The notes beneath the pieces were generated by a model that saw only the letters and a list, made by a program, of their open reading frames with translations, ran no database searches and was not told where the DNA came from. This document shows positions 1-64,000 of a stretch of DNA of 64,000 nucleotides, piece by piece. Source of the DNA: Streptomyces sp. NBC_01314 (GTDB lineage: Bacteria > Actinomycetota > Actinomycetes > Streptomycetales > Streptomycetaceae); NCBI RefSeq assembly GCF_041435215.1, contig NZ_CP108394.1:62001-126000 (forward strand), in the 5' to 3' direction. A program made the position numbers and the translations under genes. The number at the start of each line of letters is the position of its first letter. Position 1 is the stretch's first letter.

Positions 1-573
1 GCCGTGCCGGAGACCGGACCCGACGTATGGCCCCTGCTGCGCGAGGAGGACAAGGTCCAGGTCCTGCGCGCCCACTACCGCACCCTCATGAGCCTGTGCT
101 GCCCCATGCCGCCCTCCAGCGCCACCGTTGTGCTCGACCTGGTGCAGGCGGGCCGGCTGGAGATGTTCTCGGGCCTGCTCGACATCACGGCCGCCCACGG
201 GAGCGGCTTCGACATCCTGGCCGCCGACGGCACCGCGTTCCGCGCCGACAAGGTCATCAGCGCCGTCAACGCCTCCGAGGGGCGCATCCCCTCCGGCGCC
301 CTGCCCCTGGTGACCTCCCTGGTCAAGGCCCGCGCGGTCAGCCGCCACCCGCACGGCGGACTGCAGCTGGCCCGCGCCACCAGCCGGCTCACCAGCAACG
401 GGCGGCCCGACCCGCGTCTGTACGGGCTCGGCAACATCGCCGCCGGAGCCCTGTTCTTCACCTTCGGCATCCCCTCCCTGGTCGACCGCAGCCAGGACAT
501 CGTCGCCGCGATCCTCGAGCACCGCGCCACCGTCGACGCCGCCCGCAGCGAGGCCGAACCGGCCGCCGCCTGA
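1..573 (+). CDS. FAD/NAD(P)-binding family oxidoreductase, C-terminal part (5' end outside window)
   Basis: The frame is open from the first base, so only the last 190 residues are present. The C-terminal motif around LYGLGNIAAGALFFTFGIP, followed by a helix, is in my memory typical of the FAD/NAD(P)-binding (NAD_binding_9) proteins of actinobacterial biosynthetic clusters. That is the same broad family as the CreE-like protein at 41315-43291, but the two C-termini do not match closely. Without the N-terminal Rossmann motifs the substrate cannot be inferred. It is followed after 58 nt by the class II aldolase gene and is probably cotranscribed with it. A flavin monooxygenase acting on an amine or acid is a guess from family membership only. 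Confidence 0.6.
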   Translation, partial: AVPETGPDVWPLLREEDKVQVLRAHYRTLMSLCCPMPPSSATVVLDLVQAGRLEMFSGLLDITAAHGSGFDILAADGTAFRADKVISAVNASEGRIPSGALPLVTSLVKARAVSRHPHGGLQLARATSRLTSNGRPDPRLYGLGNIAAGALFFTFGIPSLVDRSQDIVAAILEHRATVDAARSEAEPAAA

Positions 574-631
574 CGACGCGCCGGCACACCGCCCGCACCC
601 AGCCACCCCACCAGGAAGGACCGCCCGCCCA

Positions 632-1477
632 ATGAGCCCGACCGCGACCGAGCCCCGCCCCGCCTACCTGGCCGCCACCGCCACCCGGCTGCCGCTTCCC
701 GGCGAACCGCGCTTCGCCACGTACGAAGAGGCACGCCGCCATCGCAAGCAGCGGCTGGCCGCCGCCATCAGGCTGTTCGGGAAGTACGGCTTCGCGGAAG
801 GGATATCCGGCCACATCTCCGTACGCGACCCCGAGCACCAGGACCGCTTCTGGGTCAATCCCTTCGGCGTCTCCTTCAGACAGGTCCGCGTCGCCGACCT
901 GATCTGCGTCGATGCGGCCGGTGCCGTGGTGGCCGGCCACCACCGGGTCAACCCCAGCGCGTTCGTGATCCACTCACAGATCCACGAGCTGCACCCCGGC
1001 GCCACCGCCGCCGCGCACGGCCACACCCCGCACTCCCGGGCGCTGGGCGCCCTGGGCAGGCTGCTCGAACCGATCGACCAGGAATCGGCGGCGTTCTACG
1101 GCCGCCAGGTGCTCCACGACGCCTACGACGGGCCTTCCGTGACACCGGCCCAGGGCCGTGCCATCGCCGAGACGATCGGCGACAACCGGGCCGTCCTGCT
1201 GCGCCACCACGGACTGATCACGGTGGGCGGCTCCCTGGACGAGGCCGTGCACTGGTTCCTGACCTACGACAGCTGCGCCCGGGTGCAGCTCCTCGCCCTC
1301 GCCGCGGGCACCCCGCACACCCTCACCCACGAACAGGCGCTGGCCGCCCGCGAAGGCTTCGGGGACGAGGAACTGGGCCGCTTCAGCTTCCAGCTGCTGT
1401 GGGACGAGATCGTCGCGGAGCAGCCCGACCTGCTCCAGGAAGAGCCGGGCGGCGCCGGCGCGCCCGCCCCGGCCTGA
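632..1477 (+). CDS. class II aldolase/adducin family protein
   Basis: 281 residues. Class II aldolases and the related decarboxylases bind a divalent metal through histidines and cleave or decarboxylate via an enediolate. The metal-binding pair is visible as AHGHTPHS near residue 130 and LLRHHGLITVGG near residue 190, and the N-terminal half carries GFAEGISGHISVRDP, the usual glycine-rich start of the fold. The ATG at 632 has AGGAAGGA 12-20 nt upstream; no better start is seen. It lies between the FAD protein and aroC in the same direction, with a 381-nt gap to aroC that carries no convincing gene. The substrate is unknown. It could tailor a shikimate-derived acid or simply be a neighbour. 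Confidence 0.85.
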   Translation: MSPTATEPRPAYLAATATRLPLPGEPRFATYEEARRHRKQRLAAAIRLFGKYGFAEGISGHISVRDPEHQDRFWVNPFGVSFRQVRVADLICVDAAGAVVAGHHRVNPSAFVIHSQIHELHPGATAAAHGHTPHSRALGALGRLLEPIDQESAAFYGRQVLHDAYDGPSVTPAQGRAIAETIGDNRAVLLRHHGLITVGGSLDEAVHWFLTYDSCARVQLLALAAGTPHTLTHEQALAAREGFGDEELGRFSFQLLWDEIVAEQPDLLQEEPGGAGAPAPA

Positions 1478-1858
1478 CGGCCGCCCGCGCCGAGCTGTTC
1501 CCAGCCGGGCCGGCCCGGCAGCCGGGCACCACCTGCCGCCTTCGGCATCGGCGCCCGGGGCCTGTCCGCCGGCCACCCGCCGGGCAGGCCGGGCGGGTGT
1601 GCCGAACCGACGGCCGCCGTGCCCGCCGCCGCGCCGGGCATGGCATGGCGGGCCGGCTGGAGGACGGCGCCTGCACCGTCGTACGACGCCCGCACGGGCC
1701 CGCCGACCACCCCCGGCCCCCGACCACCCCCTCGGCCCTCCCCTTCCCAGCCGCACGACACGCGCAGCCCGTACGTCCGCGCGGCGCGCGTGCGTCCGCG
1801 TCGCGGCCCGCGTCCCGGCCGCTTGCCTCCGCCCGCCCACCAGAACGAAGGAAGTGCC
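1478..1858 (+). other. intergenic stretch upstream of aroC
   Basis: About 380 bases without a convincing gene. Open frames run through it on both strands, but they look like GC-bias artefacts with no recognisable protein. It probably holds the promoter of the aroC operon, though I see no clear -35/-10 pair. Its last bases carry the aroC ribosome binding site (GAAGGAAG at about 1846-1853). Confidence 0.4.
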
Positions 1859-3043
1859 TTGCCAACTCTGCGATGGCTCACCGCCGGCGAGTCGCACGGG
1901 CCGGCCCTGACCGCCGTGCTCGAGGGTCTGCCCGCGGGTGTGCGGACCTCCACCGAGGAGGTCGCCGACGCACTCGCCCGCCGACGCCTGGGACACGGGC
2001 GCGGCGCCCGCATGAAGTTCGAACGCGACGAGGTCGACTTCGTCGGCGGGGTTCGCCACGGCCGCACCCTCGGCAGCCCGGTCGCGGTCCGCGTGGGCAA
2101 CACCGAATGGCCCAAGTGGCAGACGGTGATGGCCGCCGACCCCGTGAGCGCCGACGCCCTCTCCCGCCAGGCCCGCGGCGCCCCCCTCACCCGTCCCCGC
2201 CCCGGCCACGCCGATCTGGCCGGTATGCAGAAGTACGGGTTCGACGACGCCCGGCCGGTGCTGGAGCGGGCCAGCGCCCGCGAGACGGCCGCCCGCGTGG
2301 CGCTGGGCTCCCTCGCCCAGGCCTTCCTGCAGCAGGCGTACGGGATCGAACTCGTCAGCCACGTCGTGGCGCTCGGCGGCCGGCACTCGCTCTGCCCGGC
2401 GCTGCCCGGCCCGCAGGACACCGACCGGCTCGACGCCGATCCCGTGCGCTGCTTCGACTCCGGGGCGTCGGCCGCCATGGTCGCCGAGGTGGACCGGGCG
2501 CACCGGGCCGGGGACACGCTCGGCGGCATCGTCGAGGTCCTGGTGTTCGGGCTTCCGCCGGGTCTGGGGTCGCATGTGCACTGGGACCGGCGGCTGGACG
2601 CGCGTCTGGCCGGTGCCCTCATGGGCATCCCGGCCATCAAGGGCGTCGAACTCGGTGAGGGCTTCGCGCTCGCCGGTGTCCCGGGCTCGCGCGCGCACGA
2701 CGAGATCGTGCCCGGCGACGGCGGCCTGCGCCGGGCCAGCGCCCGTTCGGGCGGCGTCGAGGGCGGTATCTCGACGGGCGAGCCGCTGCGGGTGCGCGCC
2801 GCCATGAAACCCATCGCCACCGTGCCCAGGGCGCTGGCCACCGTGGACGTGGCCACCGGTGACACCGCCGTGGCCCACCACCAGCGTTCCGACGTCTGTG
2901 CGGTACCGGCCGCCGCCGTCGTCGCGCAGGCGGTGACCGCTCTGGTCGTCGCGGACGCCGCGCTGGAGAAGTTCGGCGGCGACAGCGTGGCGGAGACCTC
3001 CCGCAACCACCGCACCTACCTGAGCCACCTGGCGATCAAGTGA
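1859..3043 (+). CDS. aroC: chorismate synthase
   Basis: 394 residues, full family length. It converts 5-enolpyruvylshikimate 3-phosphate to chorismate using reduced FMN. Family motifs are intact: GESHG near the N-terminus, [35 protein letters not shown] and [12 protein letters not shown] near the end. The start is a TTG at 1859 preceded by GAAGGAAG at a good distance; the much longer open frame upstream is non-coding. It heads a tightly packed operon (aroC, aroB-like, IS701-like, small ORF, transaldolase-like). A chorismate synthase here, apart from the primary copy expected elsewhere in the genome, indicates dedicated chorismate supply for the ADIC synthase at 18794. Confidence 0.95.
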
Positions 3044-3051
3044 GGCAGACC

Positions 3052-4152
3052 GTGACCTTTTCCATGCATCCGGACACCGCCCCGACGACCCTGCGGGCGA
3101 CCGGCGGGGCACCGTACCCCGTCGTCGTCGGCACCGGCCTGCACGAGCACGTCGAGCCGCTGCTCGGCGACAGCGCGACGCGGGTGGCGCTCATACATCC
3201 GCCGGCGCTGGCCGCCGCCGCCCGGCGGATCGCCGGCGACCTCGAACGGCACGGCCGTCAGGTGCTGGAGCTGGTGGTGCCGCCCGGCGAGTCCGCCAAG
3301 GACGCCGGTGTCCTGGTGTATCTGTGGTCCCGGCTCGCCGAAGTGGGTTTCACCTCCTGCGATGCCGTCGTGGCCGTCGGCGGCGGCGCCACCACCGACC
3401 TCGCCGGTTTCCTCGCCGCCACCTGGCAGCGGGGCCTGCGCCTGGTGCTGGTGCCCTCCACCCTGCTGGGCATGGCCGGTGCCGCGCTCGGAGGCCAGAG
3501 CTCCCTCAACGTCCCCCAGGGCAAGAACCTGGTCGGCGCCCTGCACCAGCCGGCCGGCGTCGTGTGCGACCTGGACCTGCTCACGACGCTGCCGCTCGCC
3601 GAGTACGTCAGCGGCCTCGCCGAGGTGGTCAAGGCGGGGCTGATCGCCGACCCCGCGCTCCTGGACCTGATCGAGGCGGACCCGCGGGCGGCCGCCGATC
3701 CCGCGGGCGGGCGCACCGCGGAGCTGGTCGAAGGCGCCGTGCGGGCCAAGAGCGCCCTGCTGGGCACCGACCCGCCCGCCGGCGGCCCGCGGGAGTTCCT
3801 CGACTACGGCCACACCCTGGGCCACGCCATCGAGCACGCGGAGGGCTACCGCATCCGGCACGGTCACGCGGTGTCCATCGGCATGGTGTACGCCGCCGAA
3901 CTCGCGCACGCGGCGGGACGGCTGAGCGCACCGCACGTGCTGCGCCACCGCAGCATCCTGGAGTCGCTGGGACTGCCCACCTCCTACCCGCGGCATGCCT
4001 GGGAGCGGCTGCGTGCCTCGCTCGGCCTGGACGACCACGCCCGCGGCGGACGGCTCGCCTTCGTCGTCCTGGACGCGCCGGGCCGTCCCGGACTGCTGCA
4101 GGGCCCCGGTCCCGAACTGCTGCAGGCGGCGTGGGCCCGGGTGGGAGGATGA
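3052..4152 (+). CDS. aroB: 3-dehydroquinate synthase homologue with altered active site
   Basis: 366 residues. The family cyclises DAHP to 3-dehydroquinate with NAD+ and Zn2+. The NAD-binding VAVGGGATTDLAG segment is present, and the metal ligands are visible as Glu in GLAEVVKAG, His in DYGHTLGHAIE and His in RHGHAVSIGM. However, the near-invariant VDSSVGGKT loop reads AGAALGGQS here, so the substrate-binding Asp and Lys are Gly143 and Gln149 (codons 3478 and 3496). Either the enzyme is impaired or it acts on another sugar phosphate. I chose the GTG at 3052 because GAGG lies 6 nt before it; a GTG at 3040 overlaps the aroC stop but has no Shine-Dalgarno sequence. Confidence 0.85.
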   Translation: MTFSMHPDTAPTTLRATGGAPYPVVVGTGLHEHVEPLLGDSATRVALIHPPALAAAARRIAGDLERHGRQVLELVVPPGESAKDAGVLVYLWSRLAEVGFTSCDAVVAVGGGATTDLAGFLAATWQRGLRLVLVPSTLLGMAGAALGGQSSLNVPQGKNLVGALHQPAGVVCDLDLLTTLPLAEYVSGLAEVVKAGLIADPALLDLIEADPRAAADPAGGRTAELVEGAVRAKSALLGTDPPAGGPREFLDYGHTLGHAIEHAEGYRIRHGHAVSIGMVYAAELAHAAGRLSAPHVLRHRSILESLGLPTSYPRHAWERLRASLGLDDHARGGRLAFVVLDAPGRPGLLQGPGPELLQAAWARVGG

Positions 4153-5513
4153 GCGCGCCCGCCGCGCGGACCGCCGTGGCGGCTCCCCCGCTCCCGGCGG
4201 CAGGCCGCACCGGCGCCCCGGCCGCCGTCAGGGACCGGGCCGCCCGGTTCCCGGTGCCCTGCGCACCGGATCCGGCCGCCGCATCCCGGCGGCCGGCCGG
4301 GCCCGGGCCCGCCGCCCTGGCGGCCCCCGACCGGGTCGCCGACCTGTCCCAGCGGGTGCTGTGGTCCATGCCGCGCCGCGACCAGCGGCGCAGCGGCGAG
4401 CTGTATGTCCGGGGGCTGCTGCGCGCCACGGGCCGCAAGACCATCCGCAACATCGCCTCCCACACCGGGGTGCCGGCCGACATCCAGCGGCTGCACCACC
4501 TGGTCACCGCCTCGACGTGGCGGTGGAGTCCGGTGCGCGGTGCTCTCGCCCGTCACATGGGCGAACTGCTGGACCCCGTCGCCTGGGTGCTGCACACCGC
4601 GACCACGCCGCGTGCGGGGCCGGGCGGCGTGGGTGTCGACGCCCACTGCGCGGACCCGCGCACCGGACGGTGGGTCAATGCGCGGCGGTCCGTGGGGCTG
4701 TGGGCGGCCACCGAGTGGGGCGGCTACCCGGTCGACTGGCACCTGGAGCTCACCGCCCGCTGGGCCGAGGACGCCGTGCTGCGCGAGCGGGCCGGTATCC
4801 CCCAGGACGCCCGCGTGCTGGACGCGGCCGCCGCCGGTGTCGACCTGGCGATGACCACCGCCCGTACGGCGGGCCCGCCTCGCCGTCCGGTCGTCCTGGA
4901 CGCCCGGCCCACCGCGGCGGGCCCGCTCGCCGCCCGGCTCGGCGCGGGCGGCCTGCCCTATCTGCTGCGCATCAGTGCCTCGCAGCTCCTGACGCCCGTC
5001 GCCGCCGACGGTCCGGCACGCGGCCCCGCGCTCACCGCGCGGCAGCTGGCGGGCGCGGTGCCCTGGGGCCGCTGGAACCGCGTGTGCGCGGCCGGGCCGG
5101 GGACGGGGCCCCGTGAGATCGCCCGGGTGACGTGCCGGGCCGCCGACGTGCCGGGCCGGCCCCGGCAGCGGCAGCGGCAGATCCTGCTGGTGGACAGGGA
5201 TGCCCGCGGCCCGGCGCACGGCGGGTACTGGCTCACCGATCTCGGCCATCTGTCCGACGCCGCGCTGCTGCGTCTGGCCGCGGCACCCGCGCGGCTGGCC
5301 CAGGACGTGAGCGTGACGGGCGGCCGGGTCGGTCTGTACGACTTCGAGGGCCGCACCTTCGCCGGCTGGCACCGCCACATGACGCTCGCCTCGGTGGCCC
5401 ACGCCGCCGTTGTCCTGCTGCGGGCCCGGGGGCGGAGCGAGCTTCGGGGGCGCAGCGAGCTGTGGCCGCCGGCGCCCGAGGGTGCCGGCACCCGTCCGGG
5501 GAGGCAGCCGTGA
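4149..5513 (+). CDS. IS701-type transposase homologue, probably domesticated
   Basis: 454 residues. The N-terminal part matches the IS701/DDE_5 architecture (MPRRDQRRSGELYVRGLL, then GRKTIRNIAS and a STWRWSPVRGALARHM-type segment), followed by the GGVGVDAHCADPRTG core and an EGRTFAGWHRHMTL tail. Active members carry an Asp motif (VIDETGF-like) just before the SVGV segment; here that stretch is LHTATTPRAGPGG, so the first catalytic Asp appears lost. The ATG overlaps the aroB stop and its own stop overlaps the next start, and no terminal inverted repeats are seen. It is therefore a fixed operon member rather than a mobile element. A DNA-binding regulatory role is my inference. A paralogue lies at 12843-14078. 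Confidence 0.75.
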   Translation: MSAPAARTAVAAPPLPAAGRTGAPAAVRDRAARFPVPCAPDPAAASRRPAGPGPAALAAPDRVADLSQRVLWSMPRRDQRRSGELYVRGLLRATGRKTIRNIASHTGVPADIQRLHHLVTASTWRWSPVRGALARHMGELLDPVAWVLHTATTPRAGPGGVGVDAHCADPRTGRWVNARRSVGLWAATEWGGYPVDWHLELTARWAEDAVLRERAGIPQDARVLDAAAAGVDLAMTTARTAGPPRRPVVLDARPTAAGPLAARLGAGGLPYLLRISASQLLTPVAADGPARGPALTARQLAGAVPWGRWNRVCAAGPGTGPREIARVTCRAADVPGRPRQRQRQILLVDRDARGPAHGGYWLTDLGHLSDAALLRLAAAPARLAQDVSVTGGRVGLYDFEGRTFAGWHRHMTLASVAHAAVVLLRARGRSELRGRSELWPPAPEGAGTRPGRQP

Positions 5514-5755
5514 GCGCGGCGCCCGCCTACGACGACTTCCTGCGGTTCTTGGGGCTCGCGCCCGGGCCGGATCGGCGCGGTGCCGGCCGCCGGCGCAGGG
5601 ACGGGACAGGGGTGCCGGCGGGCGGCGCCGTGAGCAGCGCAGGGTTCGGCGCCGGCCGGCTGCGGGCGCACGGGCAGGCGGGCCCGCCCCCGGAGCCGGC
5701 CGCCGCGGGCGCGCCGTGCGGCCTGGGGCGCGCGGGGCGCGGAGGGCCGCGGTGA
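5510..5755 (+). CDS. small hypothetical protein
   Basis: 81 residues, starting at a GTG that overlaps the stop of the preceding gene (GTGA) and ending in an overlap with the next start, so translational coupling supports it. The first 18 residues (SAAPAYDDFLRFLGLAPG) look protein-like. The rest is low-complexity Gly/Arg/Pro/Ala with no recognisable domain. Function unknown; it could be a spurious frame in GC-rich DNA, but the two overlaps argue for a gene. Confidence 0.45.
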   Translation: MSAAPAYDDFLRFLGLAPGPDRRGAGRRRRDGTGVPAGGAVSSAGFGAGRLRAHGQAGPPPEPAAAGAPCGLGRAGRGGPR

Positions 5756-6858
5756 GCGCCGCGCAGCTGTGCGCGCCCGGGGCCGCTCCGGCCGTCTGCG
5801 GGGACGGCGCGGAGAACGGGCCGCTCGGTCCGTTTGTGCACGCGCACCCTGCGGGCGGGCCGGAGACGGAGGGCACGCCCGTGCCGTATCCGGCCTACCG
5901 TCCGCATCTGGAGGACCTGGCCCGGCGCCGCCGCGGGGCCGGTGCGGCGCTGGGCGAACTGGTCGTCCGCGGCGCGCGCTCGGCCGCCGACCAGCTGCGC
6001 GAGCACCAGGCCGCGGGGGGTCCGGGCGGTCAGGTGTGCGCCGCCGTCCCCGTATCGCCGGCCCACGATCCGCTCGCCGTGCTGGCGGGGGCGCGCGCCC
6101 TGCACCGCGCGGTGGACAGGCCGAATCTGATGATCACCGTCCCGGCCACCGCGCGGGGGCTGGAGGCGATCACCGGGTGTCTTGCCGAGGGCATCGGGGT
6201 GCACGCCGTCTGCGTCGTCTCCGTCGAGCGCTACGCCCGGGTCGTCGACGCCTTCCTGACCGGGCTCGAACGGGCGGCGCGGGCCGGGCTCGATCTCGGC
6301 GCGGTGCCGACGGCGCTCTCGCTGGCGGTCGCCGGGCTGGAGACGGCGGCCGGCGCTCTCGCCTACGCGCCGGGCGGCGCCCCGCCGGGCCCGCCGGTGC
6401 CGGGCGGGGCGCGTGCGGGCGCGGCGGGGGACGCCGGCCGCCGCCTGCGGGCACCATCGACGGCATCGTCGGTGCCGGCGCCCGCGCCGATCCCGGCGCT
6501 CGCCCTGGCGGCCGCCACCGTGGACATGGCCCTGCACATCCGTGAGGAGGTCCACGAGGGGAGGCGCTGGCGTGCGCTGGCCCGGCAGGGGGCCCGGCCG
6601 CATGCGCTGCGGTGGGACGGCGTCCCCGAACCGGGCGGCCGGGGGCCCGCCGGCGACGGCACCCGGCTCTGGCGCGTCCTGGGCGCACTGGCGGACCAGG
6701 GCGTCTGCCACCGGCGGCTGACCGCGCAGGCGGAGGCGGCGGCCCTGGCCGGCGCCGCCCGGCAGCAGCGGCACACGGCGCGGCTCGTCGGGGCCGCCCT
6801 GCGCGCCCTCACCCCGCCGGCAGCGGACGGGGGGAGCACCGCGGCCGCCCCGGGGTGA
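5752..6858 (+). CDS. transaldolase-like protein lacking the Schiff-base lysine
   Basis: 368 residues, GTG start overlapping the preceding stop. The core NLMITVPATARGLEAI and the following IGVHAVCVVSVERYARVV align with the transaldolase segments NxxIKxPAT..GLxAI and INVTxxFSxERY. Transaldolases form a Schiff base through the Lys of that first strand; here the codon at 6136 is ACC (Thr), so the classical reaction should be impossible. The N- and C-terminal regions are rich in Gly and Pro and poorly alignable. In a cluster with DAHP synthase, a transaldolase would make sense for erythrose 4-phosphate supply, but this copy is better described as a pseudoenzyme or a repurposed barrel. Confidence 0.7.
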   Translation: MSAAQLCAPGAAPAVCGDGAENGPLGPFVHAHPAGGPETEGTPVPYPAYRPHLEDLARRRRGAGAALGELVVRGARSAADQLREHQAAGGPGGQVCAAVPVSPAHDPLAVLAGARALHRAVDRPNLMITVPATARGLEAITGCLAEGIGVHAVCVVSVERYARVVDAFLTGLERAARAGLDLGAVPTALSLAVAGLETAAGALAYAPGGAPPGPPVPGGARAGAAGDAGRRLRAPSTASSVPAPAPIPALALAAATVDMALHIREEVHEGRRWRALARQGARPHALRWDGVPEPGGRGPAGDGTRLWRVLGALADQGVCHRRLTAQAEAAALAGAARQQRHTARLVGAALRALTPPAADGGSTAAAPG

Positions 6859-6943
6859 ACGCCCCGCCGGCCCCCGGCAGACCGCTCCGGCCCCCGGCCT
6901 CCGTCGCAGCCCTTTGCGTGGCGCACCCGCAGGACACCGCGTC

Positions 6944-6987
6944 GCATCGAATCCTCCGATGCAACTAGGATACCGGCATGCGGGTAT
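6944..6987. promoter_or_regulatory. palindromes in the araC-type promoter region
   Basis: Two inverted repeats precede the regulator gene: GCATCG/CGATGC at 6944-6949 and 6957-6962, and ATACC/GGTAT at 6970-6974 and 6983-6987 around the self-complementary GCATGC. The second shares GCATGCGGGT-x-TGTT with the perfect palindrome at 32075-32092. A common operator is plausible, but the binding protein is unknown. Confidence 0.4.
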
Positions 6988-7059
6988 GTTTACATGGGGG
7001 CGACGGACCGGCCGCCCGGCGGCCGACTCCGTCCCGACGCATGGATGGAGGTTGACGCG

Positions 7060-8010
7060 GTGTTACGCCTCGACGAACCCAAGCCGGTGCGCGCCGCCCT
7101 CCCGGCGTCCGGCAACGGCCCCTCGACCGCCGGACGCGGGGGCGTGCAGATCGTCAGGGAACACGACGAACCGCTCGACGGCACGACGCGCACCCACCAG
7201 TTCGGCGAGGTGCGGGTGTCCCTGGTGAAAGGCGGCCCCGGGGAACTGGTGCGCCCGGCCCGGCAGATCGACCCGCGGGCCGCGGGCTTCCTGCGGGTGT
7301 GCCGGCCGCTGACCGGCTCCCTCTGGGTGGTCCAGGACGGCCGGCACGCGGCCGTGCGCGCCCCCCAGCTCCTCTGCTACGACAGCACCCGCCCGTACAA
7401 GGTCGTCATGCCCGAGAACTACCGGCTGGTGGACGTGATGGTCACCCACCGGCTGGTGGGACTGACCGCGCCGGAGGCCGAACGGGTCACGGCCCGTGCC
7501 TGGTCGGGCGCCGAGGGGCTGGCCGCCCTGCTGTCCTCACTGCTGGAAGGGCTCGGCCGGCACGGCAGTCAGGTGCAGACCGCCGTCGACCTGCTCGGCG
7601 GCAGCGTCGTCGGGCTGACCGCGGCGCTCTTCGCCGAACGCATGCGCGAGGTCGCCGACGACCCGCAGATCGCCCGGCAGACACTGATGCTGCACATCCA
7701 GGCCTACGTCCGCCGGCAGCTGGCGGAGCCCGGCCTCAGCCCGGTGAGCATCGCCCGCGAGCACAACGTCTCCCTGCGCTACCTGCAGAAGGTCTTCCAG
7801 GAGTACGGCCTCAGCCCCGCCCGCTGGATACGCGACGAGCGGCTGGCCCGCTGCCGGGCCGAACTCGCCGACCCCGCCCTGGACCACCTGCCCGTCGCGC
7901 TGATCGGGGAACGGGCCGGACTGTACGGGGCGTCCCACTTCAGCCGGCTCTTCCGCGACCGCTACGGCACCACGCCCCGGGACTACCGCAGGGAGCGTGG
8001 CACCCGATGA
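7060..8010 (+). CDS. AraC-family transcriptional regulator
   Basis: 316 residues from the GTG at 7060, which has GGAGG 8 nt upstream; ATGs at 6994 and 7045 are in frame but lack such a site. The N-terminal 200 residues resemble the sensing domain of AraC_binding_2-type regulators (QFGEVRVSLVKGGPGE, then LLCYDSTRPYKVVMP). The C-terminal 100 residues form the double helix-turn-helix, with ISLRYLQKVFQEYGLSP-like first and GLYGASHFSRLFRDRYGTTP second motif. It likely controls the operon it begins, since the ligase start overlaps its stop. The ligand is unknown. Confidence 0.9.
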   Translation: MLRLDEPKPVRAALPASGNGPSTAGRGGVQIVREHDEPLDGTTRTHQFGEVRVSLVKGGPGELVRPARQIDPRAAGFLRVCRPLTGSLWVVQDGRHAAVRAPQLLCYDSTRPYKVVMPENYRLVDVMVTHRLVGLTAPEAERVTARAWSGAEGLAALLSSLLEGLGRHGSQVQTAVDLLGGSVVGLTAALFAERMREVADDPQIARQTLMLHIQAYVRRQLAEPGLSPVSIAREHNVSLRYLQKVFQEYGLSPARWIRDERLARCRAELADPALDHLPVALIGERAGLYGASHFSRLFRDRYGTTPRDYRRERGTR

Positions 8011-9755
8011 CCTCCCGCGCGATCTCACTGCTGGACGGCGGACCCGCCCCCCGCCCGAAGTGCGCCACGCTCGGCACGGCGCTCCTGCGGGCCGCGGCCG
8101 CCTCCGGCGCCCGGGGCCTGTGCTTCATCGGCACCGACGGCGGCGAAACACGCTGGAGCTACGGACGGCTGCTGCGGGAGGCAGGCCGGCTGACGGCCGG
8201 GATGCGGGCGGCGGGAGTGAGACCCGGGGACCGGGTCATCGTGCACGTCGCCCACCAGCCGGACCTGCTGGCCACCTTCTGGGCCTGCGTGCTGGGCGGC
8301 TTCGTCCCCCTGCCCGTCGGCACCGGCGCCACACCCGCGGCCCGGGCCGCCGCCCCCGGCCTGCTGGACGCGGTCTGGCACCGCTACGGCAGGCCCTACA
8401 CCGTCACCGGGCCGGACCAGCCCCTCGCCGCGCGCACCCGCACCCACCCCGGCTGGGCCACCTCCTGGCTGGGCCACCCGCACCAGTTGCGCGCCGAGCA
8501 CCCCGAGCACCGCCGCCACCCCTCCCGCCCGGACGACCTCGCCGTCCTGCTGCTCACCTCGGGCTCCACCAGCACGCCCAAGGCCGTGATGCTCACCCAC
8601 CACAACATCCTCAGCCGCAGCGCCGCGACGGCCCGCGCGGGCGGCCTCGGCGCCACGACCCGCACCCTCAACTGGATGCCGCTCGACCACGCCGGCGGGC
8701 TGCTGCTGTTCCATCTGCGCGACGTGTTCCTCGGGGCGCACCAGGTGCACGCCCGCCCGGAACTTGTCCTCGCCGACCCGCTGCGCTGGCTCACCCTCGC
8801 CGGCCGTCACCGGGCCTGCACCACCTGGGCCCCCAACTTCGCCCTGTCCCTCGTCAACGACCAGGCGCACCGGCTGCCCGGCCAGGACTGGGACCTGAGC
8901 GGGCTGCGCCGCATCATGAACGGCGGACAGGCCGTGCACGCCCCGGTGGTGCGGCGTTTCATGGAGCTGCTCGCCCCCTTCCGCCTGCCGCCGGACGCGA
9001 TGTTCCCCGGCTGGGGCATGTCCGAGACGGCGTCGGGCGTCGTCGACTGCCGGCTGTCCGACCTGGACGGCGGCCACACACGGTACGTCCCGGCCGGCCG
9101 GCCCCAGCCCGGCACCGCGGTGCGCTGCGTCGACGAGCGGGACGAGCCCGTCCCGGCGGGCACCTTGGGCCACCTCCAGGTCCACGGGGCCTCGGTCACC
9201 CGCGGCTACCTCGACGACCTCGACCACACGCGCCGCGCCTTCACCGCCGACGGCTGGTTCCGCACCGGGGACCTGGCCTTCGTCGAGGACGGCGTCCTCA
9301 CCGTCACCGGCCGGGCCGACGACCTCATCGAGCGCGCCGGTGTGCGCTGCCACAGCCACGAGATCGAGGCCGCGGTGGAGGAACTGGACTTCGTCGCACC
9401 CACCCACACGGTGGCCTGCCCGGTCACCGGCCCCGAGAAGGAGGAACTCGCCGTCTTCTACCACCCGCGGCCCGGCACCCCGCGGACCAGGGCCGCGGCC
9501 CTGATCCGCGCGCAGGTCACCGACCGCCTCGGCCTGCACATCGACCAGGTCGTGCCGGTGCGCGCCCAGGACGTCCCCAGGACCGGTATCGGAAAGCTCC
9601 GCCGCTCCCGCATGCGGCACTGGTACGAGACACGCGACGCGGGCCCCGGCGGCGCACCCGGGCCGCGGCCGGACAGGAACCACTTCGATCCGCGCACCCC
9701 GGCCGGCCCTCATGAGGCCCGCCCGGCGCAGCCCGCCAGGAAGAGGACGCCATGA
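8007..9755 (+). CDS. acyl/aryl-AMP ligase (ANL superfamily)
   Basis: 582 residues, ATG overlapping the araC stop (ATGA). ANL enzymes activate a carboxylate as the adenylate and may transfer it to CoA or a carrier protein. Visible core motifs: LLLTSGSTSTPKAVMLTH (P-loop, A3), PGWGMSETASG (A5), DGWFRTGDLAF (A7), VTGRADDLIERAG (A8) and RTGIGKLRRS with the A10 lysine. The C-terminus has a 35-residue Pro/Ala tail. It could load a fatty or aryl acid onto the KAS III/NAT partners at 20867-22733. The substrate is not readable. Confidence 0.9.
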   Translation: MTSRAISLLDGGPAPRPKCATLGTALLRAAAASGARGLCFIGTDGGETRWSYGRLLREAGRLTAGMRAAGVRPGDRVIVHVAHQPDLLATFWACVLGGFVPLPVGTGATPAARAAAPGLLDAVWHRYGRPYTVTGPDQPLAARTRTHPGWATSWLGHPHQLRAEHPEHRRHPSRPDDLAVLLLTSGSTSTPKAVMLTHHNILSRSAATARAGGLGATTRTLNWMPLDHAGGLLLFHLRDVFLGAHQVHARPELVLADPLRWLTLAGRHRACTTWAPNFALSLVNDQAHRLPGQDWDLSGLRRIMNGGQAVHAPVVRRFMELLAPFRLPPDAMFPGWGMSETASGVVDCRLSDLDGGHTRYVPAGRPQPGTAVRCVDERDEPVPAGTLGHLQVHGASVTRGYLDDLDHTRRAFTADGWFRTGDLAFVEDGVLTVTGRADDLIERAGVRCHSHEIEAAVEELDFVAPTHTVACPVTGPEKEELAVFYHPRPGTPRTRAAALIRAQVTDRLGLHIDQVVPVRAQDVPRTGIGKLRRSRMRHWYETRDAGPGGAPGPRPDRNHFDPRTPAGPHEARPAQPARKRTP

Positions 9756-11743
9756 ACGACTCCGTACCGGCCGGCACCGGCGGCGGTGCGCTGCGCACAC
9801 GGGTGCTCGGCCCGCTGGAGGTCCGCGCCCAGGGCGAGGACCGCACACCCACCGCGCCCATGGCCCGGCGCGCGCTGGCCGTGCTGCTGCTGAGCGCCAA
9901 CCGTCTGGTGTCGACCTCGGCCCTGATCGGGGAACTGTGGGAGTTCGACCCGCCCCGCCTGGCCCGCAAGACCGTCCAGACGTACGTGTACCAGATACGC
10001 AAGGCCCTCAAGTGCCCCGGGGATGCCGGCGACCGGGTGCGCACCGGTCCCGGCGGCTACCGCATCGACCTGCGGCCGGGGGAGCTGGACCTGTGGGAGT
10101 TCGAGCACGGGGTCGTGCGCGCGCGCACCGCGCTGAGCGAGGGTGATCCCCGTGCCTCGGCGCACCTGCTGCGCCAGGCGCTCGGGCTGTGGCGGGGCGA
10201 ACCGTTCGCCGGACTGGACGCCGGACCGCTCCTGGCGGCGCAGATCGCGCAGATCGCCGACTCACGGCTCGGCGCGCTGGAGCTGCGCATCACGGCCGAC
10301 CTGCAACTGGGCCGCCACCGCGCGCTGGTGGGGGAACTGCACCAGCTCACCGCGGACCATCCCTTCCACGAGGAGTTCGCCGCCCAGCTCATGCTCGCCG
10401 CGCACCGCTCCGGGCAGCGCGCCACGGCACTGGACGCGTTCACCCGGCTGCGCCGCCGGCTCGTCGACGAACTCGGCATCGAGCCGTCCGAGCGGCTGCA
10501 GAGACTGCAGCAGGACGTTCTCAACGAAGCGCTGCCGCAGCCGGCCGCCGTCGTCGTGGCGGGCACGGCACCGGCCGGTGCCCCCTCCCCCGCCGGTGCC
10601 GCCGCGCCGGCGCCGGTCCCTGTGGCGGTGCCGGTCGGCGGCCGGCTGCCGCTGGACACCCCGGACTTCACCGGACGCGTCGCGGAACTGACGCAGCTCT
10701 CCTGCCTCACCGGCGCGGACACGGACGCGGACGCGGGGGACACGGCCCGCGCCGTGTGGTCCGCAGGACCCCGGGTGGTGGTGGTCCTGGGAGCGGCCGG
10801 TGTGGGCAAGAGCGCCCTGGCCGTGCACGCCGCGCACCGTATGGCCGACCGGTTCCCCGACGGCGCGCTCCACGCCCGGCTGCACGACGGCGCGGACCGC
10901 CCCAGACGGGCGGACGACGTCCTGCACACCCTGCTGCGGGACTGCGGCATGGATCCGGCCACGCTGCCCAAGAACGCCGACGACCTGGCGGGCATGTTCC
11001 GGTCCTTCAGTGCCGGCCGGTCGCTGCTGGTCCTGCTGGACGACGCGGCCGGCACCGACCAGGTGCTCCCGCTGCTGCCGGCGGACGGCCGCAGCCTGGC
11101 ACTGGTGACCTCCCGGGTCCGCCTGCCCGGTCTGCCCGGCGCCCGGGCGATGGCCCTGGGGGCGCTGTCGGCCGACGACGCCGCCGCGTTCTTCACCCGG
11201 GTGGCCGGGGCGGAGCGCGTCAGCGCCGGTGACGTCCTCGGGGACGTCACGCGCCTGATGGGCAACTTCCCGCTCTCCCTGCGTGCCGTGGGTGAGAAGT
11301 TCGCGGCGCGCCCGATGTGGACGCTCGACGACCTCGCCCTCGGGCTGAGGGACGAGGGCCGCCTGGCGGCGGAACTGCACGACGAGGCCTGCGACGTGCT
11401 GGCCCGGGCGGCCGGAGCGATCGCCCGGCTGCCCGGCGCCCTGCGCCGGGCGCTCACACTGCTGGCGGGCGCCGGAGCGGCTCCCTTCGACATGACACGG
11501 GCCCGCCGGCTCCTGGGCGGCAGTTCCTGGGACGGCGACTCCCTGGTGGGCCAGCTGCTCGACCATCACGTGGTGGTCAGGGCGGACCAGTCCGGTTCCC
11601 CGGCTCTCATGTTCCGGGTGCCGGATCTGATCCGGCTGTCCCTGCCGTCCTTCGACAACGCCGAACTGCGCGTTCTGCCCGGCGGCGACCGCGGCGGCCT
11701 CGGCAGCCGTTCCGTCTCCGGGGTGCTGACCGCGGCAGGCTGA
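9752..11743 (+). CDS. SARP-family regulator with NB-ARC-like ATPase domain
   Basis: 663 residues, ATG overlapping the ligase stop. Order of parts: OmpR-type winged helix (residues about 15-100, LGPLEVRAQG through RIRKAL and RTGPGGYRI), bacterial transcriptional activation domain (about 105-255, ending DELGIEPSERLQRLQ), an Ala/Pro linker, then a P-loop ATPase (VLGAAGVGKSALAVH near 345, VLLDDAAGTDQV near 430). It lacks a TPR tail, so it is a medium-length SARP. SARPs bind heptamer direct repeats and recruit RNA polymerase. It is the best candidate pathway activator of the region; repeats that could be its site are noted at 14219-14252. Confidence 0.93.
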   Translation: MNDSVPAGTGGGALRTRVLGPLEVRAQGEDRTPTAPMARRALAVLLLSANRLVSTSALIGELWEFDPPRLARKTVQTYVYQIRKALKCPGDAGDRVRTGPGGYRIDLRPGELDLWEFEHGVVRARTALSEGDPRASAHLLRQALGLWRGEPFAGLDAGPLLAAQIAQIADSRLGALELRITADLQLGRHRALVGELHQLTADHPFHEEFAAQLMLAAHRSGQRATALDAFTRLRRRLVDELGIEPSERLQRLQQDVLNEALPQPAAVVVAGTAPAGAPSPAGAAAPAPVPVAVPVGGRLPLDTPDFTGRVAELTQLSCLTGADTDADAGDTARAVWSAGPRVVVVLGAAGVGKSALAVHAAHRMADRFPDGALHARLHDGADRPRRADDVLHTLLRDCGMDPATLPKNADDLAGMFRSFSAGRSLLVLLDDAAGTDQVLPLLPADGRSLALVTSRVRLPGLPGARAMALGALSADDAAAFFTRVAGAERVSAGDVLGDVTRLMGNFPLSLRAVGEKFAARPMWTLDDLALGLRDEGRLAAELHDEACDVLARAAGAIARLPGALRRALTLLAGAGAAPFDMTRARRLLGGSSWDGDSLVGQLLDHHVVVRADQSGSPALMFRVPDLIRLSLPSFDNAELRVLPGGDRGGLGSRSVSGVLTAAG

Positions 11744-11828
11744 CGAATTCCGGTTCCGGGCCCGGCCCGCGCCGGCCAGCACCTTGGACACGGCTTCACC
11801 CGGCCTGGATCGGCCGGGCGGACGCTGG

Positions 11829-11884
11829 CCGTGACGGCCACCTGACAGGCCGTCACGGGCGTGGTCCCGCCTCACGGCGGGACC
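11829..11884. terminator. two perfect hairpins after the SARP gene
   Basis: Stem 11829-11839 pairs exactly with 11848-11858 (11 bp, 8-nt loop), and stem 11863-11871 pairs exactly with 11876-11884 (9 bp, TCAC loop). There is no T-tract, as is common in Streptomyces. They lie between the SARP stop and the Shine-Dalgarno sequence of the 72-residue ORF, so they may terminate the SARP transcript or structure the leader of the small gene. Confidence 0.6.
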
Positions 11885-11900
11885 CGAGTGAGGAGGCGGT

Positions 11901-12119
11901 ATGCGTTTCGAGGACGAGGTTCTCCCGCCCCGCTGGCTGATGGTGCCCGCGGGGCTGGAGGTCGAGCTCACCCCGGCAGAACCCGGCCGGCGCATCCGGT
12001 GCGGCGATCCGTCCCCGCCGGGGCGCTCCTCGCCGTCGCCCCGGCAGCCGGGCGAGGAGCCCCCCGGACGGCACCGCGAATCCTGCTGCCACTGCGGTGC
12101 TCCCCGGCCGGCCGCGTAA
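11901..12119 (+). CDS. small protein with a Cys-Cys-His-Cys tail, unknown function
   Basis: 72 residues. The ATG follows an excellent GAGGAGG ribosome site, much better than most genes here. The N-terminal half (MRFEDEVLPPRWLMVPAGL) looks structured. The C-terminal part is Pro/Arg-rich and ends with ESCCHCGAP, a possible half metal site. I do not recognise the family. Its leader contains two strong hairpins, suggesting controlled expression. Confidence 0.55.
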   Translation: MRFEDEVLPPRWLMVPAGLEVELTPAEPGRRIRCGDPSPPGRSSPSPRQPGEEPPGRHRESCCHCGAPRPAA

Positions 12120-12842
12120 CCGGGGCGAGGGAGGAACCGGCTGTGCCCGGCGGGCTCCCGGCGGCGCCGCACAGCGCCGGCCCTCGTTTCCCGGGGCCCC
12201 GCCCGCGGTCACGGGGACCGGTCACGGGGACGGTCACGGGGAGAGCACCGTCCCCCCGGACAGCCGGGACGGACGGGATGGTCGGGACGGCCAGGACAGC
12301 CGGGACGGACGATGCCCGGGCGGCGCGACGGCCTGCGCAGGGATGCCGGGGCGGGGCGGAGACGGGCGGCCGGATCCTCGGCCGGGCAGCCGGCCCGCCG
12401 GCGGGCGGGCGGTCCGGCGGCGGCACGGCGGTCCGGCGGCACGGGCGGCACGGCGGTCCGGCGGCACGGGCGGCACGGCGGGCGCGTACCGCTCGCGGGG
12501 CCCTGCCGGTGCTCCCTGTGCCCGGCCCGCCCGGTCCGCCCGGCCTCGCTGTGGCCCTGTTCCCCCGCACCTCCCCCGCACCGTCCGGCCGGGCGGTCAC
12601 TGCCCGCCCCGTGCCGTTCCCCGCGTCCTGCCCGCCCGCGGCCGGGTCCTCGCAGAGCCCGTCGAAACGTCTTCGGCCTGCGCGTTTCCCCGGCCTTGGT
12701 CCCCCCTTGGACGCCTGATCACAGGCTGCCTCAGCAGGCAGTCGGGACCACACGAGTACGGCTGCCGCAGGCGCAACCGCACAGACGCGGGTCGCGGCCG
12801 GACCAACGGGGCCCGGTCGACCGAGTGGCGAGGTGGGATGGG
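12120..12842. repeat. gene-free GC-rich stretch with short direct repeats
   Basis: About 720 bases with no convincing gene. Between about 12255 and 12312 a GGACAGCCGGGACGGAC unit recurs, and from about 12417 to 12483 a roughly 25-bp unit built on GGCACGGCGGTCCGGCGG is repeated about two and a half times. The last 20 bases carry AGGTGGG, the ribosome site of the next gene. Promoter elements are not obvious. Confidence 0.5.
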
Positions 12843-14078
12843 ATGCAGACCAGGCTGCACAGGAGCACCACGGACGGGGAGCTGTCCTACCCGGTGCGGG
12901 AAGCGACCCGGGACAGCGTGCTGCGGGAGCTGAGCACGGTGCTCTTCGGGTCCCTGCCGCGCAGCGACCAGCGGCGCAGGGGCATGGAGTACGTGCAGGG
13001 CCTGCTCGGTGTCGAGGGACGCAAGTCGATCCGGAACATCTCCTCGCTGTTCGGCGGGGAGGCGGCCGAGCAGAGCCTGCACCACTTCATCAGCGGCTCC
13101 ACCTGGGACTGGGGCCCGGTCCGCCGTGCCCTGGCCCGGCATCTGGAGGAGGTCTCCCCCGCCCGCGCCTATCTGCTGCAGCCGATGGTGATACCCAAGG
13201 CCGGCGACAGTTCGGTGGGGGTGGACCGGCGCTTCTGCCCGCACCGCGGCCAGATCATGAACGCCCAGCAGGCCGTGGGGGTGTGGGCGGTCTCCGAGGA
13301 GCACAGCAGCCCGATCAACTGGCGCCTGCACCTGCCCGACACCTGGCTGGACGACAAGACCCGGCGCCGGCAGGCGGCGATCCCGGAGACGGTGCTGCCC
13401 GAGTCGATGGACCAGTGCTGTGTGGAGGCCTACCTCGGCATCACCCGGGACTGGGGCCTGCCGGTGCGCCCCGCGCTGATGGACGCCCGCCAGTCCGACG
13501 TGGCGGGCACGGTGCGCGGGCTGCAGAGCGCGGGTGCGCCGATGCTGTTACGGGTCAGTGCCAACCTGCGGCTGGCCGCCGCCGACGCGGGACTGCCCCG
13601 TGCCGCCGCCGACGCGGAGATGACGGCGCATCAGCTCATGCTGATGGCCCGGCCGCTGCGCCAGCCGGTCATCCAGCGCCGGCCCGGCCCGGGCGGTCGC
13701 ACCGTGCACGCGGGCCTGACCGCGACGGTCCGTGTGCGGCTTCCGCGCCGCACCGCCCGCCGCCCGTCCTGGTGCCGTGACCTGGTGCTGTTCGGCGTCG
13801 GCGACAACGGCGGGCGCTGGCCGGCCGAACTGTGGCTGACCAACATCACCGACCTGCACCCCTCCCAGCTGCTGCGGCTGAGCAAGCTGCCCCAGCGGGT
13901 GAACCAGGACTTCGCCCAGATCGCCGAACGGGTGGGCATAAGAGACTATTCCGGCCGTTCCTTCAGCGGCTGGCACCGGCACGCCACCCTCGCCTCGGCC
14001 GCCCACGCCGTCGCGGTGCTGTCCGGCACGGCCGAGCCGGTGACCGAGGCCGCGGAGGTGACGCAGGCATCCGCGTAG
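12843..14078 (+). CDS. IS701-type transposase homologue, probably domesticated
   Basis: 411 residues, ATG at 12843 with AGGTGGG 5 nt before it. It shares the whole layout of the protein at 4149-5513: FGSLPRSDQRRRGMEYVQGL, GRKSIRNISSLFGG, STWDWGPVRRALARHLE, SSVGVDRRFCPHRGQIMNAQ and YSGRSFSGWHRHATL. The segment that should hold the first catalytic Asp reads LQPMVIPKAGDSSVGV, with no Asp at the expected place. It stands alone between gene-poor spacers, and I see no terminal inverted repeats. Possibly a regulator derived from a transposase; an inactive IS remnant is the alternative. Confidence 0.7.
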   Translation: MQTRLHRSTTDGELSYPVREATRDSVLRELSTVLFGSLPRSDQRRRGMEYVQGLLGVEGRKSIRNISSLFGGEAAEQSLHHFISGSTWDWGPVRRALARHLEEVSPARAYLLQPMVIPKAGDSSVGVDRRFCPHRGQIMNAQQAVGVWAVSEEHSSPINWRLHLPDTWLDDKTRRRQAAIPETVLPESMDQCCVEAYLGITRDWGLPVRPALMDARQSDVAGTVRGLQSAGAPMLLRVSANLRLAAADAGLPRAAADAEMTAHQLMLMARPLRQPVIQRRPGPGGRTVHAGLTATVRVRLPRRTARRPSWCRDLVLFGVGDNGGRWPAELWLTNITDLHPSQLLRLSKLPQRVNQDFAQIAERVGIRDYSGRSFSGWHRHATLASAAHAVAVLSGTAEPVTEAAEVTQASA

Positions 14079-14329
14079 CCATGCGCACAGGCATGCGCGC
14101 GGCCATGCACGCGGGCCTGTGCGTGAGCATGGAGAACGGCGCAGTGTACGGACGAGGACCTGGTCTGTCAGCCGTCCGCCCGCCCCCTGTGTCAGCTCGG
14201 CGGCCACCCGGCCCACCGAGCTGACGGACTGCGCAGGGCAGCTGACGGATTGTCCGAACGTCCTTTGGCGAGTTCTGAACCCCCGGCACACGATCTGCGG
14301 ACAGCCCGTCCCCGTGCCGAGGAGTTCAC
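14079..14329 (+). promoter_or_regulatory. upstream region of the carboxylesterase gene with hairpin and direct repeats
   Basis: Perfect inverted repeat GTCAGCTCGG/CCGAGCTGAC at 14191-14200 and 14216-14225. Overlapping it, AGCTGACGGACTG (14219-14231) recurs as AGCTGACGGATTG (14240-14252), a 21-bp period that puts the copies on the same face of the helix, as expected for SARP or other regulator sites. GAGGAG lies just before the ATG at 14330. Confidence 0.4.
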
Positions 14330-15970
14330 ATGACCGTCCAGCCGCAGGCCGCCGACGGGCGGAGAAAGGCGCACGCCGTCACCGCCGACGGCCCCCCGGC
14401 CCGCGCCGCGACCGGCTCCCGGGTCGTCGTGCGCACGTCGGCCGGGCCGGTGGCCGGTGAACGCGCCGGCCGGATCGCCGCCTTCCGCGGCATCCCCTAC
14501 GCCAGGCCGCCGCTGGGCGAACTGCGCTTCGCCTCCCCCCGACCGCCCGTGCCCTGGCGCGAAGTGCGCGAGGCCGTGCGCTTCGCCGACGTCTCCTTCC
14601 AGAGCCGCATACCCAGCCGGCCGGTGCCGCCCCACAGTGAGGACTCGCTGTACGCCAACGTGTGGACGCCCAACACCGGCGGCAGCAGGCCCGTGATGGT
14701 GTACATCCACGGCGGCGGCTGGCAGGCCGGTGCGGGCAGCATGCCCGCCTACGACGGGGCCCGGCTGGCCGCCCGCGCGGACATGGTCGTGGTCACCTTC
14801 AACTACCGGCTCGGCGTCCTGGGGTTCGGCCTGCACGAGGACCTCACCGATCCGCTGAGCGGTGACTTCGCCAACTGGGGCCTGCAGGACCAGCAGGCGC
14901 TGCTGCGCTGGGTGCGCGCCAACGCGGCCGCCTTCGGCGGGGACCCGGACAACATCACCGTGTGCGGTACCTCCGCGGGCGGTGCCAGCGCCTGGCAGCT
15001 CGCCCTGCTGCCCGGCCTGCGCGGCCTGATCCGGCGCATCGTGTCGATCAGTCCCAGCCATGTCACGCCGCCGGCGACCTCGCTCACACCCGAGGACTCC
15101 CGCAGCGCCTACCGGGCCGTCGCCCGCCGGCTGGGCACCACCGTCGCCGGCCTGCGCGAGGTGCCGGCCGCCGCGCTCGCCGCGGCCTGGGAGGAGATCT
15201 TCGCGCCGCCTCCCGAGGACCGGATCGTCGCCAGCGGACGCTGGTACAGGGGGCCGGTCGTCGACGGTCGCACCATGCCCGGGCCCGACCACGCGCTGCC
15301 GGCTCCCGGCGTGCCCGTGCTGTCGATCCACACCAGCACCGAGGGCTCCTTCTACACCGGGCCCGCCTCCCCGCAGCCCCTGCCCGCGCCGCGGGACGCC
15401 GCCGCTCTGCGAGGGGCGGTGCGCGATGTGGTGCGGCTGGTGCGGCCGGAGGCGGGCGACGATCTCGCCGACGCGTGCATCCTCGCCTACCGGGATGCCG
15501 CGCGGGACGCCGCGCTGCCCGGCGATCCGCTGTCGCTGTGGACGGAGATCTGGGGTGACGCGCTGTTCAGGCACCAGATCGTCCGGTTCGCCGAGCGCCA
15601 TGCCCGTGCGGGTGCCGGCCCGCTGTACGCCATGGAGTTCGCGCATCCGGCGCTGGCGCCGCACTTCGGCACCCCGCACGAGGCGACCTCACCGTTCATG
15701 TTCGGCACCCACCGACTCCCGCAGTTCGCGCCCGTTCTCGGTGCGGGCCCCGTGGAGAGGCTGCTGTCCGACATTTTCATGGACGCCGTGGCGGCCTTCG
15801 CCCGTACCTCTGTGCCCAGCACCCCGAACACTCCCGGCTGGCCGCCGTTCACTCCCGACGCGCCCAGCACCCTGGTCCTGGGCGGCCCTGGCATCGCCGA
15901 GGTCAGGCACACCCCCAAGCTCGCCCAGCTCGGGTTCTGGGACGCGGTGGGCTGGACGCCCGGTCTCTGA
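14330..15970 (+). CDS. type B carboxylesterase/lipase family protein
   Basis: 546 residues of the alpha/beta hydrolase fold. Visible: [16 protein letters not shown] near the N-terminus, the oxyanion segment [13 protein letters not shown], the nucleophile elbow [11 protein letters not shown] (Ser in place, Thr for the usual Glu before it), HTSTEGSFY with the acidic residue and [14 protein letters not shown] with the histidine. It could hydrolyse or, run in reverse, form an ester. In a pathway predicted to make a hydroxyanthranilate derivative, an ester-handling enzyme is reasonable. No signal peptide is seen, so it should be cytoplasmic. It is separated from the DAHP synthase gene by a strong T-tract terminator. 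Confidence 0.9.
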
Positions 15971-16055
15971 CCCGGCCCGTCCGTGCCGTCCTGGCCGGGC
16001 CCTTGGGCCTTCTCCCCGATTCCGTACGCCGCGGCAGCCATGCCGCGTTTTTTTT
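15971..16055 (+). terminator. tandem hairpins ending in an eight-T terminator upstream of DAHP synthase
   Basis: First hairpin CCCGGCC/GGCCGGG at 15971-15977 and 15993-15999. Second hairpin CGCGGCA/TGCCGCG at 16030-16036 and 16041-16047 with GCCA loop, followed by eight T (16048-16055). This is a canonical intrinsic terminator, unusual in such GC-rich DNA. Only 33 nt separate it from the next start codon, too little for a separate promoter, so an attenuator is likely. Confidence 0.8.
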
Positions 16056-16088
16056 CCCACCGTCCGTATTCCTTGTCTGGAGACATCC

Positions 16089-17258
16089 GTGGACTTTCCC
16101 CTGCTCGACCTCGAATGGAAGATCGCCCCTCAGCAGCCGGTCTGGGACGACCCGGCGCAGGTGAGCCGGGTCCGCTCGGATCTGGCGAGCCGGCCCGCGC
16201 TGGTACGCGCGGACGACGTCCGTGCCCTGCGCGGCCATCTGGCCCGGGTGGCGGCCGGCGAGGCCCTGGTGGTGCAGGCCGGGGACTGCGCCGAGGACCC
16301 CGACGAATGCACCGCCGAGCATGTCGCGCGCAAGGCGGCCGTGCTCGACCTGCTGGCCGGGGCGCTGCGGCTGGTCACCGGCAAGCCCGTGATCCGGGTG
16401 GGCCGCATCGCGGGACAGTTCGGCAAGCCGCGCTCGAAGCCGACCGAGCTGATCGGCGGCGTCGAACTGCCCGTCTACCGCGGTCACATGGTCAACAACC
16501 CCGAGCCCACCCCCGAGGGACGCCGCCCCGACCCGTTGCGGCTGCTGACCGGGTACATGGCGGCCGACGAGATCATGCACCACCTGAACTGGCACCGCGC
16601 CCGCGGCACGGACCTCATCGACCCCGCTGTCTGGACCAGCCATGAGGCGCTGCTGCTCGACTACGAGGTCCCCCTGCTGCGGCACGAGGCCGACGGGCTG
16701 GTGCTGTCCTCGACGCACTGGCCGTGGATCGGAGAGCGCACCCGGCAGCCCGAGGGCGCGCATGTCGCCCTGCTCACCGGCGTGGTCAACCCGGTGGCCT
16801 GCAAGGTCGGCCCGGGCATCACCCCGGAGGAACTGCTGGATCTGTGCCGGCGTCTGGACCCGCGGCGCGAGCCGGGACGGCTCACCCTCATCGCCCGCAT
16901 GGGCGCCGACGCGGTGGCCGACGCCCTGCCTCCGCTGGTCGAGGCCGTACGCAGGGCGGGCCACCCGGTGATCTGGCTGACCGACCCGCTGCACGGCAAC
17001 ACCGTCACCACCCCGGGAGGGTTCAAGACCCGCTACGTGGAGGCGGCCGAGCGCGAGGTCGTCGCCTTCCACCACGCGGTGACCGCGGGCGGCGGCGTCG
17101 CCGGCGGCCTGCACCTGGAGACGACACCGGACGCGGTCATGGAGTGCGTCAGCGACGCGGGGGCGGCCGGCCTCGTCGGTGACGCCTACCAGAGCCTGTG
17201 CGACCCGCGGCTCAACGTCAGCCAGGGCATCTCCGTGGTGTCCGCCTGGCAGTCGTGA
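16089..17258 (+). CDS. class II 3-deoxy-D-arabino-heptulosonate 7-phosphate synthase (PhzC type)
   Basis: 389 residues, GTG at 16089 with GGAGA 5 nt upstream. It condenses phosphoenolpyruvate with erythrose 4-phosphate, the first shikimate step. Plant-type class II motifs are seen: [82 protein letters not shown] and [10 protein letters not shown]. It is shorter than housekeeping actinobacterial enzymes of about 450-460 residues, as are the PhzC enzymes of secondary metabolism; the shorter form is expected to escape feedback control. It begins the run of 3-hydroxyanthranilate genes. Confidence 0.95.
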
Positions 17259-17311
17259 GCCGCCGCACCGAACAGCCCCTGCCCGCACGGCATGTGAAGG
17301 AGAGGCACGAC

Positions 17312-18082
17312 ATGGAGAACAGACTGGCGCTGGTCACCGGAGCCGCCGGCGGCATCGGCGCGGCCGTCGCCCGTGTCCTGGGTGAACAGGGCACCGCGGT
17401 GGCCGCGGTCGACCGCGATGCCGCCCTGCTGGGCGAGATGATCGAGAAACTGGGCGCGGACGGGCTGCCGGTGGCGCCGTTCCCGGCGGACGTGACCGAC
17501 AGCCGGGCGGTGGAGGAGGTCGTCGCCGACATCGAGGCGCGCCTGGGTCCCATCGACTATCTCGTCAACGCGGCGGGGGTCCTGCGCCTGGGCGAGGTGA
17601 GCACCTTCAGCGACGACGACTGGAACAGCACCTTCGCCGTCAACACCACGGGTGTCTTCCATCTCTCGCGCGCCGTCGTGGCCCGGATGGTGCCGCGCGG
17701 CCGCGGGGCCGTGGTCACCGTGGCCTCCAACGCCGCCGCCACCCCCCGGACCGGCATGGCGGCGTACGCGGCGTCCAAGGCGGCGGCGGAGATGTTCACC
17801 AAGAGCCTGGGCCTGGAGGTGGCCCGGCACGGTATCCGCTGCAACATCGTCGCCCCCGGCTCCACCGACACCCCGATGCTCAGCTCCATGTGGCAGGACG
17901 ACTCCGGTCCGCGGGCCACCGTCGCCGGGAACCTCGACGCCTTCCGTGTCGGCATCCCGCTGGGCAAGCTCGCCCAGCCGGGCGACGTCGCGCGGGCCGT
18001 CGCCTTCCTCCTGTCCGACCAGGCGTCCCACATCACCCTGCACACCCTGACCGTCGACGGCGGCGCGGCGCTCGGCGCCTAG
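17312..18082 (+). CDS. short-chain dehydrogenase, probable 2,3-dihydro-3-hydroxyanthranilate dehydrogenase (EntA/DhbA-like)
   Basis: 256 residues, ATG with AAGGAGAGG upstream. Classical SDR: nucleotide motif [11 protein letters not shown] at about residue 8, VNAAGVL near 85, Ser in VTVASNAAA and the YAASK active-site pair near 153-157. The closest function by architecture and context is 2,3-dihydro-2,3-dihydroxybenzoate dehydrogenase; between a DAHP synthase gene and PhzD/PhzE-type genes it most likely aromatises trans-2,3-dihydro-3-hydroxyanthranilate to 3-hydroxyanthranilate, as proposed for calcimycin and benzoxazole pathways. NAD+ is the expected acceptor. A GC-rich hairpin follows before the isochorismatase gene. 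Confidence 0.88.
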
Positions 18083-18102
18083 CCCTGTACCGGAGCACGG
18101 AA

Positions 18103-18141
18103 CCGCCCCGCCGCGGCCGCGTCATGCGGCGCGGCGGGCGG
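18103..18141 (+). promoter_or_regulatory. imperfect GC-rich hairpin before the isochorismatase gene
   Basis: CCGCCCCGCCGCG at 18103-18115 pairs with CGCGGCGGGCGG at 18130-18141 with one bulged base. There is no T-tract. It could stabilise mRNA ends or weakly terminate; reading continues into the isochorismatase gene, whose AAAGGAA ribosome site lies further away than usual. Confidence 0.35.
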
Positions 18142-18173
18142 CACACCGTGCGGAGAAAGGAACCGAGACCACC

Positions 18174-18797
18174 ATGGCCGGACTTCCGACCATCGAGTCG
18201 TACCCCCTGCCTTCCTCGTCACAGCTGCCGGCGAACACCGCACCGTGGAGCGTGGACCCGGCGCGCGCGGTGCTCCTCGTCCACGACATGCAGCGCTACT
18301 TCCTCGAGCCGTTTCCCGAGCCGCTGCGCAGCCAGGTCGTGGAGAACGCGGCCCATGTGCGTGAGCAGTGCGCCCGACTCGGCATCCCCGTCGCCTACAC
18401 CGCCCAGCCCGGCGGCATGAGCGCCCAGCAGCGGGGCCTGCTCAAGGACTTCTGGGGGCCGGGCATGCGTCCCGCCCCGGCCGACCGTGCCGTGGTCGAC
18501 GCCCTCGCCCCCGCAGAGGGGGACTGGCTGGTGACCAAGTGGCGCTACAGCGCCTTCCACCGCACCGACCTGCTCACCCGGATGCGTTTCCACGGGCGTG
18601 ACCAGCTTCTGGTCTGCGGGGTCTACGCCCACGTCGGCGTGCTCATCACGGCCGTGGAGGCGTTCAGCCACGACATCGAGACGTTCGTGGTCGCCGACGC
18701 CGTCGCCGACTTCTCCGAGAGCCACCACCGGATGGCCCTGGAGTACGCGGCCGCGCGCTGCGCGGTCCTCACCACCGCCAAGGAGGCCCTGTCATGA
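18174..18797 (+). CDS. isochorismatase-family hydrolase, PhzD type
   Basis: 207 residues. PhzD hydrolyses the vinyl ether of 2-amino-2-deoxyisochorismate to give trans-2,3-dihydro-3-hydroxyanthranilate plus pyruvate. Asp38 in [11 protein letters not shown] and Lys122 in VTKWRYSAF fall at the same residue numbers I remember for PhzD, and GVYAHVGVL replaces the Cys-containing segment of cysteine-hydrolase relatives, as in PhzD. The stop overlaps the start of the ADIC synthase (ATGA), so the two are translationally coupled. The product should go to the dehydrogenase at 17312. Confidence 0.95.
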
Positions 18798-20710
18798 CCG
18801 GCGCCCGCCCCGAGGGGCCGCCGAAAGGCGCTCTGCTGGAGAAGATCCTCGGCCCCGAGCCCGGGCCGTTCGCTCTGCTGCACCGGCCCGAGGCGAACGG
18901 TCCCGGACTGGTCGACATCCTCGTCGGCGAGGTGTCGCACCCCAAAACCCTCTCCGACATCCCGCTGCCCGAGCCCGGCGGCGCGGACGGCCCCCGCCAC
19001 GACGTGCTCGCCCTCGTGCCCTACCGGCAGATCACCGAGCGGGGTTTCGCCGCCCACGACGACGGCACTCCCCTGGTGGCCCTCAGCGTCACCCGGCAGG
19101 AGAGCGCCGGCCTGGGCACCGTGCTCGCACAGCTGCCCGAGGAGAGCATGCGCACCTCGGGCGGCCACTTCGACGTGGACGACGACGCCTACGCCGAGAC
19201 CGTCCGCCGCGTCATCGCCGACGAGATCGGCACCGGCGAGGGCGCGAACTTCGTCATCAAGCGGACCTTCACCCTCGACATCGGCGACTACTCCCCGCGC
19301 AGCGCCCTGACCCTGTTCAAGCGGCTCCTGGAGCGCGAGAAGGGCGCGTACTGGACGTTCGTCGTGCACACCGGCACCCGCACCCTGGTCGGTGCCACAC
19401 CCGAGCGGCACATCAGCGTGCAGGACGGCACGGCCGTGATGAACCCGATCTCCGGCACCTACCGCTACCCGGCCTCCGGCCCCACCCTGCCCGAGGTGAT
19501 GGACTTCCTCGCCGACCGCAAGGAGACCGACGAGCTGTACATGGTGGTGGACGAGGAACTGAAGATGATGGCCCGGATCTGCCCGGACGGCGGCCGGGTG
19601 AGCGGTCCCTTCCTCAAGGAGATGGCCCGCCTGGCCCATACCGAGTACTTCATCGAAGGACGCACCGCCATCGACCCGCGGGAGGTCCTGCGCGAGACGA
19701 TGTTCGCGCCGACGGTCACCGGTTCGCCGCTGGAGAGCGCCTGCCGGGTCATCGGCCGCTACGAGCCCAGCGGGCGCGGCTACTACAGCGGCGTGGTCGC
19801 CCTGATGGGCCGCGACGCGGCGGGCGGCTACGCCCTGGACTCCGCGATCTGTATCCGCACCGCCGACATCGACGCCGCCGGGCGGGTGCGCGTCGGTGTC
19901 GGAGCGACGCTGGTGCGCCACTCCGATCCGCTGTCGGAGGTGGCCGAGACCCGGGCCAAGGCCGCCGGGCTGCTCGCCGCGCTGGAGGGTCAGGGCCCGG
20001 CCCGGTTCGCCGCCCACCCCGAGGTGCGCAGGGCGCTGGAGCAGCGCAACGAGAGCATCGCCGGGTTCTGGCTCGCGGGCGGCCCGCCCGCCGCCGAGCA
20101 GCCGCTGCCGCCCGGGCTGCGGGTTCTCGTGGTCGACGCGGAGGACACCTTCACCTCGATGATCGGGCACCAGCTGCACTCCCTCGGGCTGCAGGTGACG
20201 GTGAAACGGTTCGACGAGCCCTACCGGCTCGCCGGCCACGATCTGGTGGTGATGGGCCCGGGCCCCGGCGACCCGGGCGATCTCTCCCACCCCAAGATCG
20301 CCCACCTGGACCGCACGATCACCAGACTGCTCGAGGAACAGCGGCCGTTCCTGGCGATCTGCCTCAGCCACCAGGTCCTCAGCCGCCGCCTGGGCCTGGA
20401 CCTGCGGCGCAGAGCCGTCCCCAACCAGGGCGTCCAGCGTGACATCGATCTGTTCGGGCGGCGCGAACGGGTCGGCTTCTACAACACGTTCGCGGCCGTG
20501 AGCGGCGAGGACAAGACGGAGACGGACGCGGCCGGGGTCGTGGAGATCGCCCGGGACACGGGCAGCCTCGAGGTGCACGCGCTGCGCGGCGCGCGGTTCG
20601 CGTCGATGCAGTTCCATCCGGAGTCCGTGCTGACCCAGAACGGGGTCGGGATCACCGGCGACCTGGTGCGCCATCTCCTGGCCGGCTCCCGCCTGGCAGT
20701 GGCCGACTGA
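18794..20710 (+). CDS. 2-amino-2-deoxyisochorismate synthase, PhzE type (chorismate-binding + glutamine amidotransferase)
   Basis: 638 residues. The N-terminal 430 residues are a TrpE-like chorismate-binding domain ([58 protein letters not shown]). The C-terminal 200 residues are a class I glutamine amidotransferase with Cys in [14 protein letters not shown] near residue 523 and His-Glu in QFHPES near 606. Fusion in this order and the neighbouring PhzD-like gene identify the ADIC rather than the anthranilate branch. Ammonia from glutamine becomes the arylamine nitrogen that is later available for diazotisation. A strong hairpin terminator follows. Confidence 0.94.
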
Positions 20711-20721
20711 CCCGGGTTCCC

Positions 20722-20751
20722 GGCGGCCGGCCGGCGCACCGGCCGGCCGCC
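20722..20751 (+). terminator. 13-bp perfect hairpin after the ADIC synthase gene
   Basis: GGCGGCCGGCCGG at 20722-20734 pairs exactly with 20739-20751 across a CGCA loop. It has no T-run but a very stable stem, lying between the ADIC synthase stop and the KAS III gene, so it probably ends the hydroxyanthranilate transcript at least partly. Confidence 0.7.
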
Positions 20752-20866
20752 ATCTGACGTACTCCCCCCGCGACCTGACGGGTTCGGCGGCCGGGCTTTG
20801 CCCCCGGCCGGGCGCCCTGGGGACCATCTGCTGCGGGAGGACCGAACTCTCACGGAAGGATCACAC

Positions 20867-21922
20867 ATGATCACCACGGGTACGGCCCGCTCGACCCGCA
20901 GGCCCGCCGGCATCGCGATCCTGGGCACGGGTTCCTGTCTGCCCTCCCATGTGGTCGGCAACGACGAGGTCGCCGCCGCCGCCGGAGTCAGCGACGAATG
21001 GATCCACCGCAAGACCGGCATACGCAACAGGCGCCGGGCCAAAGCCGATGAGGCGACGTCCGACCTGGCCGTCGCCGCGGGCCGGGCCGCGCTGGAAGCC
21101 GCCGGCATCACCGCCGCGGACCTCTCGCTGATCATTGTCGCGACGTCGACGCCCGACTCGCCGCAGCCGCCCACCGCCTGTGTGGTGGCCGACGGCCTCG
21201 GCGCGGGCCACGGGCCCGCCGCCTTCGACGTCAACGCCGTCTGCAGCGGCTTCGTCTTCGCGCTGAACGCGGCCGCGAACATCCTCGCGGGCTCCGACTC
21301 CCCGTACGCGCTGGTCATCGGCGCGGACATCTACTCCCGCATCCTGGATCCCGCCGACCGGCGCACCGCCATCCTCTTCGGGGACGGAGCCGGAGCGGTG
21401 GTGCTGGGCCCGGCCCGGCCCGGCCGCGGTCTGCTGGCCGGGCAGCTGGCGGGGTTCGGCGCCGAACGCGACCTGATCGAGGTGCCGGCCGGCGGCAGCC
21501 GTCTGCCGGCGACCCCCCAGACCCTCGCCGAGGGTCTGCACTACTTCACCATGAACGGGCGCGGTGTGCGCGAGTTCGTCGACTCGACGGTCGCCCCGGC
21601 CATCGCAGCCTTCGTCGGCGACGCGGGCTTCCGCATCGGCGACCTCGACCACTTCGTGCCGCACCAGGCCAACGGGCGCATGCTCGAGGACCTTTCGGCC
21701 TCGCTCGGTGTCCCGGCCGGCCGCACACGGTTCAGCTACGAGGACTTCGGCAACACCGGAGCCGCCTCGATCCCGGTCACCCTCGACCTCGCGGCCCGCT
21801 CGGGACGGCTGAGCGACGGAAACCTCATCCTGCTGGCCGGTTTCGGCGGCGGCATGGCCATGGGCCTGTCGCTGCTGCGCTGGCAGCGCAACCACCCCTC
21901 ACACAGCACCCCGCACGTCTAA
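20867..21922 (+). CDS. ketoacyl synthase III-like enzyme
   Basis: 351 residues, ATG with GGAAGGA upstream. Thiolase-fold triad in place: Cys126 in DVNAVCSGFVFAL, His in FVPHQANGRM and Asn in FGNTGAASIP. FabH starts polyketide or fatty acyl chains; relatives in aromatic pathways transfer acyl groups to oxygen or nitrogen (as I recall, BomK in the benzoxazole A33853 pathway). No acyl carrier protein or KS-alpha/beta gene lies nearby, which favours acyl transfer from CoA. It is followed by an N-acetyltransferase homologue in the same operon, so the two may build an ester or amide on the hydroxyanthranilate core. Confidence 0.9.
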   Translation: MITTGTARSTRRPAGIAILGTGSCLPSHVVGNDEVAAAAGVSDEWIHRKTGIRNRRRAKADEATSDLAVAAGRAALEAAGITAADLSLIIVATSTPDSPQPPTACVVADGLGAGHGPAAFDVNAVCSGFVFALNAAANILAGSDSPYALVIGADIYSRILDPADRRTAILFGDGAGAVVLGPARPGRGLLAGQLAGFGAERDLIEVPAGGSRLPATPQTLAEGLHYFTMNGRGVREFVDSTVAPAIAAFVGDAGFRIGDLDHFVPHQANGRMLEDLSASLGVPAGRTRFSYEDFGNTGAASIPVTLDLAARSGRLSDGNLILLAGFGGGMAMGLSLLRWQRNHPSHSTPHV

Positions 21923-21932
21923 GGAGACGGTG

Positions 21933-22733
21933 ATGTTGGACGGCATCATGGACGACTATCTGCGCCGGATCGAAGCGGACCGGCCGCACCGCGCCGACCT
22001 GGCAGGGCTCCGCCACCTGATGGAGCGCCATATCCTGTCGGTCCCCTTCGAGAACCTCGACTACCACCTCGGGGAAGACATCTTCATGGACGAACGCGTC
22101 CTGGAGAAGATCGTCCGCAGGAAGCGGGGCGGCGGCTGCTACGAAGTCAACCCCGCCCTGGCGTTCCTGCTGACGTCGCTGGGCTACGAACTCGACATCC
22201 TGCCGGGCTGGGTGCACCGCCCCGACGGGCTCGGCCCCTTCCTGGGGCACCTGGCGCTCCGGGTCAGGGCCGACAGCCAGGACTGGCTGGTCGACGTCGG
22301 CTTCGGCCGCAACAGCCGCTTCCCGCTGAACCTGGCCTCCCGCGAGGTGCAGCACGACCCGCACGGCGACTACCAGCTGCACGACGCCGGCGAGGGCGCC
22401 GTCGACGTGTACCTCGGCGGCAAGCCCCTGTACCGGGTCGCGGACCGGCCGGTGCAGATCGCCGACTTCGCCCCGACCCTGTGGTGGTACCGCACCTCGC
22501 CCGACTCCTCGTTCCTGCAGGGCCTGTTCTGCTCCATCCGCACCCCCGACGGCCTGGTCACGCTCAAGGGCAACAGCCAGATCAGCATGGTCGCGGGCGC
22601 GGAGCGCTCCAAGCACACCCTCGAAGGCGAGAGCGAGGCGCTCGAGGCCTACGAGAAGTTCTTCGGCATCCACCTGGACCGGCTGCCCGACCGGCCCGCC
22701 GGAGGCGTCACCGCCGGCGTGCGGACGGACTGA
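21933..22733 (+). CDS. arylamine N-acetyltransferase homologue
   Basis: 266 residues, ATG at 21933 with AAGGAG 6 nt before it. The catalytic triad is readable as Cys69 (RKRGGGCYEVN), His106 (FLGHLALRV) and Asp121 (WLVDVGFGRN), matching the positions in characterised NATs. NATs move acetyl from CoA to arylamines; cluster-borne relatives such as RifF form amides. The arylamine here could be a hydroxyanthranilate, acylated for protection or as the final amide. Tightly spaced between the KAS III and flavin hydroxylase genes. Confidence 0.93.
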   Translation: MLDGIMDDYLRRIEADRPHRADLAGLRHLMERHILSVPFENLDYHLGEDIFMDERVLEKIVRRKRGGGCYEVNPALAFLLTSLGYELDILPGWVHRPDGLGPFLGHLALRVRADSQDWLVDVGFGRNSRFPLNLASREVQHDPHGDYQLHDAGEGAVDVYLGGKPLYRVADRPVQIADFAPTLWWYRTSPDSSFLQGLFCSIRTPDGLVTLKGNSQISMVAGAERSKHTLEGESEALEAYEKFFGIHLDRLPDRPAGGVTAGVRTD

Positions 22734-22739
22734 AAAGCG

Positions 22740-24338
22740 ATGAGCGAGATCACCACCGGGCCGCCCGACATCGACGTACTCGTCGTCGGCGGCGGACCCA
22801 CCGGCCTGCTGACCGCCGTGGAACTGCTGCGCCGCGGCATACGGGTGCGGGTCATCGACCGTGCCGAGGCCGCATCGATGACACCGAAGGCACTGTCGGT
22901 GTGGCCCCGCGCCCTGGACATCCTCCAGGACGCCGGGCTCGCCGGCGCCGTCCACCGCGAGTCCCTGCGCATCAACCGGCTCAGTTACTTCTCCGAGCGT
23001 GAACCGCTCGCCTCCTTCCCCCTCGACGAGGACACCGCCTGCCGGGTGCTGCCGCAGCACGTGACCGAGCGCCTGCTCGCCGAGCGGCTGGCCGAACTCG
23101 GCGGCAAGGTGGAGCGCGGGGTGCGGCTGCTGGCCCTGGAAGGCGTGGACTTCTCCGGCGACCTCGCCGCCACCGACGGCGTCACGGCCGTCGTGGAGCT
23201 GGCCGACGGCAGCGTCAGCCGCATCCGGGCGCCCTACGTGGTCGGCGCCGACGGGGCCGGCAGCGCGGTCCGCGGCCAGCTCGGCGTCGGCTTTTCGGGC
23301 AGTACCTACGAGATGGCGTTCGCGCTCGTCGACGCGCGGACCGAGGGGGACCTTCCGCCCGACGAGTGCCTGTTCTACCAGGCGGCCGGCGGGGCCCTGG
23401 TGGTGGTGCCGATGCCCGGCGGCGTCCACCGCTTCCTGTCCGTCATGCCCAAGGGCCGGCGTGAGGTCTCCCTGGAGCTGATGCAGGAGATCCTCGACGA
23501 GCGGGGGCCCCGCGGGGTGCGGCTGACCGAGGCGGTGTGGCAGGCCGTCTTCCGCGTGCACGCCCGTCACGCCTCCGACTTCAGCGTGGGGCGCGTCTTC
23601 CTGGCCGGCGACGCCGCGCACGTGCACAGCCCGGCCGGCGGCCAGGGCATGAACAACGGCCTGCAGGACGCCCAGAACCTCGGCTGGAAGCTGGCCGCCG
23701 TCATCCGCGGCACCTCACCCGCCGCTCTGCTCGCCAGTTACGGCACCGAGCGTTCCGAGGCCACCCGCCAGATCGTGCGCGACACCGACCTGCAGACCCG
23801 CGCCTGGGTGGCCCGCAGCCCGGCCAAGGTCCTCGCCCGGGACACCGTCTTCAAACTGTTCGACCGCAGCGGTGTGGTGTCGCGGTACTACACGCCGGTG
23901 ATGGCCGGACGGCGTCTGGCCTACCCGCCGGCGCGTGACACCCAGCGGCCCTCCGGGCCGGCCGGCTGCCGGGTCCTGGGCCGGATACCGGGCGGACCGA
24001 AACAGGGCGCGGTCTTCCCGCGCCGCGCCGCCCTCGCCCACGGCATCAGCGGCCCCGGCACCGACCCCCACGCCTGGACCCTGGTCCTCGCCCCGCCCTC
24101 GGACACCTGGCGCACCGAGGCCGGGCACATCAGCGCCCGCTACGGACAGCTGCTGCGCACGGTGGTGCTGCGCCGCCCGGAGAGCGCCCCGGCCACCGGC
24201 TGCCGCCGTGCGGGCTACTGGCTGGTGCGGCCGGACGGACACATCGCCGCGCACGGCCACACGGCGGACCTGGGCCGTCTGGAGGCCGAGCTGAAAGCGT
24301 CCCTGACAGCCCGGGCGGCCACGCCGGAGGCGACCTGA
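22740..24338 (+). CDS. FAD-dependent aromatic hydroxylase (p-hydroxybenzoate hydroxylase family)
   Basis: 532 residues. Dinucleotide-binding motif VLVVGGGPTGLLTAVELL at residue 10, the family DG motif at VVGADGAGSAVR and the GD motif at VFLAGDAAHVHSPAGGQGMN. The C-terminal 130 residues resemble the thioredoxin-like extension of longer members. Such enzymes hydroxylate a phenol or arylamine ortho or para to the donor group with NAD(P)H and O2. In this pathway it could hydroxylate the anthranilate ring, as needed for a diazo-phenol. It begins 7 nt after the NAT stop with a poor ribosome site, so it probably depends on upstream translation. Confidence 0.93.
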   Translation: MSEITTGPPDIDVLVVGGGPTGLLTAVELLRRGIRVRVIDRAEAASMTPKALSVWPRALDILQDAGLAGAVHRESLRINRLSYFSEREPLASFPLDEDTACRVLPQHVTERLLAERLAELGGKVERGVRLLALEGVDFSGDLAATDGVTAVVELADGSVSRIRAPYVVGADGAGSAVRGQLGVGFSGSTYEMAFALVDARTEGDLPPDECLFYQAAGGALVVVPMPGGVHRFLSVMPKGRREVSLELMQEILDERGPRGVRLTEAVWQAVFRVHARHASDFSVGRVFLAGDAAHVHSPAGGQGMNNGLQDAQNLGWKLAAVIRGTSPAALLASYGTERSEATRQIVRDTDLQTRAWVARSPAKVLARDTVFKLFDRSGVVSRYYTPVMAGRRLAYPPARDTQRPSGPAGCRVLGRIPGGPKQGAVFPRRAALAHGISGPGTDPHAWTLVLAPPSDTWRTEAGHISARYGQLLRTVVLRRPESAPATGCRRAGYWLVRPDGHIAAHGHTADLGRLEAELKASLTARAATPEAT

Positions 24339-24368
24339 CATTAAAAGAAGCGTGGCCTTCACCGCGGA

Positions 24369-24396
24369 CATCGTCGATGCGTAATGTCCAGGACAT
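24369..24396 (+). promoter_or_regulatory. two adjacent palindromes overlapping the Rrf2 gene start
   Basis: CATCGTCGATG (24369-24379) and ATGTCCAGGACAT (24384-24396) are perfect palindromes with a one-base centre, 4 bp apart, the second reaching into the start codon at 24395. Position and symmetry suit autoregulation by the Rrf2 protein. A short ATTAAAAG tract upstream could belong to a promoter. Confidence 0.45.
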
Positions 24397-24880
24397 GAAG
24401 CTGAGAGAGGGCGTGGAATGGGCGGTGCACTGCTGCATCAACCTGTCCTGGCTCTCTCCTGACAAGGTGGTGCCGGCGGCCAGACTCGCAGCGTTCCACG
24501 ATCTGCCGCCGGCCTACCTGAACAAGCAGATGAACGCGCTGGGACGAGCCGGCATCGTCTCGTCCCGGTCCGGCCCCCGCGGCGGATACCGGCTCGGCCG
24601 GGAGCCGGACGGCATCAGCCTGATGGACGTGGCCACGGCCATCGACGGTGCGGCACAGGCCTTCGTGTGCACGGGAATACGCCACAACGGCCCGGCCGGC
24701 CAGATTGCCGGCACGGCCGGACACCGCACCCCGTGCACCGTGGCCCAGGCCTTCGCCGGCGCGGAACTGGCCTGGCGGCACCGGCTCGCGGGCCGGACGA
24801 TCGCCGAACTGGCGGACACCGTGCGCCGGATGGACCCCGCAGCACCACACCACGTACGCAACTGGTTCGACCAGGACTGA
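24395..24880 (+). CDS. Rrf2-family transcriptional regulator
   Basis: 161 residues from the ATG at 24395, giving the typical MKLREGVEWAVHC start; an in-frame ATG at 24377 is less family-like. The winged helix is visible with LPPAYLNKQMNALGRAGIVSSRSGPRGGYRL. The effector region has FVCTGIRHNGP and TPCTVAQAF, so the three closely spaced cysteines of the iron-sulphur sensors IscR and NsrR are not present in that form. It sits before an MFS exporter and may control export or respond to redox or nitrogen-oxide stress; the last point is speculation from the nitrite genes nearby. Confidence 0.85.
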   Translation: MKLREGVEWAVHCCINLSWLSPDKVVPAARLAAFHDLPPAYLNKQMNALGRAGIVSSRSGPRGGYRLGREPDGISLMDVATAIDGAAQAFVCTGIRHNGPAGQIAGTAGHRTPCTVAQAFAGAELAWRHRLAGRTIAELADTVRRMDPAAPHHVRNWFDQD

Positions 24881-24976
24881 GCGCACCCCCCGCACCACGC
24901 GCCGGGCTGTCCGTTCCCGGTGCGGCGCCCCCGCGCGCCCCCCTCTCTTTTCCGACCCGTAGTGAAAGGCACAGTC

Positions 24977-26461
24977 ATGCCGTCTTCGGCCACAGGCGCC
25001 GTCCTCGAGGCACCACGCCGGCGCACCGGACTCCTCCTGGCTCTGCTGGCGTTCGCCCAGCTGATCATCTCCATCGACTACAACATCGTGTACGTCGCGC
25101 TCCCCGAGATCGGTGACGCTCTCGGGTTCACCTCCCAGACCCTGCAGTGGGTGATCAGCGCCTACGCGGTCGCCTTCGGCGGGTTCCTGCTGCTCGGCGG
25201 CCGGGCCTGCGACCTGTGGGGGCCGCGCCGTATCTTCGTCCTCGGGCTGGCCCTGTACGGGGTGTCCTCGCTGGCCGGCGGCCTGGCCACCGAGCCTGCC
25301 GTGCTGATGGCGGCCCGGGCGGTGCAGGGCATCGGCGGCGCGTTCCTCTTCCCCGCGACGCTGACGCTGGTGTCCACCAAGTTCGCCGAGGGCAAGGAGC
25401 GCAACCGCGCCTTCGCCGTGTGGGGCACGGCCGGCGGTTCCGGCATGATCCTGGGCTCGCTGCTGGGCGGTGTGCTGACCGAGGCGTTCGGCTGGGAGTC
25501 CGTCTTCTACGTCAACGTTCCCCTCGCCGTCATCGCCATCCTGTTCGCCTTCCCGCTGATCTCCCGCGACACCCTGAGCAGCTCGGGCCGCTCCTTCGAC
25601 CTGGCCGGCGCGCTCACCGCCACCGTCGGCACCACCTCCGTCGTCTTCGCCCTGGTGCAGGGCCCGGAGTCGGGCTGGGGCTCGTCGGTCATCGTCGGCG
25701 CGCTCGTGCTGGGCGCCGCGCTGCTGGCCGCGTTCTTCGTCATCGAGAAGAACAGCAAGGACCCGCTGATGCCGCTGCGGCTGTTCGGCAACCGGAACCT
25801 GAGCACCGGCGCGGCGGTCACCTTCTTCTACATGGCGACCTTCGGCTCCCTGCTGTACTTCCTGACCGTCTACTTCCAGGGCGTGCACGGCTACAACGCG
25901 CTGGAGACGGGGCTGGCGTTCCTGGTGCCCATGGTCGCCATCTCCATCGGCGCGCAGAGCGCCGGCCGTCTGGCCACGAAGTTCGGTCTGCGCGCCATCA
26001 TGATCGCCAGCCTGCTGGTGGGTCTGGTCGGCACGGTGATCGTCGGCCTGACCCTGGCGACCGACGGCTCCTACGTCTCCCTGATCCCCGGCATGGTCGT
26101 CCTGGGCCTGGGCCAGGGCGCCGGCTACACCCTGATGTTCGGCGCCGCCACGGTCGGTGTGGACCCGATGGAGCAGGGCATCGCCTCCGGTATGGCCTCC
26201 ACCACGCAGCAGATCGGCGGTGCGGTCGGTCTCGCCGTCCTGGTCGCCGTCGCCAACTCCGGTCTGGAAGGCCTGCAGGGCGAGGCGCTGCGCGCGGCCA
26301 CCAACGACGGTCTGCGCACCGCGGTGTTCATCGCCGCGGTCGGTATCGCGCTGACCGCGCTGATCTCCCTGGGCCTGCAGAAGCCGGCCAAGGGGCGGGC
26401 CGTGGCCGGAGGTTCGGCCGCGACCGCCGCGAGCGAGGAGCCGCAGACCGCTCAGGTGTGA
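24977..26461 (+). CDS. DHA2-type MFS exporter (14 membrane segments)
   Basis: 494 residues, ATG with GAAAGG 7 nt upstream. N-terminal DYNIVYVALPEIGDALGF is the usual DHA2 (EmrB/QacA) motif after the first helix, and LQWVISAYAVAFGGFLLLGG, GGRACDLWGPRRIFVLG and a pattern of about 14 hydrophobic segments follow. It should sit in the cytoplasmic membrane and export drugs using the proton gradient. It follows the Rrf2 gene by 96 nt and is a candidate self-resistance or product-export gene for region 1. A hairpin terminator is just downstream. Confidence 0.92.
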   Translation: MPSSATGAVLEAPRRRTGLLLALLAFAQLIISIDYNIVYVALPEIGDALGFTSQTLQWVISAYAVAFGGFLLLGGRACDLWGPRRIFVLGLALYGVSSLAGGLATEPAVLMAARAVQGIGGAFLFPATLTLVSTKFAEGKERNRAFAVWGTAGGSGMILGSLLGGVLTEAFGWESVFYVNVPLAVIAILFAFPLISRDTLSSSGRSFDLAGALTATVGTTSVVFALVQGPESGWGSSVIVGALVLGAALLAAFFVIEKNSKDPLMPLRLFGNRNLSTGAAVTFFYMATFGSLLYFLTVYFQGVHGYNALETGLAFLVPMVAISIGAQSAGRLATKFGLRAIMIASLLVGLVGTVIVGLTLATDGSYVSLIPGMVVLGLGQGAGYTLMFGAATVGVDPMEQGIASGMASTTQQIGGAVGLAVLVAVANSGLEGLQGEALRAATNDGLRTAVFIAAVGIALTALISLGLQKPAKGRAVAGGSAATAASEEPQTAQV

Positions 26462-26522
26462 CCCCGCTGCCCCGGCGCACCCCACCGGGTGCGCCGGACG
26501 CCGTCCCCTCGCCCCGTTCGTT

Positions 26523-26540
26523 CCCCCGCGGGTGCGGGGG
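26523..26540 (+). terminator. hairpin terminator after the exporter gene
   Basis: CCCCCGC (26523-26529) pairs with GCGGGGG (26534-26540) around a GGGT loop, followed by TTCGGCGTTTTCC. Stem plus T-containing tail fits a factor-independent terminator. Confidence 0.65.
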
Positions 26541-26643
26541 TTCGGCGTTTTCCGCAGGGCCGTCTCCTGCCGGGCGCGGGGGACTTGACGCATAGCGGGC
26601 CGTTCGATTGCCGGGCCGGTGACACCCCCCGCAGGATCGGTGT

Positions 26644-27858
26644 ATGTCGAAATTATCGGTTGCCGAAGCGCCTTCGGCGACGTCACGGACAGCACCGTTC
26701 GCCGCGACCGTGACGACCGTGTCCCTCATGGGCGTGCTCGTGGTCGGCCAGATGTACGTCACCATTCCGCTCATGCCCGAACTCGCCGCCGCCTGGGGCG
26801 TGCGGACGGAGTCGGCGGCGCTGTCGACGACGGCGTTCGCCTTCGCCCACGCGGCGGGCTCGCTCGTCAGCGGCCCGCTGGCCACCCGCTGGGGACGGCG
26901 CACCGTCATGGTCATGAGCGTCCTGGCCATGACCGTCGTCACCGCCCTGCTGCCGCTGGTGACGTCCCTGGGCACCGGAGTCGCCCTGCGCGCCCTGCAG
27001 GGGCTGTTCGCGGGCTCGTTCATCCCCATGTCGTACGCGTATCTGCATGCCCGCATGGCCCCGCACCGGGTCTCCCTGGCCCTGACCGTGGTCTCCGCCT
27101 GTATGGGCGCCACCGTGGTGATCGGCCAGGCCGAGGCCCAGCTCGTGGCGTCGCTGCTCGGCTGGAAATGGGTGTTCTGGGGGACCGTGCCCCTGCTGCT
27201 GGCCGGTGCCGCCGTGTCCTGGCGTGTGCTGCTGCCCGGGGAGCGCGGGGACGCGGGCACCACGGACACAGGCACAGGCACAGGCACGAGTACGGGGTCG
27301 GGGTCGGGTCTGCGGAGCGTCCTCGGCGGCCGGATGATCACGCTGTACCTGGTCATCATGGTCGGCGCGGCGAGCCTGACCGCCGCCTACACCGGTGTCC
27401 AGCTGCACGGTCCCGCGGGCATGGCCGACGACGGCCCGGCCCTGCTGGCGCTGCGCGCCAGCGCCCTGCCGGCGCTGCTGATCGCCGTGCTGCTCGCCCC
27501 CGCCCTGAGCCGGCTCTCCGCACCGCGCCGTGCGGGCGGGGCCCTGGTGGTCACCACCGCCGCGATGCTGGCCGCGGCGGGCGGCGCCGACAGCGCCCTC
27601 GCCCTGGGGGCCGCCCTGTTCGCGTTCATGGCGGGGTTCTCCACGCTCGGTCCGGCACTCATCCAGAGCGTCGGCGCCCGGGCCGGGGCCGCTCAGACCA
27701 CCGCGATCGCGGTGTACGGCTTCACCCTCAACGTCGGGGCCGGCGCCGGCGCCCAGCTCGCCGTCGGCTTCTCGGACTTCTCCTCGCTGGCACTGTTCCT
27801 GGCCGCGGCTCTGGCGGTCGCCACCGCCGGTGTCCTGCGCGCCGCCCGCACGACCTGA
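26644..27858 (+). CDS. MFS transporter (12 membrane segments)
   Basis: 404 residues. The first helices VSLMGVLVVGQMYVTIPL and the loop GPLATRWGRRTVMVMS (motif A) place it in the drug-exporter part of the MFS. A Thr/Gly-rich insert with a GTGTGTSTGSGSG run marks the central loop at about residues 200-220. It is a second exporter a few hundred bases after the DHA2 gene, with its own upstream gap of 182 nt. It may export the product or an intermediate such as nitrite; no substrate motif is readable. Confidence 0.88.
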   Translation: MSKLSVAEAPSATSRTAPFAATVTTVSLMGVLVVGQMYVTIPLMPELAAAWGVRTESAALSTTAFAFAHAAGSLVSGPLATRWGRRTVMVMSVLAMTVVTALLPLVTSLGTGVALRALQGLFAGSFIPMSYAYLHARMAPHRVSLALTVVSACMGATVVIGQAEAQLVASLLGWKWVFWGTVPLLLAGAAVSWRVLLPGERGDAGTTDTGTGTGTSTGSGSGLRSVLGGRMITLYLVIMVGAASLTAAYTGVQLHGPAGMADDGPALLALRASALPALLIAVLLAPALSRLSAPRRAGGALVVTTAAMLAAAGGADSALALGAALFAFMAGFSTLGPALIQSVGARAGAAQTTAIAVYGFTLNVGAGAGAQLAVGFSDFSSLALFLAAALAVATAGVLRAARTT

Positions 27859-27962
27859 CGCACTCGCGGACGCTTCGTTGCCGCCGTGCCGGGCGGCGGA
27901 CCACGATGCCGAACGTCCCCGCACGCCACCCGAGTCACCGGTACGCCCAGGGAGCCACCCAC

Positions 27963-28577
27963 ATGACCAACGTCGCCGTCATCTACTACTCGTCCACCGG
28001 TTCCACCTACCGGCTCGCCCGGGCCGCGGCCGACGCCGCCGCCGAACAGGGCGCCGAGGTACGGCTGCGCCGGGTGCCGGAGACCGCCGCCACGGGACGG
28101 CCCGGCTCCGACGAGCACGCGGCCGACGCCCTGGAGATACCCGAGGCGTCCGTGGACGATCTGAAGTGGGCCGACGCCGTGCTGCTCGGCACACCCGTCC
28201 ACTTCGGCCTCGCCGCGCCGCAGCTGATGCAGTTCATCAACACCACCTCGTCGCTGTCGATCCACGGCGGCCTGCTGCACAAGGCCGTCTCCGCCTTCGC
28301 CTCCGGCTCCGCCGAGCACGGCGGCCAGGTGACCGCGATCCTCGCGCTGCACAACGCCGTCTGCCACTGGGGATCGGTCATCGTCGCCACCGGCTCCGCC
28401 GATCCGGTGCTGTACGAGAAGAACAACGGCAACCCGTACGGCGCGAGCACCGTCGCCGGCAACCGCATCGGTTTCATCCACGACGAGAACGTCGGCGCCA
28501 TCGCCTACCAGACCCGCCGCACCATCCATGTCGCGGCGGCCCTGAAGGCCGCCGCACCTGTCCGGGCCGCCGCCTGA
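27963..28577 (+). CDS. WrbA-like flavodoxin-family NAD(P)H oxidoreductase
   Basis: 204 residues. The FMN phosphate loop is visible as VIYYSSTGSTYRLAR at the N-terminus, followed by LLGTPVHFGLAAPQLMQF and a C-terminal NPYGASTVAGNRI segment, the WrbA layout. WrbA proteins reduce quinones by two electrons. A paralogue follows at 29212 with a SnoaL-like gene between. A quinone, azo or diazo reductase role in the pathway is possible; quinone detoxification is equally so. Confidence 0.9.
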   Translation: MTNVAVIYYSSTGSTYRLARAAADAAAEQGAEVRLRRVPETAATGRPGSDEHAADALEIPEASVDDLKWADAVLLGTPVHFGLAAPQLMQFINTTSSLSIHGGLLHKAVSAFASGSAEHGGQVTAILALHNAVCHWGSVIVATGSADPVLYEKNNGNPYGASTVAGNRIGFIHDENVGAIAYQTRRTIHVAAALKAAAPVRAAA

Positions 28578-28610
28578 CGACCACCTGATGAGAACGCTTG
28601 AGGAGAGAAC

Positions 28611-28994
28611 ATGGCAGTCAGCGACCCGGCCACGCTGCCCCAGACCTTTGTCGAGGCCTTCAACGCCAAGGACCTCGCCGCCATCGACCGGCTCTTCGAA
28701 CCCGGGGCGGTCCGTGTGCTGCGGCCGGGCGTGGTGGTCAGCGGTGACGGCCGCCGGCAGGCGACCAGCAGCTTTCTGGCCCTGGGCGTCCCGATCGAGA
28801 TCAGCCTGCGGCACACCTACGTCTACGACGACACGGCCCTGCTGATCGGCGACTTCGTCATCGACGGCGCCGGCCCGGACGGCGAGCGGGTGCACATCGA
28901 GGGCACCGCCACCGACGTCGCCCGCCGCGGCCCGGACGGACTGTGGCGCTACATCATCGACAACCCGCCCGGCGTGGAGACGGGCGGCAGCTGA
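28611..28994 (+). CDS. SnoaL/NTF2-like small protein
   Basis: 127 residues, ATG after an ideal GAGGAGAG. The pattern FVEAFNAKDLAAIDRLFEPGA at the start, then a beta-sheet-rich half with TYVYDDTALLIGDFVI, is the NTF2 fold (DUF4440 or ketosteroid-isomerase-like) found in polyketide cyclases, hydratases and many orphan proteins. No catalytic Asp-His pair is obvious. It lies between two WrbA-like genes and shares their spacing, so it probably acts in the same tailoring step. Function not predictable. Confidence 0.75.
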   Translation: MAVSDPATLPQTFVEAFNAKDLAAIDRLFEPGAVRVLRPGVVVSGDGRRQATSSFLALGVPIEISLRHTYVYDDTALLIGDFVIDGAGPDGERVHIEGTATDVARRGPDGLWRYIIDNPPGVETGGS

Positions 28995-29010
28995 ACCCCC
29001 GCCCCCCGCC

Positions 29011-29059
29011 TGCGGACTGCGGACTGCGGACTGCGGACTGCGGACTGCGGACTGCGGAC
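29011..29059. repeat. seven tandem copies of TGCGGAC
   Basis: Perfect 7-bp unit repeated seven times (49 bp) plus a partial copy, 17 bp after the SnoaL-like stop and about 150 bp before the next gene. The length would change easily by slippage. It lies outside reading frames, so any effect would be on spacing or mRNA structure. Confidence 0.95.
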
Positions 29060-29211
29060 TGCGGGAAGAGAACCGCGCCGGGAGGGGGACGGTACCTGAC
29101 GGACTATGGGAAAGAAATCGCTGCCCGGCCGGGCCCCGCGACACGATGGGGCATGCACCGGCAGCCGGAAGGACGGCGCGGGCACGAATCCGATGAGGGA
29201 GCAGTACGTCC

Positions 29212-29850
29212 ATGACCAATGTCGCCATCGTTTATTACTCGGCCACCGGAAACATCCACAAGCTGGCTGTCGCCGCTGCCGAGGCGGCGGAGAAGGCGGG
29301 TGCCGACGTGCGGCTGCGCCGGGTCGCGGAGATCACCGGTGAACCGCTCGCACCCAACTACAAGGAATGGAGCCAGGCGAACACCGAGCACGTCGCCGCC
29401 AGCCGGGACGTCGCGGTGGCCGAGATCGGTGACCTGGACTGGGCCGACGCCGTCGTCTGGGGCACTCCGGGCCGCTACGGCCTGCTCGCCGGCCCGCTCA
29501 AGCACTTCATCGACCAGACCTTCGAACTGCACGCCCGGCGCGGGCTGATGAACAAGGCGATGTCCGCCTTCACCTCGACGGGCACCCAGCACGGCGGCCA
29601 GGAGTCCACCCTGCTGTCCCTGAGCAACGTCTTCTACCACTGGGGGGCCGTGATCGTGCCGCCCGGCGTGACCGACGACATCCTGCTCGCACCGAGCAAC
29701 GGCAACCCCTACGGGGTCAGCGCCACTTCGGGCCTGCAGGCCATTCCCGGCCACCTCGCGCAGAACGTCACCGACGACAACCTCGCCGCCGTCGGCTACC
29801 AGACCGTACGCACCATGAAGGTGGCCGAGGCACTCAGGCAGTCGCTGTAG
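29212..29850 (+). CDS. WrbA-like flavodoxin-family NAD(P)H oxidoreductase, second copy
   Basis: 212 residues, ATG at 29212. FMN loop VYYSATGNIHKLAV, WGTPGRYGLLAGPLKHFID and NPYGVSATSGLQ match the protein at 27963 throughout, so the two are paralogues at about half identity by eye. It may form heteromers with, or act on a different quinone from, the first. The gene ends the transcript at a very strong terminator 40 nt downstream. Confidence 0.9.
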   Translation: MTNVAIVYYSATGNIHKLAVAAAEAAEKAGADVRLRRVAEITGEPLAPNYKEWSQANTEHVAASRDVAVAEIGDLDWADAVVWGTPGRYGLLAGPLKHFIDQTFELHARRGLMNKAMSAFTSTGTQHGGQESTLLSLSNVFYHWGAVIVPPGVTDDILLAPSNGNPYGVSATSGLQAIPGHLAQNVTDDNLAAVGYQTVRTMKVAEALRQSL

Positions 29851-29889
29851 GAGGACTGCCGCGGCAAGAAGACTGCCGAAGAGACGCCG

Positions 29890-29926
29890 AAGAGGCCGGA
29901 CCGTGCACCGCACGGTCCGGCCTCTT
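29890..29926 (+). terminator. 17-bp perfect hairpin terminator
   Basis: 29890-29906 pairs exactly with 29910-29926 across an ACC loop and is followed by CCCC-ATTCCCC. It is the strongest stem in the window and marks the end of the run of + strand genes that reaches the second WrbA gene. Confidence 0.85.
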
Positions 29927-30097
29927 CCCCATTCCCCATTCCCCACCCCCCCTCTTTCCTTCTTCCCGTTATTGCTTCCGGGCGGATTCACGAGATGACG
30001 CATTCACGGGATTTCTCTGTTCCGCGGCAATGCCGTGTGCGAGGTTTTCGGGGGGAGTTCTTATTCCGTGTTTCGGTTCACCAGAGGAAGAGTCCTT

Positions 30098-31768
30098 ATG
30101 TTCAAGGTTCCGAAGAGCAAGAAGTTCCTCTACCTCGGGGTCGTCTCCGAGCGCGCCGCCGAGAAGTTCGGCACCACCCCGATCTCACTCGACCACGACC
30201 TCGCGGCCTTCCCCTCGGCGGGGCAGAAACTGACCGTCGCGGAGTTCGCCGGGCATGTGGCCGAGACGGCCAACCGGCTGTGGGCCGCCGGTGTGCGGCC
30301 CAGCGAGCACGTGGCCGTGTACAAGACGTCGAACTTCGACATCACCGTGCTGGCGTGCGGCGCGGCCCGGATCGGCGCGGTGCCGGTCATGCTCTCCCCG
30401 CACCTGGACGGGGAGAGCATCGGCAAGCTCCTCCAGCGCCTGGAGCGGCCCACGGTGCTGACCGACGAGGCGAAGCTGACCGGTGAGCTGGCCGGCCTGC
30501 CGCTGGCCGACCTGACCGCGCGGGTCATCACCACCACGGGCTCCCACCCCGGCGCCGTCTCCTTCGCCTCCCTGGCGGGCGCTGCCGAGCGCCGTCCGGT
30601 GCTGCTCGGCCCCGACCAGCCGGCGCTGATGACCCACACGTCGGGGACGACCGGCATTCCCAAGCTGGTGGTGCACTCGGCGCGTTCACTGGGCGCCCGC
30701 GGCAACTGGCAGGACAAGGTCGTCTCCTTCATCCGCAAGCGGGAGACGGTGGCCATGCACGTGTCGTACGTGCATTCGCGGATGTATCTGGGGCTGGCCG
30801 TGCTGCAGATGCGCGGGATGCCGATGGTGTTCATGAACGACGCCAGCCCGGCGCACGTGGCCGACATCCTGGTCAGGCACCGTCCGGGTGTCCTGGAGAC
30901 CCACCCCAACTCGTTCCTGGAGTGGGAGGAGATGCTGGACGACCCGCGCCGGCCCGTCTCCAACGTCAAGTACTTCAACAGCACCTTCGACGCGATCCAC
31001 CCGAGCACGATGCACAAGTTCCTGCACGCCTCGGACCGGCGCAGCCCGGTGTTCCTCCAGGTGTACGGGCAGAGCGAGTGCGGTCCGCTGGCCGCCCGCA
31101 CCTACCGGCGCCGCAACGCGCTGAAGGCGGACGGCCGCTGCCAGGGCTACCCCACGCCCGGCATGACCAAGTACCGGCTGGTGTCCCGGGGCGGCACTCC
31201 CTCCAAGGAGACCCCCGGCTACATCGACGTGGCCACCGCGGGGCGGGCGCTGACGTACTACGGCGAGCAGGAGCGCTTCGAGCAGCAGGTCATCGGCGAG
31301 TGGTGGCGCGGCGGCGATGTCGGTTACCGCACCAGGTGGGGCTGTCTGCACCTGCTCGACCGCGAGGTCGACGTCATCGAGGGGATCGACTCCACCCTGG
31401 AGGTCGAGGACGCGGTGCTGCACCGGCTGGAGGAGCTGACCGAACTCGTCGTCGTGCCGGGCCCCGACAAGCGTCCCGTGCCGGTGGTGTGCACCCGCGG
31501 CGATGTACCGCTGGACCTGGAGCGCTGGCAGGCGGCCGTCGCCGACCAGCCCGCCCTGGGCGCGCCCGTCCAGCGCCGTCTCGCCGACCTGCCGCGCACC
31601 GCCACCGCGAAGATCCGGCGGCTGGAGCTGGCCCGGCAGCTCGCCGAGAGCCTCACGGCGGCCAAGGACGCCGGCGCGGACCGGGAAGGCTCCGCGAGGA
31701 CCGAGCAGGCGGCCACGGCGGGCGGGCAGGGCAGGGCGGCGGTCCGCTCCGAGACCGCCGCCTGCTGA
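30098..31768 (+). CDS. AMP-forming ligase, CreM-like paralogue 1 (possible arylamine diazotase or aryl-acid ligase)
   Basis: 556 residues, ATG at 30098 with AGAGGAAG 8 nt upstream. ANL motifs: THTSGTTGIPKLVVH, VYGQSECGPLAARTY, WWRGGDVGYRT and TATAKIRRLELAR with the A10 lysine. It is clearly paralogous to the ligase at 43439 (shared HVSYVHSRM, NSTFDAIHPSTM and LHLLDREVD). As I recall, enzymes of this family (CreM, CmaA6) use ATP and nitrite to convert an arylamine to a diazonium. With a CreE/CreD pair in the same region, diazotisation is the leading idea for at least one of the two; carboxylate adenylation is the alternative. The 50-residue C-terminal tail is Ala/Gly-rich. Confidence 0.82.
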   Translation: MFKVPKSKKFLYLGVVSERAAEKFGTTPISLDHDLAAFPSAGQKLTVAEFAGHVAETANRLWAAGVRPSEHVAVYKTSNFDITVLACGAARIGAVPVMLSPHLDGESIGKLLQRLERPTVLTDEAKLTGELAGLPLADLTARVITTTGSHPGAVSFASLAGAAERRPVLLGPDQPALMTHTSGTTGIPKLVVHSARSLGARGNWQDKVVSFIRKRETVAMHVSYVHSRMYLGLAVLQMRGMPMVFMNDASPAHVADILVRHRPGVLETHPNSFLEWEEMLDDPRRPVSNVKYFNSTFDAIHPSTMHKFLHASDRRSPVFLQVYGQSECGPLAARTYRRRNALKADGRCQGYPTPGMTKYRLVSRGGTPSKETPGYIDVATAGRALTYYGEQERFEQQVIGEWWRGGDVGYRTRWGCLHLLDREVDVIEGIDSTLEVEDAVLHRLEELTELVVVPGPDKRPVPVVCTRGDVPLDLERWQAAVADQPALGAPVQRRLADLPRTATAKIRRLELARQLAESLTAAKDAGADREGSARTEQAATAGGQGRAAVRSETAAC

Positions 31769-31810
31769 CCAAACCGGCCGACGAGCCGGCCAAGGGAAGG
31801 GAGAACACCG

Positions 31811-31975
31811 GTGATTGCGCATCAGGTGTACCGGGAGGCGACGCGGGAGAGCCGGGGCTGCCCGGCGTCGGGGAACCCGGGCTTCTTGGAGGTGTGGGCG
31901 AGATGCGCCCCGATCCGCCTGGCCGGGTACGAGGACGACCTGGCCGAACCGCACATACTGCAGGGCATCGACTGA
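31811..31975 (+). CDS. 54-residue hypothetical protein
   Basis: GTG at 31811 preceded by AAGGGAGAAC, 42 nt after the ligase stop. The translation begins IAHQVYREATRESRGC and ends LAEPHILQGID; it is less biased than surrounding non-coding frames and has Trp and two Cys. No family recognised. It may be a small partner of the ligase. Confidence rests on the ribosome site and position only. Confidence 0.45.
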   Translation: MIAHQVYREATRESRGCPASGNPGFLEVWARCAPIRLAGYEDDLAEPHILQGID

Positions 31976-31986
31976 CCCCGACCGAC

Positions 31987-32042
31987 CGTGAGCTGCCGGG
32001 CCCGCCCCCTATTTTTCTTCCGGGCGGAGCCGGCAGCTCACG
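31987..32042 (+). terminator. 13-bp perfect inverted repeat with nested stem
   Basis: 31987-31999 pairs exactly with 32030-32042. Inside, CCCGCCCC and CGGGCGG form a second stem around ATTTTTCTTC. It lies between the 54-residue ORF and the flavin reductase gene and probably terminates the ligase transcript. Confidence 0.65.
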
Positions 32043-32074
32043 CGTGTCTCATCGGTTTCTTCGATACCACTTGG

Positions 32075-32092
32075 AAACCCGCATGCGGGTTT
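32075..32092. promoter_or_regulatory. 18-bp perfect palindrome upstream of the FMN reductase gene
   Basis: AAACCCGCATGCGGGTTT is fully self-complementary and centred about 52 bp before the start codon. The core GCATGCGGGT followed by x-TGTT recurs before the AraC-type gene (6976-6990), and both sites have GATACC a short way upstream. A shared operator is the simplest reading. Confidence 0.6.
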
Positions 32093-32135
32093 GTTCTTCT
32101 GTGGGGAGAGGACTGACCGTAGTGAAAGGGCTGAC

Positions 32136-32720
32136 ATGCCTAGTGACCGCATCCGCGTGGCCGTGATCCTGTCGAGCGTGCGCAAGGGCCGTTTCGGCCC
32201 CACGATCGCGAACTGGTTCGTCGGCACCGCCGGCCAGCGTGACGACATCGAGGTGGACCTGGTCGACCTGGCGGACTTCCCGCTGCCCACCGCTCTGAGC
32301 GACGAGCCGGCACCGGAGGTCGCCGAACTGCTCGCCGCGTTCTCGGCCCGGCTGTCGGCGGCGGACGGCTTCGTCGTGGTGACGCCGGAGTACAACCACA
32401 GTTTCCCCGCCGCCCTGAAGGCCGCCCTGGACTGGACCCAGCACGAGTGGCACGCCAAGCCGGTCGGTTTCGTCGGCTACGGCGGCCTGGCCGGCGGTCT
32501 GCGGGCCGTCCAGCAGCTGCGCCACATCGTCAACGAGCTGCACGCGGTCCCCGTCCGCGACGCCGTCAGCTTCCACGGGCCGTGGGGGCAGTTCGACACC
32601 GACGGCAACCTCATCGATCCGGCCGGCGCGGAAGCGGCCGCCAAGGTCCTGTGGGACAAGCTGAGCTGGTGGGCGGTGGCCACCAAGGAGGCCAGGGCGC
32701 GCCTGCCCTACGACAGCTGA
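32136..32720 (+). CDS. NADPH-dependent FMN reductase
   Basis: 194 residues from the ATG at 32136 (GAAAGGG upstream). Fold and motifs of the SsuE/azoreductase group: VILSSVRKGRFGPTIANW at the FMN phosphate site, VTPEYNHSFPAALKAALDW and GYGGLAGGLRAVQQLR. It would deliver reduced FMN to oxygenases or reduce quinone or azo compounds. It is the last + strand gene of region 1, preceded by a perfect palindrome, and ends against strong convergent terminators. Confidence 0.92.
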   Translation: MPSDRIRVAVILSSVRKGRFGPTIANWFVGTAGQRDDIEVDLVDLADFPLPTALSDEPAPEVAELLAAFSARLSAADGFVVVTPEYNHSFPAALKAALDWTQHEWHAKPVGFVGYGGLAGGLRAVQQLRHIVNELHAVPVRDAVSFHGPWGQFDTDGNLIDPAGAEAAAKVLWDKLSWWAVATKEARARLPYDS

Positions 32721-32824
32721 CCTTCCCCACGCACCCGGCCGCGGGCCGAACCCCTCATCCCCGGGTGACGCCCCCGCCCCGGCCCCACCCTTTGGCCGGG
32801 GCCCCGCCCGAAAGCCCCCGGGCC

Positions 32825-32909
32825 GCGAGCGGCGCCCACCCCCTGCGCCGCTCGCCGAAGACCCTGGCGGGCCGTCCGGCACCACTGCGCCCGGACGGCC
32901 GCCAGGGTC
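32825..32909. terminator. two strong hairpins between converging operons
   Basis: 32825-32835 pairs exactly with 32845-32855 (11 bp). 32860-32879 pairs with 32891-32909 with a single bulged G (19 bp). They sit between the FMN reductase and the reverse-strand nitrate block and can serve both strands. The remainder of the 458-base gap to 33179 holds only the direct repeat copy listed next. Confidence 0.8.
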
Positions 32910-32967
32910 TTGGCATGTCCGCGGGCACGGCGGGCGGGTGCGCGGGCGGGGGTTGGAACTGCTCACA

Positions 32968-33176
32968 CCGTCGCCTCTGGCCGTACCCACTTGGCCGGGT
33001 CGCGCAGGGCTGTGTCCGTCAGCGGCCTCCGGCCGCGGGGGCCTGGCCGGGCCCGGACCACGCACAGGATGCGCGTCGCCGCCCCGGGGCCGAGAACGCC
33101 GGGGGCCGGCTCGCCCGGGACCGTTCGGGGCGCGCGGCTGAACGGACCAACCCCCGCTTTAGTCCACAGGAACGGT
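32968..33176. repeat. direct repeat copy A flanking the nitrate block
   Basis: About 209 bp, matching 39733-39912 in the same orientation with scattered substitutions and an extra 30 bp or so near 33010-33040. Exactly shared blocks include CCGTCGCCTCTGG, CGGACCACGCACAGGATGCG, ACCGTTCGGGGCGCGCGGCT and GTCCACAGGAACGGT. It ends 2 bp before the stop codon of the flavoprotein gene at 33179. Confidence 0.9.
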
Positions 33177-33178
33177 TT

Positions 33179-34399
33179 TCAGCAGCGGGCGGGCGGGGCG
33201 GCCAGCAGGTCGTCGGGGCAGGCCGTCAGCGGCCGGCCGAGCAGGGCGCGCAGGACCGGATAGGCCCGGGTGTCTCCGGCGAGGACTCCGCCCAGGACCG
33301 TGCGGCCGTCGGCGTCCAGGACCACCTTGGCGTAGGTGCCGGCCCGCCGGTCCTCGCGCACGTACTCGACGGCCCCGTGCGAGCGCGCGTGGGCGTCGCC
33401 GAAACCGGCCACCTCCACGCCCAGGAGCTTCAGGCTCGCGGAGGTGTCCGCCCCGGTGAACGCCTCGCCCGGCACACCGAGGAGCCGGCGGGCGACGGTC
33501 TCGGCCATCCGCAGGCCGGGGGCGGCCAGGCCGTGGCAGCGGCCCTCGACGGCCGCGCACTCGCCGATCGCGAAGATGTGTTCGTCCGCGGTGCGGCACC
33601 ACGTGTCCACCAGGAAGCCGCCGCGTTCGCCGCGCACGAGCCCGGGGGCGTGGAGTTCGTCGCGCGGGCGTACCCCGGCGGCGAAGACGACGAGGGCTGC
33701 GTCAAGGACGGTGCCGTCGTCCAGTTCCACGCGGTCGGCGCGGCCGTCCGGGCCCGCGCCGACGGCGTGGACGGCGCTCGGGCAGTGCACGCGCACGCCG
33801 AGCCGGGTGATCGCCTCGGCCAGTACCCGGCCGCCGCCCTCGTCGATCTGCTGGGCCATCAGCCAGGGGGCGAACTCCACCACATGGGGCCGCATGCCCA
33901 GCAGCCGCAGGCCGCCCGCGGCCTCCAGTCCCAGCAGGCCGCCGCCGACCACCACGGCAGCGCGGCCGGGCACCGCGGCCGCGCGGATCGCCTCGACGTC
34001 CTGCACCGTCCGGTAGACGAAGCACCCCGGCAGCCCGTGTCCGGCGACCGGGGGCACGAACGGCCTGGAGCCGGTGGCCAGGACCAGCGCGTCGTATCCG
34101 AACTCGGTTCCGTCCGCGCACATCACCCTTCTGGCCCGGCGGTCGACGGCGCTCACCTTCGTGTTCAGCCGCAGCCGCAGGCGGCGGTCGGCCAGGACGG
34201 CGGGGCCGGCCAGCGCGAGATCGTCGGCGCGGGCGCCGCCCAGGAGGGTGGACAGCGCCACCCGGTCGTAGGCGGGCCGCTCTTCCTCGGCCAGTACGAC
34301 GATGCGCCACCGCCCGTGCCGGTCGCCGGCCAGCATTTCCTCGACCAGCCGGTGGCCCGCCATTCCGTGGCCGGCCACGACCAGCGTGCGCGTGGTCAC
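33179..34399 (-). CDS. FAD/NAD(P)H oxidoreductase, N-terminal NirB/NasB-like flavoprotein
   Basis: 406 residues, GTG at 34399 with AGGAGGAGGGA upstream; longer frames are artefacts. It has the first Rossmann motif VVAGHGMAGHRLVEEML, the second at VVVGGGLLGLEAAGGLRLLG and a FAIGECAAVEG segment, that is, the FAD and NAD halves of NirB/NasB. It has no [2Fe-2S] or siroheme domain, whereas a complete NirB has about 850 residues. With the next gene it probably forms the electron-transfer partner of the nitrate reductase. Its start overlaps the stop of the upstream gene. Confidence 0.85.
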   Translation of the reverse strand: MTTRTLVVAGHGMAGHRLVEEMLAGDRHGRWRIVVLAEEERPAYDRVALSTLLGGARADDLALAGPAVLADRRLRLRLNTKVSAVDRRARRVMCADGTEFGYDALVLATGSRPFVPPVAGHGLPGCFVYRTVQDVEAIRAAAVPGRAAVVVGGGLLGLEAAGGLRLLGMRPHVVEFAPWLMAQQIDEGGGRVLAEAITRLGVRVHCPSAVHAVGAGPDGRADRVELDDGTVLDAALVVFAAGVRPRDELHAPGLVRGERGGFLVDTWCRTADEHIFAIGECAAVEGRCHGLAAPGLRMAETVARRLLGVPGEAFTGADTSASLKLLGVEVAGFGDAHARSHGAVEYVREDRRAGTYAKVVLDADGRTVLGGVLAGDTRAYPVLRALLGRPLTACPDDLLAAPPARC

Positions 34400-35838
34400 G
34401 GTGTCCCTCCTCCTGCGGTGTCCACCGCTGTGTGGGTGCCTGCGGGCCCTGCGGCCCCTGCGCCGGCGGCGGCGAGTGTGGTGCACAGCTGCCGTACGAC
34501 CGGGGTGCAGCCGCCGCATCCCGTCGTCGCCCGGGTCGCCCGGGCCAGTGCCTTGCTGTCGTGCGCCCCCTCGGCCCAGGCGGCCTTCAGCCTGCGGAAG
34601 GTGACGTGGTTGCAGTGGCAGGCCACCGCGTCGTCGGCCAGGGCGTCACCGCCCGCGTAGGGCGCGTCGGTGCCGGTCAGCAGGGCGAGCAGGTCGGCGG
34701 GCACCGGTGCGTCACGGGTGTACAGGCCGCTGACCGCGGCGACGGCGGCGCCCGGGCCGACGACGACTCCTGTGTGGATACGGCCCTCGCGCAGAGCGAG
34801 GCGGGCGTAGCGGCCGCGGGCTGTGTCCCGCAGGGACACCGCCGTGTCCGTGTCCTGTTCCGTGGCGCCCGGGGCGAGCGAGACGATGTCCATGCCCCGT
34901 ATCCGCGGGCGCAGTACGTGGCGTGCGGGCCGGTACCCCGTGCCGGTGGCGGTGAGGATGCCGGCGAGGGCGTCGGCCTGGTCCCATGCCTGGATCAGGG
35001 TCGTGCCGGTCACGTCCGGGTGCTGGGCGCAGTCCCCCATCGCGTGGATGAGCGGATCGCCGGTGCGCAGCCGTGCGTCGACGACGATCCCCTCGCGCAC
35101 CGCGAGAGAGCTCGCGCGGGCCAGCGCGGTCTCCGGCCGGGTGCCCGTGCACAGCAGCAGGGTGCCGGCCGCCAGTACCTGTCCGTCGTCCAGGACCAGC
35201 TTGCCGGGCGCGTACTCCTGGGCCTGGCGGCCCAGGTGGAGGGTGACGCCCCGGCTCTGGGCCCACTGCGCCAGCACGCCGGAGGCCGGGCCGTCCAGCT
35301 GGCGTCGCATCAGCCGGGCGGAGCGCTGGACGAGGGTCACCTCCTTTCCGGCGCGGCGCAGTGCCAGGGCGGACTCGACACCGAGGACTCCCCCGCCCAG
35401 GACGACGACGGGTCCGGGGGGCAGGGGGGCGCAGTCGGTGGCGGTGCGCAGGGTGCGGGCTCCCTCGGCGAGCTGTCCGCGCGCGGTCACCAGGCCGGGC
35501 AGGTCCGGTATCCGCGGCCGCGCGCCGGTGGCCAGGACGAGGATGTCGTAGGGCAGTGTGCGGCCGTCGTCCAGGTGTACGGTGCGCCGGGCGCGGTCGA
35601 TGCTCCTGGCGCGTGTGCCGGTGAGTTGGCGTACCGCGGCGGGCAGGGCGGGCAGGGTGAGGCGGTCCGCGCTCAGCGTGCCGTCCAGGACCGAGCCGAG
35701 CAGGGCCCGGTTGTAGGCGGGGCGGGGTTCGGCGCCGATGACGCTCACCGTGCCCCGGTGGCCGAGCGGGTGCAGGCGGCCGGCCAGGCGGTGGGCGGCG
35801 GGGCCGCCGCCGACGATGACGACGTCGCCGCCGCTCAT
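34396..35838 (-). CDS. FAD-dependent oxidoreductase with BFD-type [2Fe-2S] domain (NasB/NirB-like)
   Basis: 480 residues, ATG at 35838. N-terminal DVVIVGGGPAAHRLAGRL, central VVVLGGGVLGVESALALRRAG and MGDCAQHPDVTGT make up the flavoprotein. Residues about 415-460 carry CHCNHVTF and TGCGGCTPVV, the four cysteines of a bacterioferritin-associated-ferredoxin-like cluster. It is expected to pass electrons from NAD(P)H to the nitrate reductase. Together with the 406-residue flavoprotein it resembles a duplicated, split NasB. Overlaps both neighbours by a few bases, so all are one operon. Confidence 0.88.
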   Translation of the reverse strand: MSGGDVVIVGGGPAAHRLAGRLHPLGHRGTVSVIGAEPRPAYNRALLGSVLDGTLSADRLTLPALPAAVRQLTGTRARSIDRARRTVHLDDGRTLPYDILVLATGARPRIPDLPGLVTARGQLAEGARTLRTATDCAPLPPGPVVVLGGGVLGVESALALRRAGKEVTLVQRSARLMRRQLDGPASGVLAQWAQSRGVTLHLGRQAQEYAPGKLVLDDGQVLAAGTLLLCTGTRPETALARASSLAVREGIVVDARLRTGDPLIHAMGDCAQHPDVTGTTLIQAWDQADALAGILTATGTGYRPARHVLRPRIRGMDIVSLAPGATEQDTDTAVSLRDTARGRYARLALREGRIHTGVVVGPGAAVAAVSGLYTRDAPVPADLLALLTGTDAPYAGGDALADDAVACHCNHVTFRRLKAAWAEGAHDSKALARATRATTGCGGCTPVVRQLCTTLAAAGAGAAGPAGTHTAVDTAGGGTP

Positions 35839-37958
35839 GGCGCCTCCCCCGCCGGTGTGACGCGTACGGCGCTCACCTTGAACTCGGGCATCCGGCTGCG
35901 GGGGTCCAGCGCGTCCCCGGTGAGCAGGTTGGCGCGGGCCCGGCCCGGATAGTGGAAGGGCACGAACACGGTGTCCCTGCGTGCCGTGGGGGTCAGACGG
36001 ACCCTCAGCCGGGCGGTGCCGTAGGCCGAGGTGACGTCGGCGAGCTGTCCGTCGGCCAGGTGGTGGTGGCGGGCGGTGTCCGGGTGCATCTCGACGACCG
36101 CCTCCGGCGCCGCCGCGACCAGGTCGGGTACCCGGCGGGTCTGCGCACCCGACTGGTAGTGGGCCAGCACCCTGCCGGTCGTGGCGTACAGGGGGAATCG
36201 GCTGCCGGGTGTCTGTGCGGGCGGGCGGTGGTCCACGGCGGTGAACCGGGCGCGTCCGTCGGGGTGCGCGAAGCGGTCCAGGAACGGTCTGGGTGTGCCG
36301 GGGTGGCCCGCGCCGCCGGCGGCGGGGCAGGGCCAGTGCAGTGCTTCGCCGGCGTCCAGGCGTGCGTAGCTGATGCCCGAGTAGTCCGCGCGGCTGCCGG
36401 CCGTGGCGCGGCGCAGTTCCTCGAAGACCTCCCGGGGCCGGGTGGGGAAGCGGTGGGCGGGCTGGCCGAGGCGGACGGCGAGGTGGTGGAGGACTTCGAG
36501 GTCGGTGCGGGTGCCGGGCGGCGGGCTCAGGTGGGCGCGCCGGCGCAGGACCCTGCCTTCCAGGCTGGTCAGGGTGCCTTCTTCCTCGGCCCACTGGGCG
36601 ACGGGCAGCACCACATCGGCGAGGGCGGCCGTCTCGGAGGGCACGAAGTCGGCCACGACCAGCAGGTCCAGGGCGTTCAGCCGGTCGGTGACCCGGGCGG
36701 CCCGGGGCGCGGAGACGACCGGGTTGGACCCGAACACCAGCAGTGCCCGGGGCCCGTTCTCGGTGGCCAGGGCGTCGAGGAGTTCGTAGGCGCTGCGGCC
36801 CGGCTGGGGCAGGGTGTTGGCGTCCACGCCCCAGACGGAGGCCACGTGGGCGCGGTCCGCGGGGTCGGTGAGCGAGCGGTAGCCGGGCAGCTGGTCGGCT
36901 TTCTGGCCCATTTCGCGGCCGCCCTGTCCGTTGCCCTGCCCGGTCAGGGTCCCGAAGCCGCTGCCCGTGCGGCCCGGCAGGCCCAGTGCGAGTGCCAGGT
37001 TGATGAACGCCGCGACGGTGTCGGTTCCCTTGCTGTGCTGTTCCGCTCCGCGTCCCGTCAGCAGATAGCTCCGGCGGGCCGCGGCGAGCATCCGGATCGC
37101 GGTGCGCTGGTCGTGCGCGGGGACGCCGGTGACCTGTTCGACCCGCTCCGGCCACCAGGCGACACAGCTGGCCCAGGCGTCCTCGAAGCCGGTGGTGCGG
37201 GTGTCGATGTACTCCTTGTCGATGAGGCCCTCGGTGACGGCCGCGTGCAGCAGGCCCAGGGCCAGGGCGAGGTCGGTGCCGGGGGCCGGCTGCAGGTGCA
37301 GTGCGGCCTGCTGGGCGGTGCGGGTGCGGCGGGGGTCGATGACGATGAGGTCGGCCCGCTCCAGGTGGCGCATGAGGGGCGGCATCGTCTCGGCCGGGTT
37401 GGCGCCGGCCAGCAGCACCACATCGGCGTCGGCGAGGTCGCTCACCGGGAAGGGCAGGCCGCGGTCGAGGCCGAACGCCTCGCCTGCGGCCGCGGCCGCC
37501 GACGACATGCAGAAGCGGCCGTTGTAGTCGATCTGGGCGGTGCCCAGGGCCAGGCGCGCGAACTTGCCGAGGGTGTAGGCCTTTTCGTTGGTCAGTCCGC
37601 CGCCGCCGAACACCGCGACCGCGTCGGCGCCGTGGCGTGCGCGGATCGCCGTCAGTTCCGCGGCCACCAGGGTGAGCGCGTCGTCCCAGCTCGCCGGGGC
37701 GAGTTCGCCGTCGGTGCCGCGCACCAGGGGGGTGCGCAGCCGGTCGGCGGCGCCGAGCACGGCGGGTGCCGTCCACCCCTTGTGGCACAGGCCGCCCTGG
37801 TTGACCGGGAAGTCGGGCGAGGGCCGTACGGCGACGCCGCCGCGTTCGCCCGACAGCACCGTTGCGCACTGCAGGGCGCAGTACGGGCAGTGCGTCGTGC
37901 TCTGCCGTGCCGTCGGCGGCACTGTGCCCGGTCCGGGTGCGGGGTGCTCAGCGGACAT
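35835..37958 (-). CDS. nasA: assimilatory-type nitrate reductase, molybdopterin oxidoreductase
   Basis: 707 residues. [4Fe-4S] cysteines at 24, 27, 31 and 58 (HCPYCALQC, GGLCHKGW), Cys150 in NGRFCMSS as likely Mo ligand, molybdopterin-guanine-dinucleotide segments such as LLAGANPAETMPPLM and SKGTDTVAAFINLALALG, and a C-terminal dinucleotide domain (PLYATTGRVLAHYQSG). No twin-arginine signal, hence cytoplasmic and NasA/NarB rather than Nap or Nar type. It reduces nitrate to nitrite. It overlaps the transporter gene by 11 nt and the flavoprotein gene by 4. Confidence 0.93.
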   Translation of the reverse strand: MSAEHPAPGPGTVPPTARQSTTHCPYCALQCATVLSGERGGVAVRPSPDFPVNQGGLCHKGWTAPAVLGAADRLRTPLVRGTDGELAPASWDDALTLVAAELTAIRARHGADAVAVFGGGGLTNEKAYTLGKFARLALGTAQIDYNGRFCMSSAAAAAGEAFGLDRGLPFPVSDLADADVVLLAGANPAETMPPLMRHLERADLIVIDPRRTRTAQQAALHLQPAPGTDLALALGLLHAAVTEGLIDKEYIDTRTTGFEDAWASCVAWWPERVEQVTGVPAHDQRTAIRMLAAARRSYLLTGRGAEQHSKGTDTVAAFINLALALGLPGRTGSGFGTLTGQGNGQGGREMGQKADQLPGYRSLTDPADRAHVASVWGVDANTLPQPGRSAYELLDALATENGPRALLVFGSNPVVSAPRAARVTDRLNALDLLVVADFVPSETAALADVVLPVAQWAEEEGTLTSLEGRVLRRRAHLSPPPGTRTDLEVLHHLAVRLGQPAHRFPTRPREVFEELRRATAGSRADYSGISYARLDAGEALHWPCPAAGGAGHPGTPRPFLDRFAHPDGRARFTAVDHRPPAQTPGSRFPLYATTGRVLAHYQSGAQTRRVPDLVAAAPEAVVEMHPDTARHHHLADGQLADVTSAYGTARLRVRLTPTARRDTVFVPFHYPGRARANLLTGDALDPRSRMPEFKVSAVRVTPAGEAP

Positions 37959-39330
37959 GGGAGGCCTGCGCTTTCCGGGCCGGGGGCTGTGCGCCGCTGC
38001 TGCGTTCGCCGCGCAGGTACACCGCCCGGATCAGGGCCGCGCACAGCCCGTAGTAGAGGAGGAAGGTGTAGAAGGCGGCCTCGCCGCTGCCCAGTTGGCC
38101 GTAGGCCGTGCGGAAGGCCAGGTTGATGGCGACGCCGCCGAGGGCGCCCGCCGCTCCGGCGATGCCGATGACCGCGCCGGACAGGCGGCGTGCGCGGGCG
38201 AAGGCCGCGGCGGCGTCGTGGCCGGAGGTGACGGCGGTCTCGGCCTGCCGGGCGAAGACCACCGGGATCATCTTGTAGGTGGAGCCGTTGCCGATGCCGC
38301 TCACCACGAACAGTGCCGTGAAGCCGGTCACGAACAGCGGGAAGGATCCGCTGCGGGTGGCGGTGAGCAGCACGCCGATACCGGCGGCCATGCCGGCGAA
38401 GGACCACAGCGTCACCTGGGCTCCGCCCCACCGGTCGGCCATCCGTCCGCCGGCGGGGCGGGCCAGCGAGCCGAGCAGCGGCCCGAGGAAGGTGAACGAG
38501 GCGGCCTGCAGGGGGGTGGAGCCGAACTGGCTCTGCAGGACCAGGCCGAAGGCGAACCCGAAGCCGATGAAGGAGCCGAAGGTGCCGATGTACAGCAGGG
38601 AGATCCACCAGGTGTGGCTGCTGGCGGCGGCCTCGCGCTGGGCGCCGGGCGGGGTGCGCACCACCGCCACGTTGTCCATGCGCAGCGCGGCCAGCAGGGA
38701 CACCAGCGCGATCAGCGGGAGGTAGCAGGCGGCGACGTAGGCGGGGTGGGTGTCGCCGGCGACGGAGATCACCAGCAGGCCGAGCAGCTGGACGGCGGCG
38801 ACGCCCAGGTTGCCGCCGCCGGCGTTCACGCCCAGTGCCCAGCCCTGGTGGCGCTGGGGGTAGAAGGCGGTGATGTTCGTCATCGAGGAGGCGAAGTTGC
38901 CGCCGCCCGCGCCGGCGCTCGCGCCGATGAGCAGGAACACCCACAGTTCGGTGCCGGGCCGCTGTACGAAGTAGACGGTCAGCAGGGTGGGTATGAGCAG
39001 CAGGGCTGAGGCGAACACGGTCCAGTTGCGGCCGCCGAAGCGGGTCACCGCGTAGCTGTAGGGGAGTCTGAGCAGTGCGCCCGCCAGGGTGGGTACGACC
39101 ACCATCAGGAATTTCTCGTCGGGGGCGAAGTCCAGCCCGATTTTCGGTGACATGAACAGCACGAGCACCGACCACATGCTCCACACGGAGAAGCCGATGT
39201 GCTCGGACAGTACCGACAGCAGCAGGTTGCGCCGGGCGGTGCGCCGGCCGCCGCGCTCCCACTGCTCCTCGTCCTCGGGGTCCCAGTTCTCGATCCACCG
39301 CCCTCGGACGGATGGTGCGCTGGTCATCAT
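37948..39330 (-). CDS. narK: nitrate/nitrite transporter of the NarK/NasA MFS family
   Basis: 460 residues. The nitrate-signature GAGGGNFASSMTNITAFYP and the second one around VVSGIGNGSTYKMIPVVF are visible, as are an N-terminal cytoplasmic stretch and about 12 hydrophobic helices. It takes up nitrate or exchanges it for nitrite. Two adjacent ATG codons start it; the second (39327) has the better GAGG spacing. First gene of the nitrate operon. The 581-base gap upstream of it contains degenerate repeats and must hold the promoter. Confidence 0.93.
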   Translation of the reverse strand: MMTSAPSVRGRWIENWDPEDEEQWERGGRRTARRNLLLSVLSEHIGFSVWSMWSVLVLFMSPKIGLDFAPDEKFLMVVVPTLAGALLRLPYSYAVTRFGGRNWTVFASALLLIPTLLTVYFVQRPGTELWVFLLIGASAGAGGGNFASSMTNITAFYPQRHQGWALGVNAGGGNLGVAAVQLLGLLVISVAGDTHPAYVAACYLPLIALVSLLAALRMDNVAVVRTPPGAQREAAASSHTWWISLLYIGTFGSFIGFGFAFGLVLQSQFGSTPLQAASFTFLGPLLGSLARPAGGRMADRWGGAQVTLWSFAGMAAGIGVLLTATRSGSFPLFVTGFTALFVVSGIGNGSTYKMIPVVFARQAETAVTSGHDAAAAFARARRLSGAVIGIAGAAGALGGVAINLAFRTAYGQLGSGEAAFYTFLLYYGLCAALIRAVYLRGERSSGAQPPARKAQASHVR

Positions 39331-39732
39331 TTCCTCGGCTCTCTACGGGTCGGGGCCGGCGCGGCCGGCTCGCACCGGGCCGCGGCGGAAAGGGGGGTGT
39401 TGGCTGCTTGCCAAGGAGTACGTACGACGCCGGTCGGATTGACTCGGTCGCAAGGTGGCCGGTTGGCCGGGCTCGGGGTGTCAGGGGCCGTTGGGGTGGG
39501 TGTGGGCGGGCGGGCCGGGATGCCGGGTGCGGCGTCGGTGTGCGGGGGGGGGTGATAACTGCTCGCCAAGGAGTGCACACGAGGTCGAATTAGCTCGATC
39601 GTGTGATCGCCTACTTGCTGGCTTGCGGAGTCCTGGGCTGATCGGGCTAACGTGATCGTGCGACCTGGGACACCGGGTACGGCGTCAGCGTGCGGGGCCC
39701 CTGCTCCACCAGAGAGATGGTTCAGGGCCTCC
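39331..39732. repeat. degenerate tandem repeat between narK and the lyase gene
   Basis: Two related units of about 145 bp follow each other. The first (about 39404-39550) starts CTGCTTGCCAAGGAGTACG and ends CCGGGTGCGGCGTCGGTGTG; the second (about 39557-39695) starts CTGCTCGCCAAGGAGTGCAC and ends CCGGGTACGGCGTCAGCGTG. The interior has diverged further. No gene is seen. The narK promoter should lie at the left edge. Confidence 0.7.
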
Positions 39733-39912
39733 CCGTCGCCTCTGGCTGTACCCAACTGGCCAGGTCGCGCAGGGAACTGGCCTCCCGGGCCCGGACCACG
39801 CACAGGATGCGTGTCGCCACCCGGGGTCGAGTAAGCCGGGGACCAGCTCGCCCAAGACCGTTCGGGGCGCGCGGCTGAACGGACTCACTCCCGCTCAGTC
39901 CACAGGAACGGT
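39733..39912. repeat. direct repeat copy B flanking the nitrate block
   Basis: About 180 bp corresponding to 32968-33176, same orientation, ending exactly at the stop codon of the CreD-like gene. The pair encloses the complete nitrate operon (about 6.5 kb), so recombination between them would remove or duplicate it precisely. Confidence 0.9.
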
Positions 39913-41318
39913 CAGTGCCGCAGTGCGCGGTCCACCAGGGCGGCGGCGGCCCCGGTGTAGCGGGCCGGGTCGCACAGTTCGGCGAGCTGGTCGGTGATGT
40001 GCGCCGGCAGGTCGGGCAGGGCGCCCAGGACCTCCGCCAGCGGCCGGCCGTCGGCCGAGGCCCGCTGTGCGGCCTCGCTCAGCACGGTCCTGGCCCGGTC
40101 CCTGCCGAGGAGCGGGGCGAGTTGTGCGGCGACGCGTTCGGAGACGATCCGGCTGCCCGTCAGGTCCAGGTTGGCCCGCATCCGTTCGGGGCTGACCCGC
40201 AGGCCTTCGGTGAGTTCGACGGCCGTGTGGGCCGCTCCGCCGGTCAGCCGCAGGCACTCGCGCAGCAGTTGCCATTCCGCGTGCCAGGCGCCCGCGGACC
40301 GCTCGTCCTCGGACACCAGGCACTGGGTCAGGGCCGTGGCGAGGGCGGGCACCTGCAGGGCGGCGCTGCGCAGCAGGGTGGCCAGTACCGGGTTGCGTTT
40401 GTGCGGCATCGCCGAGGAGGTGCCGCGGCCGGCCGGGCCGGGTTCGCCGACCTCACCGACCTCGGTGCGGGCCAGGCCCTGCACATCCACGGCGATCTTG
40501 CCGAGCGCGCCGGTGGTGAAGGCCAGCGCGGACGCCAGGTCGGCGACGGGGGTGCGCAGCGCGTGCCAGGGCAGGACCGGCCGGGCGAGGTGTGTCTGGG
40601 CGGCGTAGGCGTCGATGAGGAGGTCGGGGTAGGTGTCCGGGTCGGGTGGCGGGCCGGTGCGGCCGGCGGCCGCGTGCTCCAGATAGCCGGCCAGGGTGCC
40701 GGCCGCACCGCCCAGGGAGACGGGCAGTCCGCCCTCGTGGACGCGGGCCAGCCGTGTCTCGGCGTGAAGGACGAGTTGGCGCCAGCCGGCCGCCCGCAGG
40801 CCGAACGTGGTCGGGACCGCGTGCAGGGCCAGGGTGCGGCCGACGGCGAGGGTGTCGCGGTGCCGGGCGGCCAGCCGGGCCAGCGCCCGGGCGGTGCGCC
40901 GCAGGTCGGCGCGGATGATTTTCAGGGCCCGGTCGGCCACCAGCATGGCGCCGGTGTCCAGGATGTCCTGGCTGGTGGAGCCCCGGTGCACGTATTCGGC
41001 GGCCGCCGGGTCCTTGTCGGCCACCACCGCGGTGAACGCCTGCACCAGGGCGACCACCGGATTGGCCGTCTCCCGGGCGGCGAGCGCCAGGGCGCGCAGG
41101 TCGAGGCGGTCCGCCTGGGCCAGCTGGGTGATGGTTTCGGCGGCGTGCGCGGGCAGGGTGCCCAGGGACGCCTGCGCCCGTGCCAGGGCGGCCTCGGCGT
41201 CCAGCATGGCCTGCAGCCATGCCCGGTCGCAGGTGGCCTCCTCGACGGGGGTGCCGGCGCGGACGGGGGACAGCAGCCCGGTGTCGGCGTCCGTGCTTCC
41301 TTCCCGGCCGGGGGTCAC
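39912..41318 (-). CDS. creD: CreD-like nitrosuccinate lyase (fumarase/aspartase superfamily)
   Basis: 468 residues. Superfamily signature GTSSAMPHKRNPVLATLLRS at about residue 285, HRGSTSQDILDTGAM near 90 and ALHAVPTTFG near 145 identify the fold shared by adenylosuccinate lyase and 3-carboxymuconate cycloisomerase. In cremeomycin and other pathways CreD releases nitrite from nitrosuccinate, leaving fumarate. Here it overlaps a CreE-like gene by 4 nt, the usual pair, which is the main reason for the assignment. A carboxymuconate cycloisomerase is the sequence-based alternative. Confidence 0.87.
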   Translation of the reverse strand: MTPGREGSTDADTGLLSPVRAGTPVEEATCDRAWLQAMLDAEAALARAQASLGTLPAHAAETITQLAQADRLDLRALALAARETANPVVALVQAFTAVVADKDPAAAEYVHRGSTSQDILDTGAMLVADRALKIIRADLRRTARALARLAARHRDTLAVGRTLALHAVPTTFGLRAAGWRQLVLHAETRLARVHEGGLPVSLGGAAGTLAGYLEHAAAGRTGPPPDPDTYPDLLIDAYAAQTHLARPVLPWHALRTPVADLASALAFTTGALGKIAVDVQGLARTEVGEVGEPGPAGRGTSSAMPHKRNPVLATLLRSAALQVPALATALTQCLVSEDERSAGAWHAEWQLLRECLRLTGGAAHTAVELTEGLRVSPERMRANLDLTGSRIVSERVAAQLAPLLGRDRARTVLSEAAQRASADGRPLAEVLGALPDLPAHITDQLAELCDPARYTGAAAALVDRALRH

Positions 41319-43291
41319 ACGATCACCCCGGACAGGTCGCTGTCGGCCTGGACCGGCCGTACGCCGTCGGGGACATGGGCGGCGGGCGGCAGGGCGAGTA
41401 CCGCGCGGGCGATCGCGTCGGAGTCGCCGAGGGTGACGGAGTCGACGCCGGGCCGGATGCCGGCGGCGGTCACCCAGTGCACCGACTCGGTGGGAACGCC
41501 GTAGGCGAAGCGCCGGGGGTGGGGGCGGCCGCGGCCGTCGAGCAGCCGGTAGGGGCGTTCGGTGACCGCGAGCCCGCCGGTCTCGTACGCCGGGCCGCCG
41601 GTGGCGGCGATGCGGTACGCGGTGGCCTGGTCGGTGTCGAGGAGGTGCTGGAGCAGGGGGTCCTCGGTGCGGCGCAGGTCCGGTTCGGGCAGGCGGGCCT
41701 CGATGAGTGCGGTGGCCCGCACCGGCTCGCCGGGCACGCTGGTGGAGCGGGCGCAGTACACGTGGGCGGTGGTGTCGATGCGGACCTGCGTGCCCGGGCC
41801 GGTCACGCTCAGCACGCCGGCCTCGATCAGCGCGATCATCTCCTCGATGCGGGAGGCCGGCGGGCCGATCGAGAGGAACGCGTTCAGGGGTGTGTACCAG
41901 CCCTCCAGGTCGTCGCGGTGCGAGCCGCCCTCCAGTCCGCCGTGGTCGACCGCGAGGCGGATCTCGTTGCGCAGGTCGCGCAGCACGTCCAGGGCGGCCT
42001 TGAGCGGGCCGCTGACGTTGCCCCGGCGGGACTCGGCGACGTCGTGCCGCAGGTGCTCGAGCAGCCAGCCGGTGAAGTCCTCGCGGCCGGTGAAGACGCG
42101 CTCGCCGTAGGGGCGGGACAGCCGCTCCCAGTTCCAGCGCTCCGGTGGGGCGATGCGGTAGGAGTCCAGCAGTGCGCCGCGCTCGTCCTCGGTGTCCAGT
42201 TGGAGGAAGTGTTCGGTGAACTCCTCGCGGTGCTCGCCGCGGCCCTGCGCGCTCAGCAAGGTCGCGTAGTAGACGCTCTCCACCTCACGGGAGATCAGCG
42301 GCCACAGGTCCTCGCCGAAGCTGACCGGCTGTCCGGCGGCGGAGCGCTCGCGCAGCATCGTGATGTAGGCGGGGGTCAGCAGGGTGGGGAAGTAGCGGCC
42401 GGTGGCGCCCTTCTCGTTCTCGCCGCGTGCGTGATAGGGCACGCCGCGCCGGGAGAAGGCGAACAGTTTCGGTTCGCTGCCCGAGCGGCGGTAGACCAGG
42501 CGGCCGTCCTGGCGGACGAAGCGCCCGCCGCGGCCCAGGGTGAACAGGGCCATGTGGTCGAAGAAGTTCAGGCCCAGGCCGCGCACCAGGACGTGCTGTC
42601 CCGGCTGGATGCCGCTGAGATCCAGATCGGCCGGGTTGGCCGGGGTGATGTAGGTGAGGTGGTGGATGCGTGCCAGGCTCGCGGTGCGTGCCTCGCGTGC
42701 CGACAGCCGGGCCGAGAGGTGGCCCTGGGCCATCACGACGGCGTCGAGTTCGTTGAGGCGGATGCCGTTCTCCAGCCGGATGCCCTGCGGCCCGCCGGGC
42801 ACGCCGTGGGTGTCGGCCGCGGCGACGGCGCGTGAGCGGTGTACGCGGATCTCGACGTGGGCGGGGGCGCCCGCGACGATGCGTTCGAAGCAGTCCCGCA
42901 GGTAGCGGCCGTAGAAGGCGCGGGTGGGGTAGGAGTCGGGGCCCAGCCGCTCGGCCTCGGCCTGGACGGCGGGGCTGGTGTCGGCCGGGTCGCCGAGCAG
43001 TGCCAGGCTCTGGGCCCACTCGTACAGGCTGGGGCCGGGTTCTATGGGGCCGCCTATGCGGGCGCTGTCGTCGGTGAAGACGGTGATCTGCGAGGCCACG
43101 GTGTTCATCAGCAGGTGCTGGGACTGCCCGGTGCGCCATACCGCTCCGGCGCCGGGCGCCGAGGGGTCGACGACATGGACGGTGAGCGCGCTGTGCGAGG
43201 GGGTGCTGCGTTCGTTGGCCAGCAGGCGTTCGAGGACCGACAGGCCTCGGGGACCGGCACCGATGACACACACCTCGAGGGTGCTGCTCAT
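41315..43291 (-). CDS. creE: CreE-like flavin monooxygenase, aspartate to nitrosuccinate
   Basis: 658 residues, ATG at 43291 with GGAG 8 nt before it. N-terminal VCVIGAGPRGLSVLERLLAN is the FAD/NAD(P)-binding (NAD_binding_9) signature. Other readable segments are WRTGQSQHLLMNTVASQIT and PGQHVLVRGLGLNFFDHM, and the length suits the CreE family (about 620-660). CreE oxidises the amine of L-aspartate with NADPH and O2 to nitrosuccinate, which CreD splits to nitrous acid. Coupling to the lyase gene and nearness to two CreM-like ligases support the role. Confidence 0.88.
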   Translation of the reverse strand: MSSTLEVCVIGAGPRGLSVLERLLANERSTPSHSALTVHVVDPSAPGAGAVWRTGQSQHLLMNTVASQITVFTDDSARIGGPIEPGPSLYEWAQSLALLGDPADTSPAVQAEAERLGPDSYPTRAFYGRYLRDCFERIVAGAPAHVEIRVHRSRAVAAADTHGVPGGPQGIRLENGIRLNELDAVVMAQGHLSARLSAREARTASLARIHHLTYITPANPADLDLSGIQPGQHVLVRGLGLNFFDHMALFTLGRGGRFVRQDGRLVYRRSGSEPKLFAFSRRGVPYHARGENEKGATGRYFPTLLTPAYITMLRERSAAGQPVSFGEDLWPLISREVESVYYATLLSAQGRGEHREEFTEHFLQLDTEDERGALLDSYRIAPPERWNWERLSRPYGERVFTGREDFTGWLLEHLRHDVAESRRGNVSGPLKAALDVLRDLRNEIRLAVDHGGLEGGSHRDDLEGWYTPLNAFLSIGPPASRIEEMIALIEAGVLSVTGPGTQVRIDTTAHVYCARSTSVPGEPVRATALIEARLPEPDLRRTEDPLLQHLLDTDQATAYRIAATGGPAYETGGLAVTERPYRLLDGRGRPHPRRFAYGVPTESVHWVTAAGIRPGVDSVTLGDSDAIARAVLALPPAAHVPDGVRPVQADSDLSGVIV

Positions 43292-43438
43292 GGGGACAAC
43301 TCCGTTTCTGGGCAGGGGCGGCCGGCGGCCGGAAGGGGACCGGCCGCCGGTCGCGGACAGGGAAGCGGGATGCCGGGGGCCTTGATGAGGGGTGCGGGCC
43401 GTCGGGGCCCCGGGGGCCGGGACGTTTTCGGGCGGGTG

Positions 43439-45007
43439 CTAGCCGGCGGTGCCTGCCGCCAGCAGGCGGGCCAGCTCCAGGCGCTTGATCTTGGTGGTGG
43501 CGGTCTGCGGGAGGTCCTCGAGACGCCACTGGACCGGGTCGGCGAGGGCCGGCAGGTCCACCACGGCGCTCTTCCAGGACAGTTCGTCCAGCGGCACGTC
43601 GTTGCGGGTGCACACCACCGGCACCGCGCGTCCGTCGGGGCCCGCGATGATGATGACCTCGATGAGTTCGGGCAGCCGGGTGAACAGCTTGTCCTCGATC
43701 TCCAGGGTGGACTGCACGCCGGGGATCTCGTCGACCTCGCGGTCCAGCAGGTGCAGGCAGCCGAACCTGGTGCGGTAGCCGACGTCGCCCATGCGCCACC
43801 AGCCGTCGTTGACCTGCTGCTGCCAGCGCTGGTGCTCGCCCAGGTAGGTGACGATCCGTCCGTCGCTCCTGACCTCGATGAAGCCGGGGTTGTCCTTGGT
43901 GACCGGGGCACCGTCGCGGCTGACGACGCGCACCCCGGTCATCCCCGGGAACGGGACGCCGACGCAGCGGCCGTTGAAGTCGGCGCCGTCCTTGAGGGAG
44001 TAGGTGCGCGCCGCGATCGGGCCGACCTCGCTCTGTCCGTAGGCCTGGGCGAAGCGCCGTCCCCTGCGGCGGGAGGCCTTCAGCAGGGTGTTGACGGTGC
44101 GCGGGTGGATGGCGTCGAAGGTGCTGGAGAAGTACTTCACGTTCGCCAGCGGGCCGCGCGGGTCGTCGGCCAGTTCCTCCCAGCGCAGGAAGGTGTTGGG
44201 GTGGGCCTCGATGAAGCCGGGCGGGATCTGGGTGAACAGCTCGCCGACGGTCTGGGGGTCGTCGTCCCTGAGGATGATGAGCGGGTGGCCCTGCAGGATG
44301 GAGATGGGCATCGCCGTGAACATCCGTGAGTGCACGAACGACACGTGGATCGCGACGGGTTCGCTGCGGCGCACCGTGGTGGCCACGACGGTGGCCTGCG
44401 GGCGGTAGCGGGACTCGAAGCTCATGGCGGTGTGCACGGCCAGCTTCGGTGTGCCGGTGGTGCCGGAGGTGTGGGTGATGAGGGTGGGGTGGTCGATCGG
44501 CATGGCCACCGCGGGCACGCGTTCGACGCCGGCCAGCGAGGCGAAGGAGGTGGCCTGCTCGTGCTCGCCGGAGGCGAGCAGCACGGTGCGGGACAGGCCG
44601 AAGACCTCGGCGGGCAGGTCGGCCTGGAGTTTGTCCTGGTCGGTGACGAGGAAGGGCCGGCCCACGCGGCGCAGCAGTTCGGCGACCGTGGCCCCGTCGA
44701 GTTTCGGGGACAGCAGGACCGGGATGGCGCCGGTCCGGGCGATGGCGCAGGCGAGCAAGGAGATGTCGAAGTTGTCGCTCTTGTGCACCACGACGTGGTC
44801 CCCGGGGCGTACCTTGACCGACCACAGCCGGGCGGCGAAGTCGTCCACCAGGTCGGCCAGTTCGGTCAGTGTCACGCGCCGGCCGAGCCTGGGGGCGATG
44901 TCCAGGTCGTGGTCGAGAATCACGAAATTCGCCGGATGGCGGGCCGCCGCTCGGTCGAACAGCGTGCCCAGCCGGATTCCCTTGCTTCCTATTCGTTGGA
45001 GAAACAT
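43439..45007 (-). CDS. AMP-forming ligase, CreM-like paralogue 2 (possible arylamine diazotase)
   Basis: 522 residues, ATG at 45007. ANL motifs: LITHTSGTTGTPKLAVH, AYGQSEVGPIAARTY, WWRMGDVGYRTRFG and TATTKIKRLELARLL with the A10 lysine. Upstream of the CreE/CreD pair on the same strand, it occupies the place expected of CreM, the ATP- and nitrite-dependent diazotase of cremeomycin. Paralogue of 30098-31768 along its whole length, without the Ala-rich tail. Both retain all adenylation motifs, so they probably act on different substrates. The gap to creE is 147 nt. Confidence 0.83.
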   Translation of the reverse strand: MFLQRIGSKGIRLGTLFDRAAARHPANFVILDHDLDIAPRLGRRVTLTELADLVDDFAARLWSVKVRPGDHVVVHKSDNFDISLLACAIARTGAIPVLLSPKLDGATVAELLRRVGRPFLVTDQDKLQADLPAEVFGLSRTVLLASGEHEQATSFASLAGVERVPAVAMPIDHPTLITHTSGTTGTPKLAVHTAMSFESRYRPQATVVATTVRRSEPVAIHVSFVHSRMFTAMPISILQGHPLIILRDDDPQTVGELFTQIPPGFIEAHPNTFLRWEELADDPRGPLANVKYFSSTFDAIHPRTVNTLLKASRRRGRRFAQAYGQSEVGPIAARTYSLKDGADFNGRCVGVPFPGMTGVRVVSRDGAPVTKDNPGFIEVRSDGRIVTYLGEHQRWQQQVNDGWWRMGDVGYRTRFGCLHLLDREVDEIPGVQSTLEIEDKLFTRLPELIEVIIIAGPDGRAVPVVCTRNDVPLDELSWKSAVVDLPALADPVQWRLEDLPQTATTKIKRLELARLLAAGTAG

Positions 45008-45113
45008 GTAACCGATCTCTCGTCCATGGCTGCGGATTCCTGAAAGGGGGGGTGCTCTGTTTCACAGCTGACTGGTTTGCGGGCGGGTGAGGGCCGCGCG
45101 CCGTTCGTTTGTG

Positions 45114-45667
45114 TCAGTTCTTCTCGATGACGTCCTTGATACGGGCGAGCGTGTCGTCGAGGTCCTGTTCGAGCTTGGCGGTCCAGTCGTCGACGAACCG
45201 CTTCCGGGTGTCCTCGTCGAGGCCGGCGACGATCTTGTGGATTCCGGCGGTGGCCCTGCCCATCCGGAAGTGGTGGACGAGCCAGGAGGTGCCCTCGCCG
45301 GCGTCCTGGACGTCGAAGCCCCAGATCGACTCCTGGTCCTCGCGGGCGTGGGTGAGCATCATCCAGCGGAAGGTCCGGCCGGGTTCGGCGGCCACCACGC
45401 GGGACTCGGTGTACCAGGTGCCGCGCACGAGCGGCGCCCAGCCGACCACGTCCTGGCTGCGCAGGTTCTCGCCGCGGAAGACCGAGCCGACGGCCGAGGG
45501 CTCGCCGTGGGTCCACTGCCCGCCCATGCACTCCGGGCTCCACTCCTTGCTGCGGGTCAGATCACTGACGACGGAGTAGATCTCGGCCGGACTCGCCGAA
45601 ATACGAATACGGGCGTCGAGTTCGAAAAGGGGGACTGGTCGATGACGCTTTCGCTGGTGACTGTCAT
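45114..45667 (-). CDS. SRPBCC/START-like protein with an apparent frameshift near its start
   Basis: The main frame gives a polyketide-cyclase/START-like protein: IRISASPAEIYSVVSDLTRS, WSPECMGGQW, FRGENLRS and a C-terminal helix DTLARIKDVIEKN. That frame has no good start codon. An ATG at 45667 with AGGA upstream reads TVTSESVIDQSPF in another frame and would join the main frame if one base were added in the A4G5 run at 45625-45633; indeed 45114-45667 is 554 nt, one short of a multiple of three. Either a genuine frameshift mutation, a sequencing error, or translation from the less likely ATG at 45704. Such proteins bind hydrophobic or aromatic ligands. Role unknown. Confidence 0.65.
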
Positions 45668-46139
45668 GGCGGCAATCCTGCCGATGGCCGAGGAAGGGGA
45701 GCAATCAAGCGGTCCGGGGTCCGTCAGGTTCGACACGTGACATCCGTGCGGGCGAAGCCGATCGCCGAATTGCCGAATCGCCGGGCATTTCCCACCGCGG
45801 TGCCGTTTCCGGCCGGAGCGGGGGTGCATTCGCCCGCGCGTCGCAGCGGTGCGGGTTCGGTCCGGGGGCGCGGCGGGCTCGAACTGTGGAGCGGGGCGGG
45901 CTCGATCCGGTGGGGTGCGGCGGAGGCTCGGTCCGGTGGGGCGCGGGACGGGTTCGGTCCGATGGGGTGCGCAGGGGGTTCGCCGTGCGGCCGGGGTGCG
46001 GCGGAAGCTCGGTCCGTGGAGCGGGGCGCAGGGCGCTCGGCCGGGTGAGGTGCGGAGGGGGGTGTCGTGCGGTGGTGCTAACAACTGTTGCGTGATTCAT
46101 CGGTAAATCTCAGCCTTTCTCATCTACTATCTTGATCGC
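45668..46139. other. gene-free spacer between region 1 and the IS607 element
   Basis: About 470 bases. From 45830 to 46050 it is a G-rich stretch with repeated GGTTCGGTCC-GATGGGG-like units. From about 46075 the composition falls to ordinary AT levels (CTAACAACTGTTGCGTG, then TAAATCTCAG), which probably marks the left part of the IS and the promoter of its recombinase. No gene seen. Confidence 0.45.
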
Positions 46140-46715
46140 GTGAAGCTTTCCGAGTGGGCGGCACGCAACGGCGTGCATTACCAGACCGCGTGGGCGTGGG
46201 CGAAAGAGGGCCGTATGCCGGTCCCTGTGCGCCAGACGCCATCCGGAACGTGGCTGGTCGACGAGCCCACCTCGGAGGCATCCGGCCGGGTCGTGGCGTA
46301 CTGCCGGGTCTCGTCGGCGGACCAGGAGCCGGACCTTGACCGGCAGGTGGCCCGTGTGGTCCAGGGGGCCACTGGTCTTGGCCTGCCGGTTGCGGAAGTC
46401 GTGACCGAGGTCGGCTCGGGGCTGAATGGGCGGCGCCGCAAGCTGCACCGGCTGCTGTCCGACCCGCAGGCCGCGGTGATCGTGGTCGAGCACCGTGACC
46501 GGCTGTCCCGGTTCGGCGCCGAGCACCTGGAGGCCGTCCTGTCGGCGTCCGGGCGGCGTCTGGTCGTCCTCGACCCCGCCGAGACCGCCGATGACCTGGT
46601 GCGGGACATCACCGAGGTGCTGACGTCGATGTGCGTGCGCCTGTACGGGCGGCGGGCGGCGAAGAACCGGGCCGCCCGCGCGGTGGCCGTAGCGACCGGC
46701 GAGGCCGCCGAGTGA
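46140..46715 (+). CDS. tnpA: IS607-type TnpA serine recombinase
   Basis: 191 residues, GTG at 46140. An N-terminal MerR-like helix-turn-helix (KLSEWAARNGVHYQTAWAWA) is followed by the small serine-recombinase domain with YCRVSSADQEPDLDRQ (nucleophilic Ser), EVGSGLNGRRRKLHRLL and VVEHRDRLSRFG. The DNA-binding-first order is diagnostic for IS607. It catalyses excision and insertion at short GG-type targets. Its stop overlaps the tnpB start. Confidence 0.94.
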   Translation: MKLSEWAARNGVHYQTAWAWAKEGRMPVPVRQTPSGTWLVDEPTSEASGRVVAYCRVSSADQEPDLDRQVARVVQGATGLGLPVAEVVTEVGSGLNGRRRKLHRLLSDPQAAVIVVEHRDRLSRFGAEHLEAVLSASGRRLVVLDPAETADDLVRDITEVLTSMCVRLYGRRAAKNRAARAVAVATGEAAE

Positions 46716-48166
46716 AGAAGTTCCAGCCGCAGCCCGGGTTCGTGGTGCAGGCGTTCCGCTTCGCCCTGGGCCCGAACGCCGCCCAGGAGCGCGCGTTGCG
46801 CTCGCACTGCGGTGCTGCGCGGGCCGCGTACAACTGGGCTGTCGGCTGGGTCGAGGCGTCGTGGTGGCAGCGCCGCGCGGAGGAGTCCTACGGGATTCCC
46901 GAGGCGGAGCTGACGCAGTGGCGGCCGTGGTCGCTGCCCGCCCTGCGGAAGGCGTTCAACGAGACCAAGCACACCGACCCCAGGTTCGCCGGGTGGTGGG
47001 AGGAGAACTCCAAGGAGGCGTACTCCACCGGGCTGGCGAACGCTGCCGCCGCGTTCGACAACTACGCGAAGTCGAAGCAGGGCAGGCGCCGTGGCCGTGC
47101 GATGGGCATGCCCCGGTTCAAGTCGAAGCGGAAGGCGCGTCTGTCCTGCCGGTTCACGACCGGCGCGATCCGCGTGGACGCCGACGGCCGGCACGTGACG
47201 CTGCCGAGGCTGGGCACGATCCGCACCCACGAGCCCACGGTGAAGCTCCTCACCCGCGTCCAGGCCGGGACGGCGCGGATCCTGTCCGCGACCGTGCGGC
47301 ACGAGCGCGGACGCTGGTTCGTCTCCTTCCAGGCCGAGGCCAAGCGCGACCTCGAACGCGTCGCCCGGCCCGGTGCAGCGGTCGGTATCGACCTCGGGGT
47401 GAAGACCCTCGCGGTGATGGCCGACAGCTCCGGCGAGATCCGCACCGTGCCCAACCCCGGGCACTACGACCGGGCGCGTAAGCAGCTGCGCCGCGCGTCC
47501 CGCGTCGTGTCCCGCCGCCGGGGCCCCGACCGCAGGACCGGGCAGAAGCCGTCGAAGCGGTGGGAGAAGGCCAACGCCGTCCGCAACAAGATGCATCACC
47601 GGGTCGCGAACCTCCGCGAAGACGCCCTGCACAAGCTCACCACGAGCGTGGCGGCCGAGTACGGCACCGTCGTCGTCGAGGACCTCAACGTCGCCGGGAT
47701 GCTCCGCAACCGGCGTCTCGCGCGCAGGATCGCCGACGCCGGATTCGGTGAGATCCGCCGCCAGCTCACCTACAAAACGCAGCGCCACGGCTGCCGCATC
47801 CTGGCCGCCGACCGCTGGTACCCCTCCTCCAAGACCTGTTCCGGGTGCGGTGTAGTGAAAGCCAAACTGCCGCTGCACATCCGGACCTTCGAATGCGACG
47901 CCTGCGGCCTGGTCCTCGACCGGGACGACAACGCCGCACTCAACCTCGCCGCCCTCGCGGCAGCCTGCACGACTGGTACCGGAGTGGCCGGAGACCAGGA
48001 CACCGCCCCGGCGGTGTCGAAGCCTCGTGGAGCCGACCAGAAGACCCGCGCCACCCGCCCCCGCCGCAAGACGGGTGCGGGGCGGGCAGGTGGCGCAACC
48101 CTGCCGCACCAGCGGCGGAAGGAAGCGAGAGACCGTACTCAAACCGAAGCCCTCACGCTCTGGTGA
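46712..48166 (+). CDS. tnpB: TnpB RNA-guided nuclease of the IS607 element
   Basis: 484 residues, GTG overlapping the tnpA stop. RuvC-like residues are seen in VGIDLGVKTLAV, VVVEDLNVAGML and LDRDDNAALNLA, with a four-cysteine zinc ribbon CSGCG...CDACG between the last two. An N-terminal beta-barrel part contains GMPRFKSKRKARLSCRF. All three acidic positions are kept, so it may be active. The C-terminal 80 residues are basic and overlap the region expected to encode the guide RNA scaffold. Confidence 0.93.
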   Translation: MKKFQPQPGFVVQAFRFALGPNAAQERALRSHCGAARAAYNWAVGWVEASWWQRRAEESYGIPEAELTQWRPWSLPALRKAFNETKHTDPRFAGWWEENSKEAYSTGLANAAAAFDNYAKSKQGRRRGRAMGMPRFKSKRKARLSCRFTTGAIRVDADGRHVTLPRLGTIRTHEPTVKLLTRVQAGTARILSATVRHERGRWFVSFQAEAKRDLERVARPGAAVGIDLGVKTLAVMADSSGEIRTVPNPGHYDRARKQLRRASRVVSRRRGPDRRTGQKPSKRWEKANAVRNKMHHRVANLREDALHKLTTSVAAEYGTVVVEDLNVAGMLRNRRLARRIADAGFGEIRRQLTYKTQRHGCRILAADRWYPSSKTCSGCGVVKAKLPLHIRTFECDACGLVLDRDDNAALNLAALAAACTTGTGVAGDQDTAPAVSKPRGADQKTRATRPRRKTGAGRAGGATLPHQRRKEARDRTQTEALTLW

Positions 48167-48231
48167 CGAGACGGACCTTCCGGGCCGGAATGCCCGGAAT
48201 GCTGAGAGCCGCTGAGGCTCTGAGTAACGGC
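48164..48231 (+). ncRNA. probable omega-RNA scaffold 3' end at the IS607 right end
   Basis: Downstream of tnpB a stem AGAGCC/GGCTCT (48205-48210, 48216-48221, GCTGA loop) lies close to the element edge. In TnpB systems the scaffold comes from the 3' end of tnpB and the right end, and the guide from the flanking DNA, here the 3' end of the quinone oxidoreductase gene. Exact ends cannot be set. Confidence 0.4.
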
Positions 48232-49209
48232 TCAGTCGCGGATGCGCAGCACCAGCTTGCCGTGCACGCTGCCCTCGTCCAGACGGCGGTGGGCCTCGGC
48301 CGCCTTGTCCAGCGGCAGTACCTCGGTGGCGCGCGGCCGCAGCAGGCCGGCTGCCAGCAGAGTGTTGATGCCGGATGCCGCGTCGGCGAGGTGGGCGGTG
48401 TCCGCGTGCGAGATGGCGAACCCGCGCACGGAGCGGTCCATCAGGTACAGGGGTCCCACGGGCAGCACCGGGCGGGTGCGCAGTCCCGCCATGAGCACGA
48501 TCCGGCCCCGGCTCGCCAGCAGGTCCACCGCGGCGTCGAGGTCGTTGCGGCCGGAGGTGTCGAGGTAGACGTCCACGCCGTGGGGTGCGGCGGCGCGGAT
48601 CTGGGCGGCGACGTCGTGGGAGCGGTAGTCGACGACGTGTTCGGCGCCCAGGGAGCGCACATACGCCTCGTCGCGCCCGGAGGCGACGGCGATCACCCGG
48701 GCTCCGGCCCGGGCGGCCATCACGACCAGCGCGCTGCCCACGTTGCCGCCGGCGCCCAGCACGGCGACGCTCTCGCCGGCGCGCAGGCCTCCGTGGGTGA
48801 ACAGGGCCAGGTGCGCCGTCGCGGCCGGGTGGGCCAGCGCCACCGCGTCGACCGCGTCGACGTTGCCGGGCAGGTGGTAGAGCCGGTCGGCGGGCACCAC
48901 CACCTGTTCGGCGGCGGCCCCCTGCCGGCCGTCGTGGCCCAGGCTGTTGCACCAGACCGCGTCGCCGGTGCGGAACCCCGTGGTGCCGGGGCCGGCCGAG
49001 GCCACCGTCCCCACCAGGTCGCGGCCGATGACGAAGGGGAACTCCAAAGGGGTGCGCCAGGCACCCGAACGCACGAAGGTGTCGACGTGGTTGACGGCGC
49101 TCACCTCGACGTCGACCAGCACGTCGTGGGGGCCGGGGGCAGGCTGCGGCAGCTCGCCGTGACGGATGACGTCCGGGGAGCCGAGTCGGGTTATGTAGGC
49201 GGCACGCAT
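48232..49209 (-). CDS. NADPH:quinone oxidoreductase-like MDR enzyme
   Basis: 325 residues, ATG at 49209; the longer frame upstream is not coding. It starts MRAAYITRLGSPDVIRHGE, has GRDLVGTVASAGPGTTGFR and the nucleotide motif VAVLGAGGNVGSALV near residue 150. No zinc-binding cysteines, so a zeta-crystallin-type quinone reductase rather than an alcohol dehydrogenase. It reduces quinones or enones with NADPH. It stands alone between the IS and a divergent GNAT gene. The IS right end reaches its stop codon. Confidence 0.9.
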   Translation of the reverse strand: MRAAYITRLGSPDVIRHGELPQPAPGPHDVLVDVEVSAVNHVDTFVRSGAWRTPLEFPFVIGRDLVGTVASAGPGTTGFRTGDAVWCNSLGHDGRQGAAAEQVVVPADRLYHLPGNVDAVDAVALAHPAATAHLALFTHGGLRAGESVAVLGAGGNVGSALVVMAARAGARVIAVASGRDEAYVRSLGAEHVVDYRSHDVAAQIRAAAPHGVDVYLDTSGRNDLDAAVDLLASRGRIVLMAGLRTRPVLPVGPLYLMDRSVRGFAISHADTAHLADAASGINTLLAAGLLRPRATEVLPLDKAAEAHRRLDEGSVHGKLVLRIRD

Positions 49210-49366
49210 GGTCGGCGAGTCTGGCACCGCCGCGGCGGTGCGGCGGGGGCCGGCCGCCAACACGGGGCGCTGTCCGTCAGGTCGGCGTGGTGGTGTGTCA
49301 GGTCGGCCCTGCCGGTGTGTCAACTCGCGCCCGCCCGGGGGCTCGAGCGCGCCTACGATGCCCGGC

Positions 49367-49840
49367 ATGTCACTCACCTGGAGCGATGTGATGCCGGGCG
49401 AGCGTCGGATGGCCCTGCACGTGAGGCCGTTGATACAGGCGCTGCGGCCCGCGCTGGGCGACGCCGCGTTCGACCGGTTCGCGGCCGAGGCCCACGAGCA
49501 GGGGCTCGTCTTCACCGCCGCCTACGACGAGGAGGGCCGCTGCGCGGCGGTGGCCACGCACCGGGTGCTGGCCACCAGCCGCGGCCGGGTGCTCTTCGTC
49601 GACGACCTCGTCACCGGCGCGGCCCTGCGCGGCGCCGGCGTGGGGGCCCGTCTGCTCTCCCACCTGATGGAACGGGCGGAGTCGTCCGGCTGCTGCCGCG
49701 TCGAACTCGACTCCGGCGTCAGCAATCATGCGGCCCACCGCTTCTACCAAGCCCGCCGCATGAGGGTCTGCGCCCTGCACTTCGCCCGCGACGTCGACGT
49801 CACCGGTTGTGTGAGCGGTACCGGCACGCCGGCACGCTGA
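49367..49840 (+). CDS. GNAT-family N-acetyltransferase
   Basis: 157 residues from the ATG at 49367 (an ATG three codons earlier is possible). The acetyl-CoA loop is readable as ALRGAGVGARLLSHLM, with the preceding strand RVLFVDDLVT and the later ELDSGVSNHAAHRFYQARRM typical of GNATs. It may acetylate a small amine such as the pathway product for self-protection. Single gene, divergent from the quinone reductase gene with 157 nt between. Confidence 0.88.
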   Translation: MSLTWSDVMPGERRMALHVRPLIQALRPALGDAAFDRFAAEAHEQGLVFTAAYDEEGRCAAVATHRVLATSRGRVLFVDDLVTGAALRGAGVGARLLSHLMERAESSGCCRVELDSGVSNHAAHRFYQARRMRVCALHFARDVDVTGCVSGTGTPAR

Positions 49841-50243
49841 GCGTGCGGCACGTGCGGAGCACGTCTGCTGCCCGGCAGGTGCGGAGCGTCCTCGTCGGTC
49901 CGGCAGGCGGCCCGTGTGGCCGCGGGGTGTGGTGCCGGCTCCTGCCCCTGGCTGCTGCAGGAGGCGGGTGATCAGCGGCGGGCACCGGCGCCGGCGGCGC
50001 CGGTAAAGGCGAACGCACTGCGCCCGCGGCTCCCCCGTCCGCGGCGGCGGCCTGGGGCCGGACACGTCTGGGCCGGGGCGTGGTGAGGGCGGGCCCGGCG
50101 TGCCGTGCCGGCCCGGGTGGCGCGAGCGCTGCTCACGATGACGGCAGGCAGGCGAAATGGGGGCATCTGGTGTGAGCGGCGGTGCGCCCCCGGCCGGCGC
50201 CCGGGGCGCCGGGTGCGGATGTGCGGATGGTGCCGGCGCGCCG
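49841..50243. other. gene-free spacer
   Basis: About 400 bases between converging genes. It has only short GTGCGG-type repeats near 49850-49890 and no convincing reading frame, RNA or terminator stem. Confidence 0.4.
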
Positions 50244-51470
50244 TCAGGCGGGCGTCGTGGCCGGTGTCCTGTGCTGCCGTAGGGCGCCCGGTCCGGGGAC
50301 GCGCAGGGCGAGCAGGCCCAGGGCGGTGAAGAACACCGCCCAGCCGGCCCAGCCCTGCCAGGACCAGCCGACCGTGGTGCTGATCAGCAGCGGTCCGACC
50401 ACCGTGGTCATCGCGAAGCCCAGGTTGAACACGGCGAGATGGCCGGTGGTCTGGTCCTTGGGAATGTGCAGCAGCGCCGCTCCCGTCGTGCCCGCGATGA
50501 TCAGCAGTTCCCCCAGTGACAGCAGTACCGCGGCCGCGATGACGACCGCGACGTCCAGATGCCGGCCGCCCAGCATCGTCAGCGGCACCACCAGGGCGCC
50601 GAGCCCCGACAGCAGCCCGCCGCGCAGCATCAGCACCCGCGCCCGCGCCAGCCGTTCCGAGCCCCGGCTCAGCCGCACCTGGAGCACGACGACGAGGACG
50701 GTGTTCAGCAGCTGGATGACGGTCACGCTCCACGACGGGGCCTGGGTCTGCTGCACGATCCACAGCGGGAGCCCGATGCCCAGCAGCAGCGCCGACAGGG
50801 TGAACGCCCCGTACAGGGCGGTGATGCCCAGGAAGGCGCGGTTGCGCAGGATCCCCGCCCGCGTGTCCTGTCCGGCGGCCGGGGCCGCCGCCGCGGGCTC
50901 GAAGCCCCGGCATATCGCGGCGCAGCACAGGAACAGCACGGCCGAGGCCGCCATCGCCGCCCGGTAGGCCCACGTCTGGTCGGCGGCGATCGCGGCGCCC
51001 GCGGGCAGCGCGCCGGCCGCCATCCCGGCGTTGCGCAGGGTGCGCAGGCGGGCCAGCGCGCCCACGGCCTGGGCGCCGTGGACGCGGCTGATCAGCCCGG
51101 ACTCGATCAGCGGTCCGATGCCGCGGCTGAGGAGCCCGGCCACCGCCGCGGCGCCCAGCGCCTGGGTGAAGGAGGCGACCATGGCCAGTGCGAGGAAGGC
51201 CGCGCAGCGGATGAGGAACAGCGCGCACAGCACACCGCGGATGCCGTGGCGTTCCGCGGCCCGGGCGATGGGCAGGGCGCCCAGCAGCGAGGTCACTCCC
51301 GAGATGCCCAGGACCACGCCGATCTGCTGGTTGGACAGGGCGGCCGCCCTGTCCAGGAAGAGCACCGACAGCGACAGGTACATGCCGAGGCCGACCGCGT
51401 CGCACAGGCCGACCGCGTAGTACCGGCGCGCCCGGGACGCGGCCTGCCGCCCGGCGGTGCGCTCAGTCAC
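50244..51470 (-). CDS. MFS transporter
   Basis: 408 residues from the GTG at 51470, which has AGGAG 7 nt upstream. About 12 hydrophobic helices; motif-A-like GALPIARAAERHGIRGVLC after helix 2 and a second copy-like loop RGSERLARARVLMLRGG between the halves. Proton-coupled drug export is likely. Last gene of the ATP-grasp operon, overlapping the ATP-grasp gene by 8 nt, so it probably exports what these ligases make. Confidence 0.88.
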   Translation of the reverse strand: MTERTAGRQAASRARRYYAVGLCDAVGLGMYLSLSVLFLDRAAALSNQQIGVVLGISGVTSLLGALPIARAAERHGIRGVLCALFLIRCAAFLALAMVASFTQALGAAAVAGLLSRGIGPLIESGLISRVHGAQAVGALARLRTLRNAGMAAGALPAGAAIAADQTWAYRAAMAASAVLFLCCAAICRGFEPAAAAPAAGQDTRAGILRNRAFLGITALYGAFTLSALLLGIGLPLWIVQQTQAPSWSVTVIQLLNTVLVVVLQVRLSRGSERLARARVLMLRGGLLSGLGALVVPLTMLGGRHLDVAVVIAAAVLLSLGELLIIAGTTGAALLHIPKDQTTGHLAVFNLGFAMTTVVGPLLISTTVGWSWQGWAGWAVFFTALGLLALRVPGPGALRQHRTPATTPA

Positions 51471-52758
51471 GGTCGGCTCCTGTCGCCGCGCCGTAGCCGG
51501 GCACCAGCCGGATGCCCAGGGCGTGTTCCACACGTGCCGCCGTGGCCCGGGCCGTGGGCGCGTCGGGGGCGGCCACCATGAAGCTGGCCAGGTGCAGGGT
51601 GCGTTGCCGGTTCACCCGCTGGCCGGGGGTGAAGCGGGGGGAGAGGTAGACGAGTTCGGGAAAGTCCCGCAGCACGTCCTCGACGGGCCGTTGTGCGGCC
51701 ACCCGCCACAGGCCGGCCGGTATGGGCAGGAACCGCAGCAGTGCCGCCCGGGTGAACTCGGGGAGAGCGGTGGGTGGCAGGCCGAGCGCGCTGCGGCCGA
51801 TCTGGGCGGCGTAGTCGTAGTCGGCCGCCACCTCGAACATGGTGGGCAGCGGGCCTCCGGCGCGGGCGTTGACCTCGATGACCCGGGGGCCGTCGGCGCC
51901 CAGGGCGATCTCGGTGTGCACGGCGCCGCAGGTCAGCCCGATCGCCCGGATGGCCTGGTCGGCGACGTCGACGACGGCTTGCACGCTCGCGGCGTCCAGC
52001 CGGGTGGGCAGGACGACGCCCTCTTCGGCGTAGCCGTGTTCCAGCGGCAGCCGGTCGGAGACGGCGAGGTGGTGGGTGACGCCCGCGGCGAGCAGGGACT
52101 CCACGCTGCAGTAGGCCGCGTATCCGCTGTCGCCGTCGGCCTCCAGTTCCATCCGCTCCTCCAGCAGATAGGCGTCCTCGCACTGCAGGAAGGCTGTTTT
52201 CTCGGCGCGCGCCACCGTGAAGGCGTGGATGAGTTCCGAGTAGGTGGACACCAGGCGCACGCACTGGCTGCCCGCGCCCAGCGACGGTTTGAACACGCCG
52301 GGCAGCCCGACGCGTGCGGCTGCCGCCGCGAGGTCCCGGTCGCTGGTGATGACCTCGAAGCCGGGCGAGGGCACCTGGTGTTCGGCGAAGAGGAGGCGCT
52401 GTTGTGCCTTGGACTGGGCGATGCCCACCGCCTGGGGGGTGTTGCCGGGCAGGCCCAGCCGGCTGGCGATCTCGGCCTGGGGGCGCAGCAGCAGTTCGGA
52501 GTAGGTCACCACGCCGTTCAGCGGCAGCCGGGTGTGCAGGGCGGTGGCCGCCTCGACGGCCGTGTCCAGGTCGGCGGCTTCCAGGAACTCGCCGTGCAGG
52601 CCGCGGCGCTGCCAGTCGGCGCGTGCCTCGTCGCAGGGCTGCCAGGCGCTCACGTACACGACGCTGACGGTGTCGGTGACGGTGGCCAGTGAGTCGAGGG
52701 CCTCGTGGGGGGCGTGGCCGCCTATCCCGGCGAGGAGCAGAAGGTGGGGGGAAGCCAT
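51463..52758 (-). CDS. ATP-grasp ligase
   Basis: 431 residues from the ATG at 52758. N-terminal LLLLAGIGGHAPHEALDSLA pre-ATP-grasp domain, the lid and phosphate region VPSPGFEVITS and GVFKPSLGAGSQCVRLVST, and the metal-binding PRVIEVNARAGGPLPTMF near residue 296. C-terminal subdomain LYLSPRF-like (PELVYLSPRFTPGQRV). ATP-grasp enzymes join a carboxylate to an amine through an acyl phosphate. Related along its whole length to the middle unit of the large protein at 53309-57085. Substrates unknown. Confidence 0.9.
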   Translation of the reverse strand: MASPHLLLLAGIGGHAPHEALDSLATVTDTVSVVYVSAWQPCDEARADWQRRGLHGEFLEAADLDTAVEAATALHTRLPLNGVVTYSELLLRPQAEIASRLGLPGNTPQAVGIAQSKAQQRLLFAEHQVPSPGFEVITSDRDLAAAAARVGLPGVFKPSLGAGSQCVRLVSTYSELIHAFTVARAEKTAFLQCEDAYLLEERMELEADGDSGYAAYCSVESLLAAGVTHHLAVSDRLPLEHGYAEEGVVLPTRLDAASVQAVVDVADQAIRAIGLTCGAVHTEIALGADGPRVIEVNARAGGPLPTMFEVAADYDYAAQIGRSALGLPPTALPEFTRAALLRFLPIPAGLWRVAAQRPVEDVLRDFPELVYLSPRFTPGQRVNRQRTLHLASFMVAAPDAPTARATAARVEHALGIRLVPGYGAATGADRD

Positions 52759-52772
52759 GATGGCGGGGCCTT

Positions 52773-53312
52773 TCATCGGGGGAAGGGCGGGCAGGGGGCG
52801 CGGAAGGACAGCAGTTCGGTGACGAGGTCGTCGAGCCTGTGGTGCAGGAAGTCCAGTGCCGTCCCGGGTGTCAGGTCCGCGGCGGTGGTGGCGATGTGGG
52901 TGGGCGCGGCCCACCCGCCAAGTGCCCGCACGACCGTGCGCAGCTGGTCGCAGGCGGTGCCGGCGCCGCGCGGTCCGCCGCCGGCGGCGATCAGGCCGAC
53001 CGGCCGGCCGCTGAGCGCGTCGCCGGTGAGGTGGTCCAGGGCGTTCTTCAGCAGTGCGCTGTAGGAGCCGTGGTAGACGGGGGTGGCCAGCAGGGCTGCG
53101 CCGGCTGGGGCGATGCGGGAGCGCAGCAGTGCGGTCTGGCTGCCGGCGGGCGGGTCGTCGTAGTCGTGCAGTGCGTGTGGCTGGGGGAACTCGACGGCCA
53201 GGTCGATGAGTTCGAAGGGGTGGCCGGCGCGGGTGATGCGCTCGCCGGCCTTGAGCAGGACCTCGCGGGCCACCGAGTCCTTGGCCGCGCTGCCGAGCAG
53301 GGCGAGGATCAT
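52773..53312 (-). CDS. NADPH-dependent FMN reductase
   Basis: 179 residues. LALLGSAAKDSVAREVLLK at the FMN site, then ALLATPVYHGSYSALLKNALDHL and GLIAAGGGPRGAGTACDQLR, the flavodoxin-like FMN reductase layout. The ATG overlaps the stop of the large ATP-grasp gene by 4 nt. It may supply reduced flavin to an oxygenase not in the window or reduce an aromatic intermediate itself. Confidence 0.92.
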   Translation of the reverse strand: MILALLGSAAKDSVAREVLLKAGERITRAGHPFELIDLAVEFPQPHALHDYDDPPAGSQTALLRSRIAPAGAALLATPVYHGSYSALLKNALDHLTGDALSGRPVGLIAAGGGPRGAGTACDQLRTVVRALGGWAAPTHIATTAADLTPGTALDFLHHRLDDLVTELLSFRAPCPPFPR

Positions 53313-56300
53313 GGCCGGCCCTGCGCGGCGGGGGCCGGCGCGGTCACGATGCGCACGTCGTGCTCGGCGCGGCGCAGCAGCCGGGACACCTCGGTGTGCG
53401 AGTCGTGGGCGAAGACGTGGGTGCTGAGGCCGCTGCCGGAGAACAGTGAGGCGGGGACGGTGTCCCCGACGCGGGCGTTCACGGAGCGGAAGCAGGCGTG
53501 CGCCGCCACCGCGGAGTCGTCGAAGGTGAGGAGTTTTCCGCCGCCGCAGTAGTGCACGGTCCAGCCGGCGTGGGCGGCCACGGGGTCGCGGCGGTGGTGG
53601 CGGGGGTCCAGCCCTGCGTCGGCGAGGAGTTTGGCGTGGTCGAGGTCGATGCCGGTGGTGGCGCGGAAGGCTTCGGTGACTCCGGCGCCGCCGGGCCGGG
53701 CGGCGACCTCGCAGAACGTCAGGCGCTCACCGGTGACGAAGGCTTCCAGGTGCAGCACGCCCGAGTTCATCTGCCAGGCGTGCACGACCTGGTGAAGCAG
53801 GTGCCCGGCCGCCGCGCGCAGCCCGGGGTCGGCCGCCGTGGCCGAGGACAGCGGCAGGCCGTGCCTGAGGGCCATGGTGTCGCGCTCGTAGAGGGAGACG
53901 TCCCACACCGGTTCGCCCTGGTGGACGACCGCGTCGATGTGGCACAGGGGGGCGTCGACGAACTCCTCGCACAGGTGCGTGCCCGGGGTGAACCGTGTGT
54001 GCAGCCAGGCCTCCACGGCCGGCCAGGAGGCGAGGACGGCCACGCCCTGTGAACCGGATCCGGCCCGCGGCTTGAGGACGATCTTCCCGTGGCGGTCGAA
54101 GAGCTGGGTGATGTCTTGGGCGCTGTGGGCGAGGAGCCCGTCGGCGCAGCGGATGCCGTGGCGGCGGGCGATGCGTTTCATGACGGCCTTGTCCACCCAG
54201 CGCCGTACCTGCTGGGGTCCTTCACCGGCCGTGCCGAGCAGGGCGCGCAGCCGGGCGGCCGGTTCCTGCAGGCGCTCCGAGAGGGCGGCCACCCGGTGCA
54301 CGGGGTGGCCGGCGTCAAGGGTGCGGGCGAGTTGGCCGAGGAGGAAGCCGTCGCTCAGGTCGGTGTGTACCGCCAGGTCGGCGGCGGGGGTGGGGCCGGC
54401 CGCCGAGGACAGCACGCTCAGCCGGAAGCGGTCCGCGGGCAGTACCGGCGCGCCGTCGGCAAGGGTCCAGGTCGGGGCGCCGATCCGGTCCAGCAGGAGC
54501 ACATGGGTGCGCTCGTGCGGTGTGGTGCGCAGGAGGAGGGAGCGCTCCAGTTCGCGTGCCGCCTTGCGTGCCTGTGTGCGCCCGTTCGCGGTCACGGTGT
54601 GCCGCAGCCATACGGTGGGCCCCGGTTCCTGGCGGACGTGGCCGGCCCGGGTGAGGACCTGGGCCCGGAACAGGCCGGGCCAGGTGTGCAGCTGCTCTTC
54701 GGTGGTGGCCTCGATGACCCGGAAGGGGCCGGCGGGTGTGGTCAGCGTGCGCTGCACGGCGACGGCCGGCCGGCGCCGGGTGGGCGGGGTGCGGCCGAGC
54801 GCCGTCTGTGTGACGGCGGTGACCAGGGCGCGGGTGTGGACGGCGTCGTAGAGGTCGATGGTGGCGGCGTCCAGGCCGGGCAGCAGCAGGGGCTCGGGGC
54901 GGCCCTCGCGGGGGTGTGCCGTGCTCGGGGGCAGGAGGCAGCGCACCACGCCTTCGATGCGTGCGGCGCGCACGGCGTGCACGGCCCGGTCGGTCAGTTC
55001 CTTGAGCGCGGGGCCGTTCAGGTGCGACGGGCACAGGCGGGTGCCGCTTTCCTCGTCGATGACGGCCAGGGCCCGGACGTCGCCGCGGTAGGCGGCCACC
55101 ACGACCGTGTGCCCGGGTGCGGGGCCGGCGGGCGGGGGCTGGGCGGCGGGCGGGGCTCCGTCGCGCAGTTGCCGTGCCGCGTAGGAGGCGGAGAAGGTCA
55201 GCAGGGCCCGGACCGGTTCGGCCGTGTGGATGAGGCGGGCGGCGGCACGGATGTCCGATCCCGTGGACGCGGTGTGCCACTGGCCGCGGCAGTGCTGCTG
55301 CCAGCGTGCTCGTGCCCGGGGTTCGCCGTCGGGGCCCGAGGTCCAGACCACGCTGACCTTGGCCGTCACCGCTGCCAGTGCGGTCATGATCCGGTCGGCG
55401 GGGTCCCCGGCGCCGAGCAGCACCAGCACATGCTCGCCGCACGGCGCGTCCTGCGGGGCCGGGCCGGACGGCCCGTCAGCCTGCCACGGCGGGCGCTCCG
55501 TTCGCAGGTCTCCCGGGAGCGGCGGGCGGTCCGTCCGGGGCTTCCCCGGGAGCGGCGGGTGACCGGTTCGCAGGTCCCCTGGTACCGGCGGGTGACCCGT
55601 TCGCGGGCCCTCCAAAACCGGCAGGCCGTCCGTCCGGGACTGCCCCGGCATCGGCGGGTGACCGGTTCGCAGGTCCCCTGGTACCGGCGGGCGGTCCGTC
55701 CGGGACTCCCCCGGTATCGGCGGGCGGTCTGCCCGGGGCTCCTCCGGGGTCTGCGGGCGGTTTGTCCCTGGGCCTGCTGCTGTTGTCGGCAGGTGGTCCG
55801 TCGGGGGCTGTTGCGGGGCGGGGCTGCCGGAAAGGGGGCCGGCCGTGTCCGCGGTGCCGGGTGCCGGGTGCAGTTGCAGGGACTGAAGGATGCGCCGGGC
55901 GGCTTCGGCGGCGCTGCGGGCGGCTTCGTCGCCGGTGCGGCCGCGGGCCAGCACATAGCCGATCCGGTCGTGGTTGGTGCGCAGCGCCGCCACCTTGTCG
56001 CCCGTGCCGGCCCGGACGTGGGACTCGATCACGTCGGGGGTGAGGACGTCCTGCGGTTTCGCTCCGCGCACCACGGCGTCCACGGGCGAGAAGAGGTGGT
56101 GCAGGGCGACGACACTCTCGTGCGGCGCGGCTTCGCGGACCGGGTCGCCGACGGCGAGGGCCACGAGGTCGGCGGTGAGTGAGCGTTCCAGCGCCAGCGA
56201 CATCTGCCGGGCCACCACATGCCCGGCCACCCGGCCGTTGATCTCGATCAGCTCCGGGCCGGTCGGGGTGAGCAGCAGTTCGGCGTGGACGGCCGAGGAG

Positions 56301-57085
56301 CGGACACCGATGGCCCGCACGGCGTCGAGGACGAACGCGCGCGCGGCAGCCTCCTGTTCGATACGGGCCGGGAAGTGGCCGCCGAGCTCCGCCGTCTGGC
56401 CGGGGGGCGCCGGCAGCCGTTCGGCGAATCCGAGGAGCACGGTGCGGTGGTCCTGCACCAGCAGTTCGGCGCTGACGTGCCGGCCCGCCGCGTACTCCTC
56501 GATGAGCGCGCGCGGTGGCGTGCCGTCGGGGCCGGCCGGCACGCCGAGCACCCCGGCCAGCGCGCGGGCCGCCTGCGCCCGGCTCCAGGCGATGCTCACG
56601 CCCACCGACCATCCGCCCGCGGTCGGTTTGACGACCACGGGCAGCCCGATCTCGTCGACGGCCGCAAGGCCCTCGGTTTCGGTTGCGGCCACCCGCCAGG
56701 CGAGCGAGCCGATGCCGCGCGCGGTGAGCCGCGCGCGGACGGCCGCCTTGTCACTGAGGATCCGGGCCGCCGGCAGTGATTCGTGGGGCAGTCCCAGGTC
56801 GCGGGCCAGCCCCGCGGCGGCCGGCAGATGCACCTCGTCCCGGCAGATCACCCCGTCGGGCGGCAGGGGGCCCAGCCGGCCGTGCAGCCGGTCCGCGAGG
56901 ACGCCTTGCGCCAGCCGCGGAACCTCGACGATGCGTGCCGCACGCGCGGACAATTCGAAGCCCGGATTCTTTCGATGGGCGTCGAGCGTCTCGGTGACGA
57001 AACTGACCTCGATGCCCGAGTCGGCCATCTCCGCGATCATGTCGAAACCTCGGACGGATGCCGTCTCCACCACAACAATGTGCAC
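53309..57085 (-). CDS. giant three-unit ATP-grasp protein with a Pro-rich repeat linker
   Basis: 1258 residues from the GTG at 57085 (GGGGAG 9 nt before it); ATG 57115 has a weak site and the TTG at 57226 is unlikely. Unit 1 (about 1-420): VVVKPTAGGWSVGVSIAW and LIEINGRVAGHVV near 283, complete. Linker (about 440-535): 11-residue repeats of the RTGHPPVPGDL type. Unit 2 (about 545-955): starts HVLVLLGAGDPADR and parallels the 431-residue ATP-grasp protein, but the ATP-binding part and the EVNAR metal motif are missing. Unit 3 (about 965-1258): IVLKPRAGSGSQGVAVL and CEVAARPGGAG near 1128, complete. Probably two successive ligations with a non-catalytic middle unit. First gene of the - operon. 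Confidence 0.85.
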   Translation of the reverse strand: MHIVVVETASVRGFDMIAEMADSGIEVSFVTETLDAHRKNPGFELSARAARIVEVPRLAQGVLADRLHGRLGPLPPDGVICRDEVHLPAAAGLARDLGLPHESLPAARILSDKAAVRARLTARGIGSLAWRVAATETEGLAAVDEIGLPVVVKPTAGGWSVGVSIAWSRAQAARALAGVLGVPAGPDGTPPRALIEEYAAGRHVSAELLVQDHRTVLLGFAERLPAPPGQTAELGGHFPARIEQEAAARAFVLDAVRAIGVRSSAVHAELLLTPTGPELIEINGRVAGHVVARQMSLALERSLTADLVALAVGDPVREAAPHESVVALHHLFSPVDAVVRGAKPQDVLTPDVIESHVRAGTGDKVAALRTNHDRIGYVLARGRTGDEAARSAAEAARRILQSLQLHPAPGTADTAGPLSGSPAPQQPPTDHLPTTAAGPGTNRPQTPEEPRADRPPIPGESRTDRPPVPGDLRTGHPPMPGQSRTDGLPVLEGPRTGHPPVPGDLRTGHPPLPGKPRTDRPPLPGDLRTERPPWQADGPSGPAPQDAPCGEHVLVLLGAGDPADRIMTALAAVTAKVSVVWTSGPDGEPRARARWQQHCRGQWHTASTGSDIRAAARLIHTAEPVRALLTFSASYAARQLRDGAPPAAQPPPAGPAPGHTVVVAAYRGDVRALAVIDEESGTRLCPSHLNGPALKELTDRAVHAVRAARIEGVVRCLLPPSTAHPREGRPEPLLLPGLDAATIDLYDAVHTRALVTAVTQTALGRTPPTRRRPAVAVQRTLTTPAGPFRVIEATTEEQLHTWPGLFRAQVLTRAGHVRQEPGPTVWLRHTVTANGRTQARKAARELERSLLLRTTPHERTHVLLLDRIGAPTWTLADGAPVLPADRFRLSVLSSAAGPTPAADLAVHTDLSDGFLLGQLARTLDAGHPVHRVAALSERLQEPAARLRALLGTAGEGPQQVRRWVDKAVMKRIARRHGIRCADGLLAHSAQDITQLFDRHGKIVLKPRAGSGSQGVAVLASWPAVEAWLHTRFTPGTHLCEEFVDAPLCHIDAVVHQGEPVWDVSLYERDTMALRHGLPLSSATAADPGLRAAAGHLLHQVVHAWQMNSGVLHLEAFVTGERLTFCEVAARPGGAGVTEAFRATTGIDLDHAKLLADAGLDPRHHRRDPVAAHAGWTVHYCGGGKLLTFDDSAVAAHACFRSVNARVGDTVPASLFSGSGLSTHVFAHDSHTEVSRLLRRAEHDVRIVTAPAPAAQGRP
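55490..55775 (-). repeat. 33-bp tandem repeats encoding the ATP-grasp linker
   Basis: About eight in-frame copies of a 33-bp unit give an 11-residue RTxxPPxPGxx repeat. Some copies are identical at DNA level (around 55551 and 55653), so copy number should vary between strains by recombination without breaking the frame. Confidence 0.9.
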
Positions 57086-57457
57086 GCCGCTCAGCTCCCC
57101 GGCCGGTTCCTGCATTTCCGGGCCAGCGTGGGCCCGTCCTGCCGGGCGCCTCAACCGGGTCCGGCGGAATCGGTCAAGTGGGCCGCCGCCGGCGCGTCTT
57201 GTGCCAGGCCGAAGCCGCCCCGTCAAGTTACGGGCAGGAATGTGGGAAGTTGCCGGATTGTGTGCCGTCCGCTCGCCATCGGGCAGGCCGTCCGCCTAAT
57301 TTCGGCATTCGGCGGACACCTCGTGAAGCACCGCGCCGGGGCGCCGGGCAGCAGGGGCATTCGAGGTGTTGCGGGCCTTGAAAAAAATATTCGTTCAGCG
57401 CACGGAAACAAATTCAGGATCCCATATCCGGGAACACGAGAAAAAGGACGGGACGGC
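57086..57457. promoter_or_regulatory. divergent promoter region between the ATP-grasp and tox-like operons
   Basis: About 370 bases. It contains the inverted repeat GTCCGCC/GGCGGAC (57290-57296, 57311-57317) around an AATTT core, and a stretch unusually rich in A/T at about 57378-57432 (TTGAAAAAAATATTCGTTC) that could hold the rightward promoter. No gene is seen. Confidence 0.5.
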
Positions 57458-59404
57458 GTGCGACCCATTGATCTTCCGGCCTGCGGACCGGGCCACTTCG
57501 CTCCGCTCACCCATGTGGGCTTCAGGCCTGACGGAAAGCGGCTGGCCAGCTGTTCGTACGACGGCACGGTGATCGTCTGGGACACCGGCGATCCGTCCCG
57601 TCCCACCGAGCTGGCCAGACTGCGCCACCGCCGTCTGGTCAACGCCTGCGCCTGGAACCCGGTCGATGCCGAGGTGCTGGCCACCGCGTCCGCCGACAAG
57701 ACGGTGGCCGTGTGGCGGGTGGGCGAGGAGGGCGCCGGCGTGCTGCTCACCGTGCTCGCCCGGCACACCGACGACATCAACTCGGTGGCCTGGCTGCCCG
57801 ACGGCAAACGGCTGATCTGCGTCTCCGAGGACGGGCGCGCCACCTTGTGGTCGGCCGCCGACGGGGTGTTCCTGCGCGAGGTCGGCGCGCACGAGGCGCA
57901 CTGCATGATGGTGTCGGTCAGCGCCCGGGGGCTCATCGCCACGGTCGGCGAGGACGGTCTGGTGGCCGTCAGCGATCCGGACGGCCCCGGCGCGCCGCTC
58001 ACCCGCCGCTACGACTCCTCCATCGAGGGCTGTGCCTGGTCCCACTCGGGCCGGCTGCTGGCCGTGGCCCGTGACGACGGCGCCGTCGACCTGCTCACCA
58101 CCCAACTCGAGGTGGTGCGCACCGTCGCCGTGTCCAGCTCCGCGGCGCGCTCGGTGGCCTGGTCCGAGGACGACGCCTCCTTCGTCGTCGGCGCCTACGA
58201 CGGGGCGCTGCACCACTTCGACGTCACCGGCAGGCGCCTGCACCGCAGCGAGGACCGGCGGATGTGGCCGCGCTCGGTCACCGCCGCCCGGGGTGTCGTG
58301 GCGGCCGGCAGTTTCTGGAACGGCCCGCATCTGTTCGATCTGGCGACGGGCGTTCAGCTCTGCGCTCCCGCCGGTGCCACGCACGGCCCCAACGCGCTGG
58401 CCCAGCTCGGCGGCGAACTGCTCGTCGGCACCGACTCCGGTCTCGTCGTCGCCGTCACCGTGGACGGCGGCGGCGGCGTGGACGGCGGCGGCGGCGTGGA
58501 CGGCGGCGGCGTGGACGGTGCGCAGGCCGGGCCCGTCCGCGTGATCGACTTCGGCCCCAGTCCGGTGCTGTCCCTTACCGTCCACGACGGCGTGCTCTTC
58601 GCCGGCACCTACTCGGGGCACGTCCTGCGCCACGACGGCACCGCCGTCACCTCCAGCGCGCCGCTGGGCGCCCCCGTGCCCTCCCTGACCGTCCACGACG
58701 GCCACCTCGTCGCCGGCACCTACAACGGGGAGTTCCTCCTCATCACCCCGGACACCCTCGGTGTGGTGGAGCGGATCGGGGCGCACGGCGGGTCCGTGAA
58801 GTCCCTGGCCGCCGTCCCCGGCGGTTTCCTGTCGGCGGCCACCGACCGCAGCGTCGAGGCCGGCGGGGCGTACGCGCGCAGCAGGCTGTGGGAGCACGGC
58901 AACCTCGTCAACGCGGTCGCCGTACTGGGCGACCGGGTCGCCGCGAGCGCCTCGCGCGACCACACCGTCAAGGCCGGCCGGATCACCCGTCTGCCGGGCG
59001 GCACCTGGCGCGCGGAGCGCGTGCAGACCCTGCTCGGCCCCGACGAGTCCGTCAAGTGCGTGGCCCTCATGGGCAGCGCCGAGCGGCCGGTGGTCCTGGC
59101 GGGCTCCTACGACTTCGGCCTGTACGCCTGGCAGGTCGACTGGCAGGAGGCGGCGGCCACCCTGGCCTCCGGCCATGTGGTGGCCGAGTTCGCCCAGGGC
59201 CTGTCGTGCATGCACCGCCTCCAGGACGGCACCGTCGCCGTCGCGGGCTGGGACGGGCGCATCCTCCTCGTCGGCGTCGACAGCGCCGGCCTGCCCGTCG
59301 TCGAGCGCTCACTGCACCTGGGCGACCTGCTGACAACGCCGGCCCGGCCGGCGGCGCCCGCACCGGCGGGCCGCACGGCGCCGGCGGGCCGCAGGGCCGC
59401 CTGA
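57458..59404 (+). CDS. WD40-repeat protein, ToxC-like
   Basis: 648 residues from the GTG at 57458 (AAGGA about 10 nt upstream). At least a dozen blades are readable, for example GKRLASCSYDGTVIVWDT, ATASADKTVAVWRV, CVSEDGRATLWSA and LAGSYDFGLYAWQV, so it can form one or two beta-propellers. A Gly/Asp/Val run (VDGGGG units, residues about 334-353) sits between the halves. In Burkholderia toxoflavin clusters ToxC is a WD-repeat protein of unclear function placed with ToxB and ToxD, as here. It may scaffold the enzymes or be catalytic itself. Confidence 0.88.
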   Translation: MRPIDLPACGPGHFAPLTHVGFRPDGKRLASCSYDGTVIVWDTGDPSRPTELARLRHRRLVNACAWNPVDAEVLATASADKTVAVWRVGEEGAGVLLTVLARHTDDINSVAWLPDGKRLICVSEDGRATLWSAADGVFLREVGAHEAHCMMVSVSARGLIATVGEDGLVAVSDPDGPGAPLTRRYDSSIEGCAWSHSGRLLAVARDDGAVDLLTTQLEVVRTVAVSSSAARSVAWSEDDASFVVGAYDGALHHFDVTGRRLHRSEDRRMWPRSVTAARGVVAAGSFWNGPHLFDLATGVQLCAPAGATHGPNALAQLGGELLVGTDSGLVVAVTVDGGGGVDGGGGVDGGGVDGAQAGPVRVIDFGPSPVLSLTVHDGVLFAGTYSGHVLRHDGTAVTSSAPLGAPVPSLTVHDGHLVAGTYNGEFLLITPDTLGVVERIGAHGGSVKSLAAVPGGFLSAATDRSVEAGGAYARSRLWEHGNLVNAVAVLGDRVAASASRDHTVKAGRITRLPGGTWRAERVQTLLGPDESVKCVALMGSAERPVVLAGSYDFGLYAWQVDWQEAAATLASGHVVAEFAQGLSCMHRLQDGTVAVAGWDGRILLVGVDSAGLPVVERSLHLGDLLTTPARPAAPAPAGRTAPAGRRAA

Positions 59405-59448
59405 CTTGCGCCGCCGCCCCGCGGCGGGGCTCGCAGCGGCTCATCCTG

Positions 59449-59473
59449 CCCCGCTCAGCGGGGGCTTTCGTTT
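59449..59473 (+). terminator. hairpin after the WD40 gene
   Basis: CCCCGC (59449-59454) pairs with GCGGGG (59458-59463) across TCA, then GCTTTCGTTT. It may stop transcription before the inserted element. A CCCCGCC-TTGA-AAGCGGGG-like stem follows at about 59477-59496 and resembles a second, relic IS end. Confidence 0.55.
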
Positions 59474-59518
59474 CCACCCCCCGCCTTGAAAGCGGGGCCT
59501 TCCACGAAGGACAGCACA

Positions 59519-60895
59519 GTTGACATCCTCCCCCGCCTAAAGGCGGGGGATTCCAGCGGTCGCCCGCTGGGGTTCCTGCTTCACCGACGACCGCCCCGTC
59601 CGGGAGGACTCCCGTTGAGGTCTTACACCGTCTCCACAGGCAGACACGGCCAGCCCGGCCGCGAGAATGTTCTTCGCCGCGTTCACGTCGCGGTCATGCA
59701 CCGTGCCGCAGCCGCACGTCCACTCACGGACGTTCAGCGCCAGCTTCGCCCGGACCGTGCCACAGGACCCGCACAGCTTCGAGCTGGGGAACCAGCGGTC
59801 GATCACGACCAGGTCGCGCCCGTACCAGGCGCACTTGTACTCCAGCATGGAGTACAGCTCGCGCCACGACGCGTCCGAGACGGCACGCGCCAGCTTGTGG
59901 TTCCTGACCATGTTGCGGACACTCAGGTCCTCGATCACGACCGTTTGGTTCTCACGGACGAGACGAGTGGTCAGCTTGTGCAGATGGTCCCGGCGCCGGT
60001 CGGTGATCCGGGCGTGGACCTTGGCGACTTTCACCCGGGCCTTGGCCCGGTTCGCGGAGCCCTTGGCCTTGCGGGACAGCTCCCGCTGGGCCTTCGCCAG
60101 CCGGGCCCGGTCACGGCGCTCATGCCTCGGGTTGGTGACCTTCTCCCCGGTCGACAGGGTCACCAGGGAGGTGATGCCCGCGTCGATCCCGACAGCCGTC
60201 GTGGTGGCCGGTGCCGGGGGGATCGTGTCGTCGCAGAGCAGGGACACGAACCAGCGTCCCGCCGCGTCCTGGGACACGGTCACCGCGGACGGCTGCGCGC
60301 CTTCGGGCAGCGGACGCGACCACACGATGGCGAGCGGCTCGCGCATCTTGGCGAGCGTGAGCCGGCCGTCGCGGTAACGGAACGCCGAGCTGGTGTACTC
60401 CGCCGAACGGCGGGACTTCTTGCACGACTTGAACCGCGGGTACTTCGCCCGGCCCTCGAAGAAGTGGGTGAACGCGCCCTGCAGATGCCGCAGGCACTGC
60501 TGCAACGGCACCGACGACACCTCGCAGAGGTAGGCCAGTTCCTCGGTCTTCTTCCACGCGGTGAGCATCGCCGAGGTCGCGTTGTAGTTGACCCGCTCCC
60601 GGCGCTGGAACCACGCGGCCGTCCGCGCCTCGAGAGCCAGGTTGTAGACCTTGCGCACACACCCGAACGTCCGCGACAGCTCCGCCGCCTGCGCATCGTC
60701 GGGATAGAAGCGGTACTTGAACGACCGCTTCACGTGAGTGGCCATAACTCACAAATTATCGCATCAGCTTGCGACTTCCTGACGGGTCGTCGACGGCGGA
60801 CGGCGCATCGCCCTGACGGCGACTCCCCTGCCCCTGCCCTGCTCCGCAGGAGTCCGATTCCTCCCCGGCCTGAAGGCCGGGGTTTCCTCGGAGGT
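59519..60895 (-). mobile_element. TnpB-only IS200/IS605-type element inserted between the WD40 and ribA genes
   Basis: Ends are marked by hairpins: CCCCCGCC/GGCGGGGG (59530-59537, 59542-59549) at the right end of the element, overlapping the tnpB stop, next to TTGACATCCTC; and CCCCGGCC/GGCCGGGG (60863-60870, 60875-60882) at its left end. No TnpA Y1 transposase, so it depends on a copy elsewhere. It splits the tox-like operon. Confidence 0.8.
59537..60745 (-). CDS. tnpB: TnpB RNA-guided nuclease (IS200/IS605 OrfB)
   Basis: 402 residues. N-terminal KRSFKYRFYPDDAQAAELSRTFGC is the usual OrfB start. RuvC acidic residues in VGIDAGITSLVTL, VVIEDLSVRNMV and HDRDVNAAKNIL; zinc ribbon CGSCGTVRAK...CGCGTVHD. 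All catalytic residues present. Less GC-biased at its ends than the neighbours. Unrelated in detail to the IS607 TnpB at 46712, so the window has two separate TnpB lineages. The stop codon lies inside the terminal hairpin, as expected when the guide-RNA scaffold overlaps the gene end. Confidence 0.94.
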   Translation of the reverse strand: MATHVKRSFKYRFYPDDAQAAELSRTFGCVRKVYNLALEARTAAWFQRRERVNYNATSAMLTAWKKTEELAYLCEVSSVPLQQCLRHLQGAFTHFFEGRAKYPRFKSCKKSRRSAEYTSSAFRYRDGRLTLAKMREPLAIVWSRPLPEGAQPSAVTVSQDAAGRWFVSLLCDDTIPPAPATTTAVGIDAGITSLVTLSTGEKVTNPRHERRDRARLAKAQRELSRKAKGSANRAKARVKVAKVHARITDRRRDHLHKLTTRLVRENQTVVIEDLSVRNMVRNHKLARAVSDASWRELYSMLEYKCAWYGRDLVVIDRWFPSSKLCGSCGTVRAKLALNVREWTCGCGTVHDRDVNAAKNILAAGLAVSACGDGVRPQRESSRTGRSSVKQEPQRATAGIPRL

Positions 60896-60900
60896 TCTCG

Positions 60901-61533
60901 ATGAACACCCTCGTCACACTGCCCGCTGCCGCCCGGGTCCGCGCCCGGGTCCCCATCACCCTGGAGCGTGCGCAGGGCCGCCGGGCGGAACTGGTCACCT
61001 TCCACCAGCTGCCCGACGCCGCCGAGCACATCGCCTGCGTCATCCCCCACGCACCGCAGAGCGTGCCGCTGGTGCGGCTGCACAGCGAGTGCCTGACCGG
61101 TGACGTGTTCGGCTCGGCCCGCTGCGACTGCGGACCGCAGCTGGACGAGGCGCTGGCCGCCCTGGCCGACACCGGCGGCGTCGTGCTCTACCTGCGCCAG
61201 GAAGGCCGCGGCATCGGCCTGTACAACAAGCTCGACACCTATGTCCTGCAGGACCAGGACATCGACACCTTCCGCGCCAACCGGCTCATCGGACGCGGTG
61301 AGGACGAACGGGACTACCGGGCCGCCGCCGCGATGCTGCGCGCCCTGGGCCTGACCCGTATCCGGCTGCTGACCAACAACCCCGACAAGGTCGCCCAGCT
61401 GCGCGCCCTGGGCATCGGTGTCGAGGCGGTCGTGGCCACCACCGTTCACCTCACCCCCGACAACGCCGCCTATCTGGCCGCCAAGGCCGGCAGCGGCCAC
61501 ACCCTGGCACTGCTCGAGGAGGCCGGCGCATGA
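60901..61533 (+). CDS. ribA: GTP cyclohydrolase II (ToxB-like)
   Basis: 210 residues, ATG with GGAGG 6 nt before it. It opens GTP to 2,5-diamino-6-ribosylamino-pyrimidinone 5'-phosphate, formate and pyrophosphate. Zinc cysteines 64, 75 and 77 in [18 protein letters not shown], and the catalytic stretch [19 protein letters not shown]. It is a stand-alone enzyme without the RibB domain found in many bifunctional RibBA. In toxoflavin biosynthesis ToxB does this step, and the order with ToxC- and ToxD-like genes supports that use rather than riboflavin supply. Its ribosome site lies at the very edge of the IS. Confidence 0.95.
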
Positions 61534-62495
61534 ACCTCGAAGACGTCGCGTCCTGCCCGCACTTCGCCGAGCACGCCGACCTCGCCGACCCCGCCCTCCT
61601 CCACCCCCGCCCCGGTGCCCGGGGCGCCCCGGCCGACCGGCAGCAACTGGCCGCGGCCGTCGAGGACCCCGCGCTGGCGACGGCCGAACGGCTGGCCGCC
61701 GGAGGCATGCTGGCCCTGCTGGGAGACCCGCGTATCACCCCCGTCCCCGCGATGTGCTTCGTGCCGGGCGCGACGGTCCTCATCGGGCTGCCGGCCGGGG
61801 AGGTCGCCCACGTCACCCGGTCCTGGGCCGGCAAGGGGGTGCAGGAGTCCTGGATCGCCAAGGAGAGCCCCGAACACACCGTGCAGCTCAGTGACTTCTT
61901 CATCGCCCGCTACCCGGTGACCAACGGCGAGTGGCGCACGTTCCTCGCCGCCACCGGCCTCAAGCAGCGCCCCACCACCTGGTACCTGGGCGCCTACCCG
62001 TGGGAGCGCTCCAACCATCCCGTCGCCGGGATCCGCGCCGAGCACGCCGACCACTACGCGCGCTGGCTGTCCAAGCGCACCGGCCACCCCTGGCGGCTGC
62101 CCGCCGAGGCGGAATGGGAGTACGCCGCCAAGGGCCCCGACGGCCGCCCCTACCCGTGGCAGGGCGGCTTCGACGCGGGCGCCTGCAACACCCGCGAGAC
62201 GGGGGTGCACACCACCACCCCGGTCGGCGCGTTCCCGGCCGGGGCGGCCCCGTGCGGCGCCCTGGACATGGCAGGCAACGTGGAGGAGTTCACCGCCGAC
62301 GACTACGCCCCCTACCCCGGCGGCGAGCCGGTGGCCGATCACCTGGTGGAGTCGATGGGCGGCTACCGCATCGCCCGCGGCGGCAGCTTCGCCCGGTTCG
62401 GCGACCTCACCCGCACCCGCCGCCGGCACGGCCCCTTCCCCGGGCCGCTGTATCCCGTGGGCTTCCGCCTCGCCAGCAGCGAGCGCCCCTCATGA
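61530..62495 (+). CDS. formylglycine-generating-enzyme-like (SUMF1) protein, ToxD-like
   Basis: 321 residues, ATG overlapping the ribA stop, with AGGAGG upstream. SUMF1/FGE-sulphatase domain from about residue 70: [69 protein letters not shown] and [20 protein letters not shown]. The two cysteines that aerobic FGEs use for copper near the C-terminus are absent, so it is not a classical FGE; EgtB-like relatives use the same fold with iron. ToxD of toxoflavin clusters belongs here and its chemistry, possibly on the triazine ring, is not settled in my knowledge. Confidence 0.9.
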
Positions 62496-63634
62496 ACGCA
62501 CCGGCGACGACCGTGCCGGGGACGACCGTGCCGGCAACGGCAGGACCCGGGACGCCCGCACCGGCACCGGCGATGGCGGGATTGGGGACGGCGGGACCGG
62601 CTGGTTATCGGGACATCGAGCGGGCGCTGCGGGCGCGGCGCCCCCACCGTGCCGCCCTGGAAGCGGCGTTCGCACCCCTGGAGCGGGCCGCCCACCGGCT
62701 GCTGCCCTCTCTCGCCTCGATCCGGCCCGCCGTGGGCGCCACGCCGCTGGTGGCGGTGCCCAGCCGGGGCGGGCGGGGAACGGTATGGCTGAAGGCGGAG
62801 GCCGCCAACCTCACCGGCACCGTCAAGGCCCGTACCGCCTACGCGCTGCTGTGCGCGGCGGTGGCCCGGGCCGGCACCCCCGCGGTCCGCCTCGCCGAGT
62901 ACTCCGGCGGCTCCCTCGCCCTGGCCCTGGCAGAGATGTGCGCGCTGCTCGGCCTGGATGTGCACCTGGCCCTGCCCCACGGCTCGCCCGGGCGTCTGAC
63001 GGACTGTCTGCGCCGGTACGGCGCGCAGGTCACCCACGCGCCCGAGGGCACCGGATTCCTCGGGGCGATGGACGAGGCGGTACGTATCGCCGAACGCGAG
63101 GAACGGCACCTGCTGCTGCAGCACTGCGCGCCCGAAGCGGCCGCCGTGCACCGCGAACAGACCGGCGCCGAGATCGTCGCCCGGCTCGCCCGGGACGGGA
63201 TACGGCCCGGCGTGCTGGCGGCCTCGGTGGGCTCGGCGGGCACCCTGGTCGGCACCGCACAGGCGCTGCGGGCGCGCTGGCCCAGCTGCCGTGTGGTGGC
63301 CGTCTTCCCCGCCGAGGCCCCCTACAGCGACGGCCGCGCACCGGACGGCGCCCGCCGCATGAGCGGCACCGGCGGCCTCGGGCACGGCCTTCGCCAGCCG
63401 CTGCTGGCCCCCTACGAGGACGGCTTCGCCTTCGCCGGCGTCCCCTACCCCCAGGCGCTCGACGCCATGAACCGGCTGCGCCGCACCCAGCAGATCGCCG
63501 TCTGCAGCAGTGCCGCGGGCGCCTGGCTCAGCGCGTCCCGCGTCATCGACGAGGACCTGCGCGGCGGACACGCCGTGGCCGTCGCCGCAGGCCGAGGAAC
63601 CCTGGAGGAATGGGCCCATGCCGCCGACCGCTGA
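62492..63634 (+). CDS. PLP-dependent enzyme of the threonine synthase/cysteine synthase fold
   Basis: 380 residues, ATG overlapping the previous stop. After a 40-residue Pro/Thr/Ala-rich leader the fold type II core begins: TPLVAVPSRGGRGTVWLKAE, Lys in NLTGTVKARTAYALL (PLP Schiff base), AEYSGGSLALALAEM where the pyridine ring is usually held, and SVGSAGTLVGTAQAL for the phosphate. The substrate is likely an activated serine, cysteine or threonine derivative. It is not among the five tox genes I remember from Burkholderia, so it may supply an amine or carbon fragment specific to the Streptomyces pathway. Confidence 0.88.
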   Translation: MNAPATTVPGTTVPATAGPGTPAPAPAMAGLGTAGPAGYRDIERALRARRPHRAALEAAFAPLERAAHRLLPSLASIRPAVGATPLVAVPSRGGRGTVWLKAEAANLTGTVKARTAYALLCAAVARAGTPAVRLAEYSGGSLALALAEMCALLGLDVHLALPHGSPGRLTDCLRRYGAQVTHAPEGTGFLGAMDEAVRIAEREERHLLLQHCAPEAAAVHREQTGAEIVARLARDGIRPGVLAASVGSAGTLVGTAQALRARWPSCRVVAVFPAEAPYSDGRAPDGARRMSGTGGLGHGLRQPLLAPYEDGFAFAGVPYPQALDAMNRLRRTQQIAVCSSAAGAWLSASRVIDEDLRGGHAVAVAAGRGTLEEWAHAADR

Positions 63635-64000
63635 GAGCCCGCCGGGCTACGCCGCCTACCGCCGTCGCGTCGCCGGCTCCTTCGGCCACTGGTACCGCCG
63701 CCGACGCGACTCCTGGACCGGCGCCCACACCAGCGAGGCCATCACCCGCTTCGCCCTGGAGCACGCACCGCACGTCACCGGACGGCGCCCGAAAATCCTG
63801 GACGTGGGCTGCGGGCGCGGCCGGCAGACAACGGACCTGACCGAACGCCTGGACGCCGAGGGCACCGGCCTGGACCTGCTGGACGTCTGGGACACACCCC
63901 CGCCCGCCCGGGGCCGGGTCCGCTTCCGGCAGGGCGACTTCCTGCAGTTCACCGGCGCCGGACAGGACCTCGTGGTGGACAACGGCTGTCTGCACCACCA
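63618..64000 (+). CDS. class I SAM-dependent methyltransferase, N-terminal part (ToxA-like candidate)
   Basis: At least 127 residues, cut by the window end. ATG at 63618 with GGAGGAA upstream, overlapping the PLP gene by 17 nt. SAM-binding motif I is clear: KILDVGCGRGRQTTDL at residue 60, followed by acidic GTGLDLLDVWD and RFRQGDFLQF. Toxoflavin, fervenulin and reumycin differ in N-methylation, so a methyltransferase at this place fits the N-methylating step (ToxA). The rest of the gene and any RibD-like ToxE would lie beyond 64 kb. Confidence 0.88.
   Translation, partial: MPPTAESPPGYAAYRRRVAGSFGHWYRRRRDSWTGAHTSEAITRFALEHAPHVTGRRPKILDVGCGRGRQTTDLTERLDAEGTGLDLLDVWDTPPPARGRVRFRQGDFLQFTGAGQDLVVDNGCLHH

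Follow-up and report, generated by a model that had tools for sequence, protein, structure and literature searches.

Gene content of region 1

The window, by which we mean the whole 64,000-nucleotide stretch of Streptomyces sp. NBC_01314 DNA that was analysed, is contained in a terminal inverted repeat with copies at both chromosome ends, a feature absent from the first-pass annotation. It holds two gene regions, both of which are real: region 1, at about 7-49 kb, and region 2, at 50.2-66 kb and running beyond the window end. Region 1 had been read as combining hydroxyanthranilate supply with nitrite production and CreM-like ligases, and this was borne out by Pfam, NCBIfam and PDB matches. The supply, regulatory and tailoring genes are as follows.

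1916-3043, +, chorismate synthase, precursor supply (Pfam PF01264)
3064-4152, +, 3-dehydroquinate synthase, precursor supply (Pfam PF01761/PF24621)
7045-11743, +, AraC-type regulator, acyl-AMP-ligase-like enzyme and SARP regulator (Pfam, NCBIfam)
16089-20710, +, DAHP synthase, DhbA-type SDR, PhzD-like isochorismatase and PhzE/TrpEG-like synthase of the 3-hydroxyanthranilate (3-HAA) pathway (Pfam, NCBIfam; four functions in common with pzm)
20867-24338, +, KAS III, arylamine N-acetyltransferase-like protein and FAD aromatic monooxygenase, tailoring (Pfam/NCBIfam)
24377-24880, +, Rrf2-family regulator (Pfam PF02082; an Rrf2 gene is also in pzm)
24962-27858, +, two MFS transporters (Pfam)
27906-29850, +, two WrbA-type quinone reductase-like proteins flanking a SnoaL-like protein (Pfam; NCBIfam slightly under cut-off; blastp)
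32136-32720, +, NADPH-dependent FMN reductase-like protein (Pfam PF03358)
45114-45704, -, SRPBCC/polyketide-cyclase-like protein (PF10604; adjoins CreM in most loci examined)
48232-49209, -, PIG3-type quinone reductase (a quinone reductase is also in the pzm table)

PhzE-, PhzD- and SDR-type enzymes and a DAHP synthase, the last of class II, were all found (Pfam, NCBIfam) and, ADIC versus anthranilate specificity aside, match the 3-hydroxyanthranilate pathway. The two WrbA-type proteins are 45% identical to each other (blastp). The genes for nitrite production from aspartate and for CreM-like enzymes are the following.

30098-31768, +, AMPlig2, a second CreM-like adenylate-forming enzyme (52% identical to its paralogue at 43439-45007)
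39912-41318, -, CreD nitrosuccinate lyase (NF052556, 779 bits, curated cut-off 650; PDB 5xny, E 6.8e-181)
41315-43291, -, CreE-type aspartate N-monooxygenase, a FAD protein (PF13454; PDB 8cp2, E 4.4e-198)
43439-45007, -, CreM-like ATP-dependent diazotase candidate (ANL motifs SGTTGTPK and YGQSE; CreE/CreD and/or nas genes nearby in the loci)

The CreE and CreD genes are adjacent, with a 4-bp overlap, and display the features by which an ANS nitrous acid pathway is recognized, although no NCBIfam model matched the CreE-type protein. The CreM-like protein is probably an aryl-amine diazotase using nitrite and ATP: the ANL motifs T[ST]GTTGxPK and YGxSE occur in 52 of 52 CreM entries, but with 83.5 bits the candidate falls far under the cut-off (975) of the NCBI model for AvaA6. 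The third adenylate-forming enzyme of region 1, the acyl-AMP-ligase-like protein at 8007-9755, is distinct, being 24-25% identical to the other two in partial alignments.

A nitrate reduction block beside the CreM-like gene

We note that a NarK/NasC/NirB-diaphorase block (33179-39330), absent from the first-pass annotation, lies beside CreM-CreE-CreD on the same strand.

33179-34399, -, NasB2, NirB-type FAD diaphorase, 406 aa (TIGR02374, 418 bits, cut-off 578)
34396-35838, -, NasB1, NirB-type FAD/BFD-[2Fe-2S] diaphorase (Pfam; TIGR02374, 245 bits; 4-bp overlap with the NasC stop)
35835-37958, -, NasC-like molybdopterin nitrate reductase (NF047855 is the best model; PF04879, PF00384 and PF01568 on the longer reading)
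37948-39330, -, NarK-type nitrate/nitrite transporter (TIGR00886, 278.9 bits, cut-off 311.7)

With the start of NasC placed at 37958, where it overlaps the end of NarK, the Fe4S4 domain is added, and the Fe4S4, molybdopterin and MGD-binding domains are all found. The shorter reading scores 722 bits against NF047855 and does not reach the equivalog cut-off of 1100; the host's other matches to this model, likewise, are under the cut-off. NasC also resembles the formate dehydrogenase alpha subunit (516 bits), and in the PDB it matches formate dehydrogenases best. The siroheme/4Fe4S half is absent from NasB2, in which the TIGR02374 match is limited to positions 1-384 of 794, and no NirD-like gene was found among the scanned proteins. 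With the siroheme half missing from the NirB-like protein, the block would pass nitrite to the diazotase rather than convert it further to ammonium.

The block could instead yield nitric oxide or another NOx for nitration or nitrosation. The distal nitrogen of alanosine has been proposed, in the available part of a review, to be supplied through nitrate and nitrite reductases; a 2023 paper by Wang and Ryan cited in the review has nitric oxide in its title. No nitrite-to-NO reductase was recognized in the block, however, and nas genes alternate across loci with CreE/CreD, the product of which is nitrite; we thus regard an NOx-forming role as highly improbable.

Distribution of nas and aspartate pathway genes around CreM

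To place the block in context, the best 80 of 160 NasC relatives were surveyed, of which 78 loci could be scored by called genes. A CreM-family gene (at least 50% identity, within the fetched flanks) was present in 26 of these 78; half of the 26 have CreE and/or CreD in the flanks and 13 have neither. All 25 CreM-bearing loci in which the gene is complete encode a NirB-like protein of 374-422 aa that has no siroheme motif, whereas among 48 loci without CreM the motif is present in 28 and missing in 20 (Fisher p=1.4e-7, kinship ignored). The siroheme-less NirB-like protein is thus not specific to diazotase clusters: 20 of the 48 loci with no CreM in the flank encode one as well (18 of 398-429 aa and two fusions, 1104 and 1108 aa long).

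Further, in a sample of 392 genomes of the genus (CreM or NasC matches of at least 66%; neighbours within 15 kb), the 36 CreM matches outside the host's own genome comprise 14 with CreD only, 10 with CreD and nas, four with nas only and eight with neither. NasC is on the CreM strand in 13 of 13 cases. Fourteen of the 29 NasC matches have no CreM or CreD in the typed gene lists within 15 kb, although one of these, in G243, adjoins a 61% AMPlig2-like ligase. The CreD-only, combined and nas-only architectures are interleaved in the CreM tree. Locus L175 is the cluster of the window minus nas; in L188 and L191 nas is present but CreE and CreD are not, and in L190 nas is intact, CreE is absent and CreD is a decayed remnant. 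In the nas-only genomes G002, G008, G010 and G012, no CreD relative was better than E 5e-15 to 3e-13; three of 15 genomes initially classed as nas-only carry CreD over the cut-off elsewhere. CreM-nas adjacency extends outside Streptomyces, to Micromonospora (L079) and Kibdelosporangium (L082). We conclude that this diazotase family in actinomycetes adjoins a nas module, the aspartate pathway or both.

Might the block nevertheless be ordinary nitrate assimilation that drifted beside the cluster, with nitrite converted to ammonium via NirBD elsewhere? Although the NarK-NasC-NasB1-NirB order matches assimilatory operons of Saccharopolyspora, the NirB-like protein of the window is the diaphorase half, with no NirD-like gene among the scanned proteins, and the host has another NasC at 7.64 Mb. 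In the NasC tree, full-NirB Saccharopolyspora fall among the module sequences, but the three sampled stand-alone Streptomyces NasC genes form a separate clade (such genes are presumed housekeeping, and three of four re-read have no NirB neighbour). Likewise, short-NirB nas blocks are also found without a nearby CreM, yet same-strand NasC beside CreM recurs, including in L079 and L082. We therefore consider simple assimilation rather improbable. Instead, we read the block as a putative dedicated supply of nitrate-derived nitrite for diazotization, a new variant for which alanosine would be a partial precedent.

Region 2 and its relation to region 1

Region 2 begins with the exporter gene at 50244, and its cyclohydrolase gene starts 15.9 kb from the end of the CreM candidate (45007 to 60901).

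50244-51470, -, MFS exporter (conserved together with region 2)
51463-57115, -, ATP-grasp ligase, FMN reductase and 1268-aa protein with two ATP-grasp regions (profile matches)
57515-59404, +, WD40 protein in the ToxC/PsdE position (immediately 5' of the cyclohydrolase and ToxD in relatives)
60901-61533, +, GTP cyclohydrolase II, ToxB/PsdD-like (PF00925; NF001591, 237.6, cut-off 148)
61530-62495, +, ToxD orthologue, FGE/EgtB-type family (PF03781; PDB 7spq, E 5.4e-92)
62573-63634, +, PLP cysteine-synthase/SbnA-like enzyme (profile matches)
63618-64316, +, SAM methyltransferase, cut by the window end at 64000 (profile matches; best PDB match 5ufm, E 2.8e-13)
64316-65419, beyond the window, oxygenase
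65419-66045, beyond the window, serine acetyltransferase (CysE)

The first-pass annotation had assigned to region 2 the gene set of 1,2,4-triazine biosynthesis. The toxoflavin-type character holds (GTP cyclohydrolase II, WD40 protein, ToxD orthologue and methyltransferase), and the ToxB, ToxD and WD40 core is complete, and contiguous in relatives. It is not the plain toxoflavin set: there are extra genes, and no RibD/ToxE-type gene was found in Pfam scans of the window proteins and of selected proteins from the flank.

The close adjacency of the two pathways, pointed out earlier as unusual, is real and conserved, parts of both regions being on one contig in the host and in four more Streptomyces genomes (G019, G022, G023 and G162); in G016, G017 and G020 the two regions are split over draft contigs. 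The window is close to a chromosome end, with transposase genes between and inside the regions, and G022, G023 and G162 may be one lineage given their common flanking genes, so independent joint cases are few. However, because the joint arrangement recurs in no fewer than four further genomes (it lies at 3.3 Mb in closed G162), chance neighbourhood without a functional link at either joint is very unlikely.

It had also been asked whether nitrite is shared or a single hybrid is made. The hybrid would join the aryl diazonium or hydroxyanthranilate of region 1 to the triazine or aminopyrimidine of region 2; azo/Japp-Klingemann-type coupling and the ATP-grasp ligases are two conceivable means. 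Besides the joint block, it would fit the broadly similar divergence of proteins from both regions between genomes, the position of the 3-HAA genes between CreM and region 2 in G022, G023 and G162, and another neighbourhood of 3-HAA and ToxD/WD40/GCHII genes in S. albireticuli (neither CreM nor nas within the 40 kb read); tasikamides are a known diazonium coupling of two pathways in the part of PMC11705231 available. Relatives with one region only, the case previously set against such a link, nevertheless occur in both directions. Region 2 is complete and stands alone in G325, where neither a CreM relative (E<=1e-150) nor a CreD relative (E<=1e-120) was found. Conversely, in S. pilosus (G018) the stretch read opens at the 3-dehydroquinate synthase gene and contains region 1 from there onward, whereas region 2 is represented by ATPg1 and the oxygenase alone, and the genome has no ToxD at E<=1e-30. 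The CreM-CreD clusters of G300, G195, G201 and G331 are in genomes without ToxD at E<=1e-60. Each region also has its own MFS gene. Neither nitrite as a required shared precursor nor a single obligate hybrid is supported by these genomes; given the co-inheritance, a hybrid product keeps some probability, but we consider it unlikely.

Proposed pathways

In our view two separable pathways are more likely than an obligate hybrid or the sharing of nitrite, and we assign a probability of about 0.64 to the reading that they are held as a supercluster in which region 1 draws nitrite from both aspartate and nitrate for CreM-like diazotization. Judging from gene content, region 1 would convert chorismate to 3-hydroxyanthranilate, followed by tailoring, and the CreM-like ATP-dependent ligase would diazotize the aryl amine, with AMPlig2 perhaps acting at another step. 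Nitrite would come from aspartate via CreE/CreD and from nitrate, imported by NarK and reduced by the NasC-like enzyme with electrons from the two NirB-type diaphorases; both predicted dedicated sources are encoded beside the ligase on its strand. It is reasonably probable that an assimilatory nitrate operon was recruited beside the CreM-like diazotase, its nitrite reductase kept as an electron-feeding half, so that soil nitrate would become the terminal diazo nitrogen. Region 2 would act independently of this nitrite, taking GTP through cyclohydrolase II and the WD40/ToxD pair to a fused 1,2,4-triazine, which would then be methylated. An alanine side chain originating from serine could be added by CysE and the PLP enzyme, and a peptide bond could be formed by the ATP-grasp ligases, before export.

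Aryl-diazo clusters are described with aspartate-derived nitrite in the available parts of PMC11705231, PMC10777205 and PMC9323291, and about half (72) of the ava-like clusters are without avaE/avaD, their nitrite source being left open in the accessible text of PMC10777205. If our reading is true, it would explain the origin of nitrite for diazotase clusters of this class without CreE/CreD: nas-only clusters would have nitrate as their one dedicated source, and in the window nitrate would double the aspartate route. With a nitrate importer and reductase encoded next to it, the diazotase has a concrete candidate source of nitrite that can be checked strain by strain, which suggests that nitrate availability could turn on such products; NarK-NasC-short NirB beside an ANL enzyme is a search handle. 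As its association with a toxoflavin-type cluster is conserved, the locus is a natural case for weighing a hybrid product against a two-product supercluster.

Comparison with known systems

As far as the available part of PMC9323291 extends, the penzonemycin cluster pzm of Streptomyces sp. SCSIO 40020 has in common with the window DAHPS, an anthranilate-synthase-like enzyme, isochorismatase, dehydrogenase, CreD, CreE and a CreM homologue, as well as a second ligase, Rrf2, SARP, quinone reductase, SRPBCC and MFS proteins. The pzm table in that part has no nitrate transporter, nitrate reductase, NirB-type gene or KAS III, all of which the window has, whereas the pzm acetolactate synthase, F420 oxidoreductase and VOC protein have no counterpart among the window proteins scanned. 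The cremeomycin (ANS and CreM), tasikamide (aha) and avenalumic/p-coumaric acid (ava/cma) clusters share aspartate-derived nitrite and an ANL-type diazotase but differ in arylamine supply, and no nas block is named in the portions available of PMC11705231 and PMC10777205. L-alanosine clusters, as covered in the accessible parts of reviews, share nitrate as a possible nitrogen source of the N-N group and have no ANS genes; they lead to a diazeniumdiolate and include a nitrite reductase, in contrast to the ANL diazotase and missing nitrite reductase half of the window, and the alanosine reductases are termed non-dedicated in the available text of PMC12154649.

Region 2 shares the WD40 protein, GTP cyclohydrolase II, ToxD/PsdC-type protein and methyltransferase with toxoflavin tox and pseudoiodinine psd, as given in the available part of PMC9911603, and differs in that no RibD was found and in its additional CysE, PLP enzyme, oxygenase, ATP-grasp and FMN reductase genes; removal of RibD from psd attenuated only partially, according to the same part. 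The assimilatory NarK-NasC-NasB-NirB-NirD operon of Saccharopolyspora (L042 and L067) has gene order and homology in common with the nas block, which differs in having neither the siroheme half of NirB nor a small NirD-like gene and in being attached to diazotase genes. Cephamycin and clavulanate are made by a supercluster of two separable, co-inherited pathways; the likeness to our locus lies in this co-inheritance, while the products of the window, and any synergy between them, are hypothetical.

Gene content and location of regions 1 and 2

We propose, at a probability of roughly 0.64, that regions 1 and 2 are separable pathways within a supercluster and that nitrite derived from nitrate would serve the diazotase of region 1. 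Gene calling relied on a codon-usage script, which leaves the starts approximate.

Genes of the two regions (window coordinates)
Within 16-33 kb, plus strand: 3-hydroxyanthranilate (3-HAA) set of class II DAHP synthase, DhbA-type SDR, PhzD-like isochorismatase and PhzE/TrpEG-like synthase
Within 16-33 kb, plus strand: KAS III, N-acetyltransferase-like protein, FAD monooxygenase, Rrf2 regulator, transporters and two WrbA-type proteins
Within 16-33 kb, plus strand: AMPlig2 (a CreM-like ligase) and FMN reductase
45.7 down to 33.2 kb, minus strand: SRPBCC protein, CreM-like ligase, CreE, CreD, NarK, NasC-like nitrate reductase, NasB1 and NasB2 (the last four forming the nas block)
Region 2, minus strand: MFS transporter, ATP-grasp ligase, FMN reductase and double ATP-grasp protein
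Region 2, plus strand, ending at about 66.0 kb: WD40 protein, GTP cyclohydrolase II, ToxD orthologue, PLP enzyme, methyltransferase, 2OG-oxygenase-like protein and serine acetyltransferase

Judged by ORF ends, there is an overlap of 4 bp in each of the pairs CreE/CreD, NasC/NasB1 and NasB1/NasB2 and one of 11 bp in NarK/NasC, and a gap of 581 bp separates CreD from NarK. The presence of three diazotases was rejected, as the ligase at 8007-9755 shares only 24-25% identity with the two CreM-like ligases. A plain toxoflavin cluster was likewise set aside for region 2, because RibD was not found among the proteins scanned and extra genes are present; in the accessible part of the psd study (PMC9911603), the counterparts of the WD40, cyclohydrolase and FGE-type genes are required, whereas RibD is required only in part. 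As a guess from gene families, the CysE/PLP/ATP-grasp set suggests that the product may be an amino acid or peptide bearing an azapteridine. The oxygenase gene of region 2 has a tandem-repeat expansion (within L007:856-1050, the stretch right of the window) that surrounds its HxD motif and continues immediately behind it, and the oxygenase is less conserved in the window strain than in relatives.

The 11.33-Mb chromosome is linear-looking in the assembly, and its two ends are identical over the outermost 1000 bases. When C1:62002-132230 was aligned by blastn with the mirrored right end, the 70,232 columns contained 2 mismatches and 5 gaps. The window (C1:62001-126000) thus belongs to a terminal inverted repeat, so that the assembly contains it, with both clusters, twice. 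Beyond region 2 on its right, close to where the repeat ends and still within it, we noted an AfsA/ScbA-type gamma-butyrolactone gene (L007:4089-4991) and, by eye, a TetR-like regulator gene (L007:5493-6182). At the window start, we noted by eye a 512-aa uncharacterised FAD-binding-like ORF that spans it (from L008:19035, in the stretch on the left, to window position 570); this ORF is preceded by an AMP-ligase gene and a short gene of LysR type.

Regions 1 and 2 in other genomes

The first-pass annotation had raised the question of whether the two regions share nitrite or make a single product. A requirement for shared nitrite was not borne out by G325, which carries a full region 2 alone and has no CreM or CreD relatives at the thresholds used. 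In S. pilosus, region 1 is present and only the ATP-grasp ligase ATPg1 and the oxygenase remain of region 2; relatives carrying one region only, which the same annotation had named as evidence for independence, were thus found. Further, the minus-strand genes of region 1 share one contig with region 2 in S. macrolidinus (G019), S. roseus (G022), Streptomyces sp. H27-H1 (G023) and the closed genome G162, in which the joint block lies at 3.3 Mb. The contig of S. macrolidinus stops short of the 3-HAA genes, and the other three have these genes between CreM and region 2. These three also have a flanking gene in common on the region 2 side (hemB-like by eye) and therefore are probably one lineage, so independent joint cases are few. 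The parts lie on separate draft contigs in G016, G017 and G020. The joint block has thus survived a reordering, and its chromosomal sites are of two kinds. Two transposase insertions of the window are absent in G019, G022 and G023: a resolvase plus OrfB/TnpB-type pair (46140-48166), which separates the SRPBCC gene from the quinone reductase gene, and another OrfB/TnpB-type gene (59537-60745), which separates the WD40 gene from the cyclohydrolase gene.

That one hybrid product arises from both regions is an idea kept alive by S. albireticuli, in which 3-HAA genes, an EPSP synthase and ToxD/WD40/GCHII lie on one contig (L133, G025 C22:143001-163000) and a CreD-nas-3-HAA locus on another; CreM and nas were not found within the 40 kb read around L133. 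It is, however, opposed by the completeness of region 2 on its own in G325, by the two remaining region 2 genes of S. pilosus and by the scarcity of ToxD (26 of 392 genus genomes at E<=1e-60, own included) in a sample in which CreM-CreD clusters without ToxD are common. In the 29 genomes behind nas loci, ToxD was found in 12 (E<=1e-30), at 65% identity or more in 7. We consider a hybrid product rather unlikely and favour a supercluster of two pathways over it by about 3:1.

Putative nitrite suppliers of the CreM-like ligase

CreM relatives at E<=1e-150 occur in 97 of the 392 genus genomes, own included. When the 36 CreM matches of at least 66% outside the own genome were compared with the NasC (29, at least 66%) and CreD matches (31, selected for relevance from genomes with such CreM matches), both among the matches listed, 14 had CreD only, 10 both, 4 nas only and 8 neither. 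Flanks were re-read for 12 of the 14 CreD-only cases (G046 and G091 were placed by coordinates), and 8 of the 10 cases with both, as well as G267 among the nas-only ones, were placed by coordinates. Re-reading showed CreE and CreD at G413:5640931 and NarK, NasC in two frames and NasB1 in G278. Among the eight cases with neither, two in G317 and one in G359 lie on contigs apart from the NasC/CreD matches of their genomes, and G413:3242039 has CreE.

In a FastTree phylogeny of 52 CreM matches, the minimum number of changes forced by the starred branches is 4 each for the nas-only loci and those with both, and 6 for CreE/CreD only. The eight-member clade around the window (support 97) comprises five loci with both, two with nas only and one with CreE/CreD only. 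Locus L175 has the window arrangement minus NarK-NasC-NasB1-NasB2, with CreD directly after the FMN reductase gene. In L188 and L191, nas is present and no CreE/CreD match was found within the stretch. In L190, nas is intact, a decayed CreD of 268 aa lies between NarK and CreM (L190:12560-13363), and no CreE match was found in the stretch.

The genome-wide CreD check covered 29 genomes, with that of L040 left out. In S. carminius (G002), S. albogriseolus (G008), Streptomyces sp. 130 (G010) and S. werraensis (G012), CreD relatives reach E 5e-15 to 3e-13 at best anywhere in the genome. CreD matches were only under the cut-off in G001, G003, G005-G007 and G013-G015, and over it elsewhere in the genome in G004, G009 and G011. 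As CreM was not found in the fetched flanks of G005 and G007, 13 of these 15 genomes (G001-G015) are nas-only by neighbourhood. This distribution is what would be expected if nas and CreE/CreD both made nitrite for one ligase.

The nitrate module within and beyond diazotase clusters

Formate dehydrogenase was set aside as the identity of the molybdoprotein because its best NCBIfam model is NasC (722 vs 516 bits); its best PDB matches are formate dehydrogenases. NasB2 (406 aa) matches the NirB model at positions 1-384 of 794 only. We scanned genome contigs for NasC and scored 78 of the best 80 of 160 relatives (L081 and L091 were left out), a set biased towards window-like loci. Of the scored loci, 26 have a CreM-family protein (at least 50%) in the fetched flank, 13 of them with CreE and/or CreD and 13 with neither; by tblastn, L081, where the NasC frame is uncalled, can be added as nas-only. 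Among the scored loci, all 25 CreM loci with a complete NirB-like gene (374-422 aa) are without the siroheme motif there, and the motif is present in 28 and absent in 20 of 48 loci without CreM (p=1.4e-7, which ignores kinship). The siroheme-less form is clearly wider than diazotase clusters. Consistent with its breadth, 14 of the 29 NasC matches of at least 66% in the genus sample have neither CreM nor CreD nearby; one adjoins an AMPlig2-like ligase and four belong to a different type of cluster, which includes a carrier protein.

We also noted this other type of cluster with a nitrate reductase, with NasC-NasB1-short NasB2, in L162, L163, L165 and L166 (G158, G135, G052 and G314), near flavin reductase-, PAS protein- and carrier protein-like genes (by eye) and, in three of the four, an AMP ligase. 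S. himastatinicus (L063, L157) has a block of NarK-NasC-short NirB with genes for an adenylation enzyme and a carrier-protein-like product in its vicinity. The own genome has a second nas module (L134, C1:412001-430000; NasB2-NasB1-NasC, NarK further on) adjoining a DAHP synthase-like gene and, by eye, a PabAB-like fused synthase and a flavin-reductase-like gene; it may be another aromatic cluster with a nitrate reductase.

That the nitrate operon was recruited so that inorganic nitrate becomes the terminal diazo nitrogen is, in our judgment, nearly as probable as the overall reading. Both estimates are slightly reduced to allow for the nas blocks that stand without a nearby diazotase (14) and for the joint genomes, three of which are probably a single lineage.

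Comparison with known systems

The closest published cluster that we saw to region 1 is pzm (penzonemycins, PMC9323291), which has in common with it the 3-HAA, CreD/E/M, SRPBCC, quinone reductase, Rrf2 and SARP genes; its gene table is without nitrate genes, whereas region 1 has the nas block. The same operon, NarK-NasC-NasB1-NirB, is found in Saccharopolyspora (L042, L067), followed by a small protein in the NirD position, but NirB there has 837 and 826 aa with the siroheme motif present, whereas NasB2 of the window is the diaphorase part only. No paper joining toxoflavin, hydroxyanthranil- and Streptomyces was found in the open-access literature.

For nitrate supply, the accessible part of a review (PMC11705231) states that nitrate and nitrite reductases may supply the distal nitrogen in alanosine clusters without the CreE/CreD genes; reductases of this type are termed non-dedicated in the portion available of PMC12154649, and the nitrite source is left open for about half of the ava-like clusters in that of PMC10777205. 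Among the matches listed in the open-access literature, no report joined a nitrate reductase to an aryl diazotase. Because of the alanosine precedent, we regard a nitrate reductase beside an aryl diazotase as a variation on a known theme rather than as categorically new.
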